Assembly (NCBI GenBank): GCA_902775345.1
Contig: CACYLW010000002.1
Coordinates: 62,001 to 126,000, forward strand
Reading direction: 5' to 3'
Source of the DNA: an uncultured Eubacteriales bacterium
Lineage (GTDB): Bacteria; Bacillota; Clostridia; Peptostreptococcales; Anaerovoracaceae
Length of the DNA: 64,000 nt
Shown here piece after piece: positions 1-64,000 of the stretch. The position numbers and the translations under genes were made by a program. The notes under the pieces are model-generated. The model searched no databases, had not been told where the DNA came from, and was given only the letters and a program-made list of their open reading frames with translations. The number at the start of each line of letters is the position of its first letter. Positions within the stretch are counted from its first letter, which is position 1.

Positions 1-476
1 CGAAGGATCCTTGTGCAGCTCTTACTCTTGGAACTTGCCTTTATGACAGCGGTATTTCCTCCTGCCATTGCAGCGACCAGTACCCCCAGAGACAGATAGA
101 AAGGGAAGTTGAACGGGCTTATTATGAGTGTGGTGCCGTAAGGCATCTTATATACCTTTGTTATTACGCTTGGAAAGCACATGAAACCGCTTAAATGGAT
201 CTCCGGCCTGGACCATTTTCTGAGTCCGCGTATGGCTTCGTTGATTTCCATTAATACAGTACCGACATCGCATAAATAACCTTCTGTCGGATGTCTTCCA
301 AGGTCTTCGTTAAGAGCACGCACCATTTGTGCTTCATGGGATTTTACGGCATCTCTCAGCTTTTTGAGCTGTTCGATCCTCCATGAAATGTCAAGCGTTT
401 GCCCTGAAGCAAAAAATACCTTCTGAGCCTCTACGGCTGAATGTACATTGTTTTTATCCCAAATAATCTCAGACAC
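1..476 (-). CDS. Aldehyde dehydrogenase, N-terminal part (cut by window start)
   Basis: I translated this by hand from the minus strand. A GTG start (complement of 474-476) lies behind an AAGGGG-like ribosome binding site. About 158 residues are present before the window edge. The protein opens with a helical segment, then shows the NAD-dependent aldehyde dehydrogenase signature: a Pro-Tyr-Gly-Thr stretch, Ser-Pro-Phe-Asn-Phe-Pro (the Asn normally helps form the oxyanion hole) and Ala-Gly-Gly-Asn-Thr-Ala-Val-Ile-Lys-Ala. The arrangement resembles ALDH3-class enzymes, which oxidise aldehydes to acids. The catalytic Cys and Glu lie outside the window, so activity cannot be judged. It is transcribed away from the D-aminoacylase operon. 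Confidence 0.85.
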   Translation of the reverse strand, partial: MSEIIWDKNNVHSAVEAQKVFFASGQTLDISWRIEQLKKLRDAVKSHEAQMVRALNEDLGRHPTEGYLCDVGTVLMEINEAIRGLRKWSRPEIHLSGFMCFPSVITKVYKMPYGTTLIISPFNFPFYLSLGVLVAAMAGGNTAVIKASSKSKSCTRIL

Positions 477-623
477 TTCTGCACCCCTTATATCAAAAAT
501 CTATTAATTACATGAAACATTCTGTACAATGATTTTATCAGTATCCGGCATTCTGAAGCAACAAGCAGCTGAATGCGGTCAGACAGCTTTGATGCGCGGA
601 CACGGGGGGATTGTGTTAAAATA

Positions 624-640
624 GATAAACGATGTTTATC
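624..640. promoter_or_regulatory. Inverted repeat upstream of the D-aminoacylase operon (candidate operator)
   Basis: GATAAAC, three bases, then GTTTATC form a perfect 7-base inverted repeat. It lies just after a TTAAAAT element at 616-622 that could be a -10 box, and 13 bases before the AAGGAGGT ribosome binding site. That is a typical place for a repressor operator. No good -35 was found at standard spacing, so the promoter itself is uncertain. Confidence 0.4.
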
Positions 641-666
641 CTGTTATGGAATAAGGAGGTTCATTC

Positions 667-2265
667 GTGAGGACACTGTTTAAAGGCGGAACGATCTATG
701 ACGGTACCGGCAGAAGGCCTTTCACCGGTGATGTTCTTATAGAGGACGACCGCATAGTAAAGATAGATGAAAGCATCAAAGAGAAAGCAGATGAAACAAT
801 AGATATCAGCGGATATCAGATCTGCCCGGGACTTATCGATGCTCATTCACACAACGATTTCTTTTATGACAGAGAGGACTCAGAGAAGTTCTACAAGCCT
901 TTCATAGAGCAGGGCATAACGACTCAGATAACAGGAAACTGCAGTTTCTCGCCATTCGGAGTGGATGAAGACACACCGTACAGGGATAAGATAGGCGGTG
1001 GCCTGTTCGATACTGTGCATCCTTGCAGCTTTGCTGAGTTCAAAAGGCGCGCGGAGGGAAATCTTTATGTGAACCTTGTACCGCTGATCGGTCAGGGATC
1101 GGTGCGAGCAGGCATGACCGGATATGATCCGGCTCCGTATACTGAAGAGCAGATCGAAAAAGAACTCGCGCACGTCCGCGAGGCCATGGAAGGCGGTGCC
1201 TTCGGCGGATCTCTCGGATTCATGTATGAGCCGGACAGGTACGCAAAAGAGGATGAGATCATAGCTTTTGCAAAAGAGATCGCGAAATACGACGGCATAG
1301 TAACGATACATCCGAGAGCATGCTCAATTGTCAGTGCTGACTATCCGCTCCTGACGAAGAAGTCCCACCTTGAGATGGGTCTTGATGAGGCGGTGGATAT
1401 TATGCACAAGTCAGGATGCAGGATGGAATACAGCCATCTCATCTTTACGGGGCAGAGGAGCTGGAAGCTTCTGGATAAGATGCTCTCCACGTTCCATCGC
1501 GAACATTATACGGGCAATCCTCTCGCGTTTGATAACTATGCGTTCCACTATGGCGCATCGGTCATAACCGTGGTATTCCCTGAATGGTACGCGCAGCTAA
1601 GCAAGGAGGAGGCAGAAAAGCCTGTGAACCGCCGCAAGCTCGAACTTACAATACTCATGTACCGGAAGGTGCTGGGCATAAACTGGGATGACATGGTGGT
1701 GGCATATATCTCAGACGATCATCCGGAGTACGAAGGAAAAACCATACCGCAGTGTGCGGATGAAGAGGGACTTTCATACCTTGACATGTATCTCAGGCTT
1801 GTTGAACTCTCGGGCCGTGCAGGCAGCATATATCTTGGGAAGTATTATAATGACGATATCGTGCACCGCCTCATGAACGATGAGCTGTCGGTATTCATGA
1901 CCGACGCATGGGTAGAGGAGAAGGGCCTGCAGAACATTGCGGCATACCAGACATTCCCGCAGTTCTTCATACTCGCGAAGAAGTACGGGATACCTGTTGA
2001 GAAGATCGTCCGCAAGATGACAGGAAAGACTGCTGACCGTTATAAGATACCGGAAAGAGGCTATCTCAGAGAAGGATATAAGGCGGATATCACAGTGATC
2101 GATCTCGAGCACATCAAGGTAGATGAGTCCAGGCCGGACTTCAGACCTGAAGGGATCGTACATGTGTATGTAAACGGACATCCTGTATTGAAGGACGGCA
2201 GGTATAATGGCGGCAAAGCCGGAAAGGTAGTGCTTAAAAGCCGCAGGTGCGAACAGGAGAAGTGA
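667..2265 (+). CDS. N-acyl-D-amino-acid deacylase family amidohydrolase
   Basis: 532 residues, GTG start six bases after AAGGAGGT (653-660). The protein has the amidohydrolase layout: a small N-terminal beta domain, then Pro-Gly-Leu-Ile-Asp-Ala-His-Ser-His (first metal ligands, near residue 60), further His in Thr-Ile-His-Pro and Tyr-Ser-His, and a C-terminal Ala-Asp-Ile-Thr-Val-Ile-Asp segment closing the beta domain. D-aminoacylases hydrolyse N-acyl-D-amino acids; related members act on hydantoin-derived N-carbamoyl compounds. The usual Gly-Ser-Asp-Gly around the catalytic Asp reads Met-Thr-Asp-Ala here, so the substrate may differ. It is followed one base later by moaC, so it sits in an operon with molybdenum cofactor genes, which is unexpected. 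Confidence 0.8.
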   Translation: MRTLFKGGTIYDGTGRRPFTGDVLIEDDRIVKIDESIKEKADETIDISGYQICPGLIDAHSHNDFFYDREDSEKFYKPFIEQGITTQITGNCSFSPFGVDEDTPYRDKIGGGLFDTVHPCSFAEFKRRAEGNLYVNLVPLIGQGSVRAGMTGYDPAPYTEEQIEKELAHVREAMEGGAFGGSLGFMYEPDRYAKEDEIIAFAKEIAKYDGIVTIHPRACSIVSADYPLLTKKSHLEMGLDEAVDIMHKSGCRMEYSHLIFTGQRSWKLLDKMLSTFHREHYTGNPLAFDNYAFHYGASVITVVFPEWYAQLSKEEAEKPVNRRKLELTILMYRKVLGINWDDMVVAYISDDHPEYEGKTIPQCADEEGLSYLDMYLRLVELSGRAGSIYLGKYYNDDIVHRLMNDELSVFMTDAWVEEKGLQNIAAYQTFPQFFILAKKYGIPVEKIVRKMTGKTADRYKIPERGYLREGYKADITVIDLEHIKVDESRPDFRPEGIVHVYVNGHPVLKDGRYNGGKAGKVVLKSRRCEQEK

Positions 2266-2266
2266 T

Positions 2267-2740
2267 ATGAGCGATCTCACGCATTTTGACGAAAACGGAA
2301 ACGCATATATGGTGGATGTCTCCGACAAGGACATCACAAAAAGGACTGCGACAGCGCAGGGTTCCATCGCTGTCAGCCGTGATGTGATGGATGCCGTTAC
2401 CGGAAAAAAGATAAAAAAGGGTGATGTTCTTACGGTGGCACAGACAGCCGGCATCATGGGTACCAAGCGGACATCCGACCTCATTCCCATGTGTCATACG
2501 CTGAGCCTTAATAATGCCGGGGTAAGCTTTGAAATAGATGAGGAAGCATGCACCATCACAGCAGTCTGCACTGCAGTCTGCGAGGGAAGGACAGGTGTCG
2601 AAATGGAAGCCCTTACCGGAGTGTCCGTAGCTCTTTTAACCATATACGACATGTGTAAGAGCGTCGACAAGCGCATGGTGATCAGTGACATCCATCTGGT
2701 TGAAAAAACAGGCGGCAAAAGCGGGGATTTCAGGTTCTGA
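2267..2740 (+). CDS. moaC: Cyclic pyranopterin monophosphate synthase MoaC
   Basis: 157 residues, the usual MoaC length. The enzyme converts the MoaA product, 3',8-cyclo-7,8-dihydro-GTP, to cyclic pyranopterin monophosphate, the first stable molybdopterin precursor. Family motifs are clear: Lys-Arg-Thr-Ser-Asp-Leu-Ile-Pro-Met-Cys-His, Gly-Val-Glu-Met-Glu-Ala-Leu-Thr-Gly and Tyr-Asp-Met-Cys-Lys. It starts with ATG one base after the D-aminoacylase stop and is followed two bases later by moaA, so translation is probably coupled. Its presence fits the demand for molybdenum cofactor from the three Mo hydroxylases at 46-63 kb. Confidence 0.97.
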   Translation: MSDLTHFDENGNAYMVDVSDKDITKRTATAQGSIAVSRDVMDAVTGKKIKKGDVLTVAQTAGIMGTKRTSDLIPMCHTLSLNNAGVSFEIDEEACTITAVCTAVCEGRTGVEMEALTGVSVALLTIYDMCKSVDKRMVISDIHLVEKTGGKSGDFRF

Positions 2741-2742
2741 CA

Positions 2743-3714
2743 GTGAAAGACAGATACGGCAGAAAGATAGAATATATGCGTGTTTCCATCACCGACAGGT
2801 GCGACCTGCGGTGCCGGTATTGCATGCCGGAAGGATGTGAAAAGGTCTCAATGAGCCAGATCCTTACATATGAGGAGATCCTGCGCATCTGCAGAACAGC
2901 CTCAGAACTGGGGATCAGCCGCATCAAAATCACCGGCGGCGAGCCTTTCGTGAGACTGGGCTGTACGGATCTCATACGCAGTATCAAGGCGATCGAAGGG
3001 ATAGATGAGGTAACTGTTACGACGAACGGGCAGACCCTCGAAAGATATATCGACGAGCTTAAGGAGATAGGGATCGATGGAATAAACATCAGTCTGGATA
3101 CGCTGAAGCCCGACAGATATACGTACATTACCGGACGCGGAGAACTGGACAGAACGCTGGCGTCAATCGAAAGATCGGTAAGCTCCGGCATCAAAACCAA
3201 AATCAACTGTCTGCTCCAGAAGGGGTTCAATGAAGATGAACTGTTTGATTTTGCGGAGTTGGCATTCAGATACGGGATTGATGTCCGCTTTATCGAGATG
3301 ATGCCTGTTGGCGCTGCTGACGCCGGCACAGGTGTTTCAAACACTGATGTGCTCCGGAGACTGATGGAAAGATGGCCGGACCTCAAAGCTGACCGCAGCA
3401 CTCACGGCAACGGACCGGCAGTCTATTATAAACGCAGCGGTACAGAAGGCAGCATAGGCCTGATAAGCGCCATCCACGGTAAGTTCTGCGAGCATTGCAA
3501 CCGGGTACGCCTGACCTCGCAAGGGCAACTCAAACCATGCCTGAGCTTTGATAACGGAACGGATCTCAGGGCTGCGCTTAAGGGCAATGATGATGAGCTC
3601 AGAAAAGTCATGCGGAAGGCGATTTACGAAAAGCCGGAAGCGCACAGCTTCAGTGATACTGAAAACAATGATGATCATGCTGAGCACCGCCTGATGTCAC
3701 AGATAGGAGGATAA
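2743..3714 (+). CDS. moaA: GTP 3',8-cyclase MoaA (radical SAM)
   Basis: 323 residues from a GTG start. The radical SAM cluster cysteines are C20, C24 and C27 in Asp-Arg-Cys-Asp-Leu-Arg-Cys-Arg-Tyr-Cys. The second, substrate-binding [4Fe-4S] site is C249, C252 and C266. The protein ends in Gly-Gly, the C-terminal tail that MoaA inserts into its own active site. It forms the first step of molybdopterin synthesis from GTP together with MoaC immediately upstream. All key residues are present. moaD, moaE and moeB are not in this window. Confidence 0.97.
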   Translation: MKDRYGRKIEYMRVSITDRCDLRCRYCMPEGCEKVSMSQILTYEEILRICRTASELGISRIKITGGEPFVRLGCTDLIRSIKAIEGIDEVTVTTNGQTLERYIDELKEIGIDGINISLDTLKPDRYTYITGRGELDRTLASIERSVSSGIKTKINCLLQKGFNEDELFDFAELAFRYGIDVRFIEMMPVGAADAGTGVSNTDVLRRLMERWPDLKADRSTHGNGPAVYYKRSGTEGSIGLISAIHGKFCEHCNRVRLTSQGQLKPCLSFDNGTDLRAALKGNDDELRKVMRKAIYEKPEAHSFSDTENNDDHAEHRLMSQIGG

Positions 3715-3718
3715 GCAC

Positions 3719-4678
3719 ATGAGCAGTACAGGCAAAGTAATTGCTGTATGCATAAGTGAAAAGAAAGGTACACAGAAGACTGAGGTCCCGTCGGTCACGT
3801 TAGTCCCGGAATGGGGCATAGAAGGCGACGCACATGCAGGAAAGTGGCACAGACAGGTCAGTCTGCTTGCGCTCGAAAAGATAGAGGCTTTCCGTGAAAG
3901 GGGAGCTGATGTGGATTTCGGAGCTTTCGGCGAGAATATAATAGTCGAAGGCTTCGACCTGAGAAATCTTCCTGTCGGCACCCGATTCAGGATAGGGGGA
4001 GCACTGCTTGAACTTACGCAGATAGGCAAGGAATGCCATACCCACTGTGCGATATATCATCAGGTCGGCGACTGCATCATGCCCAGAGAAGGAGTGTTTA
4101 CCATAGTTCTTGAGGGCGGCACGGTAAAGGCAGGAGACACTGCAGAGCTGATAGAAGCTGCCCCGGACAGACCGTTCACTGCGGCGTGGATAACACTTTC
4201 CGACAAAGGAGCGGCGGGGGAGAGAGAAGATAAAAGCGGTCCGCTGATCGGGGAGATACTGACCGGGGCAGGATATAACGTGGTCGAGGGACTGCTTATA
4301 CCTGATGAGCCAGCACTCCTTAAAAAGGAGCTCATGAGGCTCGCTGATCAGAGGCAGGTCAATGTCATTTTCACGACAGGAGGAACAGGCTTCTCAAAGA
4401 GAGACAGGACCCCTGAGGCTACCGCAGATGTATGTGAACGCATGACTCCCGGAATAGCAGAAGCGATAAGGGCCTATTCAATGACGAAGACTCCGACTGC
4501 CATGCTCTCAAGGGCAACTGCAGGTATCAGGAGAGATACTCTTATAATCAACCTTCCGGGAAGTCCGAAGGCTGTAAGGGAGTGTCTGGAATTTTTGCTT
4601 CATCCTCTAGAGCACGGGCTTGAGATCATGCTCGGCAGGGATGGCGAGTGCGCGAGACCTGATCCTGCTGACAAGTAA
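3719..4678 (+). CDS. MOSC domain - MogA/MoaB molybdopterin adenylyltransferase fusion
   Basis: 319 residues with two parts. Residues 1 to about 145 form a MOSC-type domain, related to MoCo sulfurase C-terminal domains and often linked to sulfur or sulfo-ligand transfer. Residues about 150 to 319 are a MogA/MoaB domain with Thr-Thr-Gly-Gly-Thr-Gly-Phe (near 218-224), Arg-Asp-Arg-Thr-Pro-Glu-Ala-Thr and a Leu-Pro-Gly-Ser-Pro-Lys-Ala-Val motif; these bind and adenylate molybdopterin. Strong GGAGG precedes the start and it follows moaA by four bases. The MOSC-Mog fusion is known in Clostridia. It places adenylation and cofactor ligand handling in one polypeptide. Confidence 0.9.
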   Translation: MSSTGKVIAVCISEKKGTQKTEVPSVTLVPEWGIEGDAHAGKWHRQVSLLALEKIEAFRERGADVDFGAFGENIIVEGFDLRNLPVGTRFRIGGALLELTQIGKECHTHCAIYHQVGDCIMPREGVFTIVLEGGTVKAGDTAELIEAAPDRPFTAAWITLSDKGAAGEREDKSGPLIGEILTGAGYNVVEGLLIPDEPALLKKELMRLADQRQVNVIFTTGGTGFSKRDRTPEATADVCERMTPGIAEAIRAYSMTKTPTAMLSRATAGIRRDTLIINLPGSPKAVRECLEFLLHPLEHGLEIMLGRDGECARPDPADK

Positions 4679-4691
4679 ACGAAAATGTAAA

Positions 4692-4726
4692 AGAATAAAA
4701 AAGAGCCGGGCTTTCAAAGCTCGGCT
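4692..4726 (-). terminator. Rho-independent terminator of the minus-strand operon
   Basis: Read on the minus strand, AGCCGAGC and GCCCGGCT pair around a short TTTGAAA loop and are followed by TCTTTTTTATT. The left arm is also the last codons and stop of the zinc-ribbon gene, so coding sequence and terminator overlap. Confidence 0.8.
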
Positions 4727-5184
4727 CCGCAATCGTAACAGAATGGACTGCCTTTCGGATTCAGTATCCCGCATTCAGGACAGACTATCATTTCTGATTC
4801 ATCCACCTCATCGGTTACGCGTATCTTTACACCTATATCGAGCTTTTCCGCTATCGATTCGGCATAGCGGTTGAGCTTTTTGTTTTGTCTGTAAAAGGGC
4901 TTCCCGCACGCGGCGCGCAGGGAAGCAAAACCCGCACGGTAGCCTTCATCCGTGTACCAGAGTACCGTGACTACGTCATGCATGCCGCCTCTGTCAGTAA
5001 TGAATGTTATGTTGCGGACTTCATCGCAGTAGACAACGGCATAGATGGAGCCTGAGAGTGCGAGTACGCCAAAATCGACGGGGCGGCCATCTTCGTTGAG
5101 GAAAATGGCTGCCTTCGGGGTTAGTCTGAACTCACTGAACCGCTGTGCATGCCTATTAACGATATAGTAGTTACTGTCAAGCAT
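4714..5184 (-). CDS. Small protein with C-terminal zinc ribbon
   Basis: 156 residues. The first 120 residues give no recognised domain; they look like a mixed alpha/beta fold. The last 25 contain Cys-Pro-Glu-Cys, ten residues, then Cys-Tyr-Asp-Cys, a typical treble-clef zinc ribbon of the kind found on many clostridial regulatory or membrane-associated proteins. No signal peptide or membrane segment is visible. It is the last gene of a three-gene minus-strand operon, 15 bases after the aldo/keto reductase stop, and its end overlaps the terminator. Function unknown. Confidence 0.75.
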   Translation of the reverse strand: MLDSNYYIVNRHAQRFSEFRLTPKAAIFLNEDGRPVDFGVLALSGSIYAVVYCDEVRNITFITDRGGMHDVVTVLWYTDEGYRAGFASLRAACGKPFYRQNKKLNRYAESIAEKLDIGVKIRVTDEVDESEMIVCPECGILNPKGSPFCYDCGAEL

Positions 5185-5199
5185 GATATATTGCGATGT

Positions 5200-6231
5200 T
5201 TAGTCAACTTTTACTTCTCCTGCAAGAACCTTTTTATAGTCCTCGTAGTTCTTTTTAAGCAGATTTGGGGTGTCCAGCTCATATGGGCAATGTGCAGTGC
5301 ACTGTCCGCATCCGATACAGGTATCGATCTTTGCCATTTCCTCCTGCCAGTGCTCGTTCAGCCATGATGCTGAAGGAGCGCGTCTGAGCATCAGAGACAT
5401 TCTCGCGCACTGGTTGATCGTGATCCCCATAGGGCAGGTAGCCAGGCAGTAGCCGCAGCCTCTGCAGAAATCTCCTGCAAGAGCTTTCTTCTCGGACTCG
5501 ATGTATTCGCGCATCTCATCAGTGAGTACAGGAGTATTGTCCATGTATGACAGCCATTCGTCAAGCTCGCTCTCTTTCTGAACGCCCCAGATAGGCAGAA
5601 CGTCAGGATAGTCTTCGAGGAATGCCATTGCTACATCGGATCTTGTTATCAGACCGCCTGCAAGGCTCTTCATTGCGATGAATCCCATTCCCTTTGCGAT
5701 GCAGCGCTCAACAAGTTCATAGTCCTTAGGGTCGGCAAGGAAGCTGAAAGGGAACTGCAGTGTCTCATAAAGCCCGGAATCCACAAGGTCGAAAGCTACG
5801 CCGATCTTGTGTGCAGTGACTCCGATGTGGCGGATCTTGCCGGCTTCCTTTGCTTCGAGCAATGCCTCGTAAACGCCGGTACCGTCACCCGGTGCATATA
5901 CCTGGCTGACCATGTGGAGCTGATACAGATCGATGTAGTCCGTACGCAGCTCTTTCAGTGAAGTTTCGAGATCTTCCCTGACTTTGTCACCCGTGGTGCC
6001 GGCCGTCTTTGTAGCGATGTAGACTTTGTCACGCATCCCCTCGAAAGCGATGCCGAGTTTGGTCTCGCTGTCGGTATATGCTCTGGCTGTGTCGAAATAT
6101 CTCATGCCGCCTTCATATGCTTTTCTCAGGATGGCGACAGCGTCCTCCGTGCTTCTCCTCTGGATAGGGAGGGCTCCGAAAGCGTTCTGAGGTACCGTTA
6201 TACCGGTCTGTCCAAGTGTAAGATCTCTCAT
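5200..6231 (-). CDS. Aldo/keto reductase with C-terminal ferredoxin-like Fe-S domain
   Basis: 343 residues. The N-terminal two thirds are an aldo/keto reductase barrel: Asp-Thr-Ala-Arg-Ala-Tyr carries the catalytic Asp and Tyr, Ala-Thr-Lys the Lys, and Leu-Tyr-Gln-Leu-His the His. The C-terminal part has two cysteine groups, Cys-Arg-Gly-Cys-Gly-Tyr-Cys...Cys-Pro and Cys-Ile-Gly-Cys-Gly-Gln-Cys...Cys-Pro, suited to [4Fe-4S] clusters. This fused type is common in anaerobic Firmicutes and archaea and may link carbonyl reduction to ferredoxin. The ribosome binding site is AAGGGGGA. It sits 17 bases downstream of the M32 peptidase gene. Substrate unknown. Confidence 0.92.
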   Translation of the reverse strand: MRDLTLGQTGITVPQNAFGALPIQRRSTEDAVAILRKAYEGGMRYFDTARAYTDSETKLGIAFEGMRDKVYIATKTAGTTGDKVREDLETSLKELRTDYIDLYQLHMVSQVYAPGDGTGVYEALLEAKEAGKIRHIGVTAHKIGVAFDLVDSGLYETLQFPFSFLADPKDYELVERCIAKGMGFIAMKSLAGGLITRSDVAMAFLEDYPDVLPIWGVQKESELDEWLSYMDNTPVLTDEMREYIESEKKALAGDFCRGCGYCLATCPMGITINQCARMSLMLRRAPSASWLNEHWQEEMAKIDTCIGCGQCTAHCPYELDTPNLLKKNYEDYKKVLAGEVKVD

Positions 6232-6248
6232 TTATATTCCCCCTTTGC

Positions 6249-7760
6249 TTACAGTCCGTAGATCTCCGAGTACTTTCTCTCAAGATAATCTATGTAGTAT
6301 TGCGGATCGAATTCAGCTTCGAATACTCTTTCGAGAAGTTCAGTCGGTTTGAATCTGCAGCCGTGCTTCCATATGTGTTCGCGGTTCCATTCGTTCACAG
6401 GACCGAAATCTCCGGCTTCGATGCAGGCGTCCACATCTACGCTTTCCTTCATCTTTGCGAGGAACTGGGCTCCGTATGCATTGCCCAGAGCATATGAAGG
6501 GAAGTAGCCGATCGATCCGTTCCCCCAGTGACAGTCCTGAAGCACACCGTTCTTATCGTCAGGAACATCGACACCAAGATATTCCTTATACAGGCGGTTC
6601 CACTCGGAAGGAAGGTCCCTGACTTCGAGCTCATCATGCATCACGCGCTTTTCAAGCTCATAGCGGATCATGATGTGCAGGGAGTAGGTGAGTTCGTCGG
6701 CTTCTGTTCTGATGAGAGAAGGCTGCACCTTGTTGATGCCGCGGTAGAGGTCCATGGCGTCACGGCCTTCCATCTGCTCAGGAATGATGCGTGCGAGCTC
6801 AGGGAAGATCATCCTGCAGAATGCCTTGCTCCTGCCAATGATGTTTTCGTAGAACCTGCTCTGGCTCTCGTGTACGCCCATCGATACGCCACCGTCAAGC
6901 ACTGTAAACGCAAGCTCATCATCAGACCCGGTGTCGTAGAGAGCGTGACCGCCCTCGTGTATGACGCTGAACATGGAGCAGGCGAAATCGTCCTCGTAAT
7001 AGTGGGTGGTTATGCGCTCATCGAGATGCGAACCGAAACTTGTGGTGAAAGGATGCTCCGTTGTCGCCAGACCGACGTGACCGAGGTCGAGACCGATTTT
7101 TTTCATAAGCAGGTAAGCAAGCTCTTCCTGCTTTTCAGGAGCGAAGTGTCCGAACCTTATGCTGTCGTCCACCTGAGGTTTCTCCTGAATGCGCTTCAGC
7201 AGAGGAACTATGCCGCCGCGGAGTTTTTCGAAGAACCTGTCGCATGTCTCCGTGTCGAGGCCTTCTTCGTATACGTTCAGCCAGTGATCAAAAGGGTCTT
7301 TTTCCGGCTCTATATATTTCGCGAATTTCTTATGTGTTTCAAAGATCTGTTCGAGATAAGGGCGGAAGAGTTCAAAGTCCGAATTTTCCTTCGCCTTATG
7401 CCATATGTCATCTGATCTTATGAGAAGCTCCTGATAGGCAATGTACTCGTCTGCAGGGATCTTCTTCATGTCGCGGATGTCCTTCAGAAGAAGGTATACC
7501 ATGCGTTTCTCATCTGCGCTGAGAGCCTCGCTGTTTGCGTCGAGGAACTCCAGAAGTTCGAACGTCTCTTCAGATGTGCTCTGCCTGTAGATCTCTTCGG
7601 AAAGGATCGACATGGTAACAGCCCTGTTTTCCGCAGTGTTCTTAGGAGCATAGGTGCATCCGTCGTAATAGATGAGTCCCACGGCGTGGTTGTAGGCAGC
7701 CATTTTACGCTGCAGTGACATAAGCTGCGCGCGGGCTTCATCAAGAGTGATATTTGTCAT
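6249..7760 (-). CDS. Metallocarboxypeptidase, M32 (Taq) family
   Basis: 503 residues, the standard length for this cytosolic zinc peptidase that trims C-terminal residues from peptides. The zinc motif H268-E269-G-G-H272 is intact, followed about 28 residues later by His-Glu-Ser-Gln-Ser-Arg, the second conserved motif with the third zinc ligand. It is the first gene of the minus-strand operon and has a GGAGG ribosome binding site at 7771-7775. The AT-rich 79-base gap between it and the divergent MATE gene probably holds promoters for both directions. Confidence 0.95.
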   Translation of the reverse strand: MTNITLDEARAQLMSLQRKMAAYNHAVGLIYYDGCTYAPKNTAENRAVTMSILSEEIYRQSTSEETFELLEFLDANSEALSADEKRMVYLLLKDIRDMKKIPADEYIAYQELLIRSDDIWHKAKENSDFELFRPYLEQIFETHKKFAKYIEPEKDPFDHWLNVYEEGLDTETCDRFFEKLRGGIVPLLKRIQEKPQVDDSIRFGHFAPEKQEELAYLLMKKIGLDLGHVGLATTEHPFTTSFGSHLDERITTHYYEDDFACSMFSVIHEGGHALYDTGSDDELAFTVLDGGVSMGVHESQSRFYENIIGRSKAFCRMIFPELARIIPEQMEGRDAMDLYRGINKVQPSLIRTEADELTYSLHIMIRYELEKRVMHDELEVRDLPSEWNRLYKEYLGVDVPDDKNGVLQDCHWGNGSIGYFPSYALGNAYGAQFLAKMKESVDVDACIEAGDFGPVNEWNREHIWKHGCRFKPTELLERVFEAEFDPQYYIDYLERKYSEIYGL

Positions 7761-7839
7761 AAAAAAATACCTCCGGTAACTTATTAAGTGTATTATATTA
7801 TAAAGTATTCATGGCAGATTAGCCACATTCGGGAGTATT

Positions 7840-9192
7840 TTGGAATTCAATAAAACAGCGCTCAACAGAAAACTGGTAAGAATAGCCACGCCTATAGCCA
7901 TACAGGGGATCGTATCGGCGACTCTTTCCATGGTGGACAACATAATGGTAGGCTTCCTCGGAGAGACTGAGCTCGCAGCGGTAGGCGTGGGATCTCAGCT
8001 TTTTATGGTGCATTATCTTGTGCTGTTCGGGATACTTTCGGGATCGGCGACCTTCATGGCCCAGTTCTACGGTACAAAGGACATGGCCAACATACGGAAG
8101 GTCATAGGCTTTGATTTTACACTTCTCGCCGTGCTCGGAGGAGTGATCTTCATACTTGTAAACTGCTTCACGGACGGCATTCTGTCCGTGTATACCGAAG
8201 ATCCCGCCGTAAAGGCACTGGCCGCACAGTACGTGAGGATCAACAGCCTCTCGTTCCTGCTCCTCGCTGTATCATCACCTCTTGAAATGGCGTTCAAGGC
8301 GACGCAGCAGGTGAAGATACCGATGACCATAAGCACGGTCATTTTCTTCACCAACATCGCTGTCAATTACGTACTTATCTTCGGCAAGCTCGGCTTTCCA
8401 AGGCTGGGTGTTGCCGGAGCAGCAATAGGAACGATCTCATCCAGGATCATCGAAGTTGTCATGAACTCATTCTTCGCTTTCCGTGCGCGCAACGAGTTCT
8501 GCGGAAGTATAACGAGCTATTTCGGATGGGACCGCGAGCTCGTAAGGAGGATAATAAAGAACGCCACTCCGACAACGATAAACGAGTTTTTCTGGAGCTT
8601 CGGCCAGACCATGTATGTGGCAGCATTCAGCCGGATAAGCACTACCGCGTATGCAGCCTACCAGGCGGCGAACTCCATTTTCAACATCTTCAACTTCGCT
8701 GCATTCAGCATAGGTGATGCTGCCCTGATACTGATAGGAGAAAAACTGGGTGAGGGCGACATGGAATACACATGGAAGCTCTCGAAACATCTGATAAAAG
8801 CTTCGATACTCGCAGGGCTCGTTATTGGGACGATAACCGTGTTATTGTCTGCGCCGCTTTCGGGCATCTTCAACCTTACTGACGAAGGCAAAATGTATAC
8901 AAAATACATACTCATAGTGTTTGGCGCTACCATGGCAGCAGATCTTTTCAACGGACTTCAGATTGCCGGCATCCTGAGGGCGGGAGGCGACACTAAATTC
9001 GCGATGATATCCGAAAGCCTGTGCATATGGTTCATAGCAGTACCTCTGGCTTTCATAGCTTCGCTTGCGTGGCATCTGCCAATACACATGGCGCTTCTGG
9101 TCACAAGAACGGAAATGATTATCAGAGCTGCCATCCTGGCAAAACGTTATCTTTCAAAGAAGTGGATGAATACGGTGATAACAGATCTTTAG
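7840..9192 (+). CDS. MATE family multidrug/sodium antiporter
   Basis: 450 residues with about 12 membrane segments. The sequence shows the MATE pattern of two six-helix halves, with Gly-Ile-Val-Ser-Ala...Met-Val-Asp-Asn-Ile-Met-Val-Gly near the N terminus and the corresponding Pro-Thr-Thr-Ile-Asn-Glu-Phe-Phe-Trp segment opening the second half. Such proteins export drugs or metabolites using Na+ or H+. The start is TTG behind GGGAG at 7831-7835. It is followed 23 bases later by the K+ channel gene. Substrate cannot be told from sequence. Confidence 0.93.
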   Translation: MEFNKTALNRKLVRIATPIAIQGIVSATLSMVDNIMVGFLGETELAAVGVGSQLFMVHYLVLFGILSGSATFMAQFYGTKDMANIRKVIGFDFTLLAVLGGVIFILVNCFTDGILSVYTEDPAVKALAAQYVRINSLSFLLLAVSSPLEMAFKATQQVKIPMTISTVIFFTNIAVNYVLIFGKLGFPRLGVAGAAIGTISSRIIEVVMNSFFAFRARNEFCGSITSYFGWDRELVRRIIKNATPTTINEFFWSFGQTMYVAAFSRISTTAYAAYQAANSIFNIFNFAAFSIGDAALILIGEKLGEGDMEYTWKLSKHLIKASILAGLVIGTITVLLSAPLSGIFNLTDEGKMYTKYILIVFGATMAADLFNGLQIAGILRAGGDTKFAMISESLCIWFIAVPLAFIASLAWHLPIHMALLVTRTEMIIRAAILAKRYLSKKWMNTVITDL

Positions 9193-9215
9193 ATCCGGTT
9201 CGGGAGGGATCATAG

Positions 9216-10799
9216 ATGAAAAATAAAAACAAAAGACAGTATCTGATCGCGGCCGCGGTATTCCTGGTTATCTATGTTGCTTTGCTGAGCATGCTGGTAC
9301 TTTGCGAAAAAAATCAGCCCGGAGCGCACATACACTCGTTTGCCGATGCGGTCTGGTACTCGCTGGTCACGATCTCCACAGTCGGTTACGGAGATGTCAC
9401 ACCGGTATCGCCGGGAGGACATCTGATAGGAGTCATCTTCCTGCTGATGTCCATGGGAATACTGGTAGCGTTGTTCGGATCTGTCGTATCGGTGCTCACC
9501 AGTGAAGGGCTTCCGATGCTCAGACTGAGGTTCAGCAGACGCAGCAACTGGTATTATTTTGCGGAATTCACTTCGGAGGCTGACGTGCTTGCCAGGGATA
9601 TCCTCCGCGAAGACCCCGACGGTGTCATTATTTTCGGTATAAACAAGGAAATGGAGATAGAAAAGCCGGACTATTCATGCTTCTTCATCAACGTATCTCC
9701 GGCAAGAATAGTGGCTCATAAGAAGTGCACCGGTGAAAGGTGCAAGCTGTTTTTTCTTGACGAGGATGAGATCGGCAGAAACCTCAAGGCTCTGAATGTC
9801 CAGGAACTCGACGCAGATGTTTATGCGCGTACCGTGAGCGGATCGGAGAAGGTATCCGGGAACATACATTTCTTTCACAGTTATGACTGTTGCGCCAGAA
9901 GCTACTGGAGAGAAAACCCTCTGCATCCGATGGAAGACATTATTGTTATCATCGGCTTCGGTAAATACGGGACAGCGTTGCTTGAACGTGCCATTCTCAT
10001 GAACATAAACGACTCCGAATTTGACGTGTCATATCACGTTTTCGGCGACAGCACGCGCTTCAGGCAGACGCACGTAAACCTTGGCGCCGCAATGGGCATA
10101 AATGAAAAGCATGAGGGCCATGACAGCATATTCTTCCATGATGAAAACTGGGAGAACGCGCATGATCTGATCAGAAATGCGGACAGAATAATAATATGCG
10201 ATGACAGGGTGGAGACCGGCTGGGATATCTACTGGCAGATCCAGCGCTTCTATAAGAACAAGAACAGGATACACCTCAGAAGCAACCGCGTTTCTCCGGA
10301 CATCAGTTATTTCGGCACTAACGAGCAGATATATACCGTTAATCAGATAATCCGCACAAGACTCAATGATGCGGCACGCTTGATGAATGACCTGTACCGC
10401 AGGAGTGTGGAGGAAAGTCTTGACTGGGATGAACTTGACGACAGGCTCAAGCAGTCCAAGATAGCCGCAGCCGACCATCTTATTATAAAAATGAGACTGC
10501 TGCTGAATGACCGCGTCATATCTGACCTGGACTATAAGACTTTCAGGGATGCTTACGATTCACTTTGCGAGGCAAAAAAAGATCCTGCAAAGCTCGATAT
10601 GCTGCGCAGGATAGAACACGCGAGATGGGTGCGTTTTTATGCATATTATAACTGGAAATACGGTGCAAGAAAGGATCCTTACAGGCGTGAGAATCCTATG
10701 ATCTGTGAGTACGATGACATGACTGAGGCCCAGAAGGCTTATCATGACCGCGCTTGGGATCTCATAGGCGAGATCGCCAGGCAGCTGTCCGGCAACTGA
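9216..10799 (+). CDS. Two-TM potassium channel with Rossmann (TrkA-N-like) and RyR domains
   Basis: 527 residues. Two membrane helices (about 10-29 and 70-92) flank a pore loop whose filter is Thr-Val-Gly-Tyr-Gly-Asp (55-60), diagnostic of K+ channels. The cytoplasmic part contains a Rossmann-like stretch near residue 240 (Val-Ile-Ile-Gly-Phe-Gly-Lys-Tyr-Gly), resembling RCK/TrkA-N ligand domains. The last 65 residues (463-527) contain Glu-His-Ala-Arg-Trp...Trp-Lys-Tyr-Gly and a following Pro/Asp-rich helix pair, which I read as a prokaryotic RyR domain. It faces the trkA/trkH pair, so the locus deals with K+. The RyR end suggests gating by a nucleotide-type ligand, but that is inference. Confidence 0.85.
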   Translation: MKNKNKRQYLIAAAVFLVIYVALLSMLVLCEKNQPGAHIHSFADAVWYSLVTISTVGYGDVTPVSPGGHLIGVIFLLMSMGILVALFGSVVSVLTSEGLPMLRLRFSRRSNWYYFAEFTSEADVLARDILREDPDGVIIFGINKEMEIEKPDYSCFFINVSPARIVAHKKCTGERCKLFFLDEDEIGRNLKALNVQELDADVYARTVSGSEKVSGNIHFFHSYDCCARSYWRENPLHPMEDIIVIIGFGKYGTALLERAILMNINDSEFDVSYHVFGDSTRFRQTHVNLGAAMGINEKHEGHDSIFFHDENWENAHDLIRNADRIIICDDRVETGWDIYWQIQRFYKNKNRIHLRSNRVSPDISYFGTNEQIYTVNQIIRTRLNDAARLMNDLYRRSVEESLDWDELDDRLKQSKIAAADHLIIKMRLLLNDRVISDLDYKTFRDAYDSLCEAKKDPAKLDMLRRIEHARWVRFYAYYNWKYGARKDPYRRENPMICEYDDMTEAQKAYHDRAWDLIGEIARQLSGN

Positions 10800-10801
10800 T
10801 G

Positions 10802-12244
10802 TCAGCGTCTCCAGGTCCTGACCGAGAATAGGAAGAGGACAGGGAAGAGCTCAAGTCTGCCCGCGAGCATGTCAAACGCAAGCACCAGTTTCGAAGCTCC
10901 GGAGAAGGAAGCGAAATTGCCTGCCGGCCCGACCATTCCCAGACCCGGACCGATGTTGTTGATGCAGGCGACGACAGCTGTCACATTTACCTCGAAAGGG
11001 AAATTGTTGAGGGACACCAGAACGATGCTGGCTACTGTTACGAGACAGTAAATGGTAAGGTAGATCAGGCATGTATTAAGTGTCTCCTCTTCAACGATGC
11101 GCCCTTCGAAACGGATGCTTTCCACAGACCTTGAATGGATCATCCTGCGCATGCTTCTCTTTGCAGTACGCAGAAGCAGCATGACTCTCGATACCTTGAG
11201 ACCGCCGCCCGTACTTCCGGCGCACGCGCCGATGAACATCAGCAGTACGAGAAGAGTGCGCGAGTACTCCGGCCACTGGTCAAAGTCCATGGTGCCGAAG
11301 CCGGTCGTGGTTATGATCGATGAAACTGAAAAGAATGAATGACGTACAGCCTGATGGAGCGATCCGTACAGGCTGTTTATATTTATGGCAATGGTTATTA
11401 CCGCAAAGGCAACGATGCCAAGATACCAGTGAAATTCCTCGCTTTTTATAGCAGCCCTGAATCTTTTCAGGAATATCAGGTAATAAAGGTTGAAGTTGAC
11501 CCCGAAAAGCAGCATGAATATGCTGATGACGACTTCAAAGTACTCGCTGTCATAGTGGCCGATGCTGGCGCTGTGATTCGAGAAGCCGCCTGTTCCGGCA
11601 GTTCCGAATACGTTGATGAAGCAGTCAAATAAAGGCATTCCCCCGGCAAGAAGCAGGATCAGAAGAGCTGCTGACATCGCAAAATAGATACCATAGAGTA
11701 TTGCCGCGGTATCGCGCATCTTCGGGACGAGCTTGGCTGAAGCAGGGCCGGGAGCTTCCGCCCTGAGAATATACATGCTGCGCTTTCCGCCGAGCGGGAT
11801 TATGATCATGCTGAATACGAGGATACCCATGCCGCCTACCCAGTGTGTGAAGCTGCGCCAGAAAAGCATGGCGTTATCCAGCGATTCAATGTCGGTAAGG
11901 ATGCTGGATCCGGTCGTGGTAAATCCTGAGACGGTCTCAAAGAAAGCGTCGATGAATCCCGGTATCTGCCTGCTTATCACAAAAGGCAGACAGCCGAAGA
12001 AGCTGAGCATGATCCATGAAAGACCGGTGATGGCAAAGCCTTCACGCGCGTAAATACTGCTCTTGCCCGTTTTGACAAGACTGAGAAGCGCGCCTGCGGC
12101 CGCAGTTATTGCTGCTGTTATCAGGAACGCGCGCACAGAAGCCTGCTCGTGATAAATAAACCCCACGACCGTGGGAATGAGGAGAAGGCCGGCTTCTATC
12201 AATAATATCTGTCCGACTGTATGTAATACTACCTTTGTTTTCAT
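10802..12244 (-). CDS. trkH: Trk system K+ transporter, membrane subunit TrkH
   Basis: 480 residues, a polytopic membrane protein of the TrkH/KtrB superfamily. Four pore-loop repeats are visible, for example Thr-Thr-Gly-Ser-Ser, Gly-Thr-Ala-Gly-Thr-Gly-Gly-Phe-Ser, Ile-Thr-Thr-Thr-Gly-Phe-Gly and Asn-Asn-Ile-Gly-Pro-Gly, which line the K+ path. It takes up K+ with gating by TrkA. Its ATG comes three bases after the trkA stop and no strong ribosome binding site is seen, so translation is probably coupled to trkA. Its stop is three bases from that of the convergent K+ channel. Confidence 0.96.
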   Translation of the reverse strand: MKTKVVLHTVGQILLIEAGLLLIPTVVGFIYHEQASVRAFLITAAITAAAGALLSLVKTGKSSIYAREGFAITGLSWIMLSFFGCLPFVISRQIPGFIDAFFETVSGFTTTGSSILTDIESLDNAMLFWRSFTHWVGGMGILVFSMIIIPLGGKRSMYILRAEAPGPASAKLVPKMRDTAAILYGIYFAMSAALLILLLAGGMPLFDCFINVFGTAGTGGFSNHSASIGHYDSEYFEVVISIFMLLFGVNFNLYYLIFLKRFRAAIKSEEFHWYLGIVAFAVITIAININSLYGSLHQAVRHSFFSVSSIITTTGFGTMDFDQWPEYSRTLLVLLMFIGACAGSTGGGLKVSRVMLLLRTAKRSMRRMIHSRSVESIRFEGRIVEEETLNTCLIYLTIYCLVTVASIVLVSLNNFPFEVNVTAVVACINNIGPGLGMVGPAGNFASFSGASKLVLAFDMLAGRLELFPVLFLFSVRTWRR

Positions 12245-12247
12245 GAA

Positions 12248-13606
12248 CTATTGTAGGATCATGGAAAGATCCGTCAGCTGCTTCAATGTTGTTGATATGA
12301 TAACGTGATCGCCCTGTTCGATGGTATCGTTGCCTCGAGGTATGATCACGGACCGGTTGCGCAGGATGGCGCAGATCAGTATGCCGTCCCTGAACTTCAG
12401 ATCCCTGAGAGGGATACCGGTCAGATCGTCGTGCTTTTCTTTTACTATGAATTCGAGCGCTTCGGCTGTACGCTCCGATATGCGGTAAACGGTTTCCACA
12501 TTGCTGCTGCCCGCGCTTTTCGCAGCGCGCACATAGCTTATGACACGGCTTGTCACTATGTCACGTGGGCATACGATGCTGCCGACTTCATCCGCGTCTA
12601 TCAGGTCAAGCATGCTGTTTCTTGAGATCTTCGTTACGACTTTAGGGACGCCTTCACGCTGGGCGTACATTCCCATGAGGATGTTGACTTCATCTGTTCC
12701 GGTGAGGCTTATGAAAGCTTCTGCCGTATCAAGCCCTTCTTCATCAAGGACATCGCGGTTCGTTCCGTCGGCGTTCAGGACCAGAACTTCAGGGGCAGCC
12801 TGGTTGAAAGCTTCTGCCTTGACAGGATCCTTCTCGATCACTACAGGCTTCATGCCTATGCCGTGCATCATACGGATGAGATAATACGCGATCGTGCCTG
12901 CGCCGATTATCAGGATGTGTCTCGGCATGCGGCTTATGATGCCGCAGAGCTTGAGGAAGTGTTCAGCTTCCTTTGGCTCGGCTGCGAAACTGATGACATC
13001 GCCTTTCCTGAGCGTTGCGCTGCCGTCAGGGATCATGGTGCTGCCGTTTCTCCTGATCGCGCATACCAGGGCCTTGGAGTTGTATTTTACGGCAAGCTCC
13101 TGAAGCGTCATGGAAGTAACGGGACCGTCTTCTGCAAGACGGAACTCAACTATCTCAAACAGACCGTGCCTGAACGGTTCAACGGACATGAGACCCGGAA
13201 AACGGAGTACTGAGAATATCTCCTGGGCTGCGTAGAGTTCAGGATTGATCGTCATGGAAAGTCCCATATCCTCTGAAAATACTCCGATCTCATCGGCGAG
13301 CTCAGGCTTGCGGACACGGGCAATGGTGTGATGGGCACCGAGTTTCCTTGCCAGGAGGCAGCAGATCATGTTCACCTCGTCGCTGTCTGTTGCCGCTATG
13401 ACGAGATCGGCGGTTCCGGCTCCTGCTTCAATAAGCAGGTTCCTGTCTACCGCGTTCCCGGACAGGCAGAGAATATCAAGGCTGTTCTGCAGCTCGATGA
13501 GCTTTTTCTCATTTCTTTCTATTGCTACTATCTGATGCCCTTCCTGTGCCAGCTGCTCTATAAGGATGCCGCCGACTTTTCCGGCACCGATTACGATGAT
13601 TTTCAC
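12248..13606 (-). CDS. trkA: Trk system K+ transporter, regulatory subunit TrkA
   Basis: 452 residues with a duplicated Rossmann plus TrkA-C layout. The first nucleotide-binding fold begins at the N terminus with Ile-Val-Ile-Gly-Ala-Gly-Lys-Val-Gly-Gly; the second is near residue 230 with Ile-Leu-Ile-Ile-Gly-Ala-Gly-Thr-Ile. TrkA binds NAD(H) or ATP/ADP and controls TrkH. It is the first gene of the trkA-trkH pair on the minus strand and is divergent from the TetM-like/NYN gene. Confidence 0.96.
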   Translation of the reverse strand: MKIIVIGAGKVGGILIEQLAQEGHQIVAIERNEKKLIELQNSLDILCLSGNAVDRNLLIEAGAGTADLVIAATDSDEVNMICCLLARKLGAHHTIARVRKPELADEIGVFSEDMGLSMTINPELYAAQEIFSVLRFPGLMSVEPFRHGLFEIVEFRLAEDGPVTSMTLQELAVKYNSKALVCAIRRNGSTMIPDGSATLRKGDVISFAAEPKEAEHFLKLCGIISRMPRHILIIGAGTIAYYLIRMMHGIGMKPVVIEKDPVKAEAFNQAAPEVLVLNADGTNRDVLDEEGLDTAEAFISLTGTDEVNILMGMYAQREGVPKVVTKISRNSMLDLIDADEVGSIVCPRDIVTSRVISYVRAAKSAGSSNVETVYRISERTAEALEFIVKEKHDDLTGIPLRDLKFRDGILICAILRNRSVIIPRGNDTIEQGDHVIISTTLKQLTDLSMILQ

Positions 13607-13640
13607 TTGATTGCCTCGCTCTCAAATATATAATTATCTT

Positions 13641-13669
13641 TTGATAGACTTATACCACACGCATATAAC
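13641..13669 (+). promoter_or_regulatory. Sigma-70 type promoter for the TetM-like/NYN gene
   Basis: TTGATA (13641-13646), 17 bases, then TATAAC (13664-13669). It sits 32 bases before the chosen ATG, in the gap between divergent trkA and this gene. Confidence 0.65.
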
Positions 13670-13701
13670 ACAATCAAACAAAACCAGCAGGCGGAGTGGC
13701 A

Positions 13702-16401
13702 ATGGATGCAAAAAAAATCACACTGGGAATACTCGCGCATGTAGATGCCGGCAAGACTACCTTGTCGGAAGCTTTGCTGTACCTCACGGGTGAGATCAGA
13801 AAGCCTGGCAGGGTAGACCACGGCGACGCGTTCCTTGATGACGATCCGATCGAAAGGAACCGCGGCATCACCATTTTCTCACGGCAGGCCCGCTTCTGCA
13901 TAAGGGATGCAGGGAGCCCGGAAACAGAGGTGACTCTCATAGATACTCCGGGCCACGTCGATTTCGCTGCCGAAATGGAGAGGTCTCTTTCCGTGCTCGA
14001 TTATGCTCTTCTGGTCATAAGCGGCTCCGAAGGAGTGCAGGCTCATACAAAGACACTGTTCCGGCTGCTGAAAGAGAGAGAAATACCTGTCTTCGCTTTT
14101 GTGAACAAAATGGATATCGCCGTCAGGAAGAAGGAGGACATCCTCAGGGAACTCGCTTCCGATCTTGACGCCGGGCTGGTTGATTTCAGCGGAGCTGCGG
14201 AGAGAACTGAGGAATTCACCGATGCGGTGACTCTGTATTCACCTGAGCTGGCTGAGATCGTGCTCGAGGGAGATGTGCTTTCCGATGACGATATCGCGGC
14301 AGCTGTGCTGAAAGGCGAACTGGTCCCGTGCATGTTCGGGTCAGCGCTGAAGATGGAAGGAATAGACGGGCTTCTCGAGGTGCTCGGAAGATATACGGGA
14401 GAGCCTGAGCGCGGAACGCAGTTCGGAGCGAGGGTATACAAGACAGCCGCCTCAGACGAAGGAGAGAGACTGTGCTTCATAAAGGTCACGGGCGGAGAAC
14501 TGAAAGTTAAGGATAAGGTAAAAATAAACAGCGCGCTTGGCGATGAAGACTGCGAGGAGAAGGTAAACAGGATATTGCTTTTCTCCGGCAGCCGCTGTGT
14601 CTCCGTTGATTCAGCAGCGGCCGGCACGGTCTGTGCCGTGACGGGCCTGGCAAGGGCACTGCCGGGGGACGGGCTGGGAGCTGAGCCTCCGCTGAGCGGC
14701 TTTTCGATACGCCCGTTCATGGTCTATTCTGTACAGGGTCCTGACGGCATGGATCCTTATCTTCTGATGAAAGACCTTAAGCTGCTGGCAGAGGAAGATC
14801 CGATGCTCAACGTTTCGAGAAATCCTGATGGCAGCATAGATATAAGACTGATGGGGCAGGTCCAGCTCGAAGTGCTGCAGACCATGATCAAAGACAGATT
14901 CGGCTATGATGTAAGCTTCGGCGCCGGCAGCGTTCTGTATCTCGAGACCATATCGGGCAAATACGAGGGCGTGGGGCACTTTGAGCCTCTCAGGCATTAC
15001 GCCGAAGTCCATCTCATAGTAGAACCGGGTGAACGCGGCAGCGGAGTGGTGATCACCAGCGCTGTATCCGAAGATGATCTGGCTCTCAACTGGCAGAGGC
15101 TCATAATGACTCATCTTTATGAGAAGGAACACGCCGGCGTACTGACGGGAGCGCCACTTACTGATGTACGCATCACACTGGCTGCAGGCAGGGCTCATGA
15201 GAAGCATACCGTAGGCGGAGACTTCCGTGAAGCTACTTACAGGGCCGTCAGGAACGCGCTGATGCAGGCAAGGGCAGACGGCAGGGCCGTGCTTCTTGAA
15301 CCGTGGTGCGAGTACGAGATAGAACTTCCGGCACGCAGCGTGGGCCGGGCCATGACAGACATAAGGCAGATGGGCGGCACACAGGATGGTCTTGAGCAGT
15401 CTGAAGATTCAGCAAAGATCAGAGGGCGCGTTCCTGCAGCCGGGATATCCGGCTACCAGCTCATACTCAGCGGATACACTTCGGGTACGGGAAGGCTGTC
15501 GTGCACACCGTGCGGATACGATGAGTGCCATGATCCCGCGGCTGTCTTAGAGGAGAAGGGGTACGATCCGGAGAGGGACGTTGAGAATACCGCGGATTCC
15601 GTGTTCGTGAATCACAGCGGAAGCGACATCGTGAAGTGGGATGAGGTACCCGAACACATGCACATCGGAAGCGTCCTTAAAAAGGAAACCGGATCTCCGA
15701 CACACGGTTATGTACCGCGAAGGAGCCCGGACAGCGCCGGGATTTCAGACGCAAAAGAAGAGGCAAAGAGGAGGATCGCCGCAGAAAAGGAACTTAAAAG
15801 CATATTTGAGCGGACTTACGGAACCGCTAAAAAGACGCGGCACAGAGACGCACGGTCGTCCGATTACAGGAACAAACCTGAGTTGTCAGAGGAGGAAGCC
15901 GCGAAAAACGAGGCGCGCAATCAGGAGATAAAGGCGCGCCATGAACATAAGACATACAAGCGCGACGATAAGCCCGTCATGATACTTATAGACGGATACA
16001 ACATTATTTTTGCCGATGAGTATCTCAAGGACCTGTTTGCGCGTGACGGAGGATCAGCCAGAGACCAGCTCCTTGACAGGTTGAGCAACTATGCCGGCTA
16101 TACCGGCTACGAAGTAACGGCGGTATTTGACGCTTATAACGTGCCGATGGGTGAAGTGCGCGAAGAGGAACGCAACGGAGTCAGAGTCGTCTTTACCGCG
16201 GAGAATGAACCGGCTGACATACGCATGGGCATCATGACGGCAGCTGCCGGAGACCGGCGGATATATGTGGTGTCATCCGACAATCTGGTGCAGCAGGATG
16301 CCTGGACCCACGGCGCGCTCAGGATATCATCGCGCGAATTCCTGGCCGAGCTGTCGCGAACGGAGCAGGAGATAAGAGAACACCTGAAGCGCAGCGATTG
16401 A
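13702..16401 (+). CDS. TetM/EF-G-like translational GTPase fused to YacP/Rae1-type NYN nuclease domain
   Basis: 899 residues from ATG 13702; a GTG at 13696 is also in frame, but AGGCGGAG (13689-13696) is better spaced for the ATG. GTPase motifs are complete: Ala-His-Val-Asp-Ala-Gly-Lys-Thr-Thr, Arg-Gly-Ile-Thr-Ile, Asp-Thr-Pro-Gly-His-Val-Asp-Phe and Asn-Lys-Met-Asp. EF-G-like domains II-V follow. A charged linker (about 620-750) leads to a C-terminal NYN domain starting Met-Ile-Leu-Ile-Asp-Gly-Tyr-Asn-Ile-Ile near residue 758, as in YacP/Rae1, an endoribonuclease that acts in the ribosomal A site. TetM relatives displace tetracycline from ribosomes, but this protein need not do so. The fusion suggests a ribosome-directed nuclease delivered by a GTPase. 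Confidence 0.88.
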   Translation: MDAKKITLGILAHVDAGKTTLSEALLYLTGEIRKPGRVDHGDAFLDDDPIERNRGITIFSRQARFCIRDAGSPETEVTLIDTPGHVDFAAEMERSLSVLDYALLVISGSEGVQAHTKTLFRLLKEREIPVFAFVNKMDIAVRKKEDILRELASDLDAGLVDFSGAAERTEEFTDAVTLYSPELAEIVLEGDVLSDDDIAAAVLKGELVPCMFGSALKMEGIDGLLEVLGRYTGEPERGTQFGARVYKTAASDEGERLCFIKVTGGELKVKDKVKINSALGDEDCEEKVNRILLFSGSRCVSVDSAAAGTVCAVTGLARALPGDGLGAEPPLSGFSIRPFMVYSVQGPDGMDPYLLMKDLKLLAEEDPMLNVSRNPDGSIDIRLMGQVQLEVLQTMIKDRFGYDVSFGAGSVLYLETISGKYEGVGHFEPLRHYAEVHLIVEPGERGSGVVITSAVSEDDLALNWQRLIMTHLYEKEHAGVLTGAPLTDVRITLAAGRAHEKHTVGGDFREATYRAVRNALMQARADGRAVLLEPWCEYEIELPARSVGRAMTDIRQMGGTQDGLEQSEDSAKIRGRVPAAGISGYQLILSGYTSGTGRLSCTPCGYDECHDPAAVLEEKGYDPERDVENTADSVFVNHSGSDIVKWDEVPEHMHIGSVLKKETGSPTHGYVPRRSPDSAGISDAKEEAKRRIAAEKELKSIFERTYGTAKKTRHRDARSSDYRNKPELSEEEAAKNEARNQEIKARHEHKTYKRDDKPVMILIDGYNIIFADEYLKDLFARDGGSARDQLLDRLSNYAGYTGYEVTAVFDAYNVPMGEVREEERNGVRVVFTAENEPADIRMGIMTAAAGDRRIYVVSSDNLVQQDAWTHGALRISSREFLAELSRTEQEIREHLKRSD

Positions 16402-16461
16402 TTTGTGATCATTCCGGTGCTATCTTTATGAACATCTGATAAAACTGAAAGGATAAAAGCA

Positions 16462-17109
16462 ATGAAAAAACACATCAGAATCATTTTTGCAGTACTTATG
16501 ACACTGTTAATGATCATGCTCGCAGGATGCGGCGGTGGAAGCAGCGAAGAAGCGGAAGCTCCTGAAACTTCAGAGCCTGAAGCAGCGGAAACTGCAGAGG
16601 CAGCTGATCCTGTCGGCATTCATCACGCTGAGATAGTGATAAAAGACTACGGCACTGTATCACTTGAGCTCGACGGAGACACGGCTCCGATCACTGTACA
16701 GAACTTCATGGACCTCGCAAATGACGGATTCTATGACGGACTTACATTCCACCGCATCATCGACGGATTCATGATCCAGGGAGGAGATCCGGAAGGAAAC
16801 GGTACCGGAGGATCCGGAAAGAACATAGTCGGCGAGTTCGAAGCCAACGGATATGCGAACGACATCGCGCACACTAAGGGCGTGATCTCAATGGCAAGGG
16901 CACAGGATCCGGACAGCGCAAGTTCCCAGTTCTTCATCATGGTCGCGGATGCTCCGCACCTTGACGGACAGTATGCTGCTTTCGGTCATGTCACATCCGG
17001 GCAGGACGTTATTGACAAGATCGCTTCAGATGCCAAGCCTCTCGATGATAACGGCACCATCGCTGCTGAAGATCAGCCTGTGATCGAATCAATAAAGATC
17101 ATCGACTGA
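16462..17109 (+). CDS. Cyclophilin-type peptidyl-prolyl isomerase, lipoprotein
   Basis: 215 residues. A signal peptide ends in the lipobox Leu-Ala-Gly-Cys (lipid-modified C23), followed by an acidic, Ala/Glu-rich linker to about residue 50. The rest is a short bacterial cyclophilin: Phe-His-Arg-Ile-Ile-Asp-Gly-Phe-Met-Ile-Gln-Gly-Gly-Asp (catalytic Arg), Ser-Gln-Phe-Phe-Ile and Ala-Phe-Gly-His-Val. It is expected to be anchored outside the membrane and to help fold exported proteins. The ribosome binding site is AAAGGA. It stands alone between the NYN gene and mscL. Confidence 0.95.
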   Translation: MKKHIRIIFAVLMTLLMIMLAGCGGGSSEEAEAPETSEPEAAETAEAADPVGIHHAEIVIKDYGTVSLELDGDTAPITVQNFMDLANDGFYDGLTFHRIIDGFMIQGGDPEGNGTGGSGKNIVGEFEANGYANDIAHTKGVISMARAQDPDSASSQFFIMVADAPHLDGQYAAFGHVTSGQDVIDKIASDAKPLDDNGTIAAEDQPVIESIKIID

Positions 17110-17133
17110 CCGGAAGAACTTTTGTAGTATACT
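17106..17133 (+). promoter_or_regulatory. Possible promoter for mscL
   Basis: CTGACC (17106-17111), 16 bases, TATACT (17128-17133). The -35 overlaps the stop codon of the cyclophilin gene. The match is only fair. Confidence 0.35.
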
Positions 17134-17149
17134 TAAATTTGTTAACCGG

Positions 17150-17168
17150 TGCAGGCAGAGAGCCTGCA
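17150..17168 (+). other. Stem-loop in the mscL leader
   Basis: TGCAGGC, loop AGAGA, GCCTGCA: a perfect 7-base-pair hairpin with no T-run, about 35 bases before the mscL start. It is not an obvious terminator; it may affect message stability or translation. Confidence 0.45.
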
Positions 17169-17204
17169 TAACTAAGATAAAGAAAAAAAGAAAAGGAGAA
17201 AGAA

Positions 17205-17594
17205 ATGATCAAGGAATTCAAGGAATTTATCAGCAAAGGCAATGTAATGGACATGGCAGTAGGTATCATCATCGGCGGAGCTTTCACTAAGATCGTTACA
17301 GCTCTTGTTGAAGCAATACTGATGCCTTTCATCGGAGTTATCTGCGGCGGAAAGAGCGTAGCAGATATGTCGGTCACAGTAGGAAATGCAGCAATCGGTT
17401 ACGGAGCATTCATCCAGGCTATCATCGACTTCCTGCTGGTAGCACTGGTATTGTTCATGATCCTCAAGGCATTCAACAAGGCTAAGTCCGTAGTTGTAAA
17501 GGAAGAGGAAGAAGCACCTGCAGAACCTGAACCGGTTCCGGCTGACATCGAGCTTCTGACAGAGATCCGCGACCTGCTGAAGGAGAAGAAGTAA
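17205..17594 (+). CDS. mscL: Large-conductance mechanosensitive channel MscL
   Basis: 129 residues, the usual size. The N-terminal amphipathic helix and first membrane helix read [18 protein letters not shown], the classic MscL start. The second helix lies at about residues 65-90, followed by a charged, Glu/Pro-rich cytoplasmic tail. It opens under membrane tension to release solutes in hypo-osmotic shock. The ribosome binding site is AAAAGGAG. It appears to be transcribed on its own, with an M20 peptidase following 36 bases later. Confidence 0.97.
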
Positions 17595-17630
17595 TTTTTC
17601 CGGATATACGGAACATACCGGAGGGGTATC

Positions 17631-18959
17631 ATGGACAAAGAGAGACAGGCCAGATATATTGAACACCTGCAGAAAATGATCAGAATAGAAACAGTATCTG
17701 ATCCGGACTGCGGCAGCAGTGACGAGAACTTTGCTGAGTTCCGCGAACTTCTATGGGAACTTTATCCTGCTCTGAAGGAAGTCTGCGAGCTGAGGGAGTT
17801 CGACGGCGCGCTGCTGCTGAAGTGGAAAGGCAGCGATACCAACAGGATGCCGGTTCTCTTCATGAACCACTACGATGTAGTACCTGCAAGGGAGGAAGAC
17901 TGGAAGTATCCTCCGTTCGCTGCTGAAATAGCTGACGGAAAGATATGGGGCAGAGGCACGCTTGACGACAAGGGCGGGCTCTGGGCAATGTTTGAAGCTG
18001 CAAACGAACTCGCTTCGGAAGGATTCGTGCCTGCTGCAGATATCTGGTTTGAGGCTGACAGCAGCGAAGAGACATTCGGAACAGGCGCTCAGGCGGTGGC
18101 ATCGTGGATGGAGAGCCAGGGAATGCGGTTCGGAATGGTACTCGACGAGGGCGGCGATATCGTCCGCGAGCCTATAAACGGAGCAAAAGGCACTTTTGCC
18201 ATGATAGGCGTGGGCGAAAAAAGCGTTGTGAATCTGAAGTTTACGGCAAGATCATCCGGCGGACATGCCTCCACCCCTGAGAAAAACACTCCTTTGGCAA
18301 GGCTGGGAAAATTCATGGCTTATGTTGACAGGCATCAGGTGTTCGATATCGACATGCCTAAGCCTGTGGCGGAGATGCTGAAAATCCTCGGACAGTATAT
18401 GGGCAGGACCGGTAAGGTGCTCGAAAAGGCGGGCAAGAGGGAAAAGGCTCTTGCGAGACTGCTGCCTGCAATCAGTTCAGCTGCAGGCGCAATGGTATCC
18501 ACTACCATAGCGTTCACCATGTGCGGAGGAGGAGAGGCAGTCAACGTCATACCTAGCGAAGCGTGGGTGATCGGAGACATGAGATGCTCACATCACCAGG
18601 GCCAGGAATCATCGATAAATGCAATTTCGAAGATAGCCGGAAAGTTCGGCCTTGAGACGGAAGTGATCCAGAGAGAGCCTGAGTCCAGACTGTCGGATTT
18701 CAGGGGAGACGCCTTCCTGCTCGTCAGGCAGGCTGTCAAAACCTGTGTACCGGGTGTCGACGACTGCGCACCTTACGTCATGACCGGCGGTTCGGACGCA
18801 AGGTTCTTCGACAGACTGTCAGACCAGTGCATCAGATTCCTGCCGTTCACGATCGATGCTGAGCAGATGGATTCCATCCATGGCATCAACGAGTGCGTCT
18901 CAGTAGATACTCTCGTGCCGGCTGTCGATTTTTACAGATTCATGTACCAGCACGTCTGA
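17631..18959 (+). CDS. M20 family metallopeptidase (Gly-X carboxypeptidase/dipeptidase type)
   Basis: 442 residues. The di-zinc pattern of the M20 family is visible: Met-Asn-His-Tyr-Asp-Val-Val-Pro (first His and Asp), Gly-Arg-Gly-Thr-Leu-Asp-Asp-Lys-Gly (bridging Asp), Ser-Ser-Glu-Glu (catalytic Glu and ligand) and a late His in Ser-Ile-His-Gly-Ile-Asn-Glu. The domain inserted after Ser-Gly-Gly-His is the dimerisation lid. It should cleave short peptides or acylated amino acids in the cytosol. It is followed 17 bases later by a YfcC-type transporter, which suggests uptake and hydrolysis of a peptide-like substrate. The exact substrate is unknown. Confidence 0.92.
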   Translation: MDKERQARYIEHLQKMIRIETVSDPDCGSSDENFAEFRELLWELYPALKEVCELREFDGALLLKWKGSDTNRMPVLFMNHYDVVPAREEDWKYPPFAAEIADGKIWGRGTLDDKGGLWAMFEAANELASEGFVPAADIWFEADSSEETFGTGAQAVASWMESQGMRFGMVLDEGGDIVREPINGAKGTFAMIGVGEKSVVNLKFTARSSGGHASTPEKNTPLARLGKFMAYVDRHQVFDIDMPKPVAEMLKILGQYMGRTGKVLEKAGKREKALARLLPAISSAAGAMVSTTIAFTMCGGGEAVNVIPSEAWVIGDMRCSHHQGQESSINAISKIAGKFGLETEVIQREPESRLSDFRGDAFLLVRQAVKTCVPGVDDCAPYVMTGGSDARFFDRLSDQCIRFLPFTIDAEQMDSIHGINECVSVDTLVPAVDFYRFMYQHV

Positions 18960-18976
18960 TATAAGGAGAAGGGACC

Positions 18977-20392
18977 ATGGCAGGCAAGGGGAAGAGAGAC
19001 AACAGTGACGGCATCAACATTGGCGTAAGGTCGTTTCTGATAGCCATAGGGATCATCTTTTTCCTGATGATTGCGACCTATGCGCTTACTCTTGTAGTGC
19101 CGGGCGGTGAATATGCCAGAGTGCAGGACGCATCGGGCAACATGGTCATAGATACGGAGACCGGGTTCCGCTATACGGAGGGGGGCATCCCTTTCTGGAA
19201 GTGGCTCCTGTCTCCTTTTCTTGTGCTCGGCGCTGAAGGATCGGGCACCATCATTGCGGTGCTGATATTCCTTCTGGTCATAGGAGGAGTTTTCAATTCT
19301 CTGACCGCATGCGGCATGATGAACTACATGCTGGGCAAGATTGTTGACAGGTTCGGAAGCGTCAAATACAGGCTCATGACCATACTGGTATTCTTCTTCA
19401 TGGCGCTCGGCTCGCTTGTCGGATCGTTCGAAGAGGTGATACCGATGGCGCCTATAGTGGTGGCATTGTCAATTGCCCTGGGATGGGATGCTGTTACAGG
19501 CGTGGCAATATCGCTGCTGGCTACAGGCTGCGGTTTTGCGGCGGGCATAGCCAATCCTTTCACCATCGGAGTAGCGCAGAGCCTCGCCGGACTTCCGATG
19601 TTCAGCGGCATGTGGCTCAGGGCTTTGTCATTCGTCCTCATTTATGTCTTGCTTTTATGGTTCATCAGGAGCCATGCGAAAAAAGTTGAAAAGCATGCCG
19701 GGACTGTCAGCGCCGGCATTGAGTATGTGCAGGATGACCGCATGGATAAAGGTCTCAGGGTGTTTGCCGTGATTCTCGGCATCGGCATACTGATAGTCCT
19801 GAGCTCTGGATTCATAAAGGCGCTACAGGCTTACACGATGATAATAGTCGCGCTTATGTTCCTTTCCGCGGGAATAGCTTCCGTGCTCATATCAGGAGCG
19901 GGACTAAGGGAACTCGGCAGGACCTTTCTGAACGGCATCATAGCCATCGCTCCTTCAATACTCATGATACTTATGGCTTCGTCCATCAAATACACGATGA
20001 CCGAGGCAAAGATACTAGACACGCTGCTCTACAGGGCAGAAGAAATGGCAGGAGGAATGTCGAAGGCAGGCGTGATCCTCTTTATCTACGCCATATGCCT
20101 GGTGATGAACTTCTTTATTTCATCAGGATCAGCAAAAGCGTTCCTGCTCATACCTATAATCGCACCTCTCGCCCAGCTTTTCGGCATAAACATGCAGCTG
20201 GCGATAGTAGCATTCGCGTTCGGCGACGGATTCAGCAATGTCATATATCCGACCAATGCCGGACTTCTCATCACACTCGGATTATCCGATGTGAGCTACG
20301 GAAAGTGGTTCAAATACTCCTGGAAGTTCCAGCTCCTGAACCTCATGCTTACATCAGCGATCCTGATGTTCGGGCTTGCCGCCGGATACTGA
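18977..20392 (+). CDS. YfcC-type membrane transporter (C4-dicarboxylate/basic amino acid carrier superfamily)
   Basis: 471 residues with about 12 hydrophobic segments and a charged N-terminal tail. The extracytoplasmic loop Val-Pro-Gly-Gly-Glu-Tyr after the first helix, the Gly-Ser-Phe-Glu-Glu segment and the Ser-Ser-Gly-Ser-Ala-Lys-Ala segment late in the protein match the YfcC/ArcD-like anaerobic carrier family. It lies between an M20 peptidase (17 bases upstream) and a GH3 enzyme (22 bases downstream), all with good ribosome binding sites, so the three are probably one transcript. A peptide or amino-acid derivative is a reasonable guess for substrate. Confidence 0.82.
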   Translation: MAGKGKRDNSDGINIGVRSFLIAIGIIFFLMIATYALTLVVPGGEYARVQDASGNMVIDTETGFRYTEGGIPFWKWLLSPFLVLGAEGSGTIIAVLIFLLVIGGVFNSLTACGMMNYMLGKIVDRFGSVKYRLMTILVFFFMALGSLVGSFEEVIPMAPIVVALSIALGWDAVTGVAISLLATGCGFAAGIANPFTIGVAQSLAGLPMFSGMWLRALSFVLIYVLLLWFIRSHAKKVEKHAGTVSAGIEYVQDDRMDKGLRVFAVILGIGILIVLSSGFIKALQAYTMIIVALMFLSAGIASVLISGAGLRELGRTFLNGIIAIAPSILMILMASSIKYTMTEAKILDTLLYRAEEMAGGMSKAGVILFIYAICLVMNFFISSGSAKAFLLIPIIAPLAQLFGINMQLAIVAFAFGDGFSNVIYPTNAGLLITLGLSDVSYGKWFKYSWKFQLLNLMLTSAILMFGLAAGY

Positions 20393-20414
20393 AAACTCAT
20401 AACGGGAGTGAAAA

Positions 20415-22835
20415 ATGAACAGATACGAAAAAGACAACATTGAAAGACTCAGACCTTATCTCGCAGAGTGCACCGTGCTTCTAAAAAGGAACGGAGCATT
20501 CCCGCTTGACGGACCCTGCTCCATTGCCGCCTTCGGAAGTGGTGTCAGGGACACGGTAAAGGGCGGCACAGGATCGGGAGAGGTCAACTCCAGGTTTTTT
20601 GTGAATATAGAACAGGGCCTCAGGGACGCGGGATTCACGATCACGAATCCTTTCTGGCCTGATATGTACAGTGCTTTCAGGGAAAAGGCGCGCAAGGATT
20701 TCGTCAAAGGGATAAGAAAGAAAGCACGCAGGGAGAAGATAAACATCATATCCGCGTCCATGGGAGCCGTAATGACGGAGCCTGACTACATAATCCCTCT
20801 CGATTACACTGCGGATGCGGCGATTTATGTAGTGTCCAGGATCTCCGGCGAGGGAAACGACAGACTTGCTGAAAAGGGCGATGTCAAACTCACAGACAGC
20901 GAGGTAAGGGACATACTGGCTCTCGATAAACACTATGACAGGTTCATGCTTGTCATAAACGCAGGAGGTCCCGTGGACCTCGGCCCGGTCATGGAGGTGG
21001 GCAATATCCTGGTGCTCTCACAGCTCGGAGTAGAGACGGGAGCAGCCCTTGCGGACATACTGCTTGGAAAGGCATCACCGTCAGGCAAACTCGCCACAAC
21101 ATGGGCCGCGCAGGAAGACCGCTGCACTGCCGGTGATTTCGGGGACAGAGACGACACCAGATACAGAGAAGGCATTTACGTCGGATACCGCTTCTTCGAT
21201 ACCTTCGGCCTTGACGTGCAGTTCCCGTTCGGATACGGACTCGGATATACCGACTTTTCCGTCGGCAAGGCAACGGTGAATGTCAGCGGTTCCGTGGTGG
21301 AAGTGTCTGCAAGGATCACCAATAAAGGCGGATTCAAGGGAAAGGAGACCCTGCAGGTCTATGTGTCATGTCCGCAGGGCAGACTCGACAGGGAGGCAAA
21401 GAGCCTTGCCGGATTCGCGAAGACAAATGAACTCGAGCCTAAGAAGAGCCAGACTCTCAAAGTCAGGTTCGATATAAGGGATCTGGCCGGATTCGACACA
21501 AAGAAGGCGTCATATGTTCTCGAAAAGGGAGAATACATAGTGCTTGCCGGAACAGACAGCATGAACGTCCGTCCAGCCGCGGTCCTCATGCTTGAGGAGG
21601 AATTTACCGCACTGAAAGCCGAGAGACTCTTCGACGGCGCCGACTTCAACGATCTCAGGGGATTTGCTTCATCTGATTTCGATACAGAAAAAGTGCCGGT
21701 GATCAGACTCGATCTTTCGGGATGTGTGACGGAAGAACTGCTCGAAGGGAACGGGGATGAAATGGCTGTTCTCGTGCCTGAAGGACTTGGAGCAGAAGAT
21801 CTTGCGATCCTGAACGTCGGGGATTTCAGGGCGAAGGGACTGTCCATAGCATCCGTGATAGGAGAAGCCTCGATGCATGTCGCAGGTGCTGCGGGGGAAT
21901 CCTGCAGGAGATTTACGGATAAAGGCGTAGACAGCATAGTCATGGCTGACGGTCCTGCGGGAGTGCGTTTATCCAAACGCTTCTACGAAGATGCGAAAGG
22001 CATCCATCCGATAGGATCGACTCTGCCTGAGACCATGCTTGACATGATGCCGGGCATTCTGAGAAAGCTCCTGGAAAGAGAGCCTAAAGAGAAAAAGGGA
22101 AGAGTTTTCGGGGAACAGTACTGTACCGCGATACCTATAGCTACGGCGATAGCCCAGAGCTGGAACACCGATTTCGCAGAGATATGCGGGGACATTGTCG
22201 GAAGCGAGATGGATATTTTCGGCGTCGATCTGTGGCTCGCGCCTGCGCTCAATATACACAGGAACATCCTTTGCGGACGCAACTTCGAATACTTCTCTGA
22301 AGATCCGCTCATAAGCGGAAAGTTCGCGGCTGCTCTGACAAGGGGCGTGCAGAAGCATCCGGGACGCGGTGTCACAATAAAGCATTATGCTGCAAACAAT
22401 CAGGAGACAAACCGTTATGCAAGCAACAGCATCATCAGCGAAAGAGCCCTCCGCGAGATCTATCTGAAAGGCTTCGGCATCTGCATAAGAGAGTCAGACC
22501 CTATGGCGGTAATGACTTCATACAATCTGCTAAACGGCGAGCATACATCCGAGAGCAGGGAACTTGCCGACGTGCTTTTCAGGGAGTTCGGCTTTGACGG
22601 GCTCATCATGACTGACTGGGTGGTCGGCGGCGGAATGCTGCTTGCAAAGGGCTCAAAATACGGAACGCCTGACGCGGCGAAGGTCGCTGCAGCAGGCTGC
22701 AGCCTGTTCATGCCGGGATATAAAGGTGACTATGATCAGATAATAAAAGGACTCAGGAACGGGACGGTCTCCGTGAAGCAGCTAAGGGAAAACGCAGGAC
22801 GCATCATGCATGTGAACCAAAGGCTTGGAAAGTGA
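20415..22835 (+). CDS. Glycoside hydrolase family 3 beta-glucosidase, permuted domain order
   Basis: 806 residues, no signal peptide. The usual GH3 order is reversed: the alpha/beta sandwich (GH3_C) comes first (about 10-270), then a fibronectin-III-like domain (about 275-400), then the TIM-barrel domain (about 480-800). In the barrel, Lys-His-Tyr-Ala-Ala-Asn-Asn-Gln-Glu binds substrate and Met-Thr-D734-Trp carries the nucleophile Asp. It should remove terminal beta-linked sugars inside the cell. This swapped order is known from some rumen Clostridia beta-glucosidases. It closes the M20/YfcC transcript and its stop lies seven bases from the convergent azlD. Confidence 0.93.
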   Translation: MNRYEKDNIERLRPYLAECTVLLKRNGAFPLDGPCSIAAFGSGVRDTVKGGTGSGEVNSRFFVNIEQGLRDAGFTITNPFWPDMYSAFREKARKDFVKGIRKKARREKINIISASMGAVMTEPDYIIPLDYTADAAIYVVSRISGEGNDRLAEKGDVKLTDSEVRDILALDKHYDRFMLVINAGGPVDLGPVMEVGNILVLSQLGVETGAALADILLGKASPSGKLATTWAAQEDRCTAGDFGDRDDTRYREGIYVGYRFFDTFGLDVQFPFGYGLGYTDFSVGKATVNVSGSVVEVSARITNKGGFKGKETLQVYVSCPQGRLDREAKSLAGFAKTNELEPKKSQTLKVRFDIRDLAGFDTKKASYVLEKGEYIVLAGTDSMNVRPAAVLMLEEEFTALKAERLFDGADFNDLRGFASSDFDTEKVPVIRLDLSGCVTEELLEGNGDEMAVLVPEGLGAEDLAILNVGDFRAKGLSIASVIGEASMHVAGAAGESCRRFTDKGVDSIVMADGPAGVRLSKRFYEDAKGIHPIGSTLPETMLDMMPGILRKLLEREPKEKKGRVFGEQYCTAIPIATAIAQSWNTDFAEICGDIVGSEMDIFGVDLWLAPALNIHRNILCGRNFEYFSEDPLISGKFAAALTRGVQKHPGRGVTIKHYAANNQETNRYASNSIISERALREIYLKGFGICIRESDPMAVMTSYNLLNGEHTSESRELADVLFREFGFDGLIMTDWVVGGGMLLAKGSKYGTPDAAKVAAAGCSLFMPGYKGDYDQIIKGLRNGTVSVKQLRENAGRIMHVNQRLGK

Positions 22836-22842
22836 ACGTAAA

Positions 22843-23157
22843 TCACAGGAAAAGTTCGAGGATGAGTACCGTGAAGCAGCCGAGGACAGCCACGGTAAAG
22901 AGTCCCTGACCGAACCAGGCAGCGCATACGCATACTATGAGAGCCGCTGCTCCGGCGAGAGGCGACTGAGTTGCCTCAACAATGGCAGGGAAAGTCATGA
23001 CCGCAAGGGTCACATAAGGGACGTAATAAAGGAATGATTGGAAGAACCGGTTTTTGACCGGTTTTTTCATTATGAGTGACGCCGCCACGCGCATCAGCCA
23101 TGTGGCGAACGCCATTACCAGAATGTATAAGTAGGCGTTAATCTGCATCAAACGCAC
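22843..23157 (-). CDS. azlD: AzlD-type branched-chain amino acid exporter subunit
   Basis: 104 residues with four hydrophobic segments, the size and pattern of AzlD, the small partner of AzlC. The start overlaps the end of azlC by about 20 bases; an internal ATG (MQIN...) a few codons in is an alternative. The pair exports branched-chain amino acids and analogues. It converges with the GH3 gene. Confidence 0.9.
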   Translation of the reverse strand: MRLMQINAYLYILVMAFATWLMRVAASLIMKKPVKNRFFQSFLYYVPYVTLAVMTFPAIVEATQSPLAGAAALIVCVCAAWFGQGLFTVAVLGCFTVLILELFL

Positions 23158-23875
23158 CTCCTTCGGATATTCCTTCTGTCTCTCTCGGGAAGAGGAGGGC
23201 GAAGACTGACGCTATGATCACCGTGAGAAGTATCGTGCGGTTGCCCGGTGACAGCTTCGAGACCCACGGCAGGTGCACGGAAGCGTATGAAAGCGCGAAA
23301 CTCGCGGCTACGGCGCCGAGGACCGCTTTATCCCTGCGTGCAGGCGGTATTATAACAGCAATGAACATGCCGAAAAGAGCTACGCTGAGAGCGCTGACGA
23401 CCCTGGCAGGAAGTACGTTGCCCATGATGATACCGAGGGCGGTGCCGGCTGCCCACATCGGGACTGCGGCGATCAGGGCTCCAAATGTGTAATATGGGGT
23501 AGGCACACCCGGTCTGGCAATGGTTATGCCGAATATCTCATCGGTTATGCAGCTTCCGACGAGCAGACGGGTGCGCAGCGGAGTGCCTTCAGGCATCCTC
23601 TGGTTCAGGGCAAAGCCCATCAGAATGTAACGCGCGTTGATGATGAACATCAGAAGTACAAGTTCGGCCAGAGTGGTATTGGTCGCGTACAGAGCGAAAC
23701 CCATGTACTGACCGGCTGATGCGTAAGTGATGAGGCTTGCGAAAAAACCCTGCAGGGCGGAGAAACCGTAGTCACGGGCAGCGATGCCCAAAGAAAAAGC
23801 AACGGCAAAATATCCGAGTCCTATCGGAATTCCGTGCTTATATCCCTGAATAAAAATATCGCGTCCTTTTTCCAT
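23138..23875 (-). CDS. azlC: AzlC family branched-chain amino acid exporter, large subunit
   Basis: 245 residues with several membrane helices. The N-terminal segment Gly-Ile-Pro-Ile-Gly-Leu-Gly-Tyr-Phe-Ala-Val-Ala-Phe-Ser-Leu-Gly, Tyr-Ala-Ser-Ala-Gly-Gln-Tyr and Asn-Ala-Arg-Tyr-Ile-Leu-Met-Gly are typical AzlC motifs. It works with AzlD, encoded downstream with overlapping frames. In an amino-acid fermenting anaerobe it would relieve branched-chain amino acid excess. It is divergent from the OFA transporter. Confidence 0.94.
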   Translation of the reverse strand: MEKGRDIFIQGYKHGIPIGLGYFAVAFSLGIAARDYGFSALQGFFASLITYASAGQYMGFALYATNTTLAELVLLMFIINARYILMGFALNQRMPEGTPLRTRLLVGSCITDEIFGITIARPGVPTPYYTFGALIAAVPMWAAGTALGIIMGNVLPARVVSALSVALFGMFIAVIIPPARRDKAVLGAVAASFALSYASVHLPWVSKLSPGNRTILLTVIIASVFALLFPRETEGISEGGAFDAD

Positions 23876-23947
23876 CCCGTACCCCGGTTTTTTATTTTCG
23901 CTTCAAACTTTAGCACTTTGAGGTTCGGCATGCAATCTCGTATGCAT

Positions 23948-23983
23948 TTGTGTATCGATAATGACACAATTGTGTGCTAAAAT
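23948..23983 (+). promoter_or_regulatory. Palindromic operator overlapping an extended -10 promoter (OFA transporter)
   Basis: TTGTGT at 23948 is repeated in inverted form ACACAA at 23964 (10-base spacer), and ACACAATTGTGT (23964-23975) is itself a perfect 12-base palindrome. The last half site runs into TGCTAAAAT (23975-23983), an extended -10 box. Three half sites with a promoter element inside suggest direct control by a dimeric regulator. The regulator is not identified. Confidence 0.5.
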
Positions 23984-24025
23984 TATCTTGAATTATTATG
24001 TAACGGAGGCAATTAGGAAATACTG

Positions 24026-25273
24026 ATGAATAGCAAAAGATGGTTATATCTTGGCATGGGCACGCTGACACTGCTCTTTTTGGGACTTATCTACGCATGG
24101 TCGATTTTCAGGACGCCGATCGGAGAACTGTTTCCTGACTGGAGCATCTCACAGCTGTCACTGACATTTACTATTTCGATGATCTTTTTCTGTCTGGGAG
24201 GCTTCGCCGGCGGACTGCTCAGTAAAAAGCTGAACTTAAGAGCCAGAATGCTGATCTCTGCTGTAATGCTGCTGATCGGTTTCTTCATGGTCTCGATGGT
24301 AAAAACGGATTCACCGGGACCGAGTCTTACGATGCTCTATGTATTCTACGGAGTATTCGGCGGCGGCGGCGTAGGCCTGGCGTACAACGGCGTGATCGGT
24401 ACCCTGAACAGGTGGTTCCCTGACAAGGTGGGTCTGGCATCCGGAATAATGCTGATGGGCTTCGGCCTCGGAGGTCTGGTTCTGGGTTCGGTCGTGAATT
24501 CGATGATAGGATCGATGGGAATATTGCCTGTATTCAGGATCCTCGGGATAGTCATCTGTGTCGTATGCGTGCTGGCGGCGCTTATCATCAGGGCCCCGGG
24601 CAGTGATGACGCAGAAGCGCTGAACGCACTTGCTGCATCCGTGTCAAAGGGTAAGAACTCCAGTAAGGAATCAGGAACAGCGGTCAGAAATTATACTGCC
24701 GGAGAAATGCTGAAGACTCCGAAGTTCTGGTTCTTCACGATCTGGGCGATACTGCTCAACTCGGCCGGACTTCTGGTCATCAACAGCGCTGCAAATATCT
24801 CGGTAGCATTTGGAGGCGCGGCGATCCTCGGCATGATAGTTTCGCTGTTCAACGGAGCCGGACGAATCATTGCGGGCAATAACTTCGACAGGTTCGGAAG
24901 ATTTACTTCTACTCTGGTAAACAATTCCTTCATGCTGGTCGCCGGCATACTGCTGACACTTGGCGGCATGACAGGTGCTTATATATTCATACTCTGCGGA
25001 CTCGTATTCGTCGGACTGGCATACGGAGGCTGCCCAACCATCACGTCGGCATATATAAATAAAGCTTTCGGACCTGCAAACTTCCCGACGAACTTCAGTA
25101 TCGCGAATTTCAGTCTCATTCCGGCTGCAACGATAGGACCGATGATATCATCCGCGCTGCTTGAGTCGGCAGGAGGCAGCTATAACACGAACTTTTACGC
25201 GATAATAGGCTTCTCCGCAGCGGCGGCTGTATTCTGGGTATTGCTTAATGGAGCCAGCAAGGACGAAAGGTAA
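24026..25273 (+). CDS. Major facilitator transporter, OFA (oxalate/formate antiporter) family
   Basis: 415 residues with 12 predicted membrane helices in two halves separated by a hydrophilic loop (about 190-215). The opening Tyr-Leu-Gly-Met-Gly...Leu-Ile-Tyr-Ala-Trp-Ser-Ile-Phe and the Gly-Leu-Gly-Tyr-like segment reading Gly-Val-Gly-Leu-Ala-Tyr-Asn-Gly are hallmarks of the OFA family. Members exchange small carboxylates such as oxalate/formate. It is followed 11 bases later by the FAD-dependent dehydrogenase. Its own promoter with a palindromic operator suggests substrate control. Substrate unknown. Confidence 0.88.
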   Translation: MNSKRWLYLGMGTLTLLFLGLIYAWSIFRTPIGELFPDWSISQLSLTFTISMIFFCLGGFAGGLLSKKLNLRARMLISAVMLLIGFFMVSMVKTDSPGPSLTMLYVFYGVFGGGGVGLAYNGVIGTLNRWFPDKVGLASGIMLMGFGLGGLVLGSVVNSMIGSMGILPVFRILGIVICVVCVLAALIIRAPGSDDAEALNALAASVSKGKNSSKESGTAVRNYTAGEMLKTPKFWFFTIWAILLNSAGLLVINSAANISVAFGGAAILGMIVSLFNGAGRIIAGNNFDRFGRFTSTLVNNSFMLVAGILLTLGGMTGAYIFILCGLVFVGLAYGGCPTITSAYINKAFGPANFPTNFSIANFSLIPAATIGPMISSALLESAGGSYNTNFYAIIGFSAAAAVFWVLLNGASKDER

Positions 25274-25284
25274 AGGGGTAGGAC

Positions 25285-26655
25285 ATGGATTACGATGTAA
25301 TAATAATAGGAGCCGGTCCGGGCGGCATATTTGCTGCCTACGAGCTTACTAAAGAAAACAACGGACTGAAGGTCGCGGTGTTCGAGGCGGGCAAGAAACT
25401 TGAGGAAAGAAAGTGCCCGATCGACGGCGAAAAGATAAAAACCTGCATCAACTGCCCGAGCTGCTCCATCATGAGCGGATTCGGCGGCGCGGGAGCGTTC
25501 TCCGACGGAAAATACAACATCACGAATGATTTCGGCGGGACCCTCCACGAATACATAGGCAAGGAAGAAGCCATCCGCCTGATGAAGTACGTCGATGACA
25601 TCAACATGTCGCATGGCGGAGAGGGGACGAAACTTTATTCGACTGCCAACTCCTCGTTCAAAAAGCTCTGCCGCCAGAATAATCTGATCCTGCTTGATGC
25701 TTCGGTGAGGCATCTCGGAACAGACATAAACTACGTGGTCCTGGGCAATCTCTTTGATGAGCTGAAGGACAAAGTAGACTTCAGATTCAGGACTGCAGTC
25801 GAGCACGTAGAAGTAATAAGCGGCGGCTACAAGATCATGACTGCCGGGGGAAGTTTCACCTGTAAAAAATGCGTCGTTTCGGTAGGAAGAAGCGGCAGCA
25901 AATGGATAGAAGAGATCTGCCATGAACTCGATATTCCTACAGAATCAAACAGAGTAGACATCGGAGTCAGGGTCGAACTTCCGGCTGAACTGTTTTCACA
26001 CATTACCGATGAGCTCTATGAAAGCAAGATAGTCTACAGGACGGAGAAATTCGAGGATAAAGTCAGGACATTCTGCATGAATCCGCGCGGAAGCGTCGTG
26101 AACGAAAACACCAACGGGATCGTTACGGTCAACGGCCACAGTTATGAGGATCCTGAGAAGCAGACCAATATGACAAACTTTGCTCTGTTGGTATCCAAGC
26201 ACTTCTCCGTACCTTTCAAGGACAGCAACGGATACGGTGAGAGCATCGCGAGACTGTCCAACATGCTGGGCGGCGGAGTCATCGTGCAGAGGTTCGGTGA
26301 CCTCATAAGGGGCAGGAGAACAAATTACAAGAGGCTGGCTGACAGCTTCGTGGTTCCGACCCTTCAGGCTGAGCCGGGAGACCTTAGCCTCGTTCTGCCG
26401 AAGAGGATACTGGACGGCATTATCGAGATGATATACGCTCTCGACAAGATCGCGCCGGGCACGGCGAACGATGACACTCTCCTTTACGGAGTAGAGGTCA
26501 AGTTCTACAACATGGAAGTCAGCGTTAATGAGCGCCTGGAGACAAAATATGCAGGCCTCTATATGATAGGCGACGGCAGCGGAGTTACTCACTCACTTTC
26601 ACACGCTTCTGCAAGCGGAGTGTTCGTGGCTAGAGATATATTGAGACAATTTTGA
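25285..26655 (+). CDS. FAD-dependent dehydrogenase (COG2509-type)
   Basis: 456 residues. The N-terminal dinucleotide-binding motif Val-Ile-Ile-Ile-Gly-Ala-Gly-Pro-Gly-Gly is followed by Phe-Glu-Ala-Gly-Lys. A cysteine-rich stretch, Lys-Cys-Pro...Cys-Ile-Asn-Cys-Pro-Ser-Cys (about 45-57), then Gly-Phe-Gly-Gly-Ala-Gly-Ala-Phe-Ser-Asp-Gly, and a C-terminal Gly-Asp-Gly-Ser-Gly FAD motif fit the uncharacterised COG2509 family. The cysteines could hold a metal or Fe-S centre. The reaction is not known. It shares a transcript with the OFA transporter upstream and threonine synthase downstream (34-base gap). Confidence 0.85.
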   Translation: MDYDVIIIGAGPGGIFAAYELTKENNGLKVAVFEAGKKLEERKCPIDGEKIKTCINCPSCSIMSGFGGAGAFSDGKYNITNDFGGTLHEYIGKEEAIRLMKYVDDINMSHGGEGTKLYSTANSSFKKLCRQNNLILLDASVRHLGTDINYVVLGNLFDELKDKVDFRFRTAVEHVEVISGGYKIMTAGGSFTCKKCVVSVGRSGSKWIEEICHELDIPTESNRVDIGVRVELPAELFSHITDELYESKIVYRTEKFEDKVRTFCMNPRGSVVNENTNGIVTVNGHSYEDPEKQTNMTNFALLVSKHFSVPFKDSNGYGESIARLSNMLGGGVIVQRFGDLIRGRRTNYKRLADSFVVPTLQAEPGDLSLVLPKRILDGIIEMIYALDKIAPGTANDDTLLYGVEVKFYNMEVSVNERLETKYAGLYMIGDGSGVTHSLSHASASGVFVARDILRQF

Positions 26656-26689
26656 GACAGTTTTATTCAATGAAAGGAGCACAGCATCC

Positions 26690-27922
26690 ATGAAAAACGT
26701 TAAATGTCTTAAATGCATAAAGTGCGGAAAGGAATATGAGGCGCTTCCTGACGCTACTACATGCGAATGCGGGGGGATCCTCGATGTCATCTATGATTAT
26801 GATTACATAAGGGAAAACTTTACGCCTGACGACATATCGTCGAGTGACAACTACACGATGTGGCGCTACCGCCCGTTCCTCCCGGTAGAGGAGGACACCG
26901 TACAGCCGCCTCTGAGAGTTGGCTGGTCGCCTCTGTATGAAGAGCCGAGGATGGCCGAAAAACTTGGTATAAGAAAGTTCTGGCTCAAGGATGACGGTCT
27001 CAACCCTACGGCATCACTTAAGGACAGAGCAAGCTCCATGGGTGTGGCAAAGGCCATAGAAGCCGGCTACGATACTATAGCATGCTCCTCGACAGGAAAC
27101 GCTGCAAGCTCGCTGGCCGGAAATGCCGCGGCTGCGGGACTCAAGACCTATATCTTCGTTCCTGAAAGAGCACCGATAGGCAAAGTGGCTCAGCTCCTCA
27201 TCTTCGGAGCAAATGTCGTTTCGGTCAAGGGCAATTACGAGGAGACCTTCGAACTTTCGAAAGCCGCTATTGATGAATACGGCTGGTACAACAGGAACGC
27301 CGCGATCAACTGCTACCTGATGGAAGGCAAAAAGACTGTCGCGCTTGAGATAGCTGAGCAGCTGGGATGGAAGATCCCTGACTATGTAGCTCTCTCGACG
27401 GGAGACGGCTGCACCATCGCCGGAGTGTGGAAAGGATTCAAGGATCTCTACAATGCCGGATTTACCGACAAACTGCCTAAACTGATCTCGGTACAGTCTG
27501 TCAACACATGCCCTATAAACAGGGCCGCGCGTACCGGAGAGCCATGGGAACCGATGGAAGAGAACACACTGGCCGATTCCATCTCGGTAGGCGTACCGCG
27601 CAACCCTGACAAGGCTATCAATGCCATAGTGGAGTCAGGAGGCATCCCTGTGGAAGTCACTGACGACGAGATACTTGAAGCTATGAGGATCACAGGCAGA
27701 GAGTGCGGAGTCTTCGGCGAGCCTGCAGGAGTTACCGGCATGGCCGGCCTCAAAAAGCTCTGTGAGGAGGGCAGGATACCTGCGGATGCAAGCGTAGTGG
27801 CAATAGTAACAGGCAACGGACTCAAGGATACTGTCAACGGAATCAAGGCAGCAGGAGAGCCTGTAAAACTCGAGCCGGATATCGACAAATTCCGTGCGTA
27901 CTATGAGCAGCTGAACAAATAA
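26690..27922 (+). CDS. thrC: Threonine synthase
   Basis: 410 residues. An N-terminal zinc-ribbon-like segment (Cys-Leu-Lys-Cys...Cys-Gly-Lys...Cys-Glu-Cys-Gly-Gly) is typical of archaeal/clostridial ThrC. The PLP lysine lies in Pro-Thr-Ala-Ser-Leu-Lys-Asp-Arg, and the phosphate-binding loop is Ser-Ser-Thr-Gly-Asn-Ala-Ala. The enzyme makes L-threonine from O-phosphohomoserine. Some members of this subfamily act on other substrates such as cysteate, so the call is good but not absolute. The ribosome binding site is AAAGGAG. The gene is followed by a new promoter. Confidence 0.88.
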   Translation: MKNVKCLKCIKCGKEYEALPDATTCECGGILDVIYDYDYIRENFTPDDISSSDNYTMWRYRPFLPVEEDTVQPPLRVGWSPLYEEPRMAEKLGIRKFWLKDDGLNPTASLKDRASSMGVAKAIEAGYDTIACSSTGNAASSLAGNAAAAGLKTYIFVPERAPIGKVAQLLIFGANVVSVKGNYEETFELSKAAIDEYGWYNRNAAINCYLMEGKKTVALEIAEQLGWKIPDYVALSTGDGCTIAGVWKGFKDLYNAGFTDKLPKLISVQSVNTCPINRAARTGEPWEPMEENTLADSISVGVPRNPDKAINAIVESGGIPVEVTDDEILEAMRITGRECGVFGEPAGVTGMAGLKKLCEEGRIPADASVVAIVTGNGLKDTVNGIKAAGEPVKLEPDIDKFRAYYEQLNK

Positions 27923-28001
27923 AAAGATACCAGAGAAAACACATATATTTATTGACATATAAAAAATTTTTTGGCATCATAAAAATATACTAGACAATTA
28001 A

Positions 28002-28030
28002 TTATCACATTGAAAATATACTGTTATAAT
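28002..28030 (+). promoter_or_regulatory. Strong promoter for the PLP enzyme at 28054
   Basis: TTATCA (28002-28007), 17 bases, perfect TATAAT (28025-28030), in a very AT-rich gap. A second, separate TTGACA is present at 27952-27957. The GGAGG ribosome binding site follows directly, leaving a leader of only about 20 bases. Confidence 0.6.
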
Positions 28031-28053
28031 CTTAATAATAACGGAGGTACAAA

Positions 28054-29526
28054 ATGCTTGATCTCACTATTAAAGAAAAAGGGTTGAAAAACAATATCGA
28101 GCGTGCCAAGGCTCAGAACATCATCCTGCCGACCATCGATCAGCAGATGCATCCTGAGAAAGTTCCTGAAAAGATCCTTGAAAAGCTGAAAGGCGTAGGA
28201 CTCTGGGACATCGATCCTGTAAACCTCTTCCGTATCACATGGAAGAACGAGCAGAAGGACTCCGGCGGACTCTTCCACGGGCCTAACTACATCGTTATCC
28301 CTCCTGAACTCTCCGGTGTAAAGTGCAAGATCATCTGCATGATCGGCAAGTGGTTCCCTACAGGCTGCCACAAGGTAGGTGCATCTTATGGATGTCTCGT
28401 ACCTGAGCTTGTTACAGGCCAGTTTGACTCCGGCTATCACAAGGCAGTATGGCCTTCAACAGGCAACTACTGCAGAGGCGGCGCATTCGACAGCGCACTC
28501 CTCGGAGTTTACTCGATCGCTATCCTTCCTGAGGGAATGAGCCGTGAGAGATTCGACTGGCTCAAGAACGTCGCCAGCGAGGTTATCGCTACACCTGGAA
28601 CAGAGTCCAACGTAAAGGAGATCTTCGACAAGACTCATGAGCTGAGAGCTACAAGAGAAGACGTCTGGATCCTCAACCAGTTCGAGCAGATGGGCAACTA
28701 CATGTGGCACTACAATGTAACAGGTAATGCCATCGCAGAGGCATTCGAAGAGATGAAGGGTGAGAACGACAGGCTCTTCGGTATGGCATTCACATCCGGC
28801 TCCGCAGGAACAATGGCTTCCGGCGACAGACTAAAAGAGCTGTATCCTGGCGCTAAGCTGGCTGTTGGTGAAGCTCTCCAGTGCCCGACACTCCTCGACA
28901 ACGGATTCGGTGCTCACAGGATCGAAGGTATCGGAGACAAGCATGTTCCATGGATCCACAACATCAAAAATACTGACATGGTCATCGCCATCGACGATGA
29001 AGACTCCCAGAACCTCCTCAGACTCTTCAATGAGCCTGTCGGACGTGACTACCTCAAGGAGCAGGGTGTTGATCCTGAACTCGTTGACCTCCTCGGATAC
29101 TTCGGCATCAGCGGCATAGCTAATCTGCTCTGCTGCATCAAGATGGCCAAGTACTATGAACTGACAGAGAACGATGTACTGGCGACAGTAATGACAGACT
29201 CTTCAGTCATGTATCAGTCAAGGATCAAGGAACTGCAGGATGAGCAGGGCGAGTACACACACGAGAAGGCTGCACTCCACTACAACAAGCACATCCTCGA
29301 CGAGAAGGACGACAACCTCATGGAACTGACCTACAAGGACAGAAAGAGGATCCACAACCTGAAGTACTACACATGGGTAGAGCAGCAGGGCAAGACAGTC
29401 GACGAAATCAATGCTCTCTGGTACGACGAAGAGAACACATGGGGCGCTCTCCGCAAGGAAGCATCCAAGGTCGACGAGCTCATCAACGAGTTCAACGAGG
29501 CTACAGGACTGCTCAAGAACCTGTAA
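28054..29526 (+). CDS. PLP-dependent fold-type II enzyme, substrate unknown
   Basis: 490 residues. The likely PLP lysine is K107 in Pro-Thr-Gly-Cys-His-Lys-Val-Gly-Ala-Ser, matching the Lys-containing loop of tryptophan-synthase-beta/cysteine-synthase relatives. The cofactor phosphate loop would be Ser-Thr-Gly-Asn-Tyr-Cys (135-140), and Thr-Ser-Gly-Ser-Ala-Gly-Thr (about 248-254) resembles the second phosphate loop. It is longer than cysteine synthases and has family-specific N- and C-terminal extensions. It is not YgeX (diaminopropionate ammonia lyase). It has its own promoter and terminator and a codon choice rich in C-ending codons, which points to high expression. It may be an amino-acid lyase of fermentation, but the reaction is not known. 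Confidence 0.75.
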   Translation: MLDLTIKEKGLKNNIERAKAQNIILPTIDQQMHPEKVPEKILEKLKGVGLWDIDPVNLFRITWKNEQKDSGGLFHGPNYIVIPPELSGVKCKIICMIGKWFPTGCHKVGASYGCLVPELVTGQFDSGYHKAVWPSTGNYCRGGAFDSALLGVYSIAILPEGMSRERFDWLKNVASEVIATPGTESNVKEIFDKTHELRATREDVWILNQFEQMGNYMWHYNVTGNAIAEAFEEMKGENDRLFGMAFTSGSAGTMASGDRLKELYPGAKLAVGEALQCPTLLDNGFGAHRIEGIGDKHVPWIHNIKNTDMVIAIDDEDSQNLLRLFNEPVGRDYLKEQGVDPELVDLLGYFGISGIANLLCCIKMAKYYELTENDVLATVMTDSSVMYQSRIKELQDEQGEYTHEKAALHYNKHILDEKDDNLMELTYKDRKRIHNLKYYTWVEQQGKTVDEINALWYDEENTWGALRKEASKVDELINEFNEATGLLKNL

Positions 29527-29555
29527 GATTACAAAAAATTATGAAAAAACAACAA

Positions 29556-29587
29556 ATGAGGCTGTTCAAAACAGCCTCATTTTGTTT
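29556..29587 (+). terminator. Rho-independent terminator of the PLP enzyme gene
   Basis: ATGAGGCTGTT (29556-29566), loop CAA, AACAGCCTCAT (29570-29580), then TTTGTTT. An A-rich stretch precedes it. Confidence 0.92.
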
Positions 29588-29642
29588 AGCCGGATAAGCG
29601 CGGCCGGACGCTCAAAACATAAAACCATTTTGCTTATTTTTC

Positions 29643-29671
29643 TTGTCTTTGAAGATTCTAAGAATTATAAT
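29643..29671 (+). promoter_or_regulatory. Promoter of the purine nucleoside ABC transporter operon
   Basis: TTGTCT (29643-29648), 17 bases, TATAAT (29666-29671), followed by TAA. The -35, spacing and -10 are the same as upstream of the MerR gene (45630-45658). The leader to the binding protein start is about 95 bases; I see no purine riboswitch core in it. Confidence 0.65.
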
Positions 29672-29770
29672 TAAGTCATCATAAACCTATCTGCTGATAC
29701 GTTAGGATAGTGTTCTCAAAATGTGATCGGCAGAGTTTTCTGTGTATTTATAACAGGGAGGATAATGATT

Positions 29771-31006
29771 ATGAAGAAAAGACTTATTGCTTTATTGGTT
29801 TGCTTAGTAATGGTAATGATGCCAATGCTGGCAGCCTGCGGCGGCGGTGGCGGCGAAGAAGCTCCGGCCGGAGACGAAGGCGGAGATTTCAAGGTCGCGC
29901 TGATTTGTCTGCACGATGAGAATTCGACTTATGACCTCAACTTCATCAACGGATTCAAGGAGGCCATGGGTGAACTGGGTCTCAGCGAGGATCAGTACAT
30001 GATCAAGACAGGCGTTCCTGAAGGCCAGGAGTGCTACGACGCAGCTGCTGAACTTGCTGATGCGGGCTGCAAGCTGATCTTCTCCGACTCGTTCGGTCAT
30101 CAGGACTACATGCTGCAGGCAGCTCAGGAATTCCCTGAAGTTCAGTTCGTAAGCTGCACAGGCACAAACGCAGCTTCCTCCGGAGCTGACAACATGCACA
30201 ATGCGTTCGCTTCGATTTATGAAGGACGTTATCTTGCAGGCGTTGCAGCAGGCATGAAGCTCAACGAGATCAAGGAAGCCGGAAAGCTCAAAGGCGACGC
30301 ACCTAAGATGGGATATGTCGGAGCATTCACTTATGCAGAGGTTATCTCCGGATACACATCGTTCTATCTCGGCGCAAAGAGCGTATGCCCGGATGTAACA
30401 ATGGACGTAACATTCACAGGTTCATGGTATGACGAGACAGCTGAAAAGGAAGGCGCTACAAAGCTGATCCAGGGCGGCTGCGATCTGATCTCACAGCACG
30501 CTGACTCCTTCGGAGCTCCTACAGCATGCGAGAACGCCGGAATCCCGAATGTATCCTACAACGGAAGCACAAAGGAAGCTGGTCCTAACACTTACATCAT
30601 CTCGTCCAGGATCAACTGGGCTCCATTCTTCAAGATGGCTTCTGAAGCAGTTCAGAAGGGTGAGGCATTTGACACCAACTACACAGGAACTATCGATACC
30701 GGTTCTGTTGAACTCACAGAGCTCAACGAGGATGTTGCTGCTGAAGGAACAGCAGAGAAGCTCGAAGAGGTTAAGGCAGGTCTCAAGGATGGTTCCATCC
30801 ATGTATTTGACACAAGCACATTCACCGTTGGAGGAAAGGCAGTGGATGCATCCAATGTACCTGCTGACACTACATATGCAGACTTTGACCCTGCTAATGC
30901 AGAGGCACTCGTTGCTGACGGATACTATCATGAATCCGAGTTCAGATCAGCTCCGTACTTCGACCTCAACATTGACGGCATCAACCTGCTCGATACAAAG
31001 TTCTAA
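29771..31006 (+). CDS. BMP family ABC transporter substrate-binding lipoprotein (purine nucleoside type)
   Basis: 411 residues from ATG 29771, nine bases after AGGGAGG; earlier in-frame starts at 29723 and 29765 are less well placed. The signal peptide ends in the lipobox Leu-Ala-Ala-Cys (C23), then a Gly/Glu linker. The mature protein starts Phe-Lys-Val-Ala-Leu-Ile and continues with the Bmp/PnrA/Med fold, including the Gly-Phe-Lys-Glu-Ala and Gly-Ala-Phe-Thr-Tyr-Ala-Glu-Val segments. Such proteins bind purine nucleosides outside the membrane. The downstream ATPase, permeases and adenine deaminase strongly support a purine substrate. Confidence 0.9.
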   Translation: MKKRLIALLVCLVMVMMPMLAACGGGGGEEAPAGDEGGDFKVALICLHDENSTYDLNFINGFKEAMGELGLSEDQYMIKTGVPEGQECYDAAAELADAGCKLIFSDSFGHQDYMLQAAQEFPEVQFVSCTGTNAASSGADNMHNAFASIYEGRYLAGVAAGMKLNEIKEAGKLKGDAPKMGYVGAFTYAEVISGYTSFYLGAKSVCPDVTMDVTFTGSWYDETAEKEGATKLIQGGCDLISQHADSFGAPTACENAGIPNVSYNGSTKEAGPNTYIISSRINWAPFFKMASEAVQKGEAFDTNYTGTIDTGSVELTELNEDVAAEGTAEKLEEVKAGLKDGSIHVFDTSTFTVGGKAVDASNVPADTTYADFDPANAEALVADGYYHESEFRSAPYFDLNIDGINLLDTKF

Positions 31007-31054
31007 AACTGACTGGAACAGACCTAACGTAACAACAGCATAACTGTTGACAGC

Positions 31055-31092
31055 CTTGGCCGGTCTCGTGAAGACGGGATCGGCCAAGTTTT
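31055..31092 (+). terminator. Terminator/attenuator between binding protein and ABC ATPase
   Basis: CTTGGCCG (31055-31062) and CGGCCAAG (31081-31088) form a GC-rich stem, extended by partial pairing inside, followed by TTTTA. It lies inside the transporter operon, so it probably lets the binding protein be made in excess over the membrane parts. Confidence 0.7.
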
Positions 31093-31138
31093 AAAAAGAA
31101 AGCAATAATTATCATATCTTCGAAAGGGGGGGATTATT

Positions 31139-32713
31139 TTGCAGGACAGCAGAACACCCGCAGTTTCGATGAGAAACATTACCAAGACATTCGGCACCAT
31201 CACTGCCAATAAGAATGTCGATCTCGATATATATCGCGGAGAAATACTGTCGCTCCTCGGTGAGAACGGCTCGGGCAAGACGACGCTGATGAACATGCTC
31301 TCCGGAATCTATTTCCCGGATGAGGGCGAGATCTTTATCGATGGAAAGCCTGTCGTCATATCTTCGCCGAAAATTGCATCCGAGCTGGGCATTGGAATGA
31401 TCCACCAGCACTTCAAGCTCGTAAATGTCTTTACTGCTGCTCAGAACATCATACTCGGCATAGACCAGAATTCCGAAAACGGAAAGAAGATCCCGGGATT
31501 CAGCAAGCTCGATGTCGAAAATGCGTCAAAGAAGATACGCGAGATATGTGATCTCTACGGATTTGATGTAGATCCTGATCAGAAGGTCTACGACATGTCT
31601 GTGTCACAGAAGCAGACAGTTGAGATCGTAAAGGTTCTTTATAAGGGTGCAGACATACTTATACTCGATGAGCCTACCGCGGTACTGACTCCGCAGGAGA
31701 CAGAAAAACTCTTTACGGTACTCCGCAACATGAGAGAAGCCGGAAAGACGGTAATCATCATCACGCACAAACTGCACGAGGTAGAGGCTATTTCAGATAA
31801 AGTAGCCATACTCCGCAAAGGCGAATATATCGGAACATTGATTACAAAGGAGACCAACGCCCAGGAGATGACCAACATGATGGTAGGGCGTGAGGTCAAA
31901 CTCAATATAGACAGACCTGAACCTCATGATGTAAAGCCTAGGATAAAGGTCAAAGGCCTTACGGTAAGGTCTGAAGACGGCCTGCTTAAGCTTGACGATG
32001 TATCCTTTACCGCGAACACGGGCGAAGTCCTCGGCATAGCCGGCATTTCCGGCTGCGGACAGAAGGAACTGCTTGAGGCAATAGCCGGCCTTCAGCCAAT
32101 TGAAAAAGGCGAGATCATTTACGTTGAAGATGACGGCACAGAAACGGATCTTGTAGGACTCAGCGACATGGAGATCGACGCCAAAGGAGTTTCCCTCGCG
32201 TTCGTTCCGGAAGACAGACTGGGCATGGGACTTGTTGCAAGCATGGACCTGGCCGACAACATGATGCTGAGATCTTTCAGGAGAAAGGGCAGCATTGCCG
32301 GATTCACTGACCGGAAGACTCCGAGAGAGCTTGCGGAAAGGGTAGTTGAAGAACTGGAAGTAGTGACTCCTAGTATCGAAACACCGGTACGCAGACTTTC
32401 AGGAGGTAATGTTCAGAAGGTGCTCGTAGGCCGTGAGATCGCCATGAATCCTACGGTGCTGATGTCTGCTTACGCAGTAAGAGGTCTCGACATCAACGCA
32501 TCGTATATCATATATGATCTTGTAAATCAGCAGAAGGAACGGGGCGTAGCTGTTATATTCGTCGGCGAAGACCTCGACGTGCTGCTCGAACTTTCAGACC
32601 GCATACTTGTTCTCTGCGGCGGCAAAGTGAGCGGAATAGTTGACGGCAGAACGGCGGATAAGAACGAAGTAGGTCTCCTCATGACAAAGCTTGGAGGTGA
32701 AGCAATTGGATAA
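31139..32713 (+). CDS. BMP-type ABC transporter, duplicated ATPase
   Basis: 524 residues from a TTG start behind AAAGGGGGGG. Two ABC domains are present. The first is complete: Walker A Gly-Glu-Asn-Gly-Ser-Gly-Lys-Thr (41-48), the family-type signature Met-Ser-Val-Ser-Gln-Lys-Gln and Walker B Leu-Ile-Leu-Asp-Glu-Pro-Thr. The second is degenerate: Gly-Ile-Ser-Gly-Cys-Gly-Gln-Lys in place of Walker A, a good Leu-Ser-Gly-Gly-Asn-Val-Gln-Lys signature, and Met-Ser-Ala-Tyr-Ala-Val-Arg-Gly-Leu-Asp where relatives usually have Gln-Pro-Thr-Arg-Gly-Leu-Asp. It powers nucleoside import with the two permeases downstream. Confidence 0.93.
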   Translation: MQDSRTPAVSMRNITKTFGTITANKNVDLDIYRGEILSLLGENGSGKTTLMNMLSGIYFPDEGEIFIDGKPVVISSPKIASELGIGMIHQHFKLVNVFTAAQNIILGIDQNSENGKKIPGFSKLDVENASKKIREICDLYGFDVDPDQKVYDMSVSQKQTVEIVKVLYKGADILILDEPTAVLTPQETEKLFTVLRNMREAGKTVIIITHKLHEVEAISDKVAILRKGEYIGTLITKETNAQEMTNMMVGREVKLNIDRPEPHDVKPRIKVKGLTVRSEDGLLKLDDVSFTANTGEVLGIAGISGCGQKELLEAIAGLQPIEKGEIIYVEDDGTETDLVGLSDMEIDAKGVSLAFVPEDRLGMGLVASMDLADNMMLRSFRRKGSIAGFTDRKTPRELAERVVEELEVVTPSIETPVRRLSGGNVQKVLVGREIAMNPTVLMSAYAVRGLDINASYIIYDLVNQQKERGVAVIFVGEDLDVLLELSDRILVLCGGKVSGIVDGRTADKNEVGLLMTKLGGEAIG

Positions 32714-33815
32714 GAAAACTAAGGAACCATTGATCCACATTACCAAGCGTAAGATGATCCCTAAGAAGCAGGAATGGGCGATAAGACTGGGAGGCATACT
32801 CGCAGCGCTGATCTTCTGCGCCATCATCACGACCATCACGACGCACCTGAATCCTCTCGCTGTTTACGCAAAGATGTGGGAAGGATCGTTCGGAAGTCCC
32901 CGTAAGTTCTGGGCTCTTCTCAAAGAACTTTCGTCGCTGCTGCTTATCGCGGTCGCGCTGGCTCCGGCTTTCAAGATGAAGTTCTGGAACCTCGGCGGCG
33001 GCGGCCAGGTAATGGCCGGAGTACTCGCAACGACAACAGTCATGATAACGGCTACAGATAAACTGCCTAACGGGGTAATAATACTTCTTTCACTGATTGC
33101 AGCACTTGCAGCCGGAGCTCTCTGGGCATTTATCCCGGCCTTCTGCAGGGCAAAATGGAACACCAACGAGACCCTGTTTACCCTTATGATGAACTACATA
33201 GCGACTCAGATCGTTGCATACTTCATCATCATATGGGAGCATCCGAAGGGCTCGGGCAAGATCGGCATTATCAACCAGACCTCACATACAGGCTGGCTGC
33301 CTACGATAGGAGGCAATCCGTATGCGCTGATCTTTATCGTATCCATTATTGTGACTATCTTCATGTATATCTACCTGAAGTACACCAAGCACGGCTATGA
33401 GCTTTCAGTAGTAGGTGAGAGTGAGAATACAGCCAGATACGTAGGCATCAATGTCGGAAAGGTCATAGTCCGTACACTGGTCCTCTGCGGTCTCATCTGC
33501 GGACTGACAGGCTGGCTGCTGGTAGCGGGAACTGACCACACCATGACAACGACCATAGAGGGAGGCAAAGGCTTCCTTGGCGTCATGGTTGCGTGGCTGG
33601 CGCACTTCAACCCTATTGGAATGATACTCTCAGGACTTCTGATGGTATTCATGGCTAAGGGCGGAAGCGAGATCTCGATGGCATTCGGACTCAACAGATC
33701 CTACGGAGACATACTTACGGGCATAATCCTGTTCTTCGTAATCGGAAGCGAGTTCTTCATCAACTATCAGATACACTTCCGTAAGTCGCACAGAAAGGAG
33801 GCTGCAGATGTTTAG
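32706..33815 (+). CDS. BMP-type ABC transporter permease 1
   Basis: 369 residues from TTG 32706, five bases after a GGAGGTGA ribosome binding site (32693-32700) and overlapping the ATPase end by eight bases; a longer reading from TTG 32691 would start inside that site. After a basic N-terminal tail there are about eight to nine membrane helices. Features of the nucleoside/ribose-type permease family are Trp-Asn-Leu-Gly-Gly-Gly-Gly-Gln and Asn-Glu-Thr-Leu-Phe-Thr-Leu-Met-Met-Asn-Tyr-Ile-Ala. It forms the channel with the second permease. Confidence 0.9.
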   Translation: MDKKTKEPLIHITKRKMIPKKQEWAIRLGGILAALIFCAIITTITTHLNPLAVYAKMWEGSFGSPRKFWALLKELSSLLLIAVALAPAFKMKFWNLGGGGQVMAGVLATTTVMITATDKLPNGVIILLSLIAALAAGALWAFIPAFCRAKWNTNETLFTLMMNYIATQIVAYFIIIWEHPKGSGKIGIINQTSHTGWLPTIGGNPYALIFIVSIIVTIFMYIYLKYTKHGYELSVVGESENTARYVGINVGKVIVRTLVLCGLICGLTGWLLVAGTDHTMTTTIEGGKGFLGVMVAWLAHFNPIGMILSGLLMVFMAKGGSEISMAFGLNRSYGDILTGIILFFVIGSEFFINYQIHFRKSHRKEAADV

Positions 33816-34794
33816 TTTAATATCATTCTTGCCGAGAGCCATCGTGCAGAGCGTTCCGCTCCTGCTTGGATGCGTCGGTGAGACGCTCAACGAGAAATCC
33901 GGCAGCCTTAACCTGGGTATTCCGGGCGTCATGTACGTCGGAGCCATATGCGGTGTAATCGGATCATTCATGTATGAAAATTCAGGAAGCGCGTTCAATC
34001 CTGTGATAGGCGTGATCATACCAATTATCACGTGCATGCTGGGAGCGTTAATGATGGGACTCATATTCTGTTTCCTGACTGTAACGCTCAGAGCTAACCA
34101 GAATGTAACAGGTCTTGCTATGACGACTTTCGGAGTAGGCTTCGGAAACTTCTTCGGCGGATCCATCATCAAGCTGACAGGCGCTGAGGTTCCTTCGATC
34201 ACACTTTCCGCAACGAGCAAGGCGTTCAAGACGACGCTGCCGTTCGCAGGCAAGGCAGGAGTTGTAGGAGAGCTGCTGTTCTCATACAGCTTCATGACAT
34301 ATGTTGCTATCATCATAGCTCTCCTGACCTCATACATGCTGAACAAGACCCGTACGGGACTTGAACTGAGAGCTGTCGGGGAGAACCCTGCTACAGCTGA
34401 TGCCGCCGGTATCAACATCAACAGGTATAAGTACTTTTCGATATGCATAGGATGCATGATAGCAGGCATAGGCGGTCTGTTCTATGTACTTGACTATGCT
34501 AACGGAGTATGGTCCAACGACGCATTCGGAGACCGCGGATGGCTCGCTATCGCACTCGTAATTTTCTCGATCTGGCGTCCGAACTGGGCGATCTGGGAAT
34601 CGATCCTCTTTGGCGGACTGTACATCCTGTATCTGTACATCCCTACAGGCACGAACTTCGCCATGAAGGAGATCTACAAGATGCTTCCGTATCTGGTTAC
34701 GATCATCGTGCTTATAGCCATAAGTCTAAGGAACAAGCACGAGAATCAGCCGCCTGAAGCTCTCGGACTGCCGTACTTCAGAGAAGACCGATAA
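33808..34794 (+). CDS. BMP-type ABC transporter permease 2
   Basis: 328 residues, starting eight bases before the stop of permease 1 and behind AAAGGAGG. About eight membrane helices. Family features include Leu-Gly-Glu-type Val-Gly-Glu-Thr-Leu-Asn-Glu-Lys-Ser-Gly near the N terminus, Asn-Leu-Gly-Ile-Pro-Gly and Gly-Glu-Asn-Pro-Ala-Thr-Ala-Asp-Ala-Ala-Gly-Ile in the cytoplasmic coupling loop. It pairs with permease 1 for nucleoside import. Confidence 0.9.
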   Translation: MFSLISFLPRAIVQSVPLLLGCVGETLNEKSGSLNLGIPGVMYVGAICGVIGSFMYENSGSAFNPVIGVIIPIITCMLGALMMGLIFCFLTVTLRANQNVTGLAMTTFGVGFGNFFGGSIIKLTGAEVPSITLSATSKAFKTTLPFAGKAGVVGELLFSYSFMTYVAIIIALLTSYMLNKTRTGLELRAVGENPATADAAGININRYKYFSICIGCMIAGIGGLFYVLDYANGVWSNDAFGDRGWLAIALVIFSIWRPNWAIWESILFGGLYILYLYIPTGTNFAMKEIYKMLPYLVTIIVLIAISLRNKHENQPPEALGLPYFREDR

Positions 34795-34821
34795 CATATC
34801 ATTTTTTCAGATAACACAGCT

Positions 34822-34847
34822 TGAAAGGCGCAAATATGCGCCTTTCA
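34822..34847. other. Perfect stem-loop between permease 2 and adenine deaminase
   Basis: TGAAAGGCGCA, loop AATA, TGCGCCTTTCA: an 11-base-pair perfect hairpin. No T-run follows on either strand, so it is not a standard terminator. It may set the 3' end or stability of the transporter message upstream of ade. Confidence 0.55.
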
Positions 34848-34872
34848 CTGCATAGGCAGAAAGGAGGGAGTC

Positions 34873-36579
34873 TTGAAGTACGAAACATACAAAAAACTGG
34901 CACCGGCCGCTCTGGGCAAGGTAAAGGCCGACCTCATTTTCAAAAACTGCAGTATTGTCGATGTATTTACCGGCGAGATCGTTGAAGGAAACATCGGCGT
35001 TAAGGACGGTATCATCATCGGCGTCTCAAGATCGATCCAGGGAAAGAAGGAGATAGATCTCAACGGCGCATGCATCGCGCCGGGATTCATCGACGCCCAT
35101 CTGCATCTTGAATCAACGATGGTAGCTCCTGCTGAGCTCGTTGCAACTGCGGCTTCTTTCGGCACGACAACTTTCATCGTGGACCCGCATGAGGCGTGCA
35201 ATGTATCCGGAGCTGACGGCATACAGTATATTCTCGACCAGACTGAAAAGTCGGATGCCAATGTATTTGTCATGATGCCATCATGCGTACCGGCAACAAA
35301 CATCGATGACAACGGCTGCATGTTTGCTGCAAACGACATGTATCCGTTCGTAGGCAATGAGCGTATCCTCGGCCTCGGCGAAGTCATGGACGATGACGCG
35401 GTCATCAACGGTGACCCGAGGATGTTCGCGAAGTTCGCGCTCTTCGATCATCAGACTATTGACGGCCATGCGCCATTCCTGCCGAACAGAAAACTTTCGG
35501 CATACAAGCTGGCCGGAGTCGACACCGACCATGAGGCTTCATCATTCGAATATGCGCTTGAGGAAGCCAGGAGAGGCATACATGTTCATGTCCGCGAAGG
35601 TTCGGCGGCTCACAATGTCGACGATATTATCAGCGGAATAGTAAGAACAGGCATAGACACGGAACACTTCAGCTTCTGTACCGACGATAAGCACATCGAG
35701 GACATCCTGAGAGAAGGTCATATCGTATATAACGTAAGAAGAGCGGTCCAGCTTGGTCTCAATCCGTTCAAGGCGATAAAGATGGCTACGATCAATACTG
35801 CCAAGTGCTACGGACTCAAGCACATGGGAGCCATCGCGCCGGGATATCAGGCTGACTTCGTGATCTTCGACAACATGAAGGACTTCAATGTGCTGGATGT
35901 CTATTTCAAGGGCAAACGCATTGACAGGAACGCTCCTGTGAAAGTAAAGAAGTGCCCGCCGCATCTTAAGCATACGGTGAACATAAGCAAGGTCCATGCG
36001 TCTGACTTCGCTCTGCCGATCAGGGGAAAGACTACTCATGTGATCGGAATGGAGCCTAAGCAGATCGTAACGAGCGATATCGCTGCTCACTTCCCTAAGA
36101 CCGATAATTTTGTGCCTCATGACGGATATCTCAAGATCGCTGCTGTCGAAAGACATCAGAACAGCGGCAAGATCGGCGTTGCGGTCACTAAGGGTTACGG
36201 AATCAAAGGCGGAGCAATTGCGTCATCCGTTTCACACGATTCACATAACATCATCGTAATAGGTGACAATGACGAAGACATCGCACTTGCTGTAAACGAG
36301 ATAGCGCGCGTACAGGGCGGATACACCGTTGTTGAGAACGGAAAGGTCTTCGATACACTGCCGCTGCCTATCATGGGCCTGATGACAGACGTCCATTTCG
36401 AGGAAGTTAACGAGAAACTCAGAGTGATGAAGGAAAAGGCTTACGAGATGGGAGTTTCACAGGACTTCGATCCTTTCATAACGCTCTCGTTCATGGCTCT
36501 TACGGTAATCCCGGAACTTCGTGTCACACCTAGAGGCCTTTACAGAGTATCGGATAAGGGATCCGGATTCATCAAATAG
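34873..36579 (+). CDS. ade: Adenine deaminase
   Basis: 568 residues from a TTG start behind AAGGAGG. This is the bacterial Ade/YerA-type amidohydrolase, which converts adenine to hypoxanthine and ammonia. Metal-binding motifs are Gly-Phe-Ile-Asp-Ala-His-Leu-His-Leu-Glu-Ser-Thr and Val-Asp-Pro-His-Glu-Ala; the C-terminal part contains the Ade-specific Ser-His-Asp-Ser-His-Asn segment. It follows the nucleoside transporter, so imported adenine is fed into hypoxanthine for the Mo hydroxylases at 46-63 kb. The M20D gene follows two bases later. Confidence 0.96.
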   Translation: MKYETYKKLAPAALGKVKADLIFKNCSIVDVFTGEIVEGNIGVKDGIIIGVSRSIQGKKEIDLNGACIAPGFIDAHLHLESTMVAPAELVATAASFGTTTFIVDPHEACNVSGADGIQYILDQTEKSDANVFVMMPSCVPATNIDDNGCMFAANDMYPFVGNERILGLGEVMDDDAVINGDPRMFAKFALFDHQTIDGHAPFLPNRKLSAYKLAGVDTDHEASSFEYALEEARRGIHVHVREGSAAHNVDDIISGIVRTGIDTEHFSFCTDDKHIEDILREGHIVYNVRRAVQLGLNPFKAIKMATINTAKCYGLKHMGAIAPGYQADFVIFDNMKDFNVLDVYFKGKRIDRNAPVKVKKCPPHLKHTVNISKVHASDFALPIRGKTTHVIGMEPKQIVTSDIAAHFPKTDNFVPHDGYLKIAAVERHQNSGKIGVAVTKGYGIKGGAIASSVSHDSHNIIVIGDNDEDIALAVNEIARVQGGYTVVENGKVFDTLPLPIMGLMTDVHFEEVNEKLRVMKEKAYEMGVSQDFDPFITLSFMALTVIPELRVTPRGLYRVSDKGSGFIK

Positions 36580-36581
36580 AA

Positions 36582-37712
36582 ATGTTCAAAAAAAGTATAA
36601 TGACTGAAGCTGTGGACCTTGCGGATAAACACCGCAAGGTCCTTCATACCATACCGGAGAGTGCGTTCGAAGAACGTGAAACTACGGCATATATAAAGAA
36701 GATATGCGCGGATTATCCTGTAAAGCTGATAGATATCGGCATGGAGACCGGTGCTGTGTATTATCTTGATGCAGGGCGTGAAGAGACTGTGGCTCTGAGA
36801 GCGGATATCGATGCGCTTCTGACTGAACAGGGACCGCGGCATCTCTGCGGCCATGACGCGCATTCGTCGACATTGCTTGGCGCCGTGCATTATCTTTGTG
36901 CCGTAAAAGATGAACTGCCATACAATGTGCTGTTCATATTCCAGCCGGCTGAAGAGGGTACAAGAGGAGTCAGGGTGATGCTGGATCATGGCCTTCTGGA
37001 TAAGATCCCTCAGAAGCCCGCCCGCATATTCGGCATACACAACAGGCCTGAGATAGACTGCGGCGATGTGGTTGTCCATAAAGGTCCGCTGATGTCTGAG
37101 AAAAACATCTTCAGGATCACCTATACTGGCGTTCCCGGACACGGATCGCTGCCTCACAAGTGCGTCGACCCGATAGTAGCGGCCGCGTCCTTTGTGACGG
37201 GACTGCAGACTGTAGTGAGCAGAAATGTGGATCCGTTTGAACCGGTCATCTGCACAGTAAACAGCATAGCTGCCGGGGCACCTGAGATCCCCGTTCCTAA
37301 GGAAGCAGTGATAACCGGGTATTTCAGATCTTTTGATCATGAGGTACATAAACGTATGGAGGAACGCCTGATAAGACTTGCCGAAAGCACTGCTGAGGCA
37401 TTTGAATGCGGATGTGATGTCAGCTCCGTTCATGCTGTTCCTGCGGTAGTGAACTCGGAGGAGATGTACAGTATAGCTCTGCGTGCAGCGGAGAAGGCTG
37501 TAGGTAAAGATCACATAGTCGACAGCAGGGCGTGCCTCGCTTCGGAGGACTTTGCCGTATTCGGCGAGGAGATGCCTTCGTTTTTCTACTGGGTAGGAAG
37601 CGGAACGCCGGGCAGGAAGTGCGCTTCGTGGCATGATCCGTCATTCTGTGTAGATCCGCATTACCTGGAAACAGCCGTACCGGTGCTGTGCGCATCGGCT
37701 CTGACCAAGTAA
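36582..37712 (+). CDS. M20D family amidohydrolase (hippurate/indole-acetyl-amino-acid hydrolase type)
   Basis: 376 residues. Metal-site motifs of the M20D group are present: Leu-Arg-Ala-Asp-Ile-Asp-Ala-Leu, Leu-Cys-Gly-His-Asp-Ala-His (with the Cys ligand), Gln-Pro-Ala-Glu-Glu-Gly and Gly-Ile-His-Asn-Arg-Pro. These enzymes hydrolyse N-acyl or N-carbamoyl-type amides. The ATG has no ribosome binding site and lies two bases after the ade stop, so translation is probably coupled to ade; an internal ATG at 36600 is also possible. Its place next to ade raises the chance of a role in degrading a purine-derived amide, but that is inference. Confidence 0.88.
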   Translation: MFKKSIMTEAVDLADKHRKVLHTIPESAFEERETTAYIKKICADYPVKLIDIGMETGAVYYLDAGREETVALRADIDALLTEQGPRHLCGHDAHSSTLLGAVHYLCAVKDELPYNVLFIFQPAEEGTRGVRVMLDHGLLDKIPQKPARIFGIHNRPEIDCGDVVVHKGPLMSEKNIFRITYTGVPGHGSLPHKCVDPIVAAASFVTGLQTVVSRNVDPFEPVICTVNSIAAGAPEIPVPKEAVITGYFRSFDHEVHKRMEERLIRLAESTAEAFECGCDVSSVHAVPAVVNSEEMYSIALRAAEKAVGKDHIVDSRACLASEDFAVFGEEMPSFFYWVGSGTPGRKCASWHDPSFCVDPHYLETAVPVLCASALTK

Positions 37713-37745
37713 ACTAAAACCGTTTTAGGTTCAGAAGACAAAAAC

Positions 37746-37777
37746 CAGCCCTTTTTTGGGCTGTTTTTGTTGTTTTT
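37746..37777 (+). terminator. Terminator of the transporter-ade-M20D operon
   Basis: CAGCCC (37746-37751), TTTTTT loop, GGGCTG (37758-37763), then TTTTTGTTGTTTTT. Confidence 0.85.
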
Positions 37778-37799
37778 CCGTTAAATAACACGCTATAAT
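37770..37799 (+). promoter_or_regulatory. Promoter for the MoeA-like gene
   Basis: TTGTTT (37770-37775), 18 bases, perfect TATAAT (37794-37799). The -35 overlaps the T-tract of the preceding terminator. Confidence 0.5.
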
Positions 37800-37857
37800 T
37801 ATACAACGGTTTTAATTCTTGCTAACCGTAAAGCACTATCAAAAAACGAGGACTTAG

Positions 37858-38880
37858 ATGAAACTGATGAGGACCGAAGATGCCGTAGGTCAGGTTATCT
37901 GCCACGACATCACACAGATAATCAAGGGCGTTACGAAAGACGCCGTGTTCCGCAAGGGACACATAATCAGGGAAGAGGACATACCTGTACTCCTTTCAGT
38001 CGGAAAGGACCACATTTATATCTGGGAAAATGACGAGACCATGATGCACGAGAACGAAGCTGCTGAAGTGCTCTGCGCTATCTGTAAGGGCAGCAACATG
38101 AGCCGCGGCGGGGTCAAGGAAGGCAAGATTGAGCTTGCAGCCGAGTGCGACGGAGTGCTCAGGATCGACAGGGAAAAGCTCATGGCTGTCAATTCCTTTG
38201 GCCAGATGATGATTGCGACCCGTCATGGCGACTTTCCGGTAAAGAAGGGCGATAAGCTTGCAGGTACGCGCATAATACCGCTTGTCATAGAGAAAGAAAA
38301 GATGGAGCGGGTAAAGGCGGCAGCAGGTGAAAAACCTATCATGAGCGTAGAACCTTATATTTTCCGCAGAGCCGGAATAGTCAGCACAGGCAATGAAGTG
38401 TTCTATGGCCGCATCAAGGACGAGTTCACGCCTGTGGTAAGGGAAAAGCTCGAGGAGTACGGCGCTGAAGTCACCGGTATCAGAATGTCCGATGACAACA
38501 ACGAAAACATAGAGAAGTGCATCAGGGCGTTCATCGAAGAAGGCTGCGACCTGGTCGTATGTACCGGGGGAATGAGCGTTGACCCTGATGACAGGACTCC
38601 GCTGGCGATCCGCAATGTATGCGGCGGCGCTGTAACATATGGAGCTCCTGTGCTTCCCGGTGCTATGTTCATGCTTGCATATTACGGGGAAAATAACATC
38701 CCTGTCATGGGACTTCCGGGCTGCGTGATGTATGCGCGCAGGACGATTTTTGACATCGTGCTGCCAAGGATAATGACCGGAGAGATACTGGAAAAGAAAG
38801 ACTTCGACAGGCTTGGAGAGGGCGGCCTCTGCCTGAACTGCAAGGTCTGCACTTTCCCGAATTGTGGATTTGGCAAATAA
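37858..38880 (+). CDS. Molybdopterin-binding MoeA-like protein
   Basis: 340 residues. The second half is a MoCF-type molybdopterin-binding domain with Gly-Ile-Val-Ser-Thr-Gly-Asn-Glu-Val and Val-Cys-Thr-Gly-Gly-Met-Ser-Val-Asp-Pro-Asp-Asp, but it is shorter than MoeA and lacks the full MoeA N-terminal layout. The C terminus has a compact cysteine motif, Cys-Leu-Asn-Cys-Lys-Val-Cys, four residues, Cys, which could bind a metal or Fe-S cluster. This family appears beside selenium-dependent molybdenum hydroxylase genes; here modABC follows. It may insert molybdate or hand the cofactor to the hydroxylases. Confidence 0.85.
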   Translation: MKLMRTEDAVGQVICHDITQIIKGVTKDAVFRKGHIIREEDIPVLLSVGKDHIYIWENDETMMHENEAAEVLCAICKGSNMSRGGVKEGKIELAAECDGVLRIDREKLMAVNSFGQMMIATRHGDFPVKKGDKLAGTRIIPLVIEKEKMERVKAAAGEKPIMSVEPYIFRRAGIVSTGNEVFYGRIKDEFTPVVREKLEEYGAEVTGIRMSDDNNENIEKCIRAFIEEGCDLVVCTGGMSVDPDDRTPLAIRNVCGGAVTYGAPVLPGAMFMLAYYGENNIPVMGLPGCVMYARRTIFDIVLPRIMTGEILEKKDFDRLGEGGLCLNCKVCTFPNCGFGK

Positions 38881-38939
38881 AGATGTTATTGATCCATGGC
38901 GCGCAGGATCCTGACATAGATATTTATTGTTGCTATCGA

Positions 38940-38958
38940 TTTCCATATATGCTGGAAA
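38940..38958. promoter_or_regulatory. Inverted repeat upstream of modA
   Basis: TTTCCA, seven bases, TGGAAA, located 22 bases before the modA start and just before the GAAAGAAGG ribosome binding site. A similar TTCCATA/TATGGAA pair lies between yqeC-mocA and the NCS2 permease. It could be an operator; no regulator is identified. Confidence 0.3.
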
Positions 38959-38980
38959 CTCCGGAAAGAAGGTTGTTATT

Positions 38981-39835
38981 ATGAAGAAGTTTTTAGCACT
39001 TGCCATGGCTTTTGCGATGATATTTGTTCTCGCGGCATGCGGTGGCGGAAGCAGTGACAGCGAAGAAGCTGCACCGGCGGAGAAAACGACGGTCAATGTG
39101 TTTGCGGCAGCATCATTAAGCGCCGTAATGACAGACTTCGAGGCATCATATGAAGAAGTCCACCCGGACGTGGACATCGTCGTAAATGCTGACAGTTCAG
39201 GCGCGCTTCTCACACAGATCCAGGAAGGAGCTCCTTGTGACGTTTTCTTCAGCGCAGCGCAGAAGCAGATGGACGAACTTGAAGGCGCGGGAATGGTGGT
39301 TGAAGGCACAAGGACAAATGTCGTCAATAACCAGCTCGTAGTCGTAACCCAGCCTGACAGCGATACTGCTGTTACGGGACTTGCTGATATCGGCAAAGCA
39401 AAGAGCATTGCTCTTGCTGACGGAAGCGTTCCTGTAGGCAAGTACACAAGACAGGCCATGATCAATCTCGGACTTCTCGCAGAGGCAGAAGATCCGGCAG
39501 CGATCACGACACAGGAAGTTTCAGACCAGCTCGGCGGAGTAGAGATCAGCGAGCAGGGCAACGTAAGCAAGGTGCTTTCAGCAGTTGAGGAAGCATCCTG
39601 CGAAGTCGGGACCACATATCTTTCAGACACTATCGGTCATGAAGACGGCGTAAAGATCCTCGAAGTGGTAGGATATGACGTTACAGGCAACATTATTTAC
39701 CCGGTAGCGCAGATCGCGAACCCGGATGCTGATGATGCAGAGTCTGCAGCAGCAGCTGACTTTATTGCATACATCACAAACGATGATGCCAAGGCACTTT
39801 ATCAGAAGTACGGATTTGATACAGACGTAGAATAG
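38981..39835 (+). CDS. modA: Molybdate ABC transporter substrate-binding lipoprotein ModA
   Basis: 284 residues from ATG 38981 (a start at 38927 is in frame but lacks a ribosome binding site and would destroy the signal peptide). The signal peptide ends in Leu-Ala-Ala-Cys (C20). The mature part begins Val-Asn-Val-Phe-Ala-Ala-Ala-Ser-Leu, the ModA entry motif whose Ser binds the oxyanion, with Asn-Ala-Asp-Ser-Ser-Gly and Pro-Cys-Asp-Val-Phe-Phe-Ser-Ala following. It captures molybdate (or tungstate) outside the cell. modB and modC follow directly. Confidence 0.95.
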   Translation: MKKFLALAMAFAMIFVLAACGGGSSDSEEAAPAEKTTVNVFAAASLSAVMTDFEASYEEVHPDVDIVVNADSSGALLTQIQEGAPCDVFFSAAQKQMDELEGAGMVVEGTRTNVVNNQLVVVTQPDSDTAVTGLADIGKAKSIALADGSVPVGKYTRQAMINLGLLAEAEDPAAITTQEVSDQLGGVEISEQGNVSKVLSAVEEASCEVGTTYLSDTIGHEDGVKILEVVGYDVTGNIIYPVAQIANPDADDAESAAAADFIAYITNDDAKALYQKYGFDTDVE

Positions 39836-39848
39836 TATAAAAGGGTTA

Positions 39849-40553
39849 GTGAACGGCTTTATTGATTTAGCAAAAACACTAGACTGGAGTCCTTTATGGA
39901 TATCCCTGAAGACCGGGGTCGTGGCGACCATAATATCGTTCTTCCTCGGCCTTTGGGCTGCCCGCAAGGTAATCAGGAGGGATTACAGAGTAAAGTCGAT
40001 CCTTGACGGGATACTGACTTTGCCGATGGTTCTTCCGCCTACCGTAGCGGGTTTCTTTTTGCTCCTTATTTTCAGCCGGAGGAGGCCGTTCGGTATCTTC
40101 TTGAATGATACTTTTGACATACAGGTAGTACATACATGGCTGGGGTGCATAATCGCTGCTACAGTGATAGCCTTCCCTCTGATGTACAGAAACGCGAGAG
40201 CTGCATTTGAGCAGATCGACGCAAATCTGGTTTATGCAGGCAGGACACTTGGCATGTCAGAGTTTTCGATATTCTGGCGCATAGTCGTACCTACTGCCGG
40301 CCCGGGCATAGCGAGCGGAACCATACTGACATTTGCGCGTGCGATGGGTGAGTATGGAGCAACTTCAATGCTTGCAGGCAATATACCGGGCAAGACAGGC
40401 ACGGTGTCACAGAGGATAGCCATGGTCATTCAGGACGGGGATTATCTGACCGCCGGATTCTGGGTGGTCATTGTGCTTATCATAGCGTTCTTTGCTATAT
40501 TTCTGATCAACATGATCACGGGGAAACACATGAAGAACGTCAGAAAATGGTAG
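39849..40553 (+). CDS. modB: Molybdate ABC transporter permease ModB
   Basis: 234 residues from a GTG start, 13 bases after modA. Five to six membrane helices, with the coupling-loop motif Tyr-Ala-Gly-Arg-Thr-Leu-Gly-Met-Ser...Phe-Trp-Arg-Ile-Val-Val-Pro and Ala-Arg-Ala-Met-Gly-Glu-Tyr-Gly-Ala-Thr, both typical of ModB. It forms the molybdate channel. Confidence 0.95.
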   Translation: MNGFIDLAKTLDWSPLWISLKTGVVATIISFFLGLWAARKVIRRDYRVKSILDGILTLPMVLPPTVAGFFLLLIFSRRRPFGIFLNDTFDIQVVHTWLGCIIAATVIAFPLMYRNARAAFEQIDANLVYAGRTLGMSEFSIFWRIVVPTAGPGIASGTILTFARAMGEYGATSMLAGNIPGKTGTVSQRIAMVIQDGDYLTAGFWVVIVLIIAFFAIFLINMITGKHMKNVRKW

Positions 40554-40562
40554 GTGCGCGTA

Positions 40563-41615
40563 ATGAAAAGACTGCATGCAGACATACACAGGAGAATAGG
40601 CGGATTCGATCTGAACGTGCTTATCGAAAGCGATGCATCCCGTATAGGCATCCTAGGTGAATCCGGAAGCGGAAAGAGTATGACTCTTAAGAGCATCGCC
40701 GGCATAGAAGCGGTCGATTCGGGCCATATCGAAGTCGACGGCAGGGTCTTGTATGATTCTTCTGAAAAGATAGACCTGAAACCTCAGAAGCGCAATGTCG
40801 GATACATGTTCCAGAACTACGCGCTGTTTCCGACGATGAGTGTGCTGAAAAATGTCATGGCAGGGCTCGGAAAGCGGAATGAGGAAAACCGCAGCAGGGC
40901 CATGGACATGCTGAAGCGCTTCCGCATGGACGGATACGAAGACAAACTGCCGGGAGAACTTTCGGGAGGTCAGCAACAAAGGGTTGCCCTCGCACGCATC
41001 ATGGTGACAGACCCGGCGCTGATCCTGCTGGATGAGCCATACTCGGCACTCGACAGTTATCTGCGTGACCGCATGCAGGTTGAGATGCTGGAGATGCTTG
41101 AAGACTATACAGGGCAGGTCGTCATGGTTTCTCACAGCAGGGACGAACTTTACAGGTTCAGCGAGGAACTGTTCATAGTCAGCGAAGGGCAGATCATAAG
41201 GCATGGAGAGACAAAGAGTGTTTTCAGGGATCCTGAGCATGAAATTGCCGCAAGACTTACAGGCTGCAAGAACTTCTCTGCTGCAAGAACCGTGGATGAG
41301 CACACGGTCGAAGCATCCGACTGGGGAGTCACACTGAAACTCGAAAGGGAGATCCCTTCAGATATCACCTCGATAGGTTACAGGGCACATTGCTTTGAAC
41401 CGGTATGGGGAGAGCGGCAGGAAAATTGTATCAGGTTTGATTTGCTGAGGACCGATGACCTGCCGTTTGAAAAAAACTACTACATCCGCACGGTAAATGA
41501 TGACAGCCCGGTCTGCTGGTTCGTTCAGGGGGAGGAGCAACGGATAATAGATGAGCGGGGTTTGCCTGATTATCTGAAAATAAAAGAGGAGCAGGTATTG
41601 CTGCTGAAACAATAA
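40563..41615 (+). CDS. modC: Molybdate ABC transporter ATPase ModC
   Basis: 350 residues from ATG 40563, six bases after AGGTG; a GTG at 40554 is an alternative. Walker A is Gly-Glu-Ser-Gly-Ser-Gly-Lys-Ser, the signature Leu-Ser-Gly-Gly-Gln-Gln-Gln-Arg and Walker B Leu-Ile-Leu-Leu-Asp-Glu-Pro-Tyr. The C-terminal 110 residues are a divergent accessory domain in the place where ModC carries its molybdate-binding (TOBE) domain. It drives molybdate uptake for the hydroxylases encoded downstream. Confidence 0.94.
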   Translation: MKRLHADIHRRIGGFDLNVLIESDASRIGILGESGSGKSMTLKSIAGIEAVDSGHIEVDGRVLYDSSEKIDLKPQKRNVGYMFQNYALFPTMSVLKNVMAGLGKRNEENRSRAMDMLKRFRMDGYEDKLPGELSGGQQQRVALARIMVTDPALILLDEPYSALDSYLRDRMQVEMLEMLEDYTGQVVMVSHSRDELYRFSEELFIVSEGQIIRHGETKSVFRDPEHEIAARLTGCKNFSAARTVDEHTVEASDWGVTLKLEREIPSDITSIGYRAHCFEPVWGERQENCIRFDLLRTDDLPFEKNYYIRTVNDDSPVCWFVQGEEQRIIDERGLPDYLKIKEEQVLLLKQ

Positions 41616-41649
41616 TATGCAATAGTTAACGATAAGTAACAGGCGTAGT

Positions 41650-42708
41650 ATGAATGGCAGGGATCTAGTGAATTTTTATGATGTAATAAGTGAACTGAAC
41701 ATAAATCTCGAAAACCGCATGTTCACAGTCTGCGATGGGGATCACGCCGGAGAGAAAATGATAGTCTCCGCAGGTGAGCCTGTCTGGATAAGTAAAGAAG
41801 GCGGATTCTTTTCGGTGCACGCGTCCGATGCCGTTTCTGCGGAAGATGGCAGCCTGACTGAGATCGCAGGGGAGCGCGTGTTTGCGGAGCTTCTCGGAAA
41901 CGAGAAGAAGATGGTCATCTGCGGTGCCGGACATGTATCCATGCCTGTAATTGACATAGCAAAAATGCTGGGATTTCATGTTACAGCCATAGATGACAGG
42001 GAGCAGTTCATACAGAACGCTCTGGATCACGGGGCAGATGAAGGCATATGCAGTGGCTTCGAAGAAGCGCTGAAAGACATAGCCGGAGATCCGGATACGT
42101 TCTTTATCATCGTAACAAGAGGTCATCTCTCGGATTCCGAGTGCCTGCTGAGCACGATCAACAAGCCACATGCGTATATAGGCATGATAGGCAGCCGCAG
42201 AAAGGTCGGTCTGGTGAAGCAGATGCTTACGGAGCATGGTGTACCAAAGGAGCTGATAGATTCGGTACATACTCCGATAGGTCTCGATATCGGGGCTGAG
42301 ACACCTGAAGAAATAGCGGTCTCGATCCTTGCAGAAATCATAGAGGTGAAAAACAGGAAAAGAAAGGGTGAGGGAATTCCTCCGGATATAATGAGAGAAC
42401 TCTTTTCTGATGAAAGGGGACCTGCCGTACTTGCTACGATAGTATCTAAACAGGGATCATCACCGAGAGCTGCCGGAACGCGCATGCTGGTAGAAGAAGG
42501 AGGGAAGATCACCGGTACCATCGGAGGAGGCTGCGCCGAAGCAACTGTCATAATATATGCTTCTGAAGTGCTCGGGAACCTCGGAAACAAAGAAAAAAAA
42601 GAGGCCGTAAGGCCTGTGATGATGAATGTGGATATGACCGGGAAGGACGTTGCCGAGTCCGGGATGATATGCGGAGGAGCCATTGAGGTCCTCCTCGAAG
42701 TCGTCTGA
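41650..42708 (+). CDS. XdhC/CoxI-type molybdenum hydroxylase maturation protein, domains in swapped order
   Basis: 352 residues. The first 235 contain a Rossmann domain (Val-Ile-Cys-Gly-Ala-Gly-His-Val, 89-96, then Thr-Ala-Ile-Asp-Asp-Arg) with Ile-Gly-Met-Ile-Gly-Ser-Arg-Arg-Lys. The C-terminal 115 residues are the XdhC_CoxI domain: Ala-Thr-Ile-Val...Gly-Ser-Ser-Pro-Arg and Thr-Ile-Gly-Gly-Gly-Cys-Ala-Glu. Ordinary XdhC has the CoxI domain first, so this order is permuted. XdhC binds molybdenum cofactor and inserts its sulfido ligand in xanthine dehydrogenase; here the ligand may be selenium. This is not the Fe-S subunit called xdhC in E. coli. A GTG at 41668, behind AGGGA, is a possible alternative start. 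Confidence 0.88.
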   Translation: MNGRDLVNFYDVISELNINLENRMFTVCDGDHAGEKMIVSAGEPVWISKEGGFFSVHASDAVSAEDGSLTEIAGERVFAELLGNEKKMVICGAGHVSMPVIDIAKMLGFHVTAIDDREQFIQNALDHGADEGICSGFEEALKDIAGDPDTFFIIVTRGHLSDSECLLSTINKPHAYIGMIGSRRKVGLVKQMLTEHGVPKELIDSVHTPIGLDIGAETPEEIAVSILAEIIEVKNRKRKGEGIPPDIMRELFSDERGPAVLATIVSKQGSSPRAAGTRMLVEEGGKITGTIGGGCAEATVIIYASEVLGNLGNKEKKEAVRPVMMNVDMTGKDVAESGMICGGAIEVLLEVV

Positions 42709-42719
42709 CACTCAGCAGG

Positions 42720-43946
42720 TCACAGCCTGTCGATGTCTCTGACTTCGTCTTCGCTTTCAGCTTCGACAAGAAGGAGGTCGTCCGTGTGAGCGGCGATTAT
42801 CTGCCGCCCGCCGGTATCGCCTGACAGACGCATCAGCTCTTCCCTGTAACGGGATGAAAAGATCTTGGGATTGCACATCTTTCCCTGCCACGCAAGGGAA
42901 ACGATGCCTGCGGTTCCTTTTTTATATGCTTCTGTCAGCCTTTCGAGCGTTTCTGCCTTCAGTCCCGGCTGGTCACAGACGCAGAACATGTACGCGTCGG
43001 CGTCACCGGCGGCCGTGATCCCGAGCTGCATGCTGCGCGATATGCCAAGATCAGGCCGGTCATTCCTTACTGTATCGAGATCCGGAGCCAGCTCCGCGAC
43101 CTCGTCAAACTGTGTGACGAGGATCTTTTTATATGCGTCTACTGATCTGACTGCATCAAGTATGGAGGCTATCATCGGGCGTCCGTCGTCCATCACATGC
43201 AGGAGCTTATTGCTCCCGAACCGTGTGCTGTTGCCTGCCGCTTCGAGTATGACAGCGATTTTCGGCTCCCCGATCAGAGTGCCCCACGCGCTCTGTATGC
43301 CCATAACGGCGAATATCTGCTGCAGCCTGTAAGCTGACGCAAGCCTGTCCGTATCATCATCGACCTGGTTCATGAACACGCGGAACTCTCCGCGCACTCC
43401 CTTCTGGCCGCCTTCACGCGATGAGAGCACAGCGTGCATGAGATTCATGTCCACAGTCTCACGCTTCAGTCTGTCAGGCAGATCATCTGCGCGGTATACA
43501 ACATCTGCTGTTTTCTTTCCGATGGCCGAGAGCCCTGTGACGCAGACCGTGAAATCCGTATAATCAGGCACGACAGGTTCCCACGGAGCAGGCCATTTCA
43601 AAGGCATGCGGCGGGATCCGTCAGCTTCGATCAGGACTACATCTGCCGTTTCGCGGAGGCTGTCAAGCACCTCAGCAGGAGGGGCCATGACTTTGTCAGG
43701 CCTTTCGGGATCGTCTGAAGCCACGATCCTTATGCCGCCTTCCTCCATTCGTTCAGGGCGGTACATATGCGTGGTAGTCGTGATGATAACGCTTTTACCT
43801 GCTGCTGCCAGCTCGCGCGCCCACGCAAAAATGAGCGAAGTCTTTCCGCCTGCGCCGGTCACGCTTATTACCGCGTGTTCAGGCAGCCTGATCTGCAGCG
43901 CATCTGTGATAGTATTCTGCTTTCCTCTGAAGTTCCATAATTCCAT
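42720..43946 (-). CDS. YqeC - MocA fusion (selenium cofactor protein plus nucleotidyltransferase)
   Basis: 408 residues. Residues 1-225 match YqeC, a P-loop protein of the selenium-dependent molybdenum hydroxylase system: Gly-Ala-Gly-Gly-Lys-Thr-Ser at 31-37, Thr-Thr-Thr-Thr-His-Met and Leu-Ile-Glu-Ala-Asp-Gly-Ser. Residues 228-408 are a MobA/MocA nucleotidyltransferase, with Ala-Ala-Gly-Asn-Ser-Thr-Arg-Phe-Gly-Ser-Asn-Lys near 236-247; MocA makes molybdopterin cytosine dinucleotide. In E. coli these are separate genes (yqeC, ygfJ/mocA). It is convergent with the XdhC-type gene (11 bases between stops) and divergent from the NCS2 permease. Confidence 0.88.
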   Translation of the reverse strand: MELWNFRGKQNTITDALQIRLPEHAVISVTGAGGKTSLIFAWARELAAAGKSVIITTTTHMYRPERMEEGGIRIVASDDPERPDKVMAPPAEVLDSLRETADVVLIEADGSRRMPLKWPAPWEPVVPDYTDFTVCVTGLSAIGKKTADVVYRADDLPDRLKRETVDMNLMHAVLSSREGGQKGVRGEFRVFMNQVDDDTDRLASAYRLQQIFAVMGIQSAWGTLIGEPKIAVILEAAGNSTRFGSNKLLHVMDDGRPMIASILDAVRSVDAYKKILVTQFDEVAELAPDLDTVRNDRPDLGISRSMQLGITAAGDADAYMFCVCDQPGLKAETLERLTEAYKKGTAGIVSLAWQGKMCNPKIFSSRYREELMRLSGDTGGRQIIAAHTDDLLLVEAESEDEVRDIDRL

Positions 43947-43969
43947 ATTTGTATTTTACATTTATGGAA
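43941..43969. promoter_or_regulatory. Inverted repeat between yqeC-mocA and the NCS2 permease
   Basis: TTCCATA (43941-43947) and TATGGAA (43963-43969). The left arm covers the yqeC-mocA start codon on the minus strand and the right arm overlaps the permease -35. Part of the left arm is coding sequence, so chance is possible. Confidence 0.25.
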
Positions 43970-43993
43970 ATACACGGTCAACGGGACTATAAT
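43965..43993 (+). promoter_or_regulatory. Promoter for the NCS2 permease
   Basis: TGGAAA (43965-43970), 17 bases, perfect TATAAT (43988-43993), about 53 bases before the permease start. Confidence 0.5.
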
Positions 43994-44046
43994 AAAACCA
44001 TATTAGGGGATCGAGACAAAAAATGGAGAATTTGGGAGGAGGTATC

Positions 44047-45483
44047 ATGAAGAAAGAGAAGAAAGAAAAAGATAAAAGTGTAAGTGTAAGTAACGTATAC
44101 CGTCTCGAAGGCAGAGTTCCTGTCAGCAGAGCGATCCCGTTCGGACTCCAGCATGTGCTGGCCATGTTCGTAGCAAACGTTGCGCCGCTGATAATCATAG
44201 CTTCTGTTGCAGTATATGACGGACAGCCGTTCAGTGCTGTAGAAACGGCGAGACTGATCCAGAACTGTATGCTTATAGCAGGAATCGGTACAATGGTTCA
44301 GCTGTACCCGGTATGGAGGGTAGGTTCGGGCCTTCCGATCGTAATGGGACTGTCGTTCACTTTCCTTGCAGCGGCCATGTCAGCGGCTTCTAAGGACTAC
44401 GGCGTAATGGTAGGAGCCATAATAGTAGGAGGTATCTTTGAAGGTATTCTCGGCCTTACCGCAAAATACTGGAGAAAGATCATTTCGCCTCTGCTCTCGT
44501 CATGCGTAGTAGTTGCGATCGGACTCAGCATCCTTAATGTAGGAGTATCATCATACGCATCATCGGGCAAGTATCCGGTCGGTGCATGGCAGAACCTGCT
44601 GGTCGCCACTCTTACACTTATAGCTGCCCTTGTGTTCCATATCAAGATGAAAGGTGTTGCGAAGCAGATGTACGTCCTCTTCGGACTGATTTTCGGATAT
44701 GTCATTTCGATATTCTTCGGAATGGTAGACTTCGGCGCCATGGGCGATACTATCAGGGAGATGGGAGTGTTCTCAGTACCTGAACTCTTCGCGTTCAAGC
44801 CGAAATTCCAGGCAGGCGCCATAATCTCGTTCTGCCTTGTATTCATGGTATCCGCGGTAGAGACAATAGGGGATACGACAGCTGCATGTACCGGAGGTCT
44901 TGGCAGAGACATTACCGAAAAGGAAGTTTCCGGTTCGCTCTGCTGCGACGGATTCATGTCGGCTATCTCGGGCGGAGTATTCGGCGTTTCGCCTATCACT
45001 TCGTTCAGCCAGAATGTAGGACTTATCGCAATGACTCATGTAGTCAACCGTTTCTGCATCATGTTCGGAGCACTGGCAATGATACTCGGCGGACTGTTCC
45101 CGCCTATCGGAGCGTTCTTCACAACGCTGCCTGACTGCGTGCTCGGCGGATGCACGGTAATCATGTTCGGTTCCATCATGATGGCAGGCGTAAAAATGAT
45201 GATAGATGCCGGACTCGACAACCGCAATACGCTGATAGCTGCAACTTCATTATGCCTTGGAGTAGGTGTGACTCAGGTAGAAGGGTTCTTTGATTATCTG
45301 CCGCCGATCTTCGGTGAGATCTTCGCGGGAAACATGGTAGCCGGAGTATTTGTGGTAGGACTCATAATGGAACTTCTGCTCCCGAAGGATCCTGCAAAGT
45401 ATGAAGCATATGTGGAACACGGCCTTGATGGCATTGACCTGGATCCGGCTCTCCTGCATAATCAGAACGAAGAACAGAAGTAA
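44047..45483 (+). CDS. NCS2 nucleobase permease (uracil-xanthine/urate type)
   Basis: 478 residues from ATG 44047, which follows GGGAGGAGG; an in-frame ATG at 44023 precedes that site and is unlikely. About 12-14 membrane segments. NCS2 motifs are Phe-Gly-Leu-Gln-His-Val-Leu-Ala-Met-Phe, Val-Glu-Thr-Ile-Gly-Asp-Thr (substrate and proton site) and Asn-Val-Gly-Leu-Ile-Ala-Met-Thr. Transport of xanthine, hypoxanthine or urate is most likely because it directly precedes the purine hydroxylase operon. It ends at a strong terminator. Confidence 0.94.
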   Translation: MKKEKKEKDKSVSVSNVYRLEGRVPVSRAIPFGLQHVLAMFVANVAPLIIIASVAVYDGQPFSAVETARLIQNCMLIAGIGTMVQLYPVWRVGSGLPIVMGLSFTFLAAAMSAASKDYGVMVGAIIVGGIFEGILGLTAKYWRKIISPLLSSCVVVAIGLSILNVGVSSYASSGKYPVGAWQNLLVATLTLIAALVFHIKMKGVAKQMYVLFGLIFGYVISIFFGMVDFGAMGDTIREMGVFSVPELFAFKPKFQAGAIISFCLVFMVSAVETIGDTTAACTGGLGRDITEKEVSGSLCCDGFMSAISGGVFGVSPITSFSQNVGLIAMTHVVNRFCIMFGALAMILGGLFPPIGAFFTTLPDCVLGGCTVIMFGSIMMAGVKMMIDAGLDNRNTLIAATSLCLGVGVTQVEGFFDYLPPIFGEIFAGNMVAGVFVVGLIMELLLPKDPAKYEAYVEHGLDGIDLDPALLHNQNEEQK

Positions 45484-45516
45484 AACAGATAATAACAGCA
45501 TATAAAAAAATGCATG

Positions 45517-45545
45517 ACCGGCAGCAATTTGCTGCCGGTTTTTTT
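45517..45545 (+). terminator. Rho-independent terminator of the NCS2 permease gene
   Basis: ACCGGCAGCAA (45517-45527), one base, TTGCTGCCGGT (45529-45539), then TTTTTT. Confidence 0.93.
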
Positions 45546-45629
45546 GTGCTCTGAGCATGATTCCGGAACAGTGGTTCCATCAATAAAAAATGCAACCCAA
45601 AATAATTTTAGGTTTTTGCCGATATGTTC

Positions 45630-45658
45630 TTGTCTTGATACAATCAACTCCTTATAAT
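45630..45658 (+). promoter_or_regulatory. Promoter of the MerR gene and possibly the xdh operon
   Basis: TTGTCT (45630-45635), 17 bases, TATAAT (45653-45658), followed by TAA. It shares both hexamers and spacing with the transporter promoter at 29643-29671. Confidence 0.6.
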
Positions 45659-45683
45659 TAAATTAACAAACTTTAATATGGTG

Positions 45684-45693
45684 TTTTTTTTTT
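45684..45693 (+). repeat. Ten-T tract in the MerR leader
   Basis: Ten consecutive T residues between the -10 box and the start codon of the MerR gene, about 26 bases into the expected transcript. It could allow slippage or act as a U-rich leader element. Confidence 0.6.
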
Positions 45694-45706
45694 ACGGGGT
45701 AGACTG

Positions 45707-46492
45707 ATGAAAAACTACTATGACCGGACATGGAAAATAGGCGAGCTTGCCAGGATGTTCGACATAAATGTACAGCTCCTCAGACACTATGACAAAGAGG
45801 GACTGCTGGTGCCGGAAATCAGAAATCCGCAAAACAACTGGCGCTCCTATAAATATGACCAGATATATCCGCTAGGCATGATCCGCTTACTCAGGCAACT
45901 TGACTGCTCGCTTGAAGATATCGGCAGTTTCATGCCGGGACGAAACCCGGATAGTACTGAAAAATACCTGAGACGGCGCATGAAGTTGATACGCGCAAAT
46001 TACGAGAAGCTGCTCAAAATGGAGTCAGTGATGAACGACAGATTTGCGATGGTCAACCGTGAGATTAAATATGCTGCGTTCGATCAGGTTTTTGTTTGCT
46101 CTGAAGACGATATTTATTTCATCGAGATCGGAGGCATTGAGGAGATCTTTATAAACGAGCTCTTCTACCTGTATCCGACGCTCGTCTTCTACGCAAAAGA
46201 CAAAACCAGGTTCGCCGTGATGATCCCGGGCGAGGAGACTGCGAATTTCGACAGATACAGCGACCGGATCCGCGTCCTTACTCCTGATGAATATCTGGTC
46301 GGATATCATAAGGGGCCTCACGAAAAAATCAAAGAGACATTCCTTCGGATGAGGGCGGCGGCGGAAGGCGTGCTTGATGATGGATGCAGCCTCAGTGAAA
46401 CCGAGATCTGCATCGACATAATCGACCAGTTCATTGAAGCAGATAAGAATAACTTCGTAACAAAAGTAATGATAAAGATCAACAGAGAGTAA
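45707..46492 (+). CDS. MerR family transcriptional regulator with C-terminal ligand domain
   Basis: 261 residues. The N-terminal winged helix is clear: Lys-Ile-Gly-Glu-Leu-Ala-Arg-Met-Phe...Leu-Leu-Arg-His-Tyr-Asp-Lys-Glu-Gly-Leu-Leu, then a Tyr-Lys-Tyr-Asp-Gln-Ile-Tyr wing and a long linking helix (about 85-120). The C-terminal 140 residues look like a GyrI/BmrR-type effector-binding fold. It directly precedes the xdhA operon with a 28-base gap, so it probably controls that operon, with a purine or degradation product as a possible effector. The ribosome binding site (GGGG) is weak. Confidence 0.88.
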   Translation: MKNYYDRTWKIGELARMFDINVQLLRHYDKEGLLVPEIRNPQNNWRSYKYDQIYPLGMIRLLRQLDCSLEDIGSFMPGRNPDSTEKYLRRRMKLIRANYEKLLKMESVMNDRFAMVNREIKYAAFDQVFVCSEDDIYFIEIGGIEEIFINELFYLYPTLVFYAKDKTRFAVMIPGEETANFDRYSDRIRVLTPDEYLVGYHKGPHEKIKETFLRMRAAAEGVLDDGCSLSETEICIDIIDQFIEADKNNFVTKVMIKINRE

Positions 46493-46520
46493 GCACTATT
46501 CTCAGAAAGGAGGGCAGAGC

Positions 46521-48842
46521 ATGTCCAACAAATACATAGGACAGGCGGTCACCAGGCTCGACGCTTATGATAAGGCGAGAGGACGCATCAAGTACACTGA
46601 CGACCTGTGCGATAAAAGCGCACTTGTCATCAGGGTACTCCATTCGACTGTAGCCAACGGTATTGTCAAGTCCATCGATACGAGCGAGGCAGAGAAGATA
46701 CCCGGAGTAGTCCGCGTCTTCACATGCTTCGACATTAAGGAAAAGCACTATTTCCCGACTGCGGGTCATCCGTGGTCAACAGACCCCCATCACCAGGACA
46801 TTGCAGACCGTCTCATCATGACCGATCATCCTCTGTTCTACGGCGATGACATCGGTGCTGTAGTAGCTGAAGACGAGGTCGCTGCTTCAAAGGCGCTGAG
46901 CATACTTGAAAAGAGCGTAGTTTATGAAGAACTGCCTTTCGTTCTTGACGCGCAGGAAGCCATGGAAGAAGGAGCGCCGCTGCTTCACGAAAAATTCCCT
47001 AACAATGTACTCGCTCATACCGAGATACACATGGGCAGCGTAGAGGAGGCCATCAAGGAACCGGGACTCATAAAGTGCGAAGGATGGTATGAGACACAGC
47101 CTGTACAGCACTGCCACATTGAGAACTTCATATGCTATGCATACGGAGAGGGCGACAGAACGGTGGTCGTAACCTCCACACAGATCCCGCACATCGTACG
47201 CCGTGTCATAGGCCAGGCGACAGGCATGGACTGGGGCAAGTTCAGGGTCATAAAGCCTTATGTAGGAGGCGGATTCGGAAACAAACAGGATGTCCTCTAT
47301 GAGCCGCTGTGCGCATGGATAAGCATTCAGCTTGGCGGACGCCTCGTGAAGCTCGATGTGCCTCGTGAGGAGACCTTCATCTGCAACCGTATAAGACACG
47401 CCATCAAATACCACATAACATCGTGGATGCGTACTGACGGAAGCTTTGCTGCCCGCACCTTCAAGGCATGGTGCAACAACGGAGCGTACAGTTCTCACGG
47501 CCACGCCATAGCAGCCAAGGGACTCAACGCGTTCCCGCAGCTCTATCCGTGTGACAACATCGACGGTGAGACATGGACTGTATATACGAACCGCTCGGTA
47601 GCAGGTGCCATGAGAGGATACGGAATGCCTCAGGCCAGCTACGCTTTCGAGGTGCATGCTGAAGACTGCGCGAGGGCTGTAGGAATGGATCCGCTGGAAT
47701 TCCGCCGCAAAAACCTGATGCCGGTCGGATATTACCACGCATTCTCGAAGAACGAGCTGTACTCGGATACATTCAATCAGTGCTTCGACAAGGGCGCCGA
47801 GATCATCGGCTACTACGACAAGGTAAAGAAATACGCTGATCAGACAGGAGACATAAGACGCGGCATAGCGGCATCGACCTTCTGGTACAACACGGCTGTA
47901 TATCCGATCGCTCTTGAGACATCCTCATGCCGCATAGTCATGAACCAGGACGGATCGGTACAGTTCCAGCTGGGCGAGACCGAGATAGGCCAGGGCGCAG
48001 ATACAGTTGCTGCACAGATGATAGCAGACACAGTCGGTATCCCGCTCAGCATGGTACATCCGGTATCCTGCCAGGATACTGACGTCACACCGTTCGGTAC
48101 GGGTGTATACGCTTCCAGAGGAACCTACACTCTCGGCTTCTCGGTGAGACAGACAGCGCTGCTGCTCAAGGAAAAGATCCTCGAGGCAGCTCATCAGTTC
48201 ACCCGCATGCCTGTTTACAACCTAGACCTGGTCGACGGAAAGATAATCAGGACCACTGACGGACGCGAACTGATGACAATAGGCGAGCTTGCTCTTTCAA
48301 AGCTCTATACTACAGAAGGATCGCAGCATCTGACCGCTGAGTCCACATATCAGATAAAGTCAAATGCTTACTCATTCGGAGTCTGCTTCGCAGAGGTGGA
48401 AGTGGATATCCCGATGTGCCGCGTGAGACTGCTCAACATAGTGAACGTGCATGACTGCGGACAGGTCATCAATCCGCTGCTTGCAGCAGGACAGGTACAC
48501 GGCGGTCAGAGCATGGGCATAGGATACGCTCTTTCGGAGAAGCTGCTCTGGGATGAAAAGACCGGCAGACCGCTCAACAACAACCTGCTCGACTACAAGA
48601 TGTCTTCGTTCATGGATCATCCGAGACTGGTTGCGGACTTCGTGGAAAACTACGAACCTACGAGCGCTTACGGCACCAAGGGACTCGGCGAACCGCCTAC
48701 ATGCCCGGTAGCACCTGCCATAAGGAACGCCATCGGACAGGCAACAGGCGTTTATATCAACGAACTTCCGCTGTCACCGCACACGCTCTTCCGCGAGTTC
48801 ACTGATGCGGGACTCATAAATGATTCGTTTGCAGAAGAATAG
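46521..48842 (+). CDS. xdhA: Xanthine dehydrogenase, molybdenum-binding subunit
   Basis: 773 residues, the size of stand-alone Mo subunits. Key motifs: Gly-Gly-Gly-Phe-Gly-Asn-Lys-Gln, Gly-Ala-Met-Arg-Gly-Tyr-Gly-Met-Pro-Gln (the active-site Arg is kept), Gly-Gln-Gly-Ala-Asp-Thr and Gly-Thr-Lys-Gly-Leu-Gly-Glu-Pro-Pro with the catalytic Glu. It hydroxylates hypoxanthine or xanthine using water and passes electrons to the FAD and [2Fe-2S] subunits encoded next. The ribosome binding site is AAAGGAGGG. First gene of the long operon. Confidence 0.93.
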   Translation: MSNKYIGQAVTRLDAYDKARGRIKYTDDLCDKSALVIRVLHSTVANGIVKSIDTSEAEKIPGVVRVFTCFDIKEKHYFPTAGHPWSTDPHHQDIADRLIMTDHPLFYGDDIGAVVAEDEVAASKALSILEKSVVYEELPFVLDAQEAMEEGAPLLHEKFPNNVLAHTEIHMGSVEEAIKEPGLIKCEGWYETQPVQHCHIENFICYAYGEGDRTVVVTSTQIPHIVRRVIGQATGMDWGKFRVIKPYVGGGFGNKQDVLYEPLCAWISIQLGGRLVKLDVPREETFICNRIRHAIKYHITSWMRTDGSFAARTFKAWCNNGAYSSHGHAIAAKGLNAFPQLYPCDNIDGETWTVYTNRSVAGAMRGYGMPQASYAFEVHAEDCARAVGMDPLEFRRKNLMPVGYYHAFSKNELYSDTFNQCFDKGAEIIGYYDKVKKYADQTGDIRRGIAASTFWYNTAVYPIALETSSCRIVMNQDGSVQFQLGETEIGQGADTVAAQMIADTVGIPLSMVHPVSCQDTDVTPFGTGVYASRGTYTLGFSVRQTALLLKEKILEAAHQFTRMPVYNLDLVDGKIIRTTDGRELMTIGELALSKLYTTEGSQHLTAESTYQIKSNAYSFGVCFAEVEVDIPMCRVRLLNIVNVHDCGQVINPLLAAGQVHGGQSMGIGYALSEKLLWDEKTGRPLNNNLLDYKMSSFMDHPRLVADFVENYEPTSAYGTKGLGEPPTCPVAPAIRNAIGQATGVYINELPLSPHTLFREFTDAGLINDSFAEE

Positions 48843-48863
48843 AAGCAGTGAAAGGAGACTAAA

Positions 48864-49751
48864 ATGTACGACATAAAAGCACTTTATGAAGCTGAAAGCG
48901 TGCAGGATGCCATCAGACTGCTTCAGGAGCATCCGGAAGCGCAGATCCTTGCGGGCGGCTCAGACGTGCTCGTTCAGATCCGCGAAGGCCGCAGGGCAGG
49001 ATGCGAGTTCGTGAGCATATACATGCTCGATGAGCTCCGCGGCATCTCGATCGATGAAGAGGAAAACATCCGCATCGGATCGCTGACAAGCTTCTCACAT
49101 ATAACAAAGGATCCTATCATCCAGAAATACATAAATGTTCTGGGCGAAGCCGTAGACATGGTAGGAGGGCCGCAGATCAGAGCCATCGGTACGATCGGAG
49201 GCAACACCTGCAACGGAGTCACATCGGCTGACTCGGCATCTACCCTCATGGCATGGGATGCCATCATCGAACTGACAGGTCCGGAGGGTGTAAGACGCGT
49301 GCCTATCAAGGACTTTTATATCAAGGCCAAGGTCGTGGATATAAAGCCGGGCGAGATACAGACAGCCATACTGATACCGAAGGAATCCTACGATAACTGC
49401 TTCGGCCACTACATCAAATACTCGATGAGAAACGCTCTCGACATAGCGACCACAGGCTGCTCGGTCAATGTAAGGCTGAGCGAAGACAAAAAGACCTTTG
49501 AGAGAGTACGTATCGGCTACGGTGTAGCATCTCCTATACCGGTACGCGCTCCGAGCGCTGAGGAATTCATTAACGGCAAAGAGATAACAGATCAGAACAT
49601 CAAGACATTTGCAGAGACTGTGCTCCAGGACATCAATCCGCGTAACAGCTGGCGTGCCGGAAGGGCGCTCCGCCGTCACATATCGGTAGTCATGGCAGAA
49701 AGAGCTCTGCGCGAGTGCATCACACTGGCAGGAGGTGAGGTAAATGGCTAA
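48864..49751 (+). CDS. xdhB: Xanthine dehydrogenase, FAD-binding subunit
   Basis: 295 residues. FAD-binding motifs of the PCMH/CoxM fold are present: Leu-Ala-Gly-Gly-Ser-Asp-Val-Leu and Thr-Ile-Gly-Gly-Asn-Thr-Cys-Asn-Gly, followed by the CO dehydrogenase flavoprotein C-terminal domain. It transfers electrons from the [2Fe-2S] subunit to NAD+ or another acceptor. Its end overlaps the xdhC start by eight bases. Confidence 0.94.
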   Translation: MYDIKALYEAESVQDAIRLLQEHPEAQILAGGSDVLVQIREGRRAGCEFVSIYMLDELRGISIDEEENIRIGSLTSFSHITKDPIIQKYINVLGEAVDMVGGPQIRAIGTIGGNTCNGVTSADSASTLMAWDAIIELTGPEGVRRVPIKDFYIKAKVVDIKPGEIQTAILIPKESYDNCFGHYIKYSMRNALDIATTGCSVNVRLSEDKKTFERVRIGYGVASPIPVRAPSAEEFINGKEITDQNIKTFAETVLQDINPRNSWRAGRALRRHISVVMAERALRECITLAGGEVNG

Positions 49752-50295
49752 ACAGTATAAAGTGGTCCACTGCACCGTCAACGGCAAGGAGATAGAACAG
49801 ATCGTCGACGTGCGTTCATCGCTCACCGACATGCTGCGCAATGATCTTCACCTGACATCAGTCAAGAAGGGCTGTGAAGTAGGAGAGTGCGGAGCCTGCA
49901 CCGTTATCATCAACGGAGAGGGTTTCAACTCCTGCATATATCTTGCGGTATGGGCAGAGGGCAAGGAGATATGGACGCTCGAAGGCCTCACGGGTCCGGG
50001 CGGAGAGCTTTCAGACATACAGCAGGCATTTGTCGATGAAGGAGCCATACAGTGCGGTTTCTGCACACCGGGCTTCATCATGACAAGCTGGGAGATAGTA
50101 AATTCAGGAAAAGAGTATACGGATGACGAACTCAGGAAGGCTCTGTCGGGTCATCTGTGCAGATGCACCGGATATGAAAACATCTTCCGCGCAGTCAAGA
50201 AGACGATGCTGAGGCACCTTGGCAAGTATGAAGAAGCTGAGCTGGTCAATTCGCAGGGCATCACAGAATATCCGGAACCGATGCCTTTCAAATAG
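49744..50295 (+). CDS. xdhC: Xanthine dehydrogenase, [2Fe-2S] subunit
   Basis: 183 residues with both iron-sulfur domains intact: Cys-Glu-Val-Gly-Glu-Cys-Gly-Ala-Cys...Ser-Cys for the plant-ferredoxin-type cluster and Gln-Cys-Gly-Phe-Cys-Thr-Pro-Gly...Leu-Cys-Arg-Cys-Thr-Gly-Tyr for the second cluster. It links the Mo site of XdhA to FAD in XdhB. Because the nearby XdhD has lost its own clusters, this subunit could also serve XdhD, which is a testable idea. Confidence 0.95.
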   Translation: MAKQYKVVHCTVNGKEIEQIVDVRSSLTDMLRNDLHLTSVKKGCEVGECGACTVIINGEGFNSCIYLAVWAEGKEIWTLEGLTGPGGELSDIQQAFVDEGAIQCGFCTPGFIMTSWEIVNSGKEYTDDELRKALSGHLCRCTGYENIFRAVKKTMLRHLGKYEEAELVNSQGITEYPEPMPFK

Positions 50296-50321
50296 GGTAC
50301 AGGAACAAAAGGAGATTAATC

Positions 50322-51125
50322 ATGGCAACTCAACTGTTAATGGCAAAAAGCCCTGAAGAGGCGATCGGCGCAAAGAATGCGTCGGCAGTCTTTATAGCGG
50401 GCGGGACCGAAGTCAACAGGCTCGGATCCGATGCCGCGGCAGCTGCTGACACGCTGATCTCACTCAAAAGGTGCGCCGGTCTCAATACGATAGAAGATGC
50501 CGGCGATAAGATCCGCTTCGGAGCAATGTGCACTTTCCAGCAGATCGTCGAATCTGAGAAAGCGCCTGGCTATCTGAAGGAGGCTGCGCTCTTTATGGCT
50601 TCGCGTACAAAACGGAACATGGCGACCATAGGCGGCAACATCGCGGCACTCAGAGATGATTCGTACATGTTGCCGGTGCTCTTCGCCGTACAAGCTGAGC
50701 TTGAAGTGCTCAAAGCCGGCGGAACGGAAAAAATGTCTGCATATTCATATATGGAGGCTGCTGAGGCATGCGGGGACATGCTCATTACGGCAGTCACCGT
50801 TCCGAAAGACATCAAGGTCGTATCAAAGCGTTATGCTAACACTGCGCAGAGTCACGCCGTACTTACCATGAGCGCGGCAATGACAGGCGAAGGCATCTCA
50901 CTGTATGGTGCCGTCAAAAACGTCGGCCTGCTGTACTTCTGCGACCTCGAAAAAGCATTCCGTGAAAATCCGGAGATAAGCGAAGACGAGATCATCGAGA
51001 TGGTCAGAGTCTGCACCGGACTTGAGACCGCCGATGACATGTACGGAAGCGATGCGTATAAACGTTATCTGATAGGTGTTACCGCTTTCGGCCTGCACAG
51101 TAAGCTCACAGGGAAGGAGGTATAG
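50322..51125 (+). CDS. ygfM: FAD-binding subunit of the XdhD-type hydroxylase (YgfM-like)
   Basis: 267 residues. It has the FAD motifs Ile-Ala-Gly-Gly-Thr-Glu-Val-Asn and Thr-Ile-Gly-Gly-Asn-Ile-Ala-Ala and a short C-terminal domain. It is smaller and clearly different from XdhB upstream, and it sits two bases before xdhD, the same order as ygfM-xdhD in E. coli. It probably supplies FAD for the XdhD hydroxylase. Confidence 0.87.
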   Translation: MATQLLMAKSPEEAIGAKNASAVFIAGGTEVNRLGSDAAAAADTLISLKRCAGLNTIEDAGDKIRFGAMCTFQQIVESEKAPGYLKEAALFMASRTKRNMATIGGNIAALRDDSYMLPVLFAVQAELEVLKAGGTEKMSAYSYMEAAEACGDMLITAVTVPKDIKVVSKRYANTAQSHAVLTMSAAMTGEGISLYGAVKNVGLLYFCDLEKAFRENPEISEDEIIEMVRVCTGLETADDMYGSDAYKRYLIGVTAFGLHSKLTGKEV

Positions 51126-51127
51126 AC

Positions 51128-54010
51128 ATGATCAGTTGTACCATAAACGGCAAAAAACGGTCATTCGATATCGACCCTACAAAGAGGCTCCGCGAGATGC
51201 TGCTGATGAACGGCAACTTCGCCGTCCGCGACAGCGACGATGCCGAAGGATTCTGCGGAAGCGACACAGTACTGCTCAACGGAACTCCGGTATTCTCGAA
51301 CCTCATCCTCGCAGGAGAAGCCGAAGGCTGCAAGATCGTCACTCCTGACAGCTTAGGAGATTCATTGCATCTGAGTGTAGTGCAGCAGGCTCTCATCGAC
51401 GCGGGAGTCGTACAGAGCGCATATAACGCTCCTGCAGCTGCGCTCCTGATGACATGGCTGTTCGAGAACAATCCGATGCCTTCAAGAGAAGAAGTAAAAG
51501 ATGTGCTCTCAGGCATATTCATAAGAGATGCCGGCTACGAGCATTATTACCTGGCTGCCGATCTGATAAAAGAAAAGATCGCTACAGGGAAATATCAGTC
51601 AAAGATAGCGCCTGAGTTCAGACCTCATCTCAAGGCTGTAGGCAAGGTAAAACCAAAGATCGATGCGCCTCAGCTCGTATCCGGTGAGAGGGCGTTCGTT
51701 GAGGATTATGTGGATGATGATACATGCTACATGGTCGTTCTCCGCTCGCCTTACGCACAGGCCTATGTCAACAAAATAGATACATCGAAAGCGGAAGCTC
51801 TGCCGGGAGTCATAAAGGTCATCACAGCTTACAACTGCTCTGATGCGACATACATGTCAGCCGGACAGGGCAATCCTGAACCTTCGCCTCATGACAGAAA
51901 ACTGCTCAATAAGAAGGTCAGGCACGTCGGTGACCGTGTGGCTGCTATCGTCGCTGAGACGCTCGAAGAAGCAATAAAGGCACGTGATCTCATCGAAGTG
52001 GAATACGAGCCTCTGGAGGCTGTATTTACGGTCGAGGAGGCCATGGCGGAGGGAGCTCCGCTGGTGCACAACGGAAGGGTACAGTACAACGCCGGCGCGC
52101 CGGCTGACCTCGACGAGTATAACGCCAGACTGTCCGGAGACGAGAGAGAGGGCAAGGTAGTTTACCAGTTCCCGCTCCACGGAGACATACTCCACAATGT
52201 GGCGGCAGCAAACCACGGCGGCATCGGAGATGTCGACAAGGCATTTGAAGAGGCTGATGCAGTCGTTGAGGCCACGTACCAGACAAGCCAGATCCAGCAC
52301 ACGCCTCTGGAGACGCACATCTGCTTCTCAAAGATCGAGAATGGAAGGCTCATCATCTATGCGAGCACTCAGGTACCTTACCACGTGCGCCGCATCGTCA
52401 GCTGGGTCACGGGCCTTTCGGAAAACAAGATACACGTAATAAAGACCAGAGTCGGAGGCGGTTACGGCTCCAAGCAGGATATCCTTGTAGAGGATCTGAC
52501 TGCTTACGCTTCATTCGTAACCGGCAGACCTGTGCTTTATCACAATACGCGTGAGGAGGAGTTCATCGCGAACTCCACCAGACACCCGATGCGCGTCCAT
52601 GTAAAGATGGGCGGCAAGAAGGACGGCTCCATAACGGGCATTTACATGAAGGTGGATGCGAACACCGGTCCTTACGGAAACCACGCGCTTACAGTGCCGA
52701 TGAACAGCTGCTCGAAGACTCTGCCGCTGTTCAAGTGCGACAACATGAAATACGATCTTACGATCTACTACACCAACACGCCGCCGGCAGGAGCTTATCA
52801 GGGATACGGCACGCCTAAGGGCACGTACGGACTCATGATGGCGATGTGCGAGCTGGCTGACAAGTTGGGAGTAGACTACAAGGAGATGGTACTTAAGAAC
52901 CATGTCGAGGAAGGCTACATGCTCGAGATCCTCAAGGGTCTTGGTGAAGGCCGTGAAGGCAACGTAGTACCTGTAGGTTCGTGCGGACTGAGAGAAGCTG
53001 TGGAGAAAGGCTGCGACATGATCGAGTGGGGCAAGCGTGTGGAAAGCGACGACCCTGACTGGAAGATCGGCAAGGGCTTTGCGATGATAATGCAGGGCTC
53101 CGGACTCCCTGGCCTCGATCACGCAAATGCCATAGCCAAGCTCGAAATGGACGGATCGATAATCGTGCTCTCGGGAGCTGCGGATATCGGCACCGGCCTT
53201 GATACCATAATCGCAAAGGTGGCAAGCGACATCCTCTGCGTACCTATGGAAAGAATAACCGTGCTTTCAGGTGATACGGACTCCGGCGCCTTCGATACAG
53301 GCTCATATGCATCGTCCGGAACCTTCTTCAGCGGCAATGCGGCAGTCGTTGCATCCACCAATCTGAAGGAAAAGATCCTCGACGAGGCCGCATATCAGCT
53401 TGGAGAAGACAAGGACGACATCGAAGTCGACTGGCCGGGAGTGGCAAGATCGAAGAAAACCGGTAAAGAATTATCGTATTATGACATAATCCACACCGCT
53501 ACTTCGGGAACCGGCCGCGGACATCTGATCGCTCCGGGAAGCTTCACGACTGCAGCATCCTCCGTACCTTACGGAGCGCATTTCGCGCAGGTAGCTGTAA
53601 ATGTGAAGACCGGTGAGGTAAAGGTCCAGAAGTTCTATGCGATACAGGACGCAGGCACTCCTATAAACCCTGAGGCTGCTCTCTGCCAGATGTACGGCGC
53701 GGCACTCAAGTCCATAGGTCACAGCCTGTATGAGGATATGATCCTCGATAAAGACGGACGCTGCGTGAACGCCAACATGACTGACTACGGAGTACCTATG
53801 ATCTCTGAGCAGCCTGATGACTTCAAGGCAGTACTGATAGACGTGGACGATCCGGACGGCCCGTTCGGAGCTAAATCCATATCGGAGATCGCGTGCAATG
53901 GCGCGGCTCCTGCCATAGGCAACGCCATCCACGACGCCTGCGGCGTCTGGGTAAGAAGCTGGCCTATGACACCTGAAAAGATACTTAGAGGACTGGGAAA
54001 GATAAAGTAA
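51128..54010 (+). CDS. xdhD: XdhD-type molybdenum hydroxylase with degenerate [2Fe-2S] domain
   Basis: 960 residues behind a strong AAGGAGG. The N-terminal 170 residues follow the [2Fe-2S] fold but the ligands are gone: aligned to the protein at 59802, positions equal to cluster Cys read D38, C43, D46, N58, S97, N100, I132 and D134, so only one of eight remains. The Mo domain (about 185-960) is complete, with Gly-Gly-Gly-Tyr-Gly-Ser-Lys-Gln and a C-terminal Gly-Ala-Lys-Ser-Ile-Ser-Glu carrying the catalytic Glu. The usual Ala-Phe-Arg-Gly-Phe-Gly reads Ala-Tyr-Gln-Gly-Tyr-Gly, losing the active-site Arg. From memory, E. coli XdhD shares these changes. The substrate is a purine-related compound, not settled. 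Confidence 0.9.
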   Translation: MISCTINGKKRSFDIDPTKRLREMLLMNGNFAVRDSDDAEGFCGSDTVLLNGTPVFSNLILAGEAEGCKIVTPDSLGDSLHLSVVQQALIDAGVVQSAYNAPAAALLMTWLFENNPMPSREEVKDVLSGIFIRDAGYEHYYLAADLIKEKIATGKYQSKIAPEFRPHLKAVGKVKPKIDAPQLVSGERAFVEDYVDDDTCYMVVLRSPYAQAYVNKIDTSKAEALPGVIKVITAYNCSDATYMSAGQGNPEPSPHDRKLLNKKVRHVGDRVAAIVAETLEEAIKARDLIEVEYEPLEAVFTVEEAMAEGAPLVHNGRVQYNAGAPADLDEYNARLSGDEREGKVVYQFPLHGDILHNVAAANHGGIGDVDKAFEEADAVVEATYQTSQIQHTPLETHICFSKIENGRLIIYASTQVPYHVRRIVSWVTGLSENKIHVIKTRVGGGYGSKQDILVEDLTAYASFVTGRPVLYHNTREEEFIANSTRHPMRVHVKMGGKKDGSITGIYMKVDANTGPYGNHALTVPMNSCSKTLPLFKCDNMKYDLTIYYTNTPPAGAYQGYGTPKGTYGLMMAMCELADKLGVDYKEMVLKNHVEEGYMLEILKGLGEGREGNVVPVGSCGLREAVEKGCDMIEWGKRVESDDPDWKIGKGFAMIMQGSGLPGLDHANAIAKLEMDGSIIVLSGAADIGTGLDTIIAKVASDILCVPMERITVLSGDTDSGAFDTGSYASSGTFFSGNAAVVASTNLKEKILDEAAYQLGEDKDDIEVDWPGVARSKKTGKELSYYDIIHTATSGTGRGHLIAPGSFTTAASSVPYGAHFAQVAVNVKTGEVKVQKFYAIQDAGTPINPEAALCQMYGAALKSIGHSLYEDMILDKDGRCVNANMTDYGVPMISEQPDDFKAVLIDVDDPDGPFGAKSISEIACNGAAPAIGNAIHDACGVWVRSWPMTPEKILRGLGKIK

Positions 54011-54031
54011 TACCGGAAGGGAGGATCAGAA

Positions 54032-55372
54032 ATGCTTTTAATCGGTAACGGACAACTAATTACAAGAGATCCTGAGTTTCCTTATCTGAAGGACGGTGCT
54101 GTCGTCATCGACGGAGAAGTCATCAAGGCAGTGGGGTCGTTCGCAGATATGAAGGCAGCTTATCCTGATGCGGAGTTCGTTGACGCAAAGGGAGGCATCA
54201 TCATGCCGGGTCTTATCAATGCGCATACGCATATCTATTCAGGCCTTGCAAGAGGACTTTCAATAGCAGGAAACAACCCTACCAACTTCTTCGAAGTGCT
54301 CGACGGCACATGGTGGAACATCGACAGACACCTCACCATAGACGGAACGAAGGCCTGCGCTTATGCAACCATACTCGACTGCATCAGAGACGGTGTTACG
54401 ACTATCTTCGACCACCACGCAAGCTTCTGCGAGATCCCGGGTTCGCTTTTCGCGATCAAGGATGTCGCAAAGGAACTGGGCATGAGATCCTGCCTCTGCT
54501 ATGAGGTATCCGAAAGAGACGGAGCCGAGAAGACAGCTCAGAGCATCCAGGAGAACGTCGACTTCGCGAAGTGGGCTATCAAAGAGGATGACGACATGAT
54601 CAAGGCCATGTTCGGCGGACACGCTCTCTTTACGATCTCGGACAAGACATTCGAGAAGATGGTAGAGGCCAACGACGGCATGACAGGATTCCATATCCAC
54701 GTTTCCGAGGGCATGAACGACGTTTATGACAGCCTTAGAAACTACGGATGCAAGCCTATCAACAGGCTGCTCTACAACGGCCTGCTCGGAGAAAAGACAA
54801 TGCTCGGACACTGCATCCACGTGAGCCCGGCCGAGATGGACATCATCAAGGAGACAGGCACAATGGTGGTCAACAACCCTGAGTCCAACATGGGCAATGC
54901 CGTAGGCTGCGCACCAGTGCTTCAGATGATGGCAAAGGGCATCACAGTCGGCATGGGTACAGATGCTTATACGCACGACATGCTGGAGAGCCTCAAGGTG
55001 TTCCTCATAATCCAGAGACATAACGCGGCAATGCCTAACGTCGCATGGGGCGAGGACTGCACGATGCTCTTCGAGAACAACAGAAAGATCGCTGCCAAGT
55101 ACTTCAAGAAACCTCTGGGCATCCTGAAGGAGGGCGCTGCGGCAGACGTCATCGTAATGGATTACAAGCCGTTCACACCGTTCTCGGATGAGAACATCGA
55201 CGGCCACATGATCTTCGGAATGATGGGCAAGAACTGCAGAACAACGATAATCAACGGAAAGGTTCTCTACAAAGACAGAGAATTCGTAGACATCGATGAA
55301 GAGGCGATCAACGCCTGGACCCTCGAACAGAGCAAGAAGCTCTGGGGAGAACTTAATCACAGAGAATATTAA
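54032..55372 (+). CDS. ssnA: Putative aminohydrolase SsnA
   Basis: 446 residues, the length of SsnA. Amidohydrolase metal motifs: Gly-Leu-Ile-Asn-Ala-His-Thr-His, His-Ile-His-Val-Ser-Glu, Gly-His-Cys-Ile-His-Val and Gly-Thr-Asp-Ala-Tyr-Thr-His-Asp. This group is related to guanine deaminase and chlorohydrolases and would deaminate or ring-open a purine derivative. It lies between xdhD and ygfK, as in the known purine/urate degradation sets. The ribosome binding site is GGGAGG. Confidence 0.93.
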   Translation: MLLIGNGQLITRDPEFPYLKDGAVVIDGEVIKAVGSFADMKAAYPDAEFVDAKGGIIMPGLINAHTHIYSGLARGLSIAGNNPTNFFEVLDGTWWNIDRHLTIDGTKACAYATILDCIRDGVTTIFDHHASFCEIPGSLFAIKDVAKELGMRSCLCYEVSERDGAEKTAQSIQENVDFAKWAIKEDDDMIKAMFGGHALFTISDKTFEKMVEANDGMTGFHIHVSEGMNDVYDSLRNYGCKPINRLLYNGLLGEKTMLGHCIHVSPAEMDIIKETGTMVVNNPESNMGNAVGCAPVLQMMAKGITVGMGTDAYTHDMLESLKVFLIIQRHNAAMPNVAWGEDCTMLFENNRKIAAKYFKKPLGILKEGAAADVIVMDYKPFTPFSDENIDGHMIFGMMGKNCRTTIINGKVLYKDREFVDIDEEAINAWTLEQSKKLWGELNHREY

Positions 55373-55428
55373 GAGAAAACTATAAGCTGTAATGCAAATG
55401 TAGATGTAGATAGGAACGGAGGTATTGT

Positions 55429-58422
55429 ATGAGTGACATTATGCGACCAATGCCTTATAAGCAACTGCTGAACTGGGTACTGGACGAGTATGAAAAAAGC
55501 GGAAGCATCTTCGGCGTTTCCAAGCTGGTAAAACACACAAACGGACAGGCTCTGCCTATCTTCGATGAGAAGATCGAGTCGCCGTTCGGACCTGCTGCCG
55601 GCCCTAACACACAGCTGGCACAGAATATCATCGCATCGTATGTTGCAGGATCCAGATTCTTCGAGCTGAAGACCGTTCAGGTAATGGACGGTGCAGAACT
55701 CGCAGCCTGTGTTGCGAAGCCATGCATCACTGCGCACGATGAATGCTATAACTGCGAGTGGTCGACAGAACTTTATGTACCTCAGGCTTATGAAGAGTAT
55801 GTAAAAGCGTGGTTTATCTGCAAGATCCTGTCGAAAGAACTCGGCCTTGGTGATCCTGACGGCTTCGTATTCAACATGTCCGTCGGATACGACCTTGAAG
55901 GTATCAAGACACCTAAGGTAAACAAATATATCGAAGAGATGAAAGATGCCTCGGATACAGACGTATTCAAGGATGCAATGGCGGTATCGCTGCAGGCTGC
56001 AAAGGATGGCAGATTCAAAAATGTAGATGAGGACTTCATCAAGGCGATCCCTGCAAGGATCTCGAACTCCATTACAGAGTCGACACTTCACGGATGCCCG
56101 CCTGATGAGATCGAGAGGATCGCTTCCTATCTCATCACAGAGAAGGGCCTCAACACATTCATCAAGTGCAACCCGACTCTGCTCGGATATGAGTTCGCCA
56201 GAAAGCGCCTCGATTCGCTCGGATTCGACTACATCGCGTTCGACGATCATCATTTCCTCGAAGACCTGCAGTGGGAGGATGCCGTTCCGATGTTTGAGCG
56301 TCTGCAGGCTCTCTGCGACGAGAAGGGACTTGAGTTCGGCGTCAAGCTGACCAACACGTTCCCTGTAGACGTCAAGGCCGGCGAGCTTCCATCGGAAGAG
56401 ATGTACATGGCCGGACGCAGCCTGTTCCCTCTGAGCATCTATCTTGCCGAGAAGATCTCGAAACAGTTCAACGGCAAGCTGAGGATCAGTTATTCAGGCG
56501 GTGCTGACTACTTCAACATCAAGGAGATATTCGAGGCAGGCATCTGGCCTATAACAATGGCTACGACCATCCTGAAACCGGGTGGATATCAGAGGATGTC
56601 GCAGATCGGCGAGAAGCTGATGGAATGCGGCCATGAGAGATTCAGCGGAGTGGATATCGAAAAGGTAGGAGCTCTTGTTGAGATGTCTCAGGGACCGAGG
56701 AACCAGAAGCCTATCAAGCCGCTTCCTAATCGCAAGAGTGATGAGGAACTTCCGATGCTCGACTGCTTCCACGCTCCTTGCAGCGGCGGATGCCCGATCG
56801 AGCAGGATATCCCTGCATATCTGGAGGCAATGGAAGAAGGCAGAGTGGAAGACGCTCTTAAGATAATCCTCGAAAAGAACGCGCTGCCATTCACTACAGG
56901 AACGATCTGTCCGCACACATGCGCTGACAGGTGCATGAGAAACCACTATGAATCCGCACTCAGGATCCGCGAGGTGAAGCTGATGGCTGCAGAGGCGGGA
57001 TTCGACAAGGTGCTGCCTCAGCTCAAGGCTGCAGCTGCTGCAGACAAGAAAGTGGCAGTTATCGGAGGAGGTCCTGCAGGACTTGCCGCAGCATCGTTCC
57101 TCAGCCGCGCAGGCGCTGACGTAACAGTCTTTGAAAAGAACGACAAAATGGGCGGAGTACCTCGCTATGTGATCCCTGGATTCAGGATCGGAGATGACGC
57201 TCTCGACAAGGATGTGGCTCTCTGCTCGGCATACGGCGCCAAGATGGTCACCGGAAGAGAGATTGCTTCCGTACAGGAACTCAAAGATGAGGGCTTCACA
57301 GACATCATCGTGGCGATCGGTGCATGGGCGCACGGACGCAAGGCTCTGAAGTACGGCGACGAATACGATGCGCTTGAGTTCCTCGCGGCAGTAAAGGCTG
57401 CGCCTGGATCGATAGACCTCGGTACCGACGTAGTAGTTGTCGGCGGTGGCAACACAGCCATGGACGTGGCAAGAGCTGCGAAGATCCAGCCGGGAGTAGA
57501 GCATGTACGCCTCGTATACAGAAGAGACAGAAGGAACATGCCTGCTGATGAGGAAGAACTGGTAATGGCTATAGAGGACGGAGTTGAGTTCATGGAACTC
57601 CTCGCACCTGTAGGCGCGGAGAACGGCGTTCTGAAGTGCGAGATCTGCAGACTCGGAGAGCCTGACGCAAGCGGCAGACGTTCACCTGTAGGAACAGGCG
57701 AATTCTGTGAAGTGCCTGCAACAGCAGTTATTTGCGCGGTAGGCGAGAGGATAAAGACCGGACTGTACGAAGCCGCCGGAGCTGAGCTCACTGAGAAGGG
57801 CGCGCCTGTCGTGGATGAGAATCTCATGACAACAGTACCTGGACTCTATGCGGCAGGCGACTGCAGAAGAGGTCCGGCTACAGTAGTAAAGGCTATCGCT
57901 GATGCTCAGACCATCGCTGCAGCGATCATCGGAGCCGACTTCAGCAAGTATGCTGAACTTGACGCCAAGGGAGACATGGAGAAACTGCTTGCGCGCAAGG
58001 GCGACCTCGTCGACCCTCCTGCAGACAAGCCTGACAACAGATGCCTCGGATGCTCAACAGTATGTGAGGTCTGCGCGGATGTATGTCCTAACAGGGCGAA
58101 CGTCGTAATCGATGTACCGTTCTTCGAAAAACCGCAGATCCTGCATGTCGACGGAATGTGCAACGAGTGCGGCAACTGCGCTATCTTCTGTCCGTACAGC
58201 GGACGTCCTTACAAGGATAAATTCACTCTGTTCTGGAGCGAGGAAGACTTCGCGGACAGCGAGAACAACGGCTTCCTGCCTCTCGAAGACAGAAAGGTAC
58301 GCGTAAGGCTCTTCGGAAACGTCGCAGACTACGACCTGGACGATGCGAAGTGCGGTCTTCCGGATGGAATAGCAGCATTTATAAAGGCTGTTATCAGAGA
58401 TTACGGATATTTAATGGCATAA
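55429..58422 (+). CDS. ygfK: YgfK, multi-domain flavin/iron-sulfur oxidoreductase
   Basis: 997 residues. Residues 1 to about 420 form a dihydropyrimidine/dihydroorotate dehydrogenase-like barrel. Residues about 440-530 carry the GltD-type Fe-S cysteines (Cys-Ser-Gly-Gly-Cys-Pro and Cys-Pro-His-Thr-Cys-Ala-Asp-Arg-Cys). Next is an FAD/NAD(P) module with Val-Ile-Gly-Gly-Gly-Pro-Ala-Gly-Leu-Ala and a second Val-Val-Gly-Gly-Gly-Asn-Thr-Ala. The C-terminal 130 residues hold a ferredoxin-like pair of Cys clusters (Cys-Asn-Glu-Cys-Gly-Asn-Cys...Cys-Pro). It was once called a selenate reductase subunit; in purine-degrading clusters it is better seen as a reductase or oxidase acting on a purine ring, using NAD(P)H. 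Confidence 0.93.
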   Translation: MSDIMRPMPYKQLLNWVLDEYEKSGSIFGVSKLVKHTNGQALPIFDEKIESPFGPAAGPNTQLAQNIIASYVAGSRFFELKTVQVMDGAELAACVAKPCITAHDECYNCEWSTELYVPQAYEEYVKAWFICKILSKELGLGDPDGFVFNMSVGYDLEGIKTPKVNKYIEEMKDASDTDVFKDAMAVSLQAAKDGRFKNVDEDFIKAIPARISNSITESTLHGCPPDEIERIASYLITEKGLNTFIKCNPTLLGYEFARKRLDSLGFDYIAFDDHHFLEDLQWEDAVPMFERLQALCDEKGLEFGVKLTNTFPVDVKAGELPSEEMYMAGRSLFPLSIYLAEKISKQFNGKLRISYSGGADYFNIKEIFEAGIWPITMATTILKPGGYQRMSQIGEKLMECGHERFSGVDIEKVGALVEMSQGPRNQKPIKPLPNRKSDEELPMLDCFHAPCSGGCPIEQDIPAYLEAMEEGRVEDALKIILEKNALPFTTGTICPHTCADRCMRNHYESALRIREVKLMAAEAGFDKVLPQLKAAAAADKKVAVIGGGPAGLAAASFLSRAGADVTVFEKNDKMGGVPRYVIPGFRIGDDALDKDVALCSAYGAKMVTGREIASVQELKDEGFTDIIVAIGAWAHGRKALKYGDEYDALEFLAAVKAAPGSIDLGTDVVVVGGGNTAMDVARAAKIQPGVEHVRLVYRRDRRNMPADEEELVMAIEDGVEFMELLAPVGAENGVLKCEICRLGEPDASGRRSPVGTGEFCEVPATAVICAVGERIKTGLYEAAGAELTEKGAPVVDENLMTTVPGLYAAGDCRRGPATVVKAIADAQTIAAAIIGADFSKYAELDAKGDMEKLLARKGDLVDPPADKPDNRCLGCSTVCEVCADVCPNRANVVIDVPFFEKPQILHVDGMCNECGNCAIFCPYSGRPYKDKFTLFWSEEDFADSENNGFLPLEDRKVRVRLFGNVADYDLDDAKCGLPDGIAAFIKAVIRDYGYLMA

Positions 58423-58440
58423 AGTTTAAGGAAAATTTAT

Positions 58441-59232
58441 ATGTTGGTTGTAATTAAAGGCGCCGGCGATCTTGCCAGCGGAATAGCCCTGAGACTGCAC
58501 CGCTCAAGAATCGATGTGGTCATGACGGAACTGCCGGTGCCTCTGGCGGTACGCAGGACGGTGGCTTTTTCGGAAGCCATCCGTCTTGGCAGTACTGTAG
58601 TTGAAGATGTTAAGGCTGAAAGAGCCAAAAATACTGATGAGGTGAGGGCGTGCCTTGCAAGGGGTGTGATACCTGTACTGGAAGATCCTGAGGCTGAGAT
58701 CGTAAAGATCCTGAAGCCGGAGGTCGTTGTCGACGCGATCCTCGCCAAAAGAAACACCGGAACTTCAATTAATGACGCGAAACTGGTCATCGGAGTAGGC
58801 CCGGGGTTTTATGCAGGCAGGGACTGCCACGCGGTAATAGAGACAAAACGCGGGCACACACTTGGAAGAGTCATCAGAGAAGGATCGGCTATTCCGAATA
58901 CCGGTGTTCCGGGAAATGTCGGAGGCCAGACCATAAGACGTCTGCTGAAGGCGCCGGCCGACGGCATATTCCATCCTGAGAAGGAGATCGGAGACCTGGT
59001 CAGGGAAGGGGACCGTGTCGGAAATGTTGACGGGGTTCCTGTGTGCGCGCTCACTGACGGAAAGATCAGGGGGCTGCTTCAGGACGGTGTTCATGTAACT
59101 AAAGGACTGAAGTCAGGAGATGTCGATCCGAGAGGAGCCTCGGTCGACCATATGACAGTATCTGATAAAGCCATGTCGATAGGCGGCGGAGTATTGGAAG
59201 CTATCCTTTCATATGCCGGGGACAGGCTGTGA
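58441..59232 (+). CDS. yqeB: Selenium-dependent molybdenum hydroxylase accessory protein YqeB (EF2563 family)
   Basis: 263 residues. It opens with Val-Val-Ile-Lys-Gly-Ala-Gly-Asp-Leu-Ala-Ser-Gly, a Rossmann-like start, and contains Gly-Val-Gly-Pro-Gly-Phe-Tyr-Ala-Gly and Gly-Gly-Gly-Val-Leu-Glu-Ala-Ile near the end. The family is a genomic marker for Mo hydroxylases that carry labile selenium. It sits between ygfK and the polyferredoxin. It probably helps place selenium on the cofactor, but the chemistry is not known. Confidence 0.9.
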   Translation: MLVVIKGAGDLASGIALRLHRSRIDVVMTELPVPLAVRRTVAFSEAIRLGSTVVEDVKAERAKNTDEVRACLARGVIPVLEDPEAEIVKILKPEVVVDAILAKRNTGTSINDAKLVIGVGPGFYAGRDCHAVIETKRGHTLGRVIREGSAIPNTGVPGNVGGQTIRRLLKAPADGIFHPEKEIGDLVREGDRVGNVDGVPVCALTDGKIRGLLQDGVHVTKGLKSGDVDPRGASVDHMTVSDKAMSIGGGVLEAILSYAGDRL

Positions 59233-59248
59233 AGAACTGGAGACAAAA

Positions 59249-59788
59249 ATGGCTAAGAGAATCAAAAAAACTTCATATGTCCGCTGCAGAGGGGGAAGCC
59301 CGTTGCTTGAAGGGATAGACAGAGCTGCGCTCCCCGGAGACTGCGGCGCGATACTCGAGTTATATCCTGATGGTATAAGTAAATGCAGATACGGATGCCT
59401 CGGAGGCGGCTCGTGCGAAGCTGCCTGTCATCTTGCGGCCATCAAGGTCGTGGACGGAGGCCCTCCGGTCATTGACAATGAAAAATGTGTTGGCTGCGGC
59501 CTCTGCGTGCGTGTCTGCCCTCAGAACCTCATTGAGATCATATTACCGGACAGAAACATACAGCCCAAATGCAGTAACCGTGACCTCGGAAAAGCCGCGC
59601 GCGAGGCATGTGACAATTCATGCATCGCCTGCCGCATATGTGAGAGGGAATGTCCTGCCGGTGCGGTCACTGTTGCGGATGGAAAACCTGTGATCGATCC
59701 TGCGGTCTGCATTTGCTGTGGCATGTGCGCAGTCAAGTGCTCTCGCGGAGTCATCAGGGATTCCAACGGAATTATGACTGCTGACTGA
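59249..59788 (+). CDS. Polyferredoxin, RnfB-like Fe-S protein
   Basis: 179 residues from ATG 59249, six bases after GGAG; an ATG at 59213 lies inside yqeB and has no ribosome binding site. It has an RnfB-like cysteine group (Cys-Arg-Tyr-Gly-Cys-Leu-Gly...Cys-Glu-Ala-Ala-Cys) and two or three ferredoxin motifs (Cys-Val-Gly-Cys-Gly-Leu-Cys, Cys-Ile-Ala-Cys-Arg-Ile-Cys, Cys-Ile-Cys-Cys-Gly-Met-Cys). No membrane segment. Directly upstream of the fused hydroxylase, which lacks an FAD subunit, it is the obvious candidate for its electron acceptor. Confidence 0.9.
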   Translation: MAKRIKKTSYVRCRGGSPLLEGIDRAALPGDCGAILELYPDGISKCRYGCLGGGSCEAACHLAAIKVVDGGPPVIDNEKCVGCGLCVRVCPQNLIEIILPDRNIQPKCSNRDLGKAAREACDNSCIACRICERECPAGAVTVADGKPVIDPAVCICCGMCAVKCSRGVIRDSNGIMTAD

Positions 59789-59810
59789 TCTGACAGAGGA
59801 GGTGAGTACC

Positions 59811-62681
59811 ATTTCTTACACATTCACAGTAAACGGAATAAAAAGAACTACCGATGAAAAGAAGCCTCTGCTCAGGTACCTCAGGGATGATCTCAAGCTG
59901 TACTCGGTAAAGGACGGCTGCTCAGAAGGAGCATGCGGCACATGCACCATAGTTGTGGACGGCTACGCTGTAAAAGCCTGCGTCCTCACCACAGACAGGG
60001 CTGCAGGAAAAAATATCATCACGGTAGAAGGTCTCAGCCTGCGTGAAAAGGAAGCATTTGTCTATGCTTTCGGAACAGCAGGATCGGTCCAGTGCGGTTT
60101 CTGCATACCGGGCATGGTAATGGCCGGAAAGGCTCTTATTGACCGCAATCCGGATCCTACGGAGGATGAAATAAAGAAAGCAATAAGGGGCAATGTATGC
60201 CGCTGCACCGGTTACAAGAAAATCATAAACGGCATCAGGAGAGCCGCATCCATTCTGCGCGGCGAAGAAGAAGTCAGACAGATAAGCCAGTTTACGGGCA
60301 AGATGCTGCCTGAGCAGAATGAATTCATCTCTGTTGTAGGCTCCAACTATGATCCTGAACGGGCTTCGGGAATCGCAAATTACGAAAACAAGGGCAACAG
60401 CTCGCAGTACGGCATGGGACAGAACGTGTTCCGTATCGATGTCAGAAAAAAAGTGCTGGGCTACGGAAAGTATCCGGACGATATCGGCCCTGAATACTTC
60501 GTTCCTGCGGACAGACCTGATCTGATAATGGAACAGACCGGCTGGGGAGAAAAAGAATACGCGGATGCCGCTGCAAAGGGCCTTATCATGCCGGGTAAGA
60601 CTATCTGCATGAAAGACGAGCCTCTTGTTAATATCTGCGTTGCAGTCGATCCTGAAATGCCGCCTATGGCATATGCATCGGCCGTCCGCTCGCAGTATCC
60701 GAGAGCGATAGTAAAGAAAATAATAAAGGAAAAAGCCGAGTCACTGCCGGGCGTTCTCGGAGTCCTGACAGCAGCTGACGTGCCGAACAACAAAGTGGGC
60801 CACATTCAGCAGGACTGGGACGTAATGATAGCAGAGGGCTATACGACAAGGATGGTGGGAGACACCATATGCGTCGTAGTTGCTGAATCACCTTACATAC
60901 TTGAGCAGGCAAAGAAGGCCGTAAAGGTAGAATACGAAGTGCTTGAGCCTGTGAAGAGCATCTCCGAGGCCAAGGCTGAAGGAGCGCCGAAGATCCACAG
61001 CAACGGGAATCTCTGTCAGACGAGACACGTCACCCGCGGAGACGCGGCAAAGGCTCTTGCGGAGTCGGCATATACTGCTACAGCTTCGTTCACAACGCCA
61101 TTCACGGAGCACGCCTTCCTTGAGCCGGAATGTGCAGTGTCGTTCCCGTACAAGGACGGAGTCAAGATACTCTCGACAGACCAGGGAGCTTATGACACCA
61201 GGCACGAGGTGGCCATCATGCTCGGCTGGGAGGACTGCCAGGATCGCATCGTGGTAGAGAACCAGCTCATCGGCGGAGGCTTTGGCGGCAAGGAAGACGT
61301 TACGACGCAGCATCTGACTGCTTTGGCAGCGCTGAAGTTCAACAGGCCGGTGAAGATGAAGTTCAGCCGTGCGGAATCACTCAGGGTGCATCCTAAAAGA
61401 CACTACATGGAAGGGACCTTCACTGTTGGCTGCGATGAGAACGGCATACTGACAGGCCTCGACTGTGAGATCAATTTCGATACGGGTGCTTACGCAAGCC
61501 TGTGCGGGCCTGTTCTTGAGCGGGCATGCACGCACAGCGTGGGTCCATACAATTATCACAACACGGACATCAGAGGATTCGGTTATTATACCAACAATCC
61601 TCCTGCGGGAGCCTTCAGAGGATTTGGTGTATGCCAGAGCCAGTTCGCTCTTGAATCGCTCCTGAACGTGCTGGCAAAGAAGGCCGGGATCAGTCCATGG
61701 GAGATAAGATACCGCAACGCGATAGAACCGGGTCTTGAACTCCCGAACGGACAGATCGCGGATGTATCAACTGCGCTGAAGGAAACTCTCGTAGCGGTGA
61801 AGCCGTACTTCGACGATGCACCGGAAGACAGGGTAGGCATAGCCTGTGCTATGAAGAACGCAGGTGTCGGAGTAGGACTTCCTGATAAAGGCAGGGCAGA
61901 ACTCAGAATAAAAGACGGTCTGGTATGGGTATTCACTGCTGCTTCAGACATAGGCCAGGGATGCCAGACTGTATTCCTTCAGGATGTTGCTCAGGCGACG
62001 GATCTGCCTATAACAAAGATCTGGATCGGTAACAGCAGCACGGAAAATGCGCCTGATTCAGGAACCACATCAGGATCCAGGCAGACGCTGGTAACGGGCG
62101 AGGCAGTAAGAGGCGCCGCGCTCATGCTCAGGAAAGCAATGGATGAAGAGGGTGTCACTGAGGATACCCTGGATAAACTGGAAGGCAGAAAGTTCTTTTA
62201 TGAGTACTTTGAGCCTACAGACAAGCTGGGTTCAGACAAGCCGCACCCTAAGAGCCATATCGCATACGGCTTTGCTACAAACGTGGCGGTTCTTGATGCG
62301 GAAGGAAAGGTCACTGATATATATGCGGCATTTGATGCCGGGAAGGTGGTAAACCCGCTGTCGATGTCAGGTCAGATAGAAGGCGGAGTACTGATGAGCA
62401 TGGGATACGCGCTTACGGAGAGCTGGCCTCTCAGGGATTGCGTGCCTACTGCTAAGTACGGGACTCTCGGCTTGCTGCGTTCGACTGATATTCCGGAACT
62501 CCATGCTATACATGTAGAAAAGGATGAGCTTCTCGACGCATCGTACGGCGCGAAGGGCATAGGCGAGATCACATCGATACCTGCGGCACCTGCGATCGCC
62601 GGCGCATACTACGCGAGGGACGGAGTCCTCAGAACGAAGCTTCCGCTTGAAAACACATATTACAGTAAAAAGAAGAAGTGA
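59811..62681 (+). CDS. Selenium-dependent xanthine dehydrogenase type: fused [2Fe-2S] and Mo domains
   Basis: 956 residues if the start is ATT 59811; the standard reading begins at GTG 59802 (959 residues). AGGAGGTGA (59797-59805) sits eight bases before the ATT but covers the GTG, so the true start is unsettled. Both [2Fe-2S] motifs are complete (Cys-Ser-Glu-Gly-Ala-Cys-Gly-Thr-Cys; Gln-Cys-Gly-Phe-Cys-Ile-Pro-Gly; Cys-Arg-Cys-Thr-Gly-Tyr). A linker of about 120 residues leads to the Mo domain with Gly-Gly-Gly-Phe-Gly-Gly-Lys-Glu, Gly-Ala-Phe-Arg-Gly-Phe-Gly and Gly-Ala-Lys-Gly-Ile-Gly-Glu (catalytic Glu). No FAD domain is encoded. It should hydroxylate a purine, probably xanthine. Confidence 0.88.
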   Translation: MSYTFTVNGIKRTTDEKKPLLRYLRDDLKLYSVKDGCSEGACGTCTIVVDGYAVKACVLTTDRAAGKNIITVEGLSLREKEAFVYAFGTAGSVQCGFCIPGMVMAGKALIDRNPDPTEDEIKKAIRGNVCRCTGYKKIINGIRRAASILRGEEEVRQISQFTGKMLPEQNEFISVVGSNYDPERASGIANYENKGNSSQYGMGQNVFRIDVRKKVLGYGKYPDDIGPEYFVPADRPDLIMEQTGWGEKEYADAAAKGLIMPGKTICMKDEPLVNICVAVDPEMPPMAYASAVRSQYPRAIVKKIIKEKAESLPGVLGVLTAADVPNNKVGHIQQDWDVMIAEGYTTRMVGDTICVVVAESPYILEQAKKAVKVEYEVLEPVKSISEAKAEGAPKIHSNGNLCQTRHVTRGDAAKALAESAYTATASFTTPFTEHAFLEPECAVSFPYKDGVKILSTDQGAYDTRHEVAIMLGWEDCQDRIVVENQLIGGGFGGKEDVTTQHLTALAALKFNRPVKMKFSRAESLRVHPKRHYMEGTFTVGCDENGILTGLDCEINFDTGAYASLCGPVLERACTHSVGPYNYHNTDIRGFGYYTNNPPAGAFRGFGVCQSQFALESLLNVLAKKAGISPWEIRYRNAIEPGLELPNGQIADVSTALKETLVAVKPYFDDAPEDRVGIACAMKNAGVGVGLPDKGRAELRIKDGLVWVFTAASDIGQGCQTVFLQDVAQATDLPITKIWIGNSSTENAPDSGTTSGSRQTLVTGEAVRGAALMLRKAMDEEGVTEDTLDKLEGRKFFYEYFEPTDKLGSDKPHPKSHIAYGFATNVAVLDAEGKVTDIYAAFDAGKVVNPLSMSGQIEGGVLMSMGYALTESWPLRDCVPTAKYGTLGLLRSTDIPELHAIHVEKDELLDASYGAKGIGEITSIPAAPAIAGAYYARDGVLRTKLPLENTYYSKKKK

Positions 62682-62696
62682 CAGACATGAAAAAGC

Positions 62697-64000
62697 TGAT
62701 AAAAAACGGAATGATCGCCACGGATACAGAAGTTTTCAATGGTGACATTCTGATTGACGGAGAAAAGATTATCGAAATCGGAAGAAGCATCAGTGCTGAT
62801 GACGCCGAAGTGATCGACGCTTCAGGCAAATACGTGATCCCGGGTGCTGTTGACGTGCATACGCACATGGATCTGGACGTAGGATTTGCAAGGGCTATAG
62901 ACGATTTCTACGACGGGACCGTGGCAGCGGCCTGCGGCGGCACCACTACCATCGTTGACCATATGGCTTTCGGACCTAAGGACTGCAGCCTCTGGCATCA
63001 GGTGAATGAGTACCACCGTCTGGCGGACGGAAATGCGGTCGTCGACTACGGATTCCACGGAGTTTTCCAGCACCTTCATGAATCGACTCTTGAAGAAATG
63101 AAAGAGATCATGGAGAAAGAAGGGATCACAAGCTTCAAGGTCTACATGACTTACGACTACAGGCTGCATGACGACGAGATCTTCTGTGTCCTGAGAGCCG
63201 CTAAGGAGGCGGGGATAGTCATAACCGTCCACTGTGAGAACCACGGTGTCATCACACAGCTCAGAAAAGAATTCGTCGGTGAAGGCAAGACCGAAGCTAA
63301 ATACCATCCGCTCAGCAGACCTGACAGATGTGAGGCTGAGGCTGTCAACAGGATGATACATCTTGCCGCGATGGCAGGAGATGCGCCGCTTTACATAGTG
63401 CATCTGTCAAGCGCTGAAGGTCTTCACGAGGTGCAGAAGGCAAGAGCAGAGCACAGACCGAATCTGGGAGTCGAGACGTGCATACAGTACCTTATCCTTA
63501 CAGATAAGGAGTATGAGGATCCTGAAGAAGGACTCAAGGCTGTCATGTCGCCGCCTCTCCGCAAGGATCAGGACAGGGAAGAACTCTGGCAGGCTCTCGC
63601 TGAAGGGACTGTCGATACTGTCGCAACAGACCACTGCCCGTTCCACTACAAGGCCGGAAAGGCTGAGAAGCAGTATGGAAAGGACGACTTCACAAAATGC
63701 CCTAACGGAGCGCCTGGAGTACAGGAGAGGCTGATGCTGCTCTTCTCGGAGGGTTTCATGAAGGGACGCCTGAGTCTGCCTCAGGTGGTCAAGTACAGCT
63801 CGTCGAATCCGTGCAGAATGTTCGGCATGTATCCGCAGAAGGGAAGCCTGGAGCAGGGTACGGACGCTGACATAGTCATCATCGATCCTGAAAAGAAGAC
63901 GAAAATAGACACGGATTATATAAAGGGCGCTTCAGACTATTCATGCTACGATGGCATGGAGCTGGAGGGAAGGATCGAAAAGGTCTTCCTCAGGGGCGAA
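62697..64000 (+). CDS. hyuA: Dihydropyrimidinase/hydantoinase HyuA (cut by window end)
   Basis: ATG 62697, 434 residues to the window end, nearly full length for this family (about 460). Cyclic-amidohydrolase motifs: Pro-Gly-Ala-Val-Asp-Val-His-Thr-His-Met-Asp, Ser-Phe-Lys-Val-Tyr-Met-Thr-Tyr with the carboxylated Lys, Thr-Val-His-Cys-Glu-Asn, Ile-Val-His-Leu-Ser and Val-Ala-Thr-Asp-His-Cys-Pro-Phe with the catalytic Asp. It hydrolyses cyclic amides such as dihydropyrimidines or hydantoins. In this operon a ring produced from purine breakdown, such as a hydantoin, is a likely substrate. The ribosome binding site is weak (AGAAGAAG). Confidence 0.94.

Follow-up and report, generated by a model that had tools for sequence, protein, structure and literature searches.

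How does an anaerobe that carries a uric-acid degradation island without YgeX complete the last step of the pathway, and what could supply electrons to its XdhAC enzyme? These questions are raised by a stretch of 64 kb, hereafter the window, from a Mogibacterium-related, uncultured gut bacterium (Table 1). Judged from its gene content, the block from 29643 to 64000 is the middle part of a reductive, anaerobic uric-acid (yanthine) degradation island, E. coli-like in kind. SsnA and YgfK both exceed their curated cut-offs, HyuA, YgeW and YgeY are present, and the urate reductase models TIGR03313 and TIGR03311 are passed (XdhD, XdhAC). An earlier note on this DNA had placed purine and urate breakdown, transport, molybdenum uptake and Se-Mo maturation in one block. 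The gene classes it named are there, most of them above curated family cut-offs, and this gene content supports the proposal well. Since the anaerobic purine/urate pathway has been described (PMC12507026), the island overall is of a known kind. No tRNA gene was found within the window, and no RNA family at gathering score. What appears to go beyond the known pathway is the replacement of YgeX by two other enzymes, PLP1 and PLP2, and a candidate electron donor, a polyferredoxin encoded at xdhAC. We consider it likely that this is a reductive uric-acid island with both of these features.

Table 1. Features of the window and of its continuation (scores in bits, followed by the family cut-off).
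Feature	Position	Strand	Remarks
moaC, moaA (2743-3714), MOSC + MogA-like fusion (3719-4678)	2267..4678	+	molybdenum cofactor core genes
PLP1, threonine-synthase-like fold-type II PLP enzyme	26690..27922	+	PF00291, 245 bits
PLP2, distant cysteine-synthase/CBS-like PLP enzyme	28054..29526	+	best families cysteine synthase and CBS
PnrA/Bmp-type binding protein, ABC ATPase, two permeases	29723..34794	+	putative nucleoside (or vitamin B6) import
Adenine deaminase	34873..36579	+	TIGR01178, 558; 472.5
M20 amidohydrolase	36582..37712	+	
MoCF_biosynth domain protein	37858..38880	+	
modA, modB, modC	38927..41615	+	molybdate import; ModA 118; 62.5; ModB 204; 182.6; ModC 175; 285 (below, yet best family)
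XdhC/CoxI-type maturation factor	41650..42708	+	265; 350 (below, yet best family)
YqeC-MocA fusion	42720..43946	-	YqeC part 155.8; 73; MocA part 121; 186 (below, yet best family)
NCS2 purine base permease	44023..45483	+	xanthine permease family, 346; 414 (below, yet best family)
MerR-type regulator	45707..46492	+	
xdhA, xdhB, xdhC, three-subunit xanthine dehydrogenase	46521..50295	+	each over cut-off
YgfM-like FAD subunit + XdhD	50322..54010	+	XdhD 1206.7; 1101.9; YgfM 102; 241.5 (below, yet best family)
SsnA aminohydrolase	54032..55372	+	566; 455.5
YgfK yanthine reductase	55429..58422	+	1339; 835
YqeB Se-Mo maturation factor	58441..59232	+	347; 220
RnfB-like soluble polyferredoxin, cysteine-rich	59213..59788	+	directly before the XdhAC gene
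XdhAC, FAD-less selenium-dependent Mo enzyme, predicted clostridial-type urate reductase	59802..62681	+	1120.6; 830
HyuA hydantoinase	62678..64000	+	529.8; 393; cut by the window end, extends 84 bases past it
ygeW, carbamate kinase, ygeY, xanthine phosphoribosyltransferase	beyond the window		in this order after HyuA

By homology to characterised enzymes of E. coli, C. difficile and C. sporogenes, we infer the steps of import, purine conversion, urate reduction, ring opening and ureido removal. Purines would enter through the NCS2 permease and perhaps also through the ABC importer. The latter had been proposed to import nucleosides. Its binding protein is indeed of the PnrA/Bmp type (PF02608, 95 bits). 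For the ATPase and permeases, however, the best NCBIfam matches are families named “putative B6 ABC transporter”, none of which reaches its cut-off (404/670, 140/400 and 137/465 bits), and this makes nucleosides no more than a candidate substrate. Adenine deaminase and XdhABC would turn adenine and (hypo)xanthine towards urate. Either XdhD-YgfM, using NADH, or XdhAC, or both, would then reduce urate to 2,8-dioxopurine. XdhD-YgfM is probably a urate reductase of the NADH type. Ring opening could then be the work of YgfK, SsnA and HyuA, after which both ureido groups would be removed by YgeW with carbamate kinase and by YgeY, with ATP gained from one of the groups.

Upstream of the block, at a distance of about 25 kb and outside the range covered by the earlier note, lie core genes for the molybdenum cofactor: moaA (C2:64746-65711 on the contig), moaC and a MoCF domain are over cut-off, and a MOSC domain is present. 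Within the block, a protein previously described as MoeA-like has solely a MoCF_biosynth domain (TIGR00177, 61.6 bits against 85.35) and is not a full MoeA. The block was also thought to encode its own selenium supply, which does not hold, as selD sits on another contig (C13). This selD has an in-frame TGA, and SelD is itself probably a selenoprotein. YqeB, YqeC and SelD, by which we recognised selenium-dependent Mo hydroxylase systems, are all in the genome.

The reference gene order is that of the E. coli K-12 island (xdhABC-ygeVWXY-hyuA-yqeABC-mocA-ygfK-ssnA-ygfM-xdhD-xanQ; PMC12507026). Common to both islands are xdhABC, ygfM-xdhD, ygfK, ssnA, hyuA, ygeW, carbamate kinase, ygeY, yqeB, yqeC, mocA and an NCS2 permease, so that the pathway enzymes are the same, ygeX apart. 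Our island differs in lacking ygeX, in having PLP1-PLP2, polyferredoxin-xdhAC, modABC, adenine deaminase and the ABC importer in addition, and in its annotated regulator, which is of the MerR type and not ygeV. With the clostridial urate clusters (C. difficile UacX/UacY type and C. sporogenes XdhAC; PMC12507026, PMC12990295) it shares the FAD-less XdhAC, a predicted urate reductase here, as well as SsnA, HyuA and YgeY. In contrast to these clusters, the main block uses YgfK and YgeW with carbamate kinase where they have UacX and UacY, a polyferredoxin gene precedes xdhAC, and there is no YgeX. Two amidohydrolases can be mentioned in this context: the M20 enzyme of the block adjoins xdhAC in the relatives L067, L068 and L071, and another one (667-2265), considered as a possible UacY, is only 29% identical to the protein found in the place of UacY in locus L056.

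The earlier note had remarked that ygeX, ygeY and ygeW are missing from the window, which is correct, and had expected the path to go on past 64000. It does so for ygeW, carbamate kinase and ygeY, which start 242 bases beyond that position and all lie within the next 4.6 kb, but not for ygeX, which is not among these genes. The assembly, which is 90.5% complete, has no ygeX over cut-off and no match to E. coli YgeX at E≤1e-20. At the latter threshold YgeX is absent from 18 of the 20 genomes of the clade (this one and 17 of 19 relatives), which makes assembly gaps an unlikely cause. A ygeX hidden elsewhere in the genome was considered and rejected: of the PALP proteins, the nearest two resemble IlvA and D-serine dehydratase, names given by reading the sequences.

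We suggest that the last step, which turns 2,3-diaminopropionate into pyruvate and ammonia, is probably carried out by PLP1 and PLP2 together instead of YgeX. Their genes (26690-29526) end shortly before the start of the block. Against the YgeX family NF006058 (cut-off 276 bits), PLP1 scores 45-49 bits and PLP2 is unlisted at E 0.001. PLP1 exceeds the cut-off of the threonine synthase family TIGR00260 (206.8 against 167.1 bits) and stays just under that of PRK08197 (296 against 303). Like ThrC, it is of fold-type II; it is 36-37% identical to the ThrC of three genomes (G041, G033 and G168) and keeps Lys111. Unlike these three, it has invariant substitutions at the STGN-TSA and SVNPYR motifs, at positions that we take to belong to the ThrC active-site motifs, which are not conserved in PLP1. 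We do not favour PLP1 as an ordinary threonine synthase because thrB was not found over cut-off in any of the 13 clade genomes searched (26 bits against 168 in this genome). Yet TIGR00260 is passed, and the thrB model reaches its cut-off in just 11 of the 14 control genomes, which leaves room for a homoserine kinase of another type. In G041, thrB adjoins a normal thrC.

PLP2 is harder to place, and its single-sequence structure model was unusable (pLDDT 37). Its best families, cysteine synthase and CBS, could point to a sulfide exchange, in which diaminopropionate (or albizziin) and sulfide would give cysteine, to be split by PLP1 or another enzyme, with nitrogen being freed and carbon leaving via cysteine. 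The likeness to these families is weak, however (82.6 bits, cut-off 351), and we regard this route as very improbable. If PLP1 and PLP2 instead share the YgeX reaction, one possible division of work would be a racemase and a lyase, because YgeX accepts both the D and the L forms.

The distribution of these proteins bears on their function. PLP1 and PLP2 are each present in 18 of the 20 clade genomes. In a sample of 393 genomes of the class, 22 have SsnA over cut-off; 18 of them have YgeX only, four have PLP2 only, and none has both or neither. This exclusivity is significant when kinship is ignored (Fisher 1.4e-4), with three of the four PLP2-only genomes coming from one genus. Furthermore, PLP2 (E≤1e-60) occurs in six of the 393 genomes, all among the 26 with SsnA of at least 290 bits. 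When neighbourhoods were annotated with the genes of the window, of the next 6 kb and of the E. coli island, the pair was found inside the urate cluster in five other genomes (G227, G319, G393, G377 and G297). The order in G227 is ssnA-ygfK-PLP2-PLP1-ygeY-ygeW-arcC-hyuA, without YgeX, and in G319, G393 and G377 both genes lie between xdhAC and ygeY. Other genomes show different combinations. YgeX and PLP2 are found together in 4 of 42 hand-picked genomes (G207, G208, Flavonifractor G223 and G228), and the pair might have another function. G262 has YgeX and a PLP2 relative of 34% identity, G210 has PLP1 alone, G206 has none of the three, and G286 has neither YgeX nor PLP2.

These data allow us to weigh a simpler account, in which the island is ordinary and the two PLP enzymes serve a different pathway, e.g., amino acid metabolism. 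Diaminopropionate would then be excreted or split by a general dehydratase, for which the IlvA-like and D-serine-dehydratase-like proteins are available, or YgeX would have been missed by the assembly. The genomes with both YgeX and PLP2 fit this account, as does the position of the pair in the window, beside the ABC importer rather than ygeY. The lack of YgeX throughout most of the clade, the restriction of PLP2 to SsnA genomes in the class sample and the pairs embedded in urate clusters argue against it, and we find it distinctly unlikely. In a YgeY tree of 37 hand-picked rows, well-supported branches force at least two changes of the state of having PLP without YgeX.

The second unusual element is the polyferredoxin, which was missing from the gene list of the earlier note. 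From residue 13 to 181 it aligns with the C-terminal Fe-S region of solved RnfB; it differs from RnfB in lacking the first ~90 residues and in adjoining xdhAC. Among 80 named loci, 48 have the gene immediately before xdhAC, and it occurs at no other place in these stretches; 19 cysteines are invariant in 46 of 46 sequences. The remaining 32 xdhAC loci, including 6 of 19 in the clade of the window, do not have it. We think there is a reasonable case that the polyferredoxin hands electrons from reduced ferredoxin to the FAD-less XdhAC, making it a candidate donor. The idea that extra segments of XdhAC form its dock was discarded, as the XdhAC proteins of the relatives L067-L071 are also of the long size but come with no polyferredoxin.

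Electrons could also flow the other way. XdhAC would then oxidise a purine, the polyferredoxin would be the acceptor and give reduced ferredoxin to Rnf or a hydrogenase, and XdhD-YgfM would be the sole urate reductase. Consistent with this, XdhD retains the Glu matching E606 of E. coli XdhD, which has no equivalent in XdhAC, and the solved structures closest to XdhAC are aldehyde oxidoreductases. Still, XdhAC of C. sporogenes reduces urate with an artificial donor, according to a 2025 commentary reporting Liu et al. (PMC12990295). Moreover, outside the clade most of the stretches retrieved, which extend up to 10 kb to either side, have xdhAC, ygfK and ssnA and no match to xdhD. We regard oxidation by XdhAC as unlikely and favour the polyferredoxin as a donor.

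In limited listings, a literature search found no report of a YgeX substitute or of a polyferredoxin serving XdhAC. The PLP1-PLP2 pair may have stayed hidden because one survey used the broad Pfam family PF00291, which includes both enzymes, as its marker for YgeX. In its boldest form, our proposal is that PLP1-PLP2 is a previously unrecognised two-enzyme system that has been swapped for YgeX more than once among anaerobic urate degraders, and that the polyferredoxin is the missing donor of XdhAC, draining low-potential ferredoxin electrons into uric acid; we put this forward tentatively, as a serious possibility. Host urate levels are affected by gut bacteria that break down uric acid anaerobically (PMC12507026, PMC12990295). 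If two other enzymes do carry out the last step, surveys using ygeX as a marker would overlook at least one additional genus besides the Mogibacterium-like genomes from ruminants and horses, and those using PF00291 would miscount the enzyme. The polyferredoxin, in turn, would be a concrete candidate for the physiological electron donor of XdhAC, termed undiscovered in the 2025 commentary (PMC12990295).

Most gene classes that the earlier note assigned to a purine fermentation island (29643-64000) exceed curated cut-offs in a profile search; there are some exceptions, and all are present in the window. The continuation of the path was suspected past position 64000, where ygeX, ygeY, ygeW and selD were to be sought; ygeW and ygeY are there, ygeX and selD are not. 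The HyuA gene ends 84 bases past that position and is followed by ygeW (753 bits, cut-off 500), a carbamate kinase gene (380, cut-off 358), ygeY (596, cut-off 321.5), and genes for a xanthine phosphoribosyltransferase and an alpha/beta hydrolase. Cell-wall and chaperone genes come next, so the island probably ends after the hydrolase. YgeY is about 50-70 residues longer than its 395-residue model. The island had also been credited with its own cofactor supply. This holds largely for molybdenum, because moaC, moaA and the MOSC-MogA gene lie in the window, and not for selenium, because selD is on another contig. The in-frame TGA of selD suggests that the organism probably makes selenocysteine.

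Features of the island and its surroundings (window coordinates unless a fetched stretch, L, is named)
Feature	Position	Strand	Remark
Amidohydrolase (PF01979/PF07969)	667-2265	+	directly 5' of moaC
moaC, moaA, MOSC + MogA-like fusion	2267-4678		upstream of block
MFS transporter, FAD-dependent protein	24026-26655	+	upstream of PLP1
PLP1, threonine-synthase-like	26690-27922		
PLP2, distantly cysteine-synthase-like	28054-29526		
ABC importer	29723-34794	+	
M20 amidohydrolase	36582-37712	+	
Polyferredoxin	59213-59788		overlaps yqeB end by 20 bases; ends 13 bases before xdhAC
xdhAC	59802-62681		
ygeY	L007:4202-5602		466 aa
selD	L015:1501-2439, contig C13		in-frame TGA in AGGUGAK motif

The window is C2:62001-126000 of a draft genome (G000) that has 2.25 Mb and is 90.5% complete. 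XdhAC is 96-97% identical in the nearest named relatives compared, a set that may omit records very close to the window's own; they are filed as goat- and sheep-gut Mogibacterium sp. or as uncultured Clostridiales (RUG isolates). Relatives from horse reach 88% at most. The YgeY tree labels some relatives Anaerovoracaceae. The amidohydrolase before moaC is 29% identical to one lying between ssnA and ygeY in locus L056, presumably where UacY of C. difficile-type clusters would be expected. A second ureido-cleaving enzyme is one possible identity for the window protein, a general D-aminoacylase another.

The pathway enzymes are common to this island and that of E. coli K-12, which additionally has ygeX. 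In Li et al. (PMC12507026) and in a commentary (PMC12990295), the pathway runs from urate through yanthine, dihydro-yanthine, ureidomethyl-hydantoin, diureidopropionate and diaminopropionate to pyruvate. The sequences themselves show the gene content, its continuation past 64000, the lack of YgeX at our thresholds, the exclusion pattern and the conserved positions; every reaction that we place in the island is proposed from them. Two urate reductase candidates occur together, the E. coli-type XdhD-YgfM and the clostridial-type XdhAC. XdhD is 51% identical to that of E. coli and keeps a Glu at the E606 position, in an XdhD-specific loop that XdhA and XdhAC lack in the alignment.

No protein of this 90.5% complete assembly reaches the profile cut-off for diaminopropionate ammonia-lyase (YgeX). 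With E. coli YgeX as query (E<=1e-20), 21 of 42 chosen genomes gave a match. The clade comprising G000 and 19 relatives with XdhAC at 78% or more (L057-L072, L074, L076, L121) gave none in 18 of its 20 genomes, the exceptions being G207 and G208. Eighteen of these 20 carry PLP1 (not G202 or G206) and 18 carry PLP2 (not G206 or G210; as fragments in G202, G204 and G205). Across the 42 genomes, YgeX occurs without PLP2 in 17 and PLP2 without YgeX in 17; four have both (G207, G208, G223, G228) and four neither (G125, G193, G206, G210), G125 and G193 having no match over the XdhAC cut-off and G210 having PLP1. We also searched an even sample of 393 genomes of the class, each at least 90% complete, which we take to be one draw for the PLP2 and SsnA counts. 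PLP2 (E<=1e-60) was found in 6 and SsnA over cut-off in 22, of which 18 have only YgeX and four only PLP2 (G000, G319, G377, G393), with none having both or neither. YgeX was also searched in four genomes with SsnA at 290-376 bits: G297 has PLP2 only, G352 YgeX only, G286 neither, and G262 both YgeX and a PLP2 relative at 34% identity. In Fisher tests the exclusion has a probability of 1.4e-4, and the confinement of PLP2, G262 counted, to the 26 SsnA genomes one of 4.7e-8. Both values are uncorrected for kinship, and G319, G377 and G393 are one genus.

This pattern suggests that PLP1 and PLP2 probably replace YgeX. Against this, we count the co-occurrence in four of 42 genomes and the lack of both in G206 and G286. 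The importer, for which nucleoside import had been claimed, yields a result against that reading: the transporter genes are there, but for ATPase and permeases the best-matching families are named "putative B6 ABC transporter", with scores under the cut-offs. These matches, with two PLP enzymes adjoining, make vitamin B6 import a possible alternative, which leaves the odds for a replacement by the pair unchanged. The pair adjoins the importer in G000 and 6/11 other clade stretches fetched (only PLP1 does in G211). Elsewhere it lies among pathway genes: ssnA, ygfK, PLP2, PLP1, ygeY, ygeW, arcC, hyuA in G227, directly before ygeY, as ygeX is in other loci (L101, L102, L104); ygeW, xdhAC, PLP1, PLP2, ygeY, ygfK, guaD-like gene, ssnA, xdhABC in G319 and G393; xdhAC, PLP1, PLP2, ygeY, ygfK in G377; PLP1, ygeY, ygeW, PLP2 in G297; and upstream of hyuA and yqeC in Flavonifractor (G223). 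In a tree of YgeY from 37 rows chosen by hand, having PLP without YgeX takes three changes of state, at least two forced by well-supported branches; a single gain with losses may also account for the pattern. Of the 17 rows labelled YgeX, three (L077, L124, L055) were tested genome-wide for PLP2 and 14 take the label from a ygeX at their own locus. The tree omits L070, loci that lack a usable ygeY, and other ygeY-bearing loci. The MFS transporter and FAD-dependent protein genes precede PLP1 in 4/11 other clade stretches fetched.

PLP1 shares 36-37% identity with three ordinary threonine synthases and keeps Lys111, but its 24 sequences differ invariantly from them at several sites (among them STGN-AAS versus STGN-TS, and AIN.YL versus SVNPYR), which we take to bind the substrate phosphate in ThrC. 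Homoserine kinase exceeded the cut-off in one of 16 genomes searched (G041) and in 0/13 clade members, with a model that passes in only 11/14 controls. PLP2 weakly matches cysteine synthase and CBS, has 199 invariant positions over 20 full-length orthologues, and keeps Lys107 and the STGN motif even in the 34% relative. Both proteins match PF00291, which in the available part of Li et al. (PMC12507026) marks YgeX in SsnA neighbourhoods; hence that map could not separate YgeX from PLP1 and PLP2.

XdhAC has two extra segments (residues ~157-203 and 229-285; together ~90-95 residues that L031, L032 and L021 lack), shared by G157 and, by match length, the rest of the clade, and presumably at the place of the FAD domain of other xanthine dehydrogenases; the polyferredoxin as their explanation was rejected from the length comparison. 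The M20 gene is kept beside xdhAC in relatives L067, L068 and L071. Among the families listed, no FAD domain matched XdhAC. The solved structures that match it best are aldehyde oxidoreductases, which are FAD-less; a relative that works reductively, 4-hydroxybenzoyl-CoA reductase, is driven by ferredoxin. Polyferredoxin residues 13 to 181 match RnfB, whose N-terminal part is absent. Among 80 named xdhAC loci (the best 80 of 586), a polyferredoxin gene lies directly upstream on the same strand in 48, including Anaerobutyricum hallii, Eubacterium barkeri, Flavonifractor, Mediterraneibacter and Candidatus Adiutrix, and elsewhere in the fetched stretches in none. Of these, 45 score at least 100 bits, the three weak ones (~50 bits) being from Collinsella. 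In Collinsella ihumii (L133, ~5.8-9.5 kb), the matches to ygfK and ssnA extend across several open frames, and xdhAC is preceded by a frame of 97 residues that contains 12 Cys, which suggests a broken or misassembled cluster. At 20 of the 32 loci without polyferredoxin, the end of ygfK, yqeB or M20 is less than 200 bases away from xdhAC. Within the clade 13/19 loci have it, and the third without it argues against a donor role. Nineteen Cys are invariant in all 46 sequences, the window's included, and would suffice for four [4Fe-4S] clusters. The main text available of a C. difficile paper (PMC11448449) contains neither "ferredoxin" nor "ygeX". According to the commentary (PMC12990295) the donor that XdhAC uses physiologically still awaits discovery, and Li et al. 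(PMC12507026) proposed ferredoxin for clostridial enzymes, with this gene named in the available parts of neither. Its position and conserved cysteines point to the polyferredoxin as a candidate electron donor to XdhAC.
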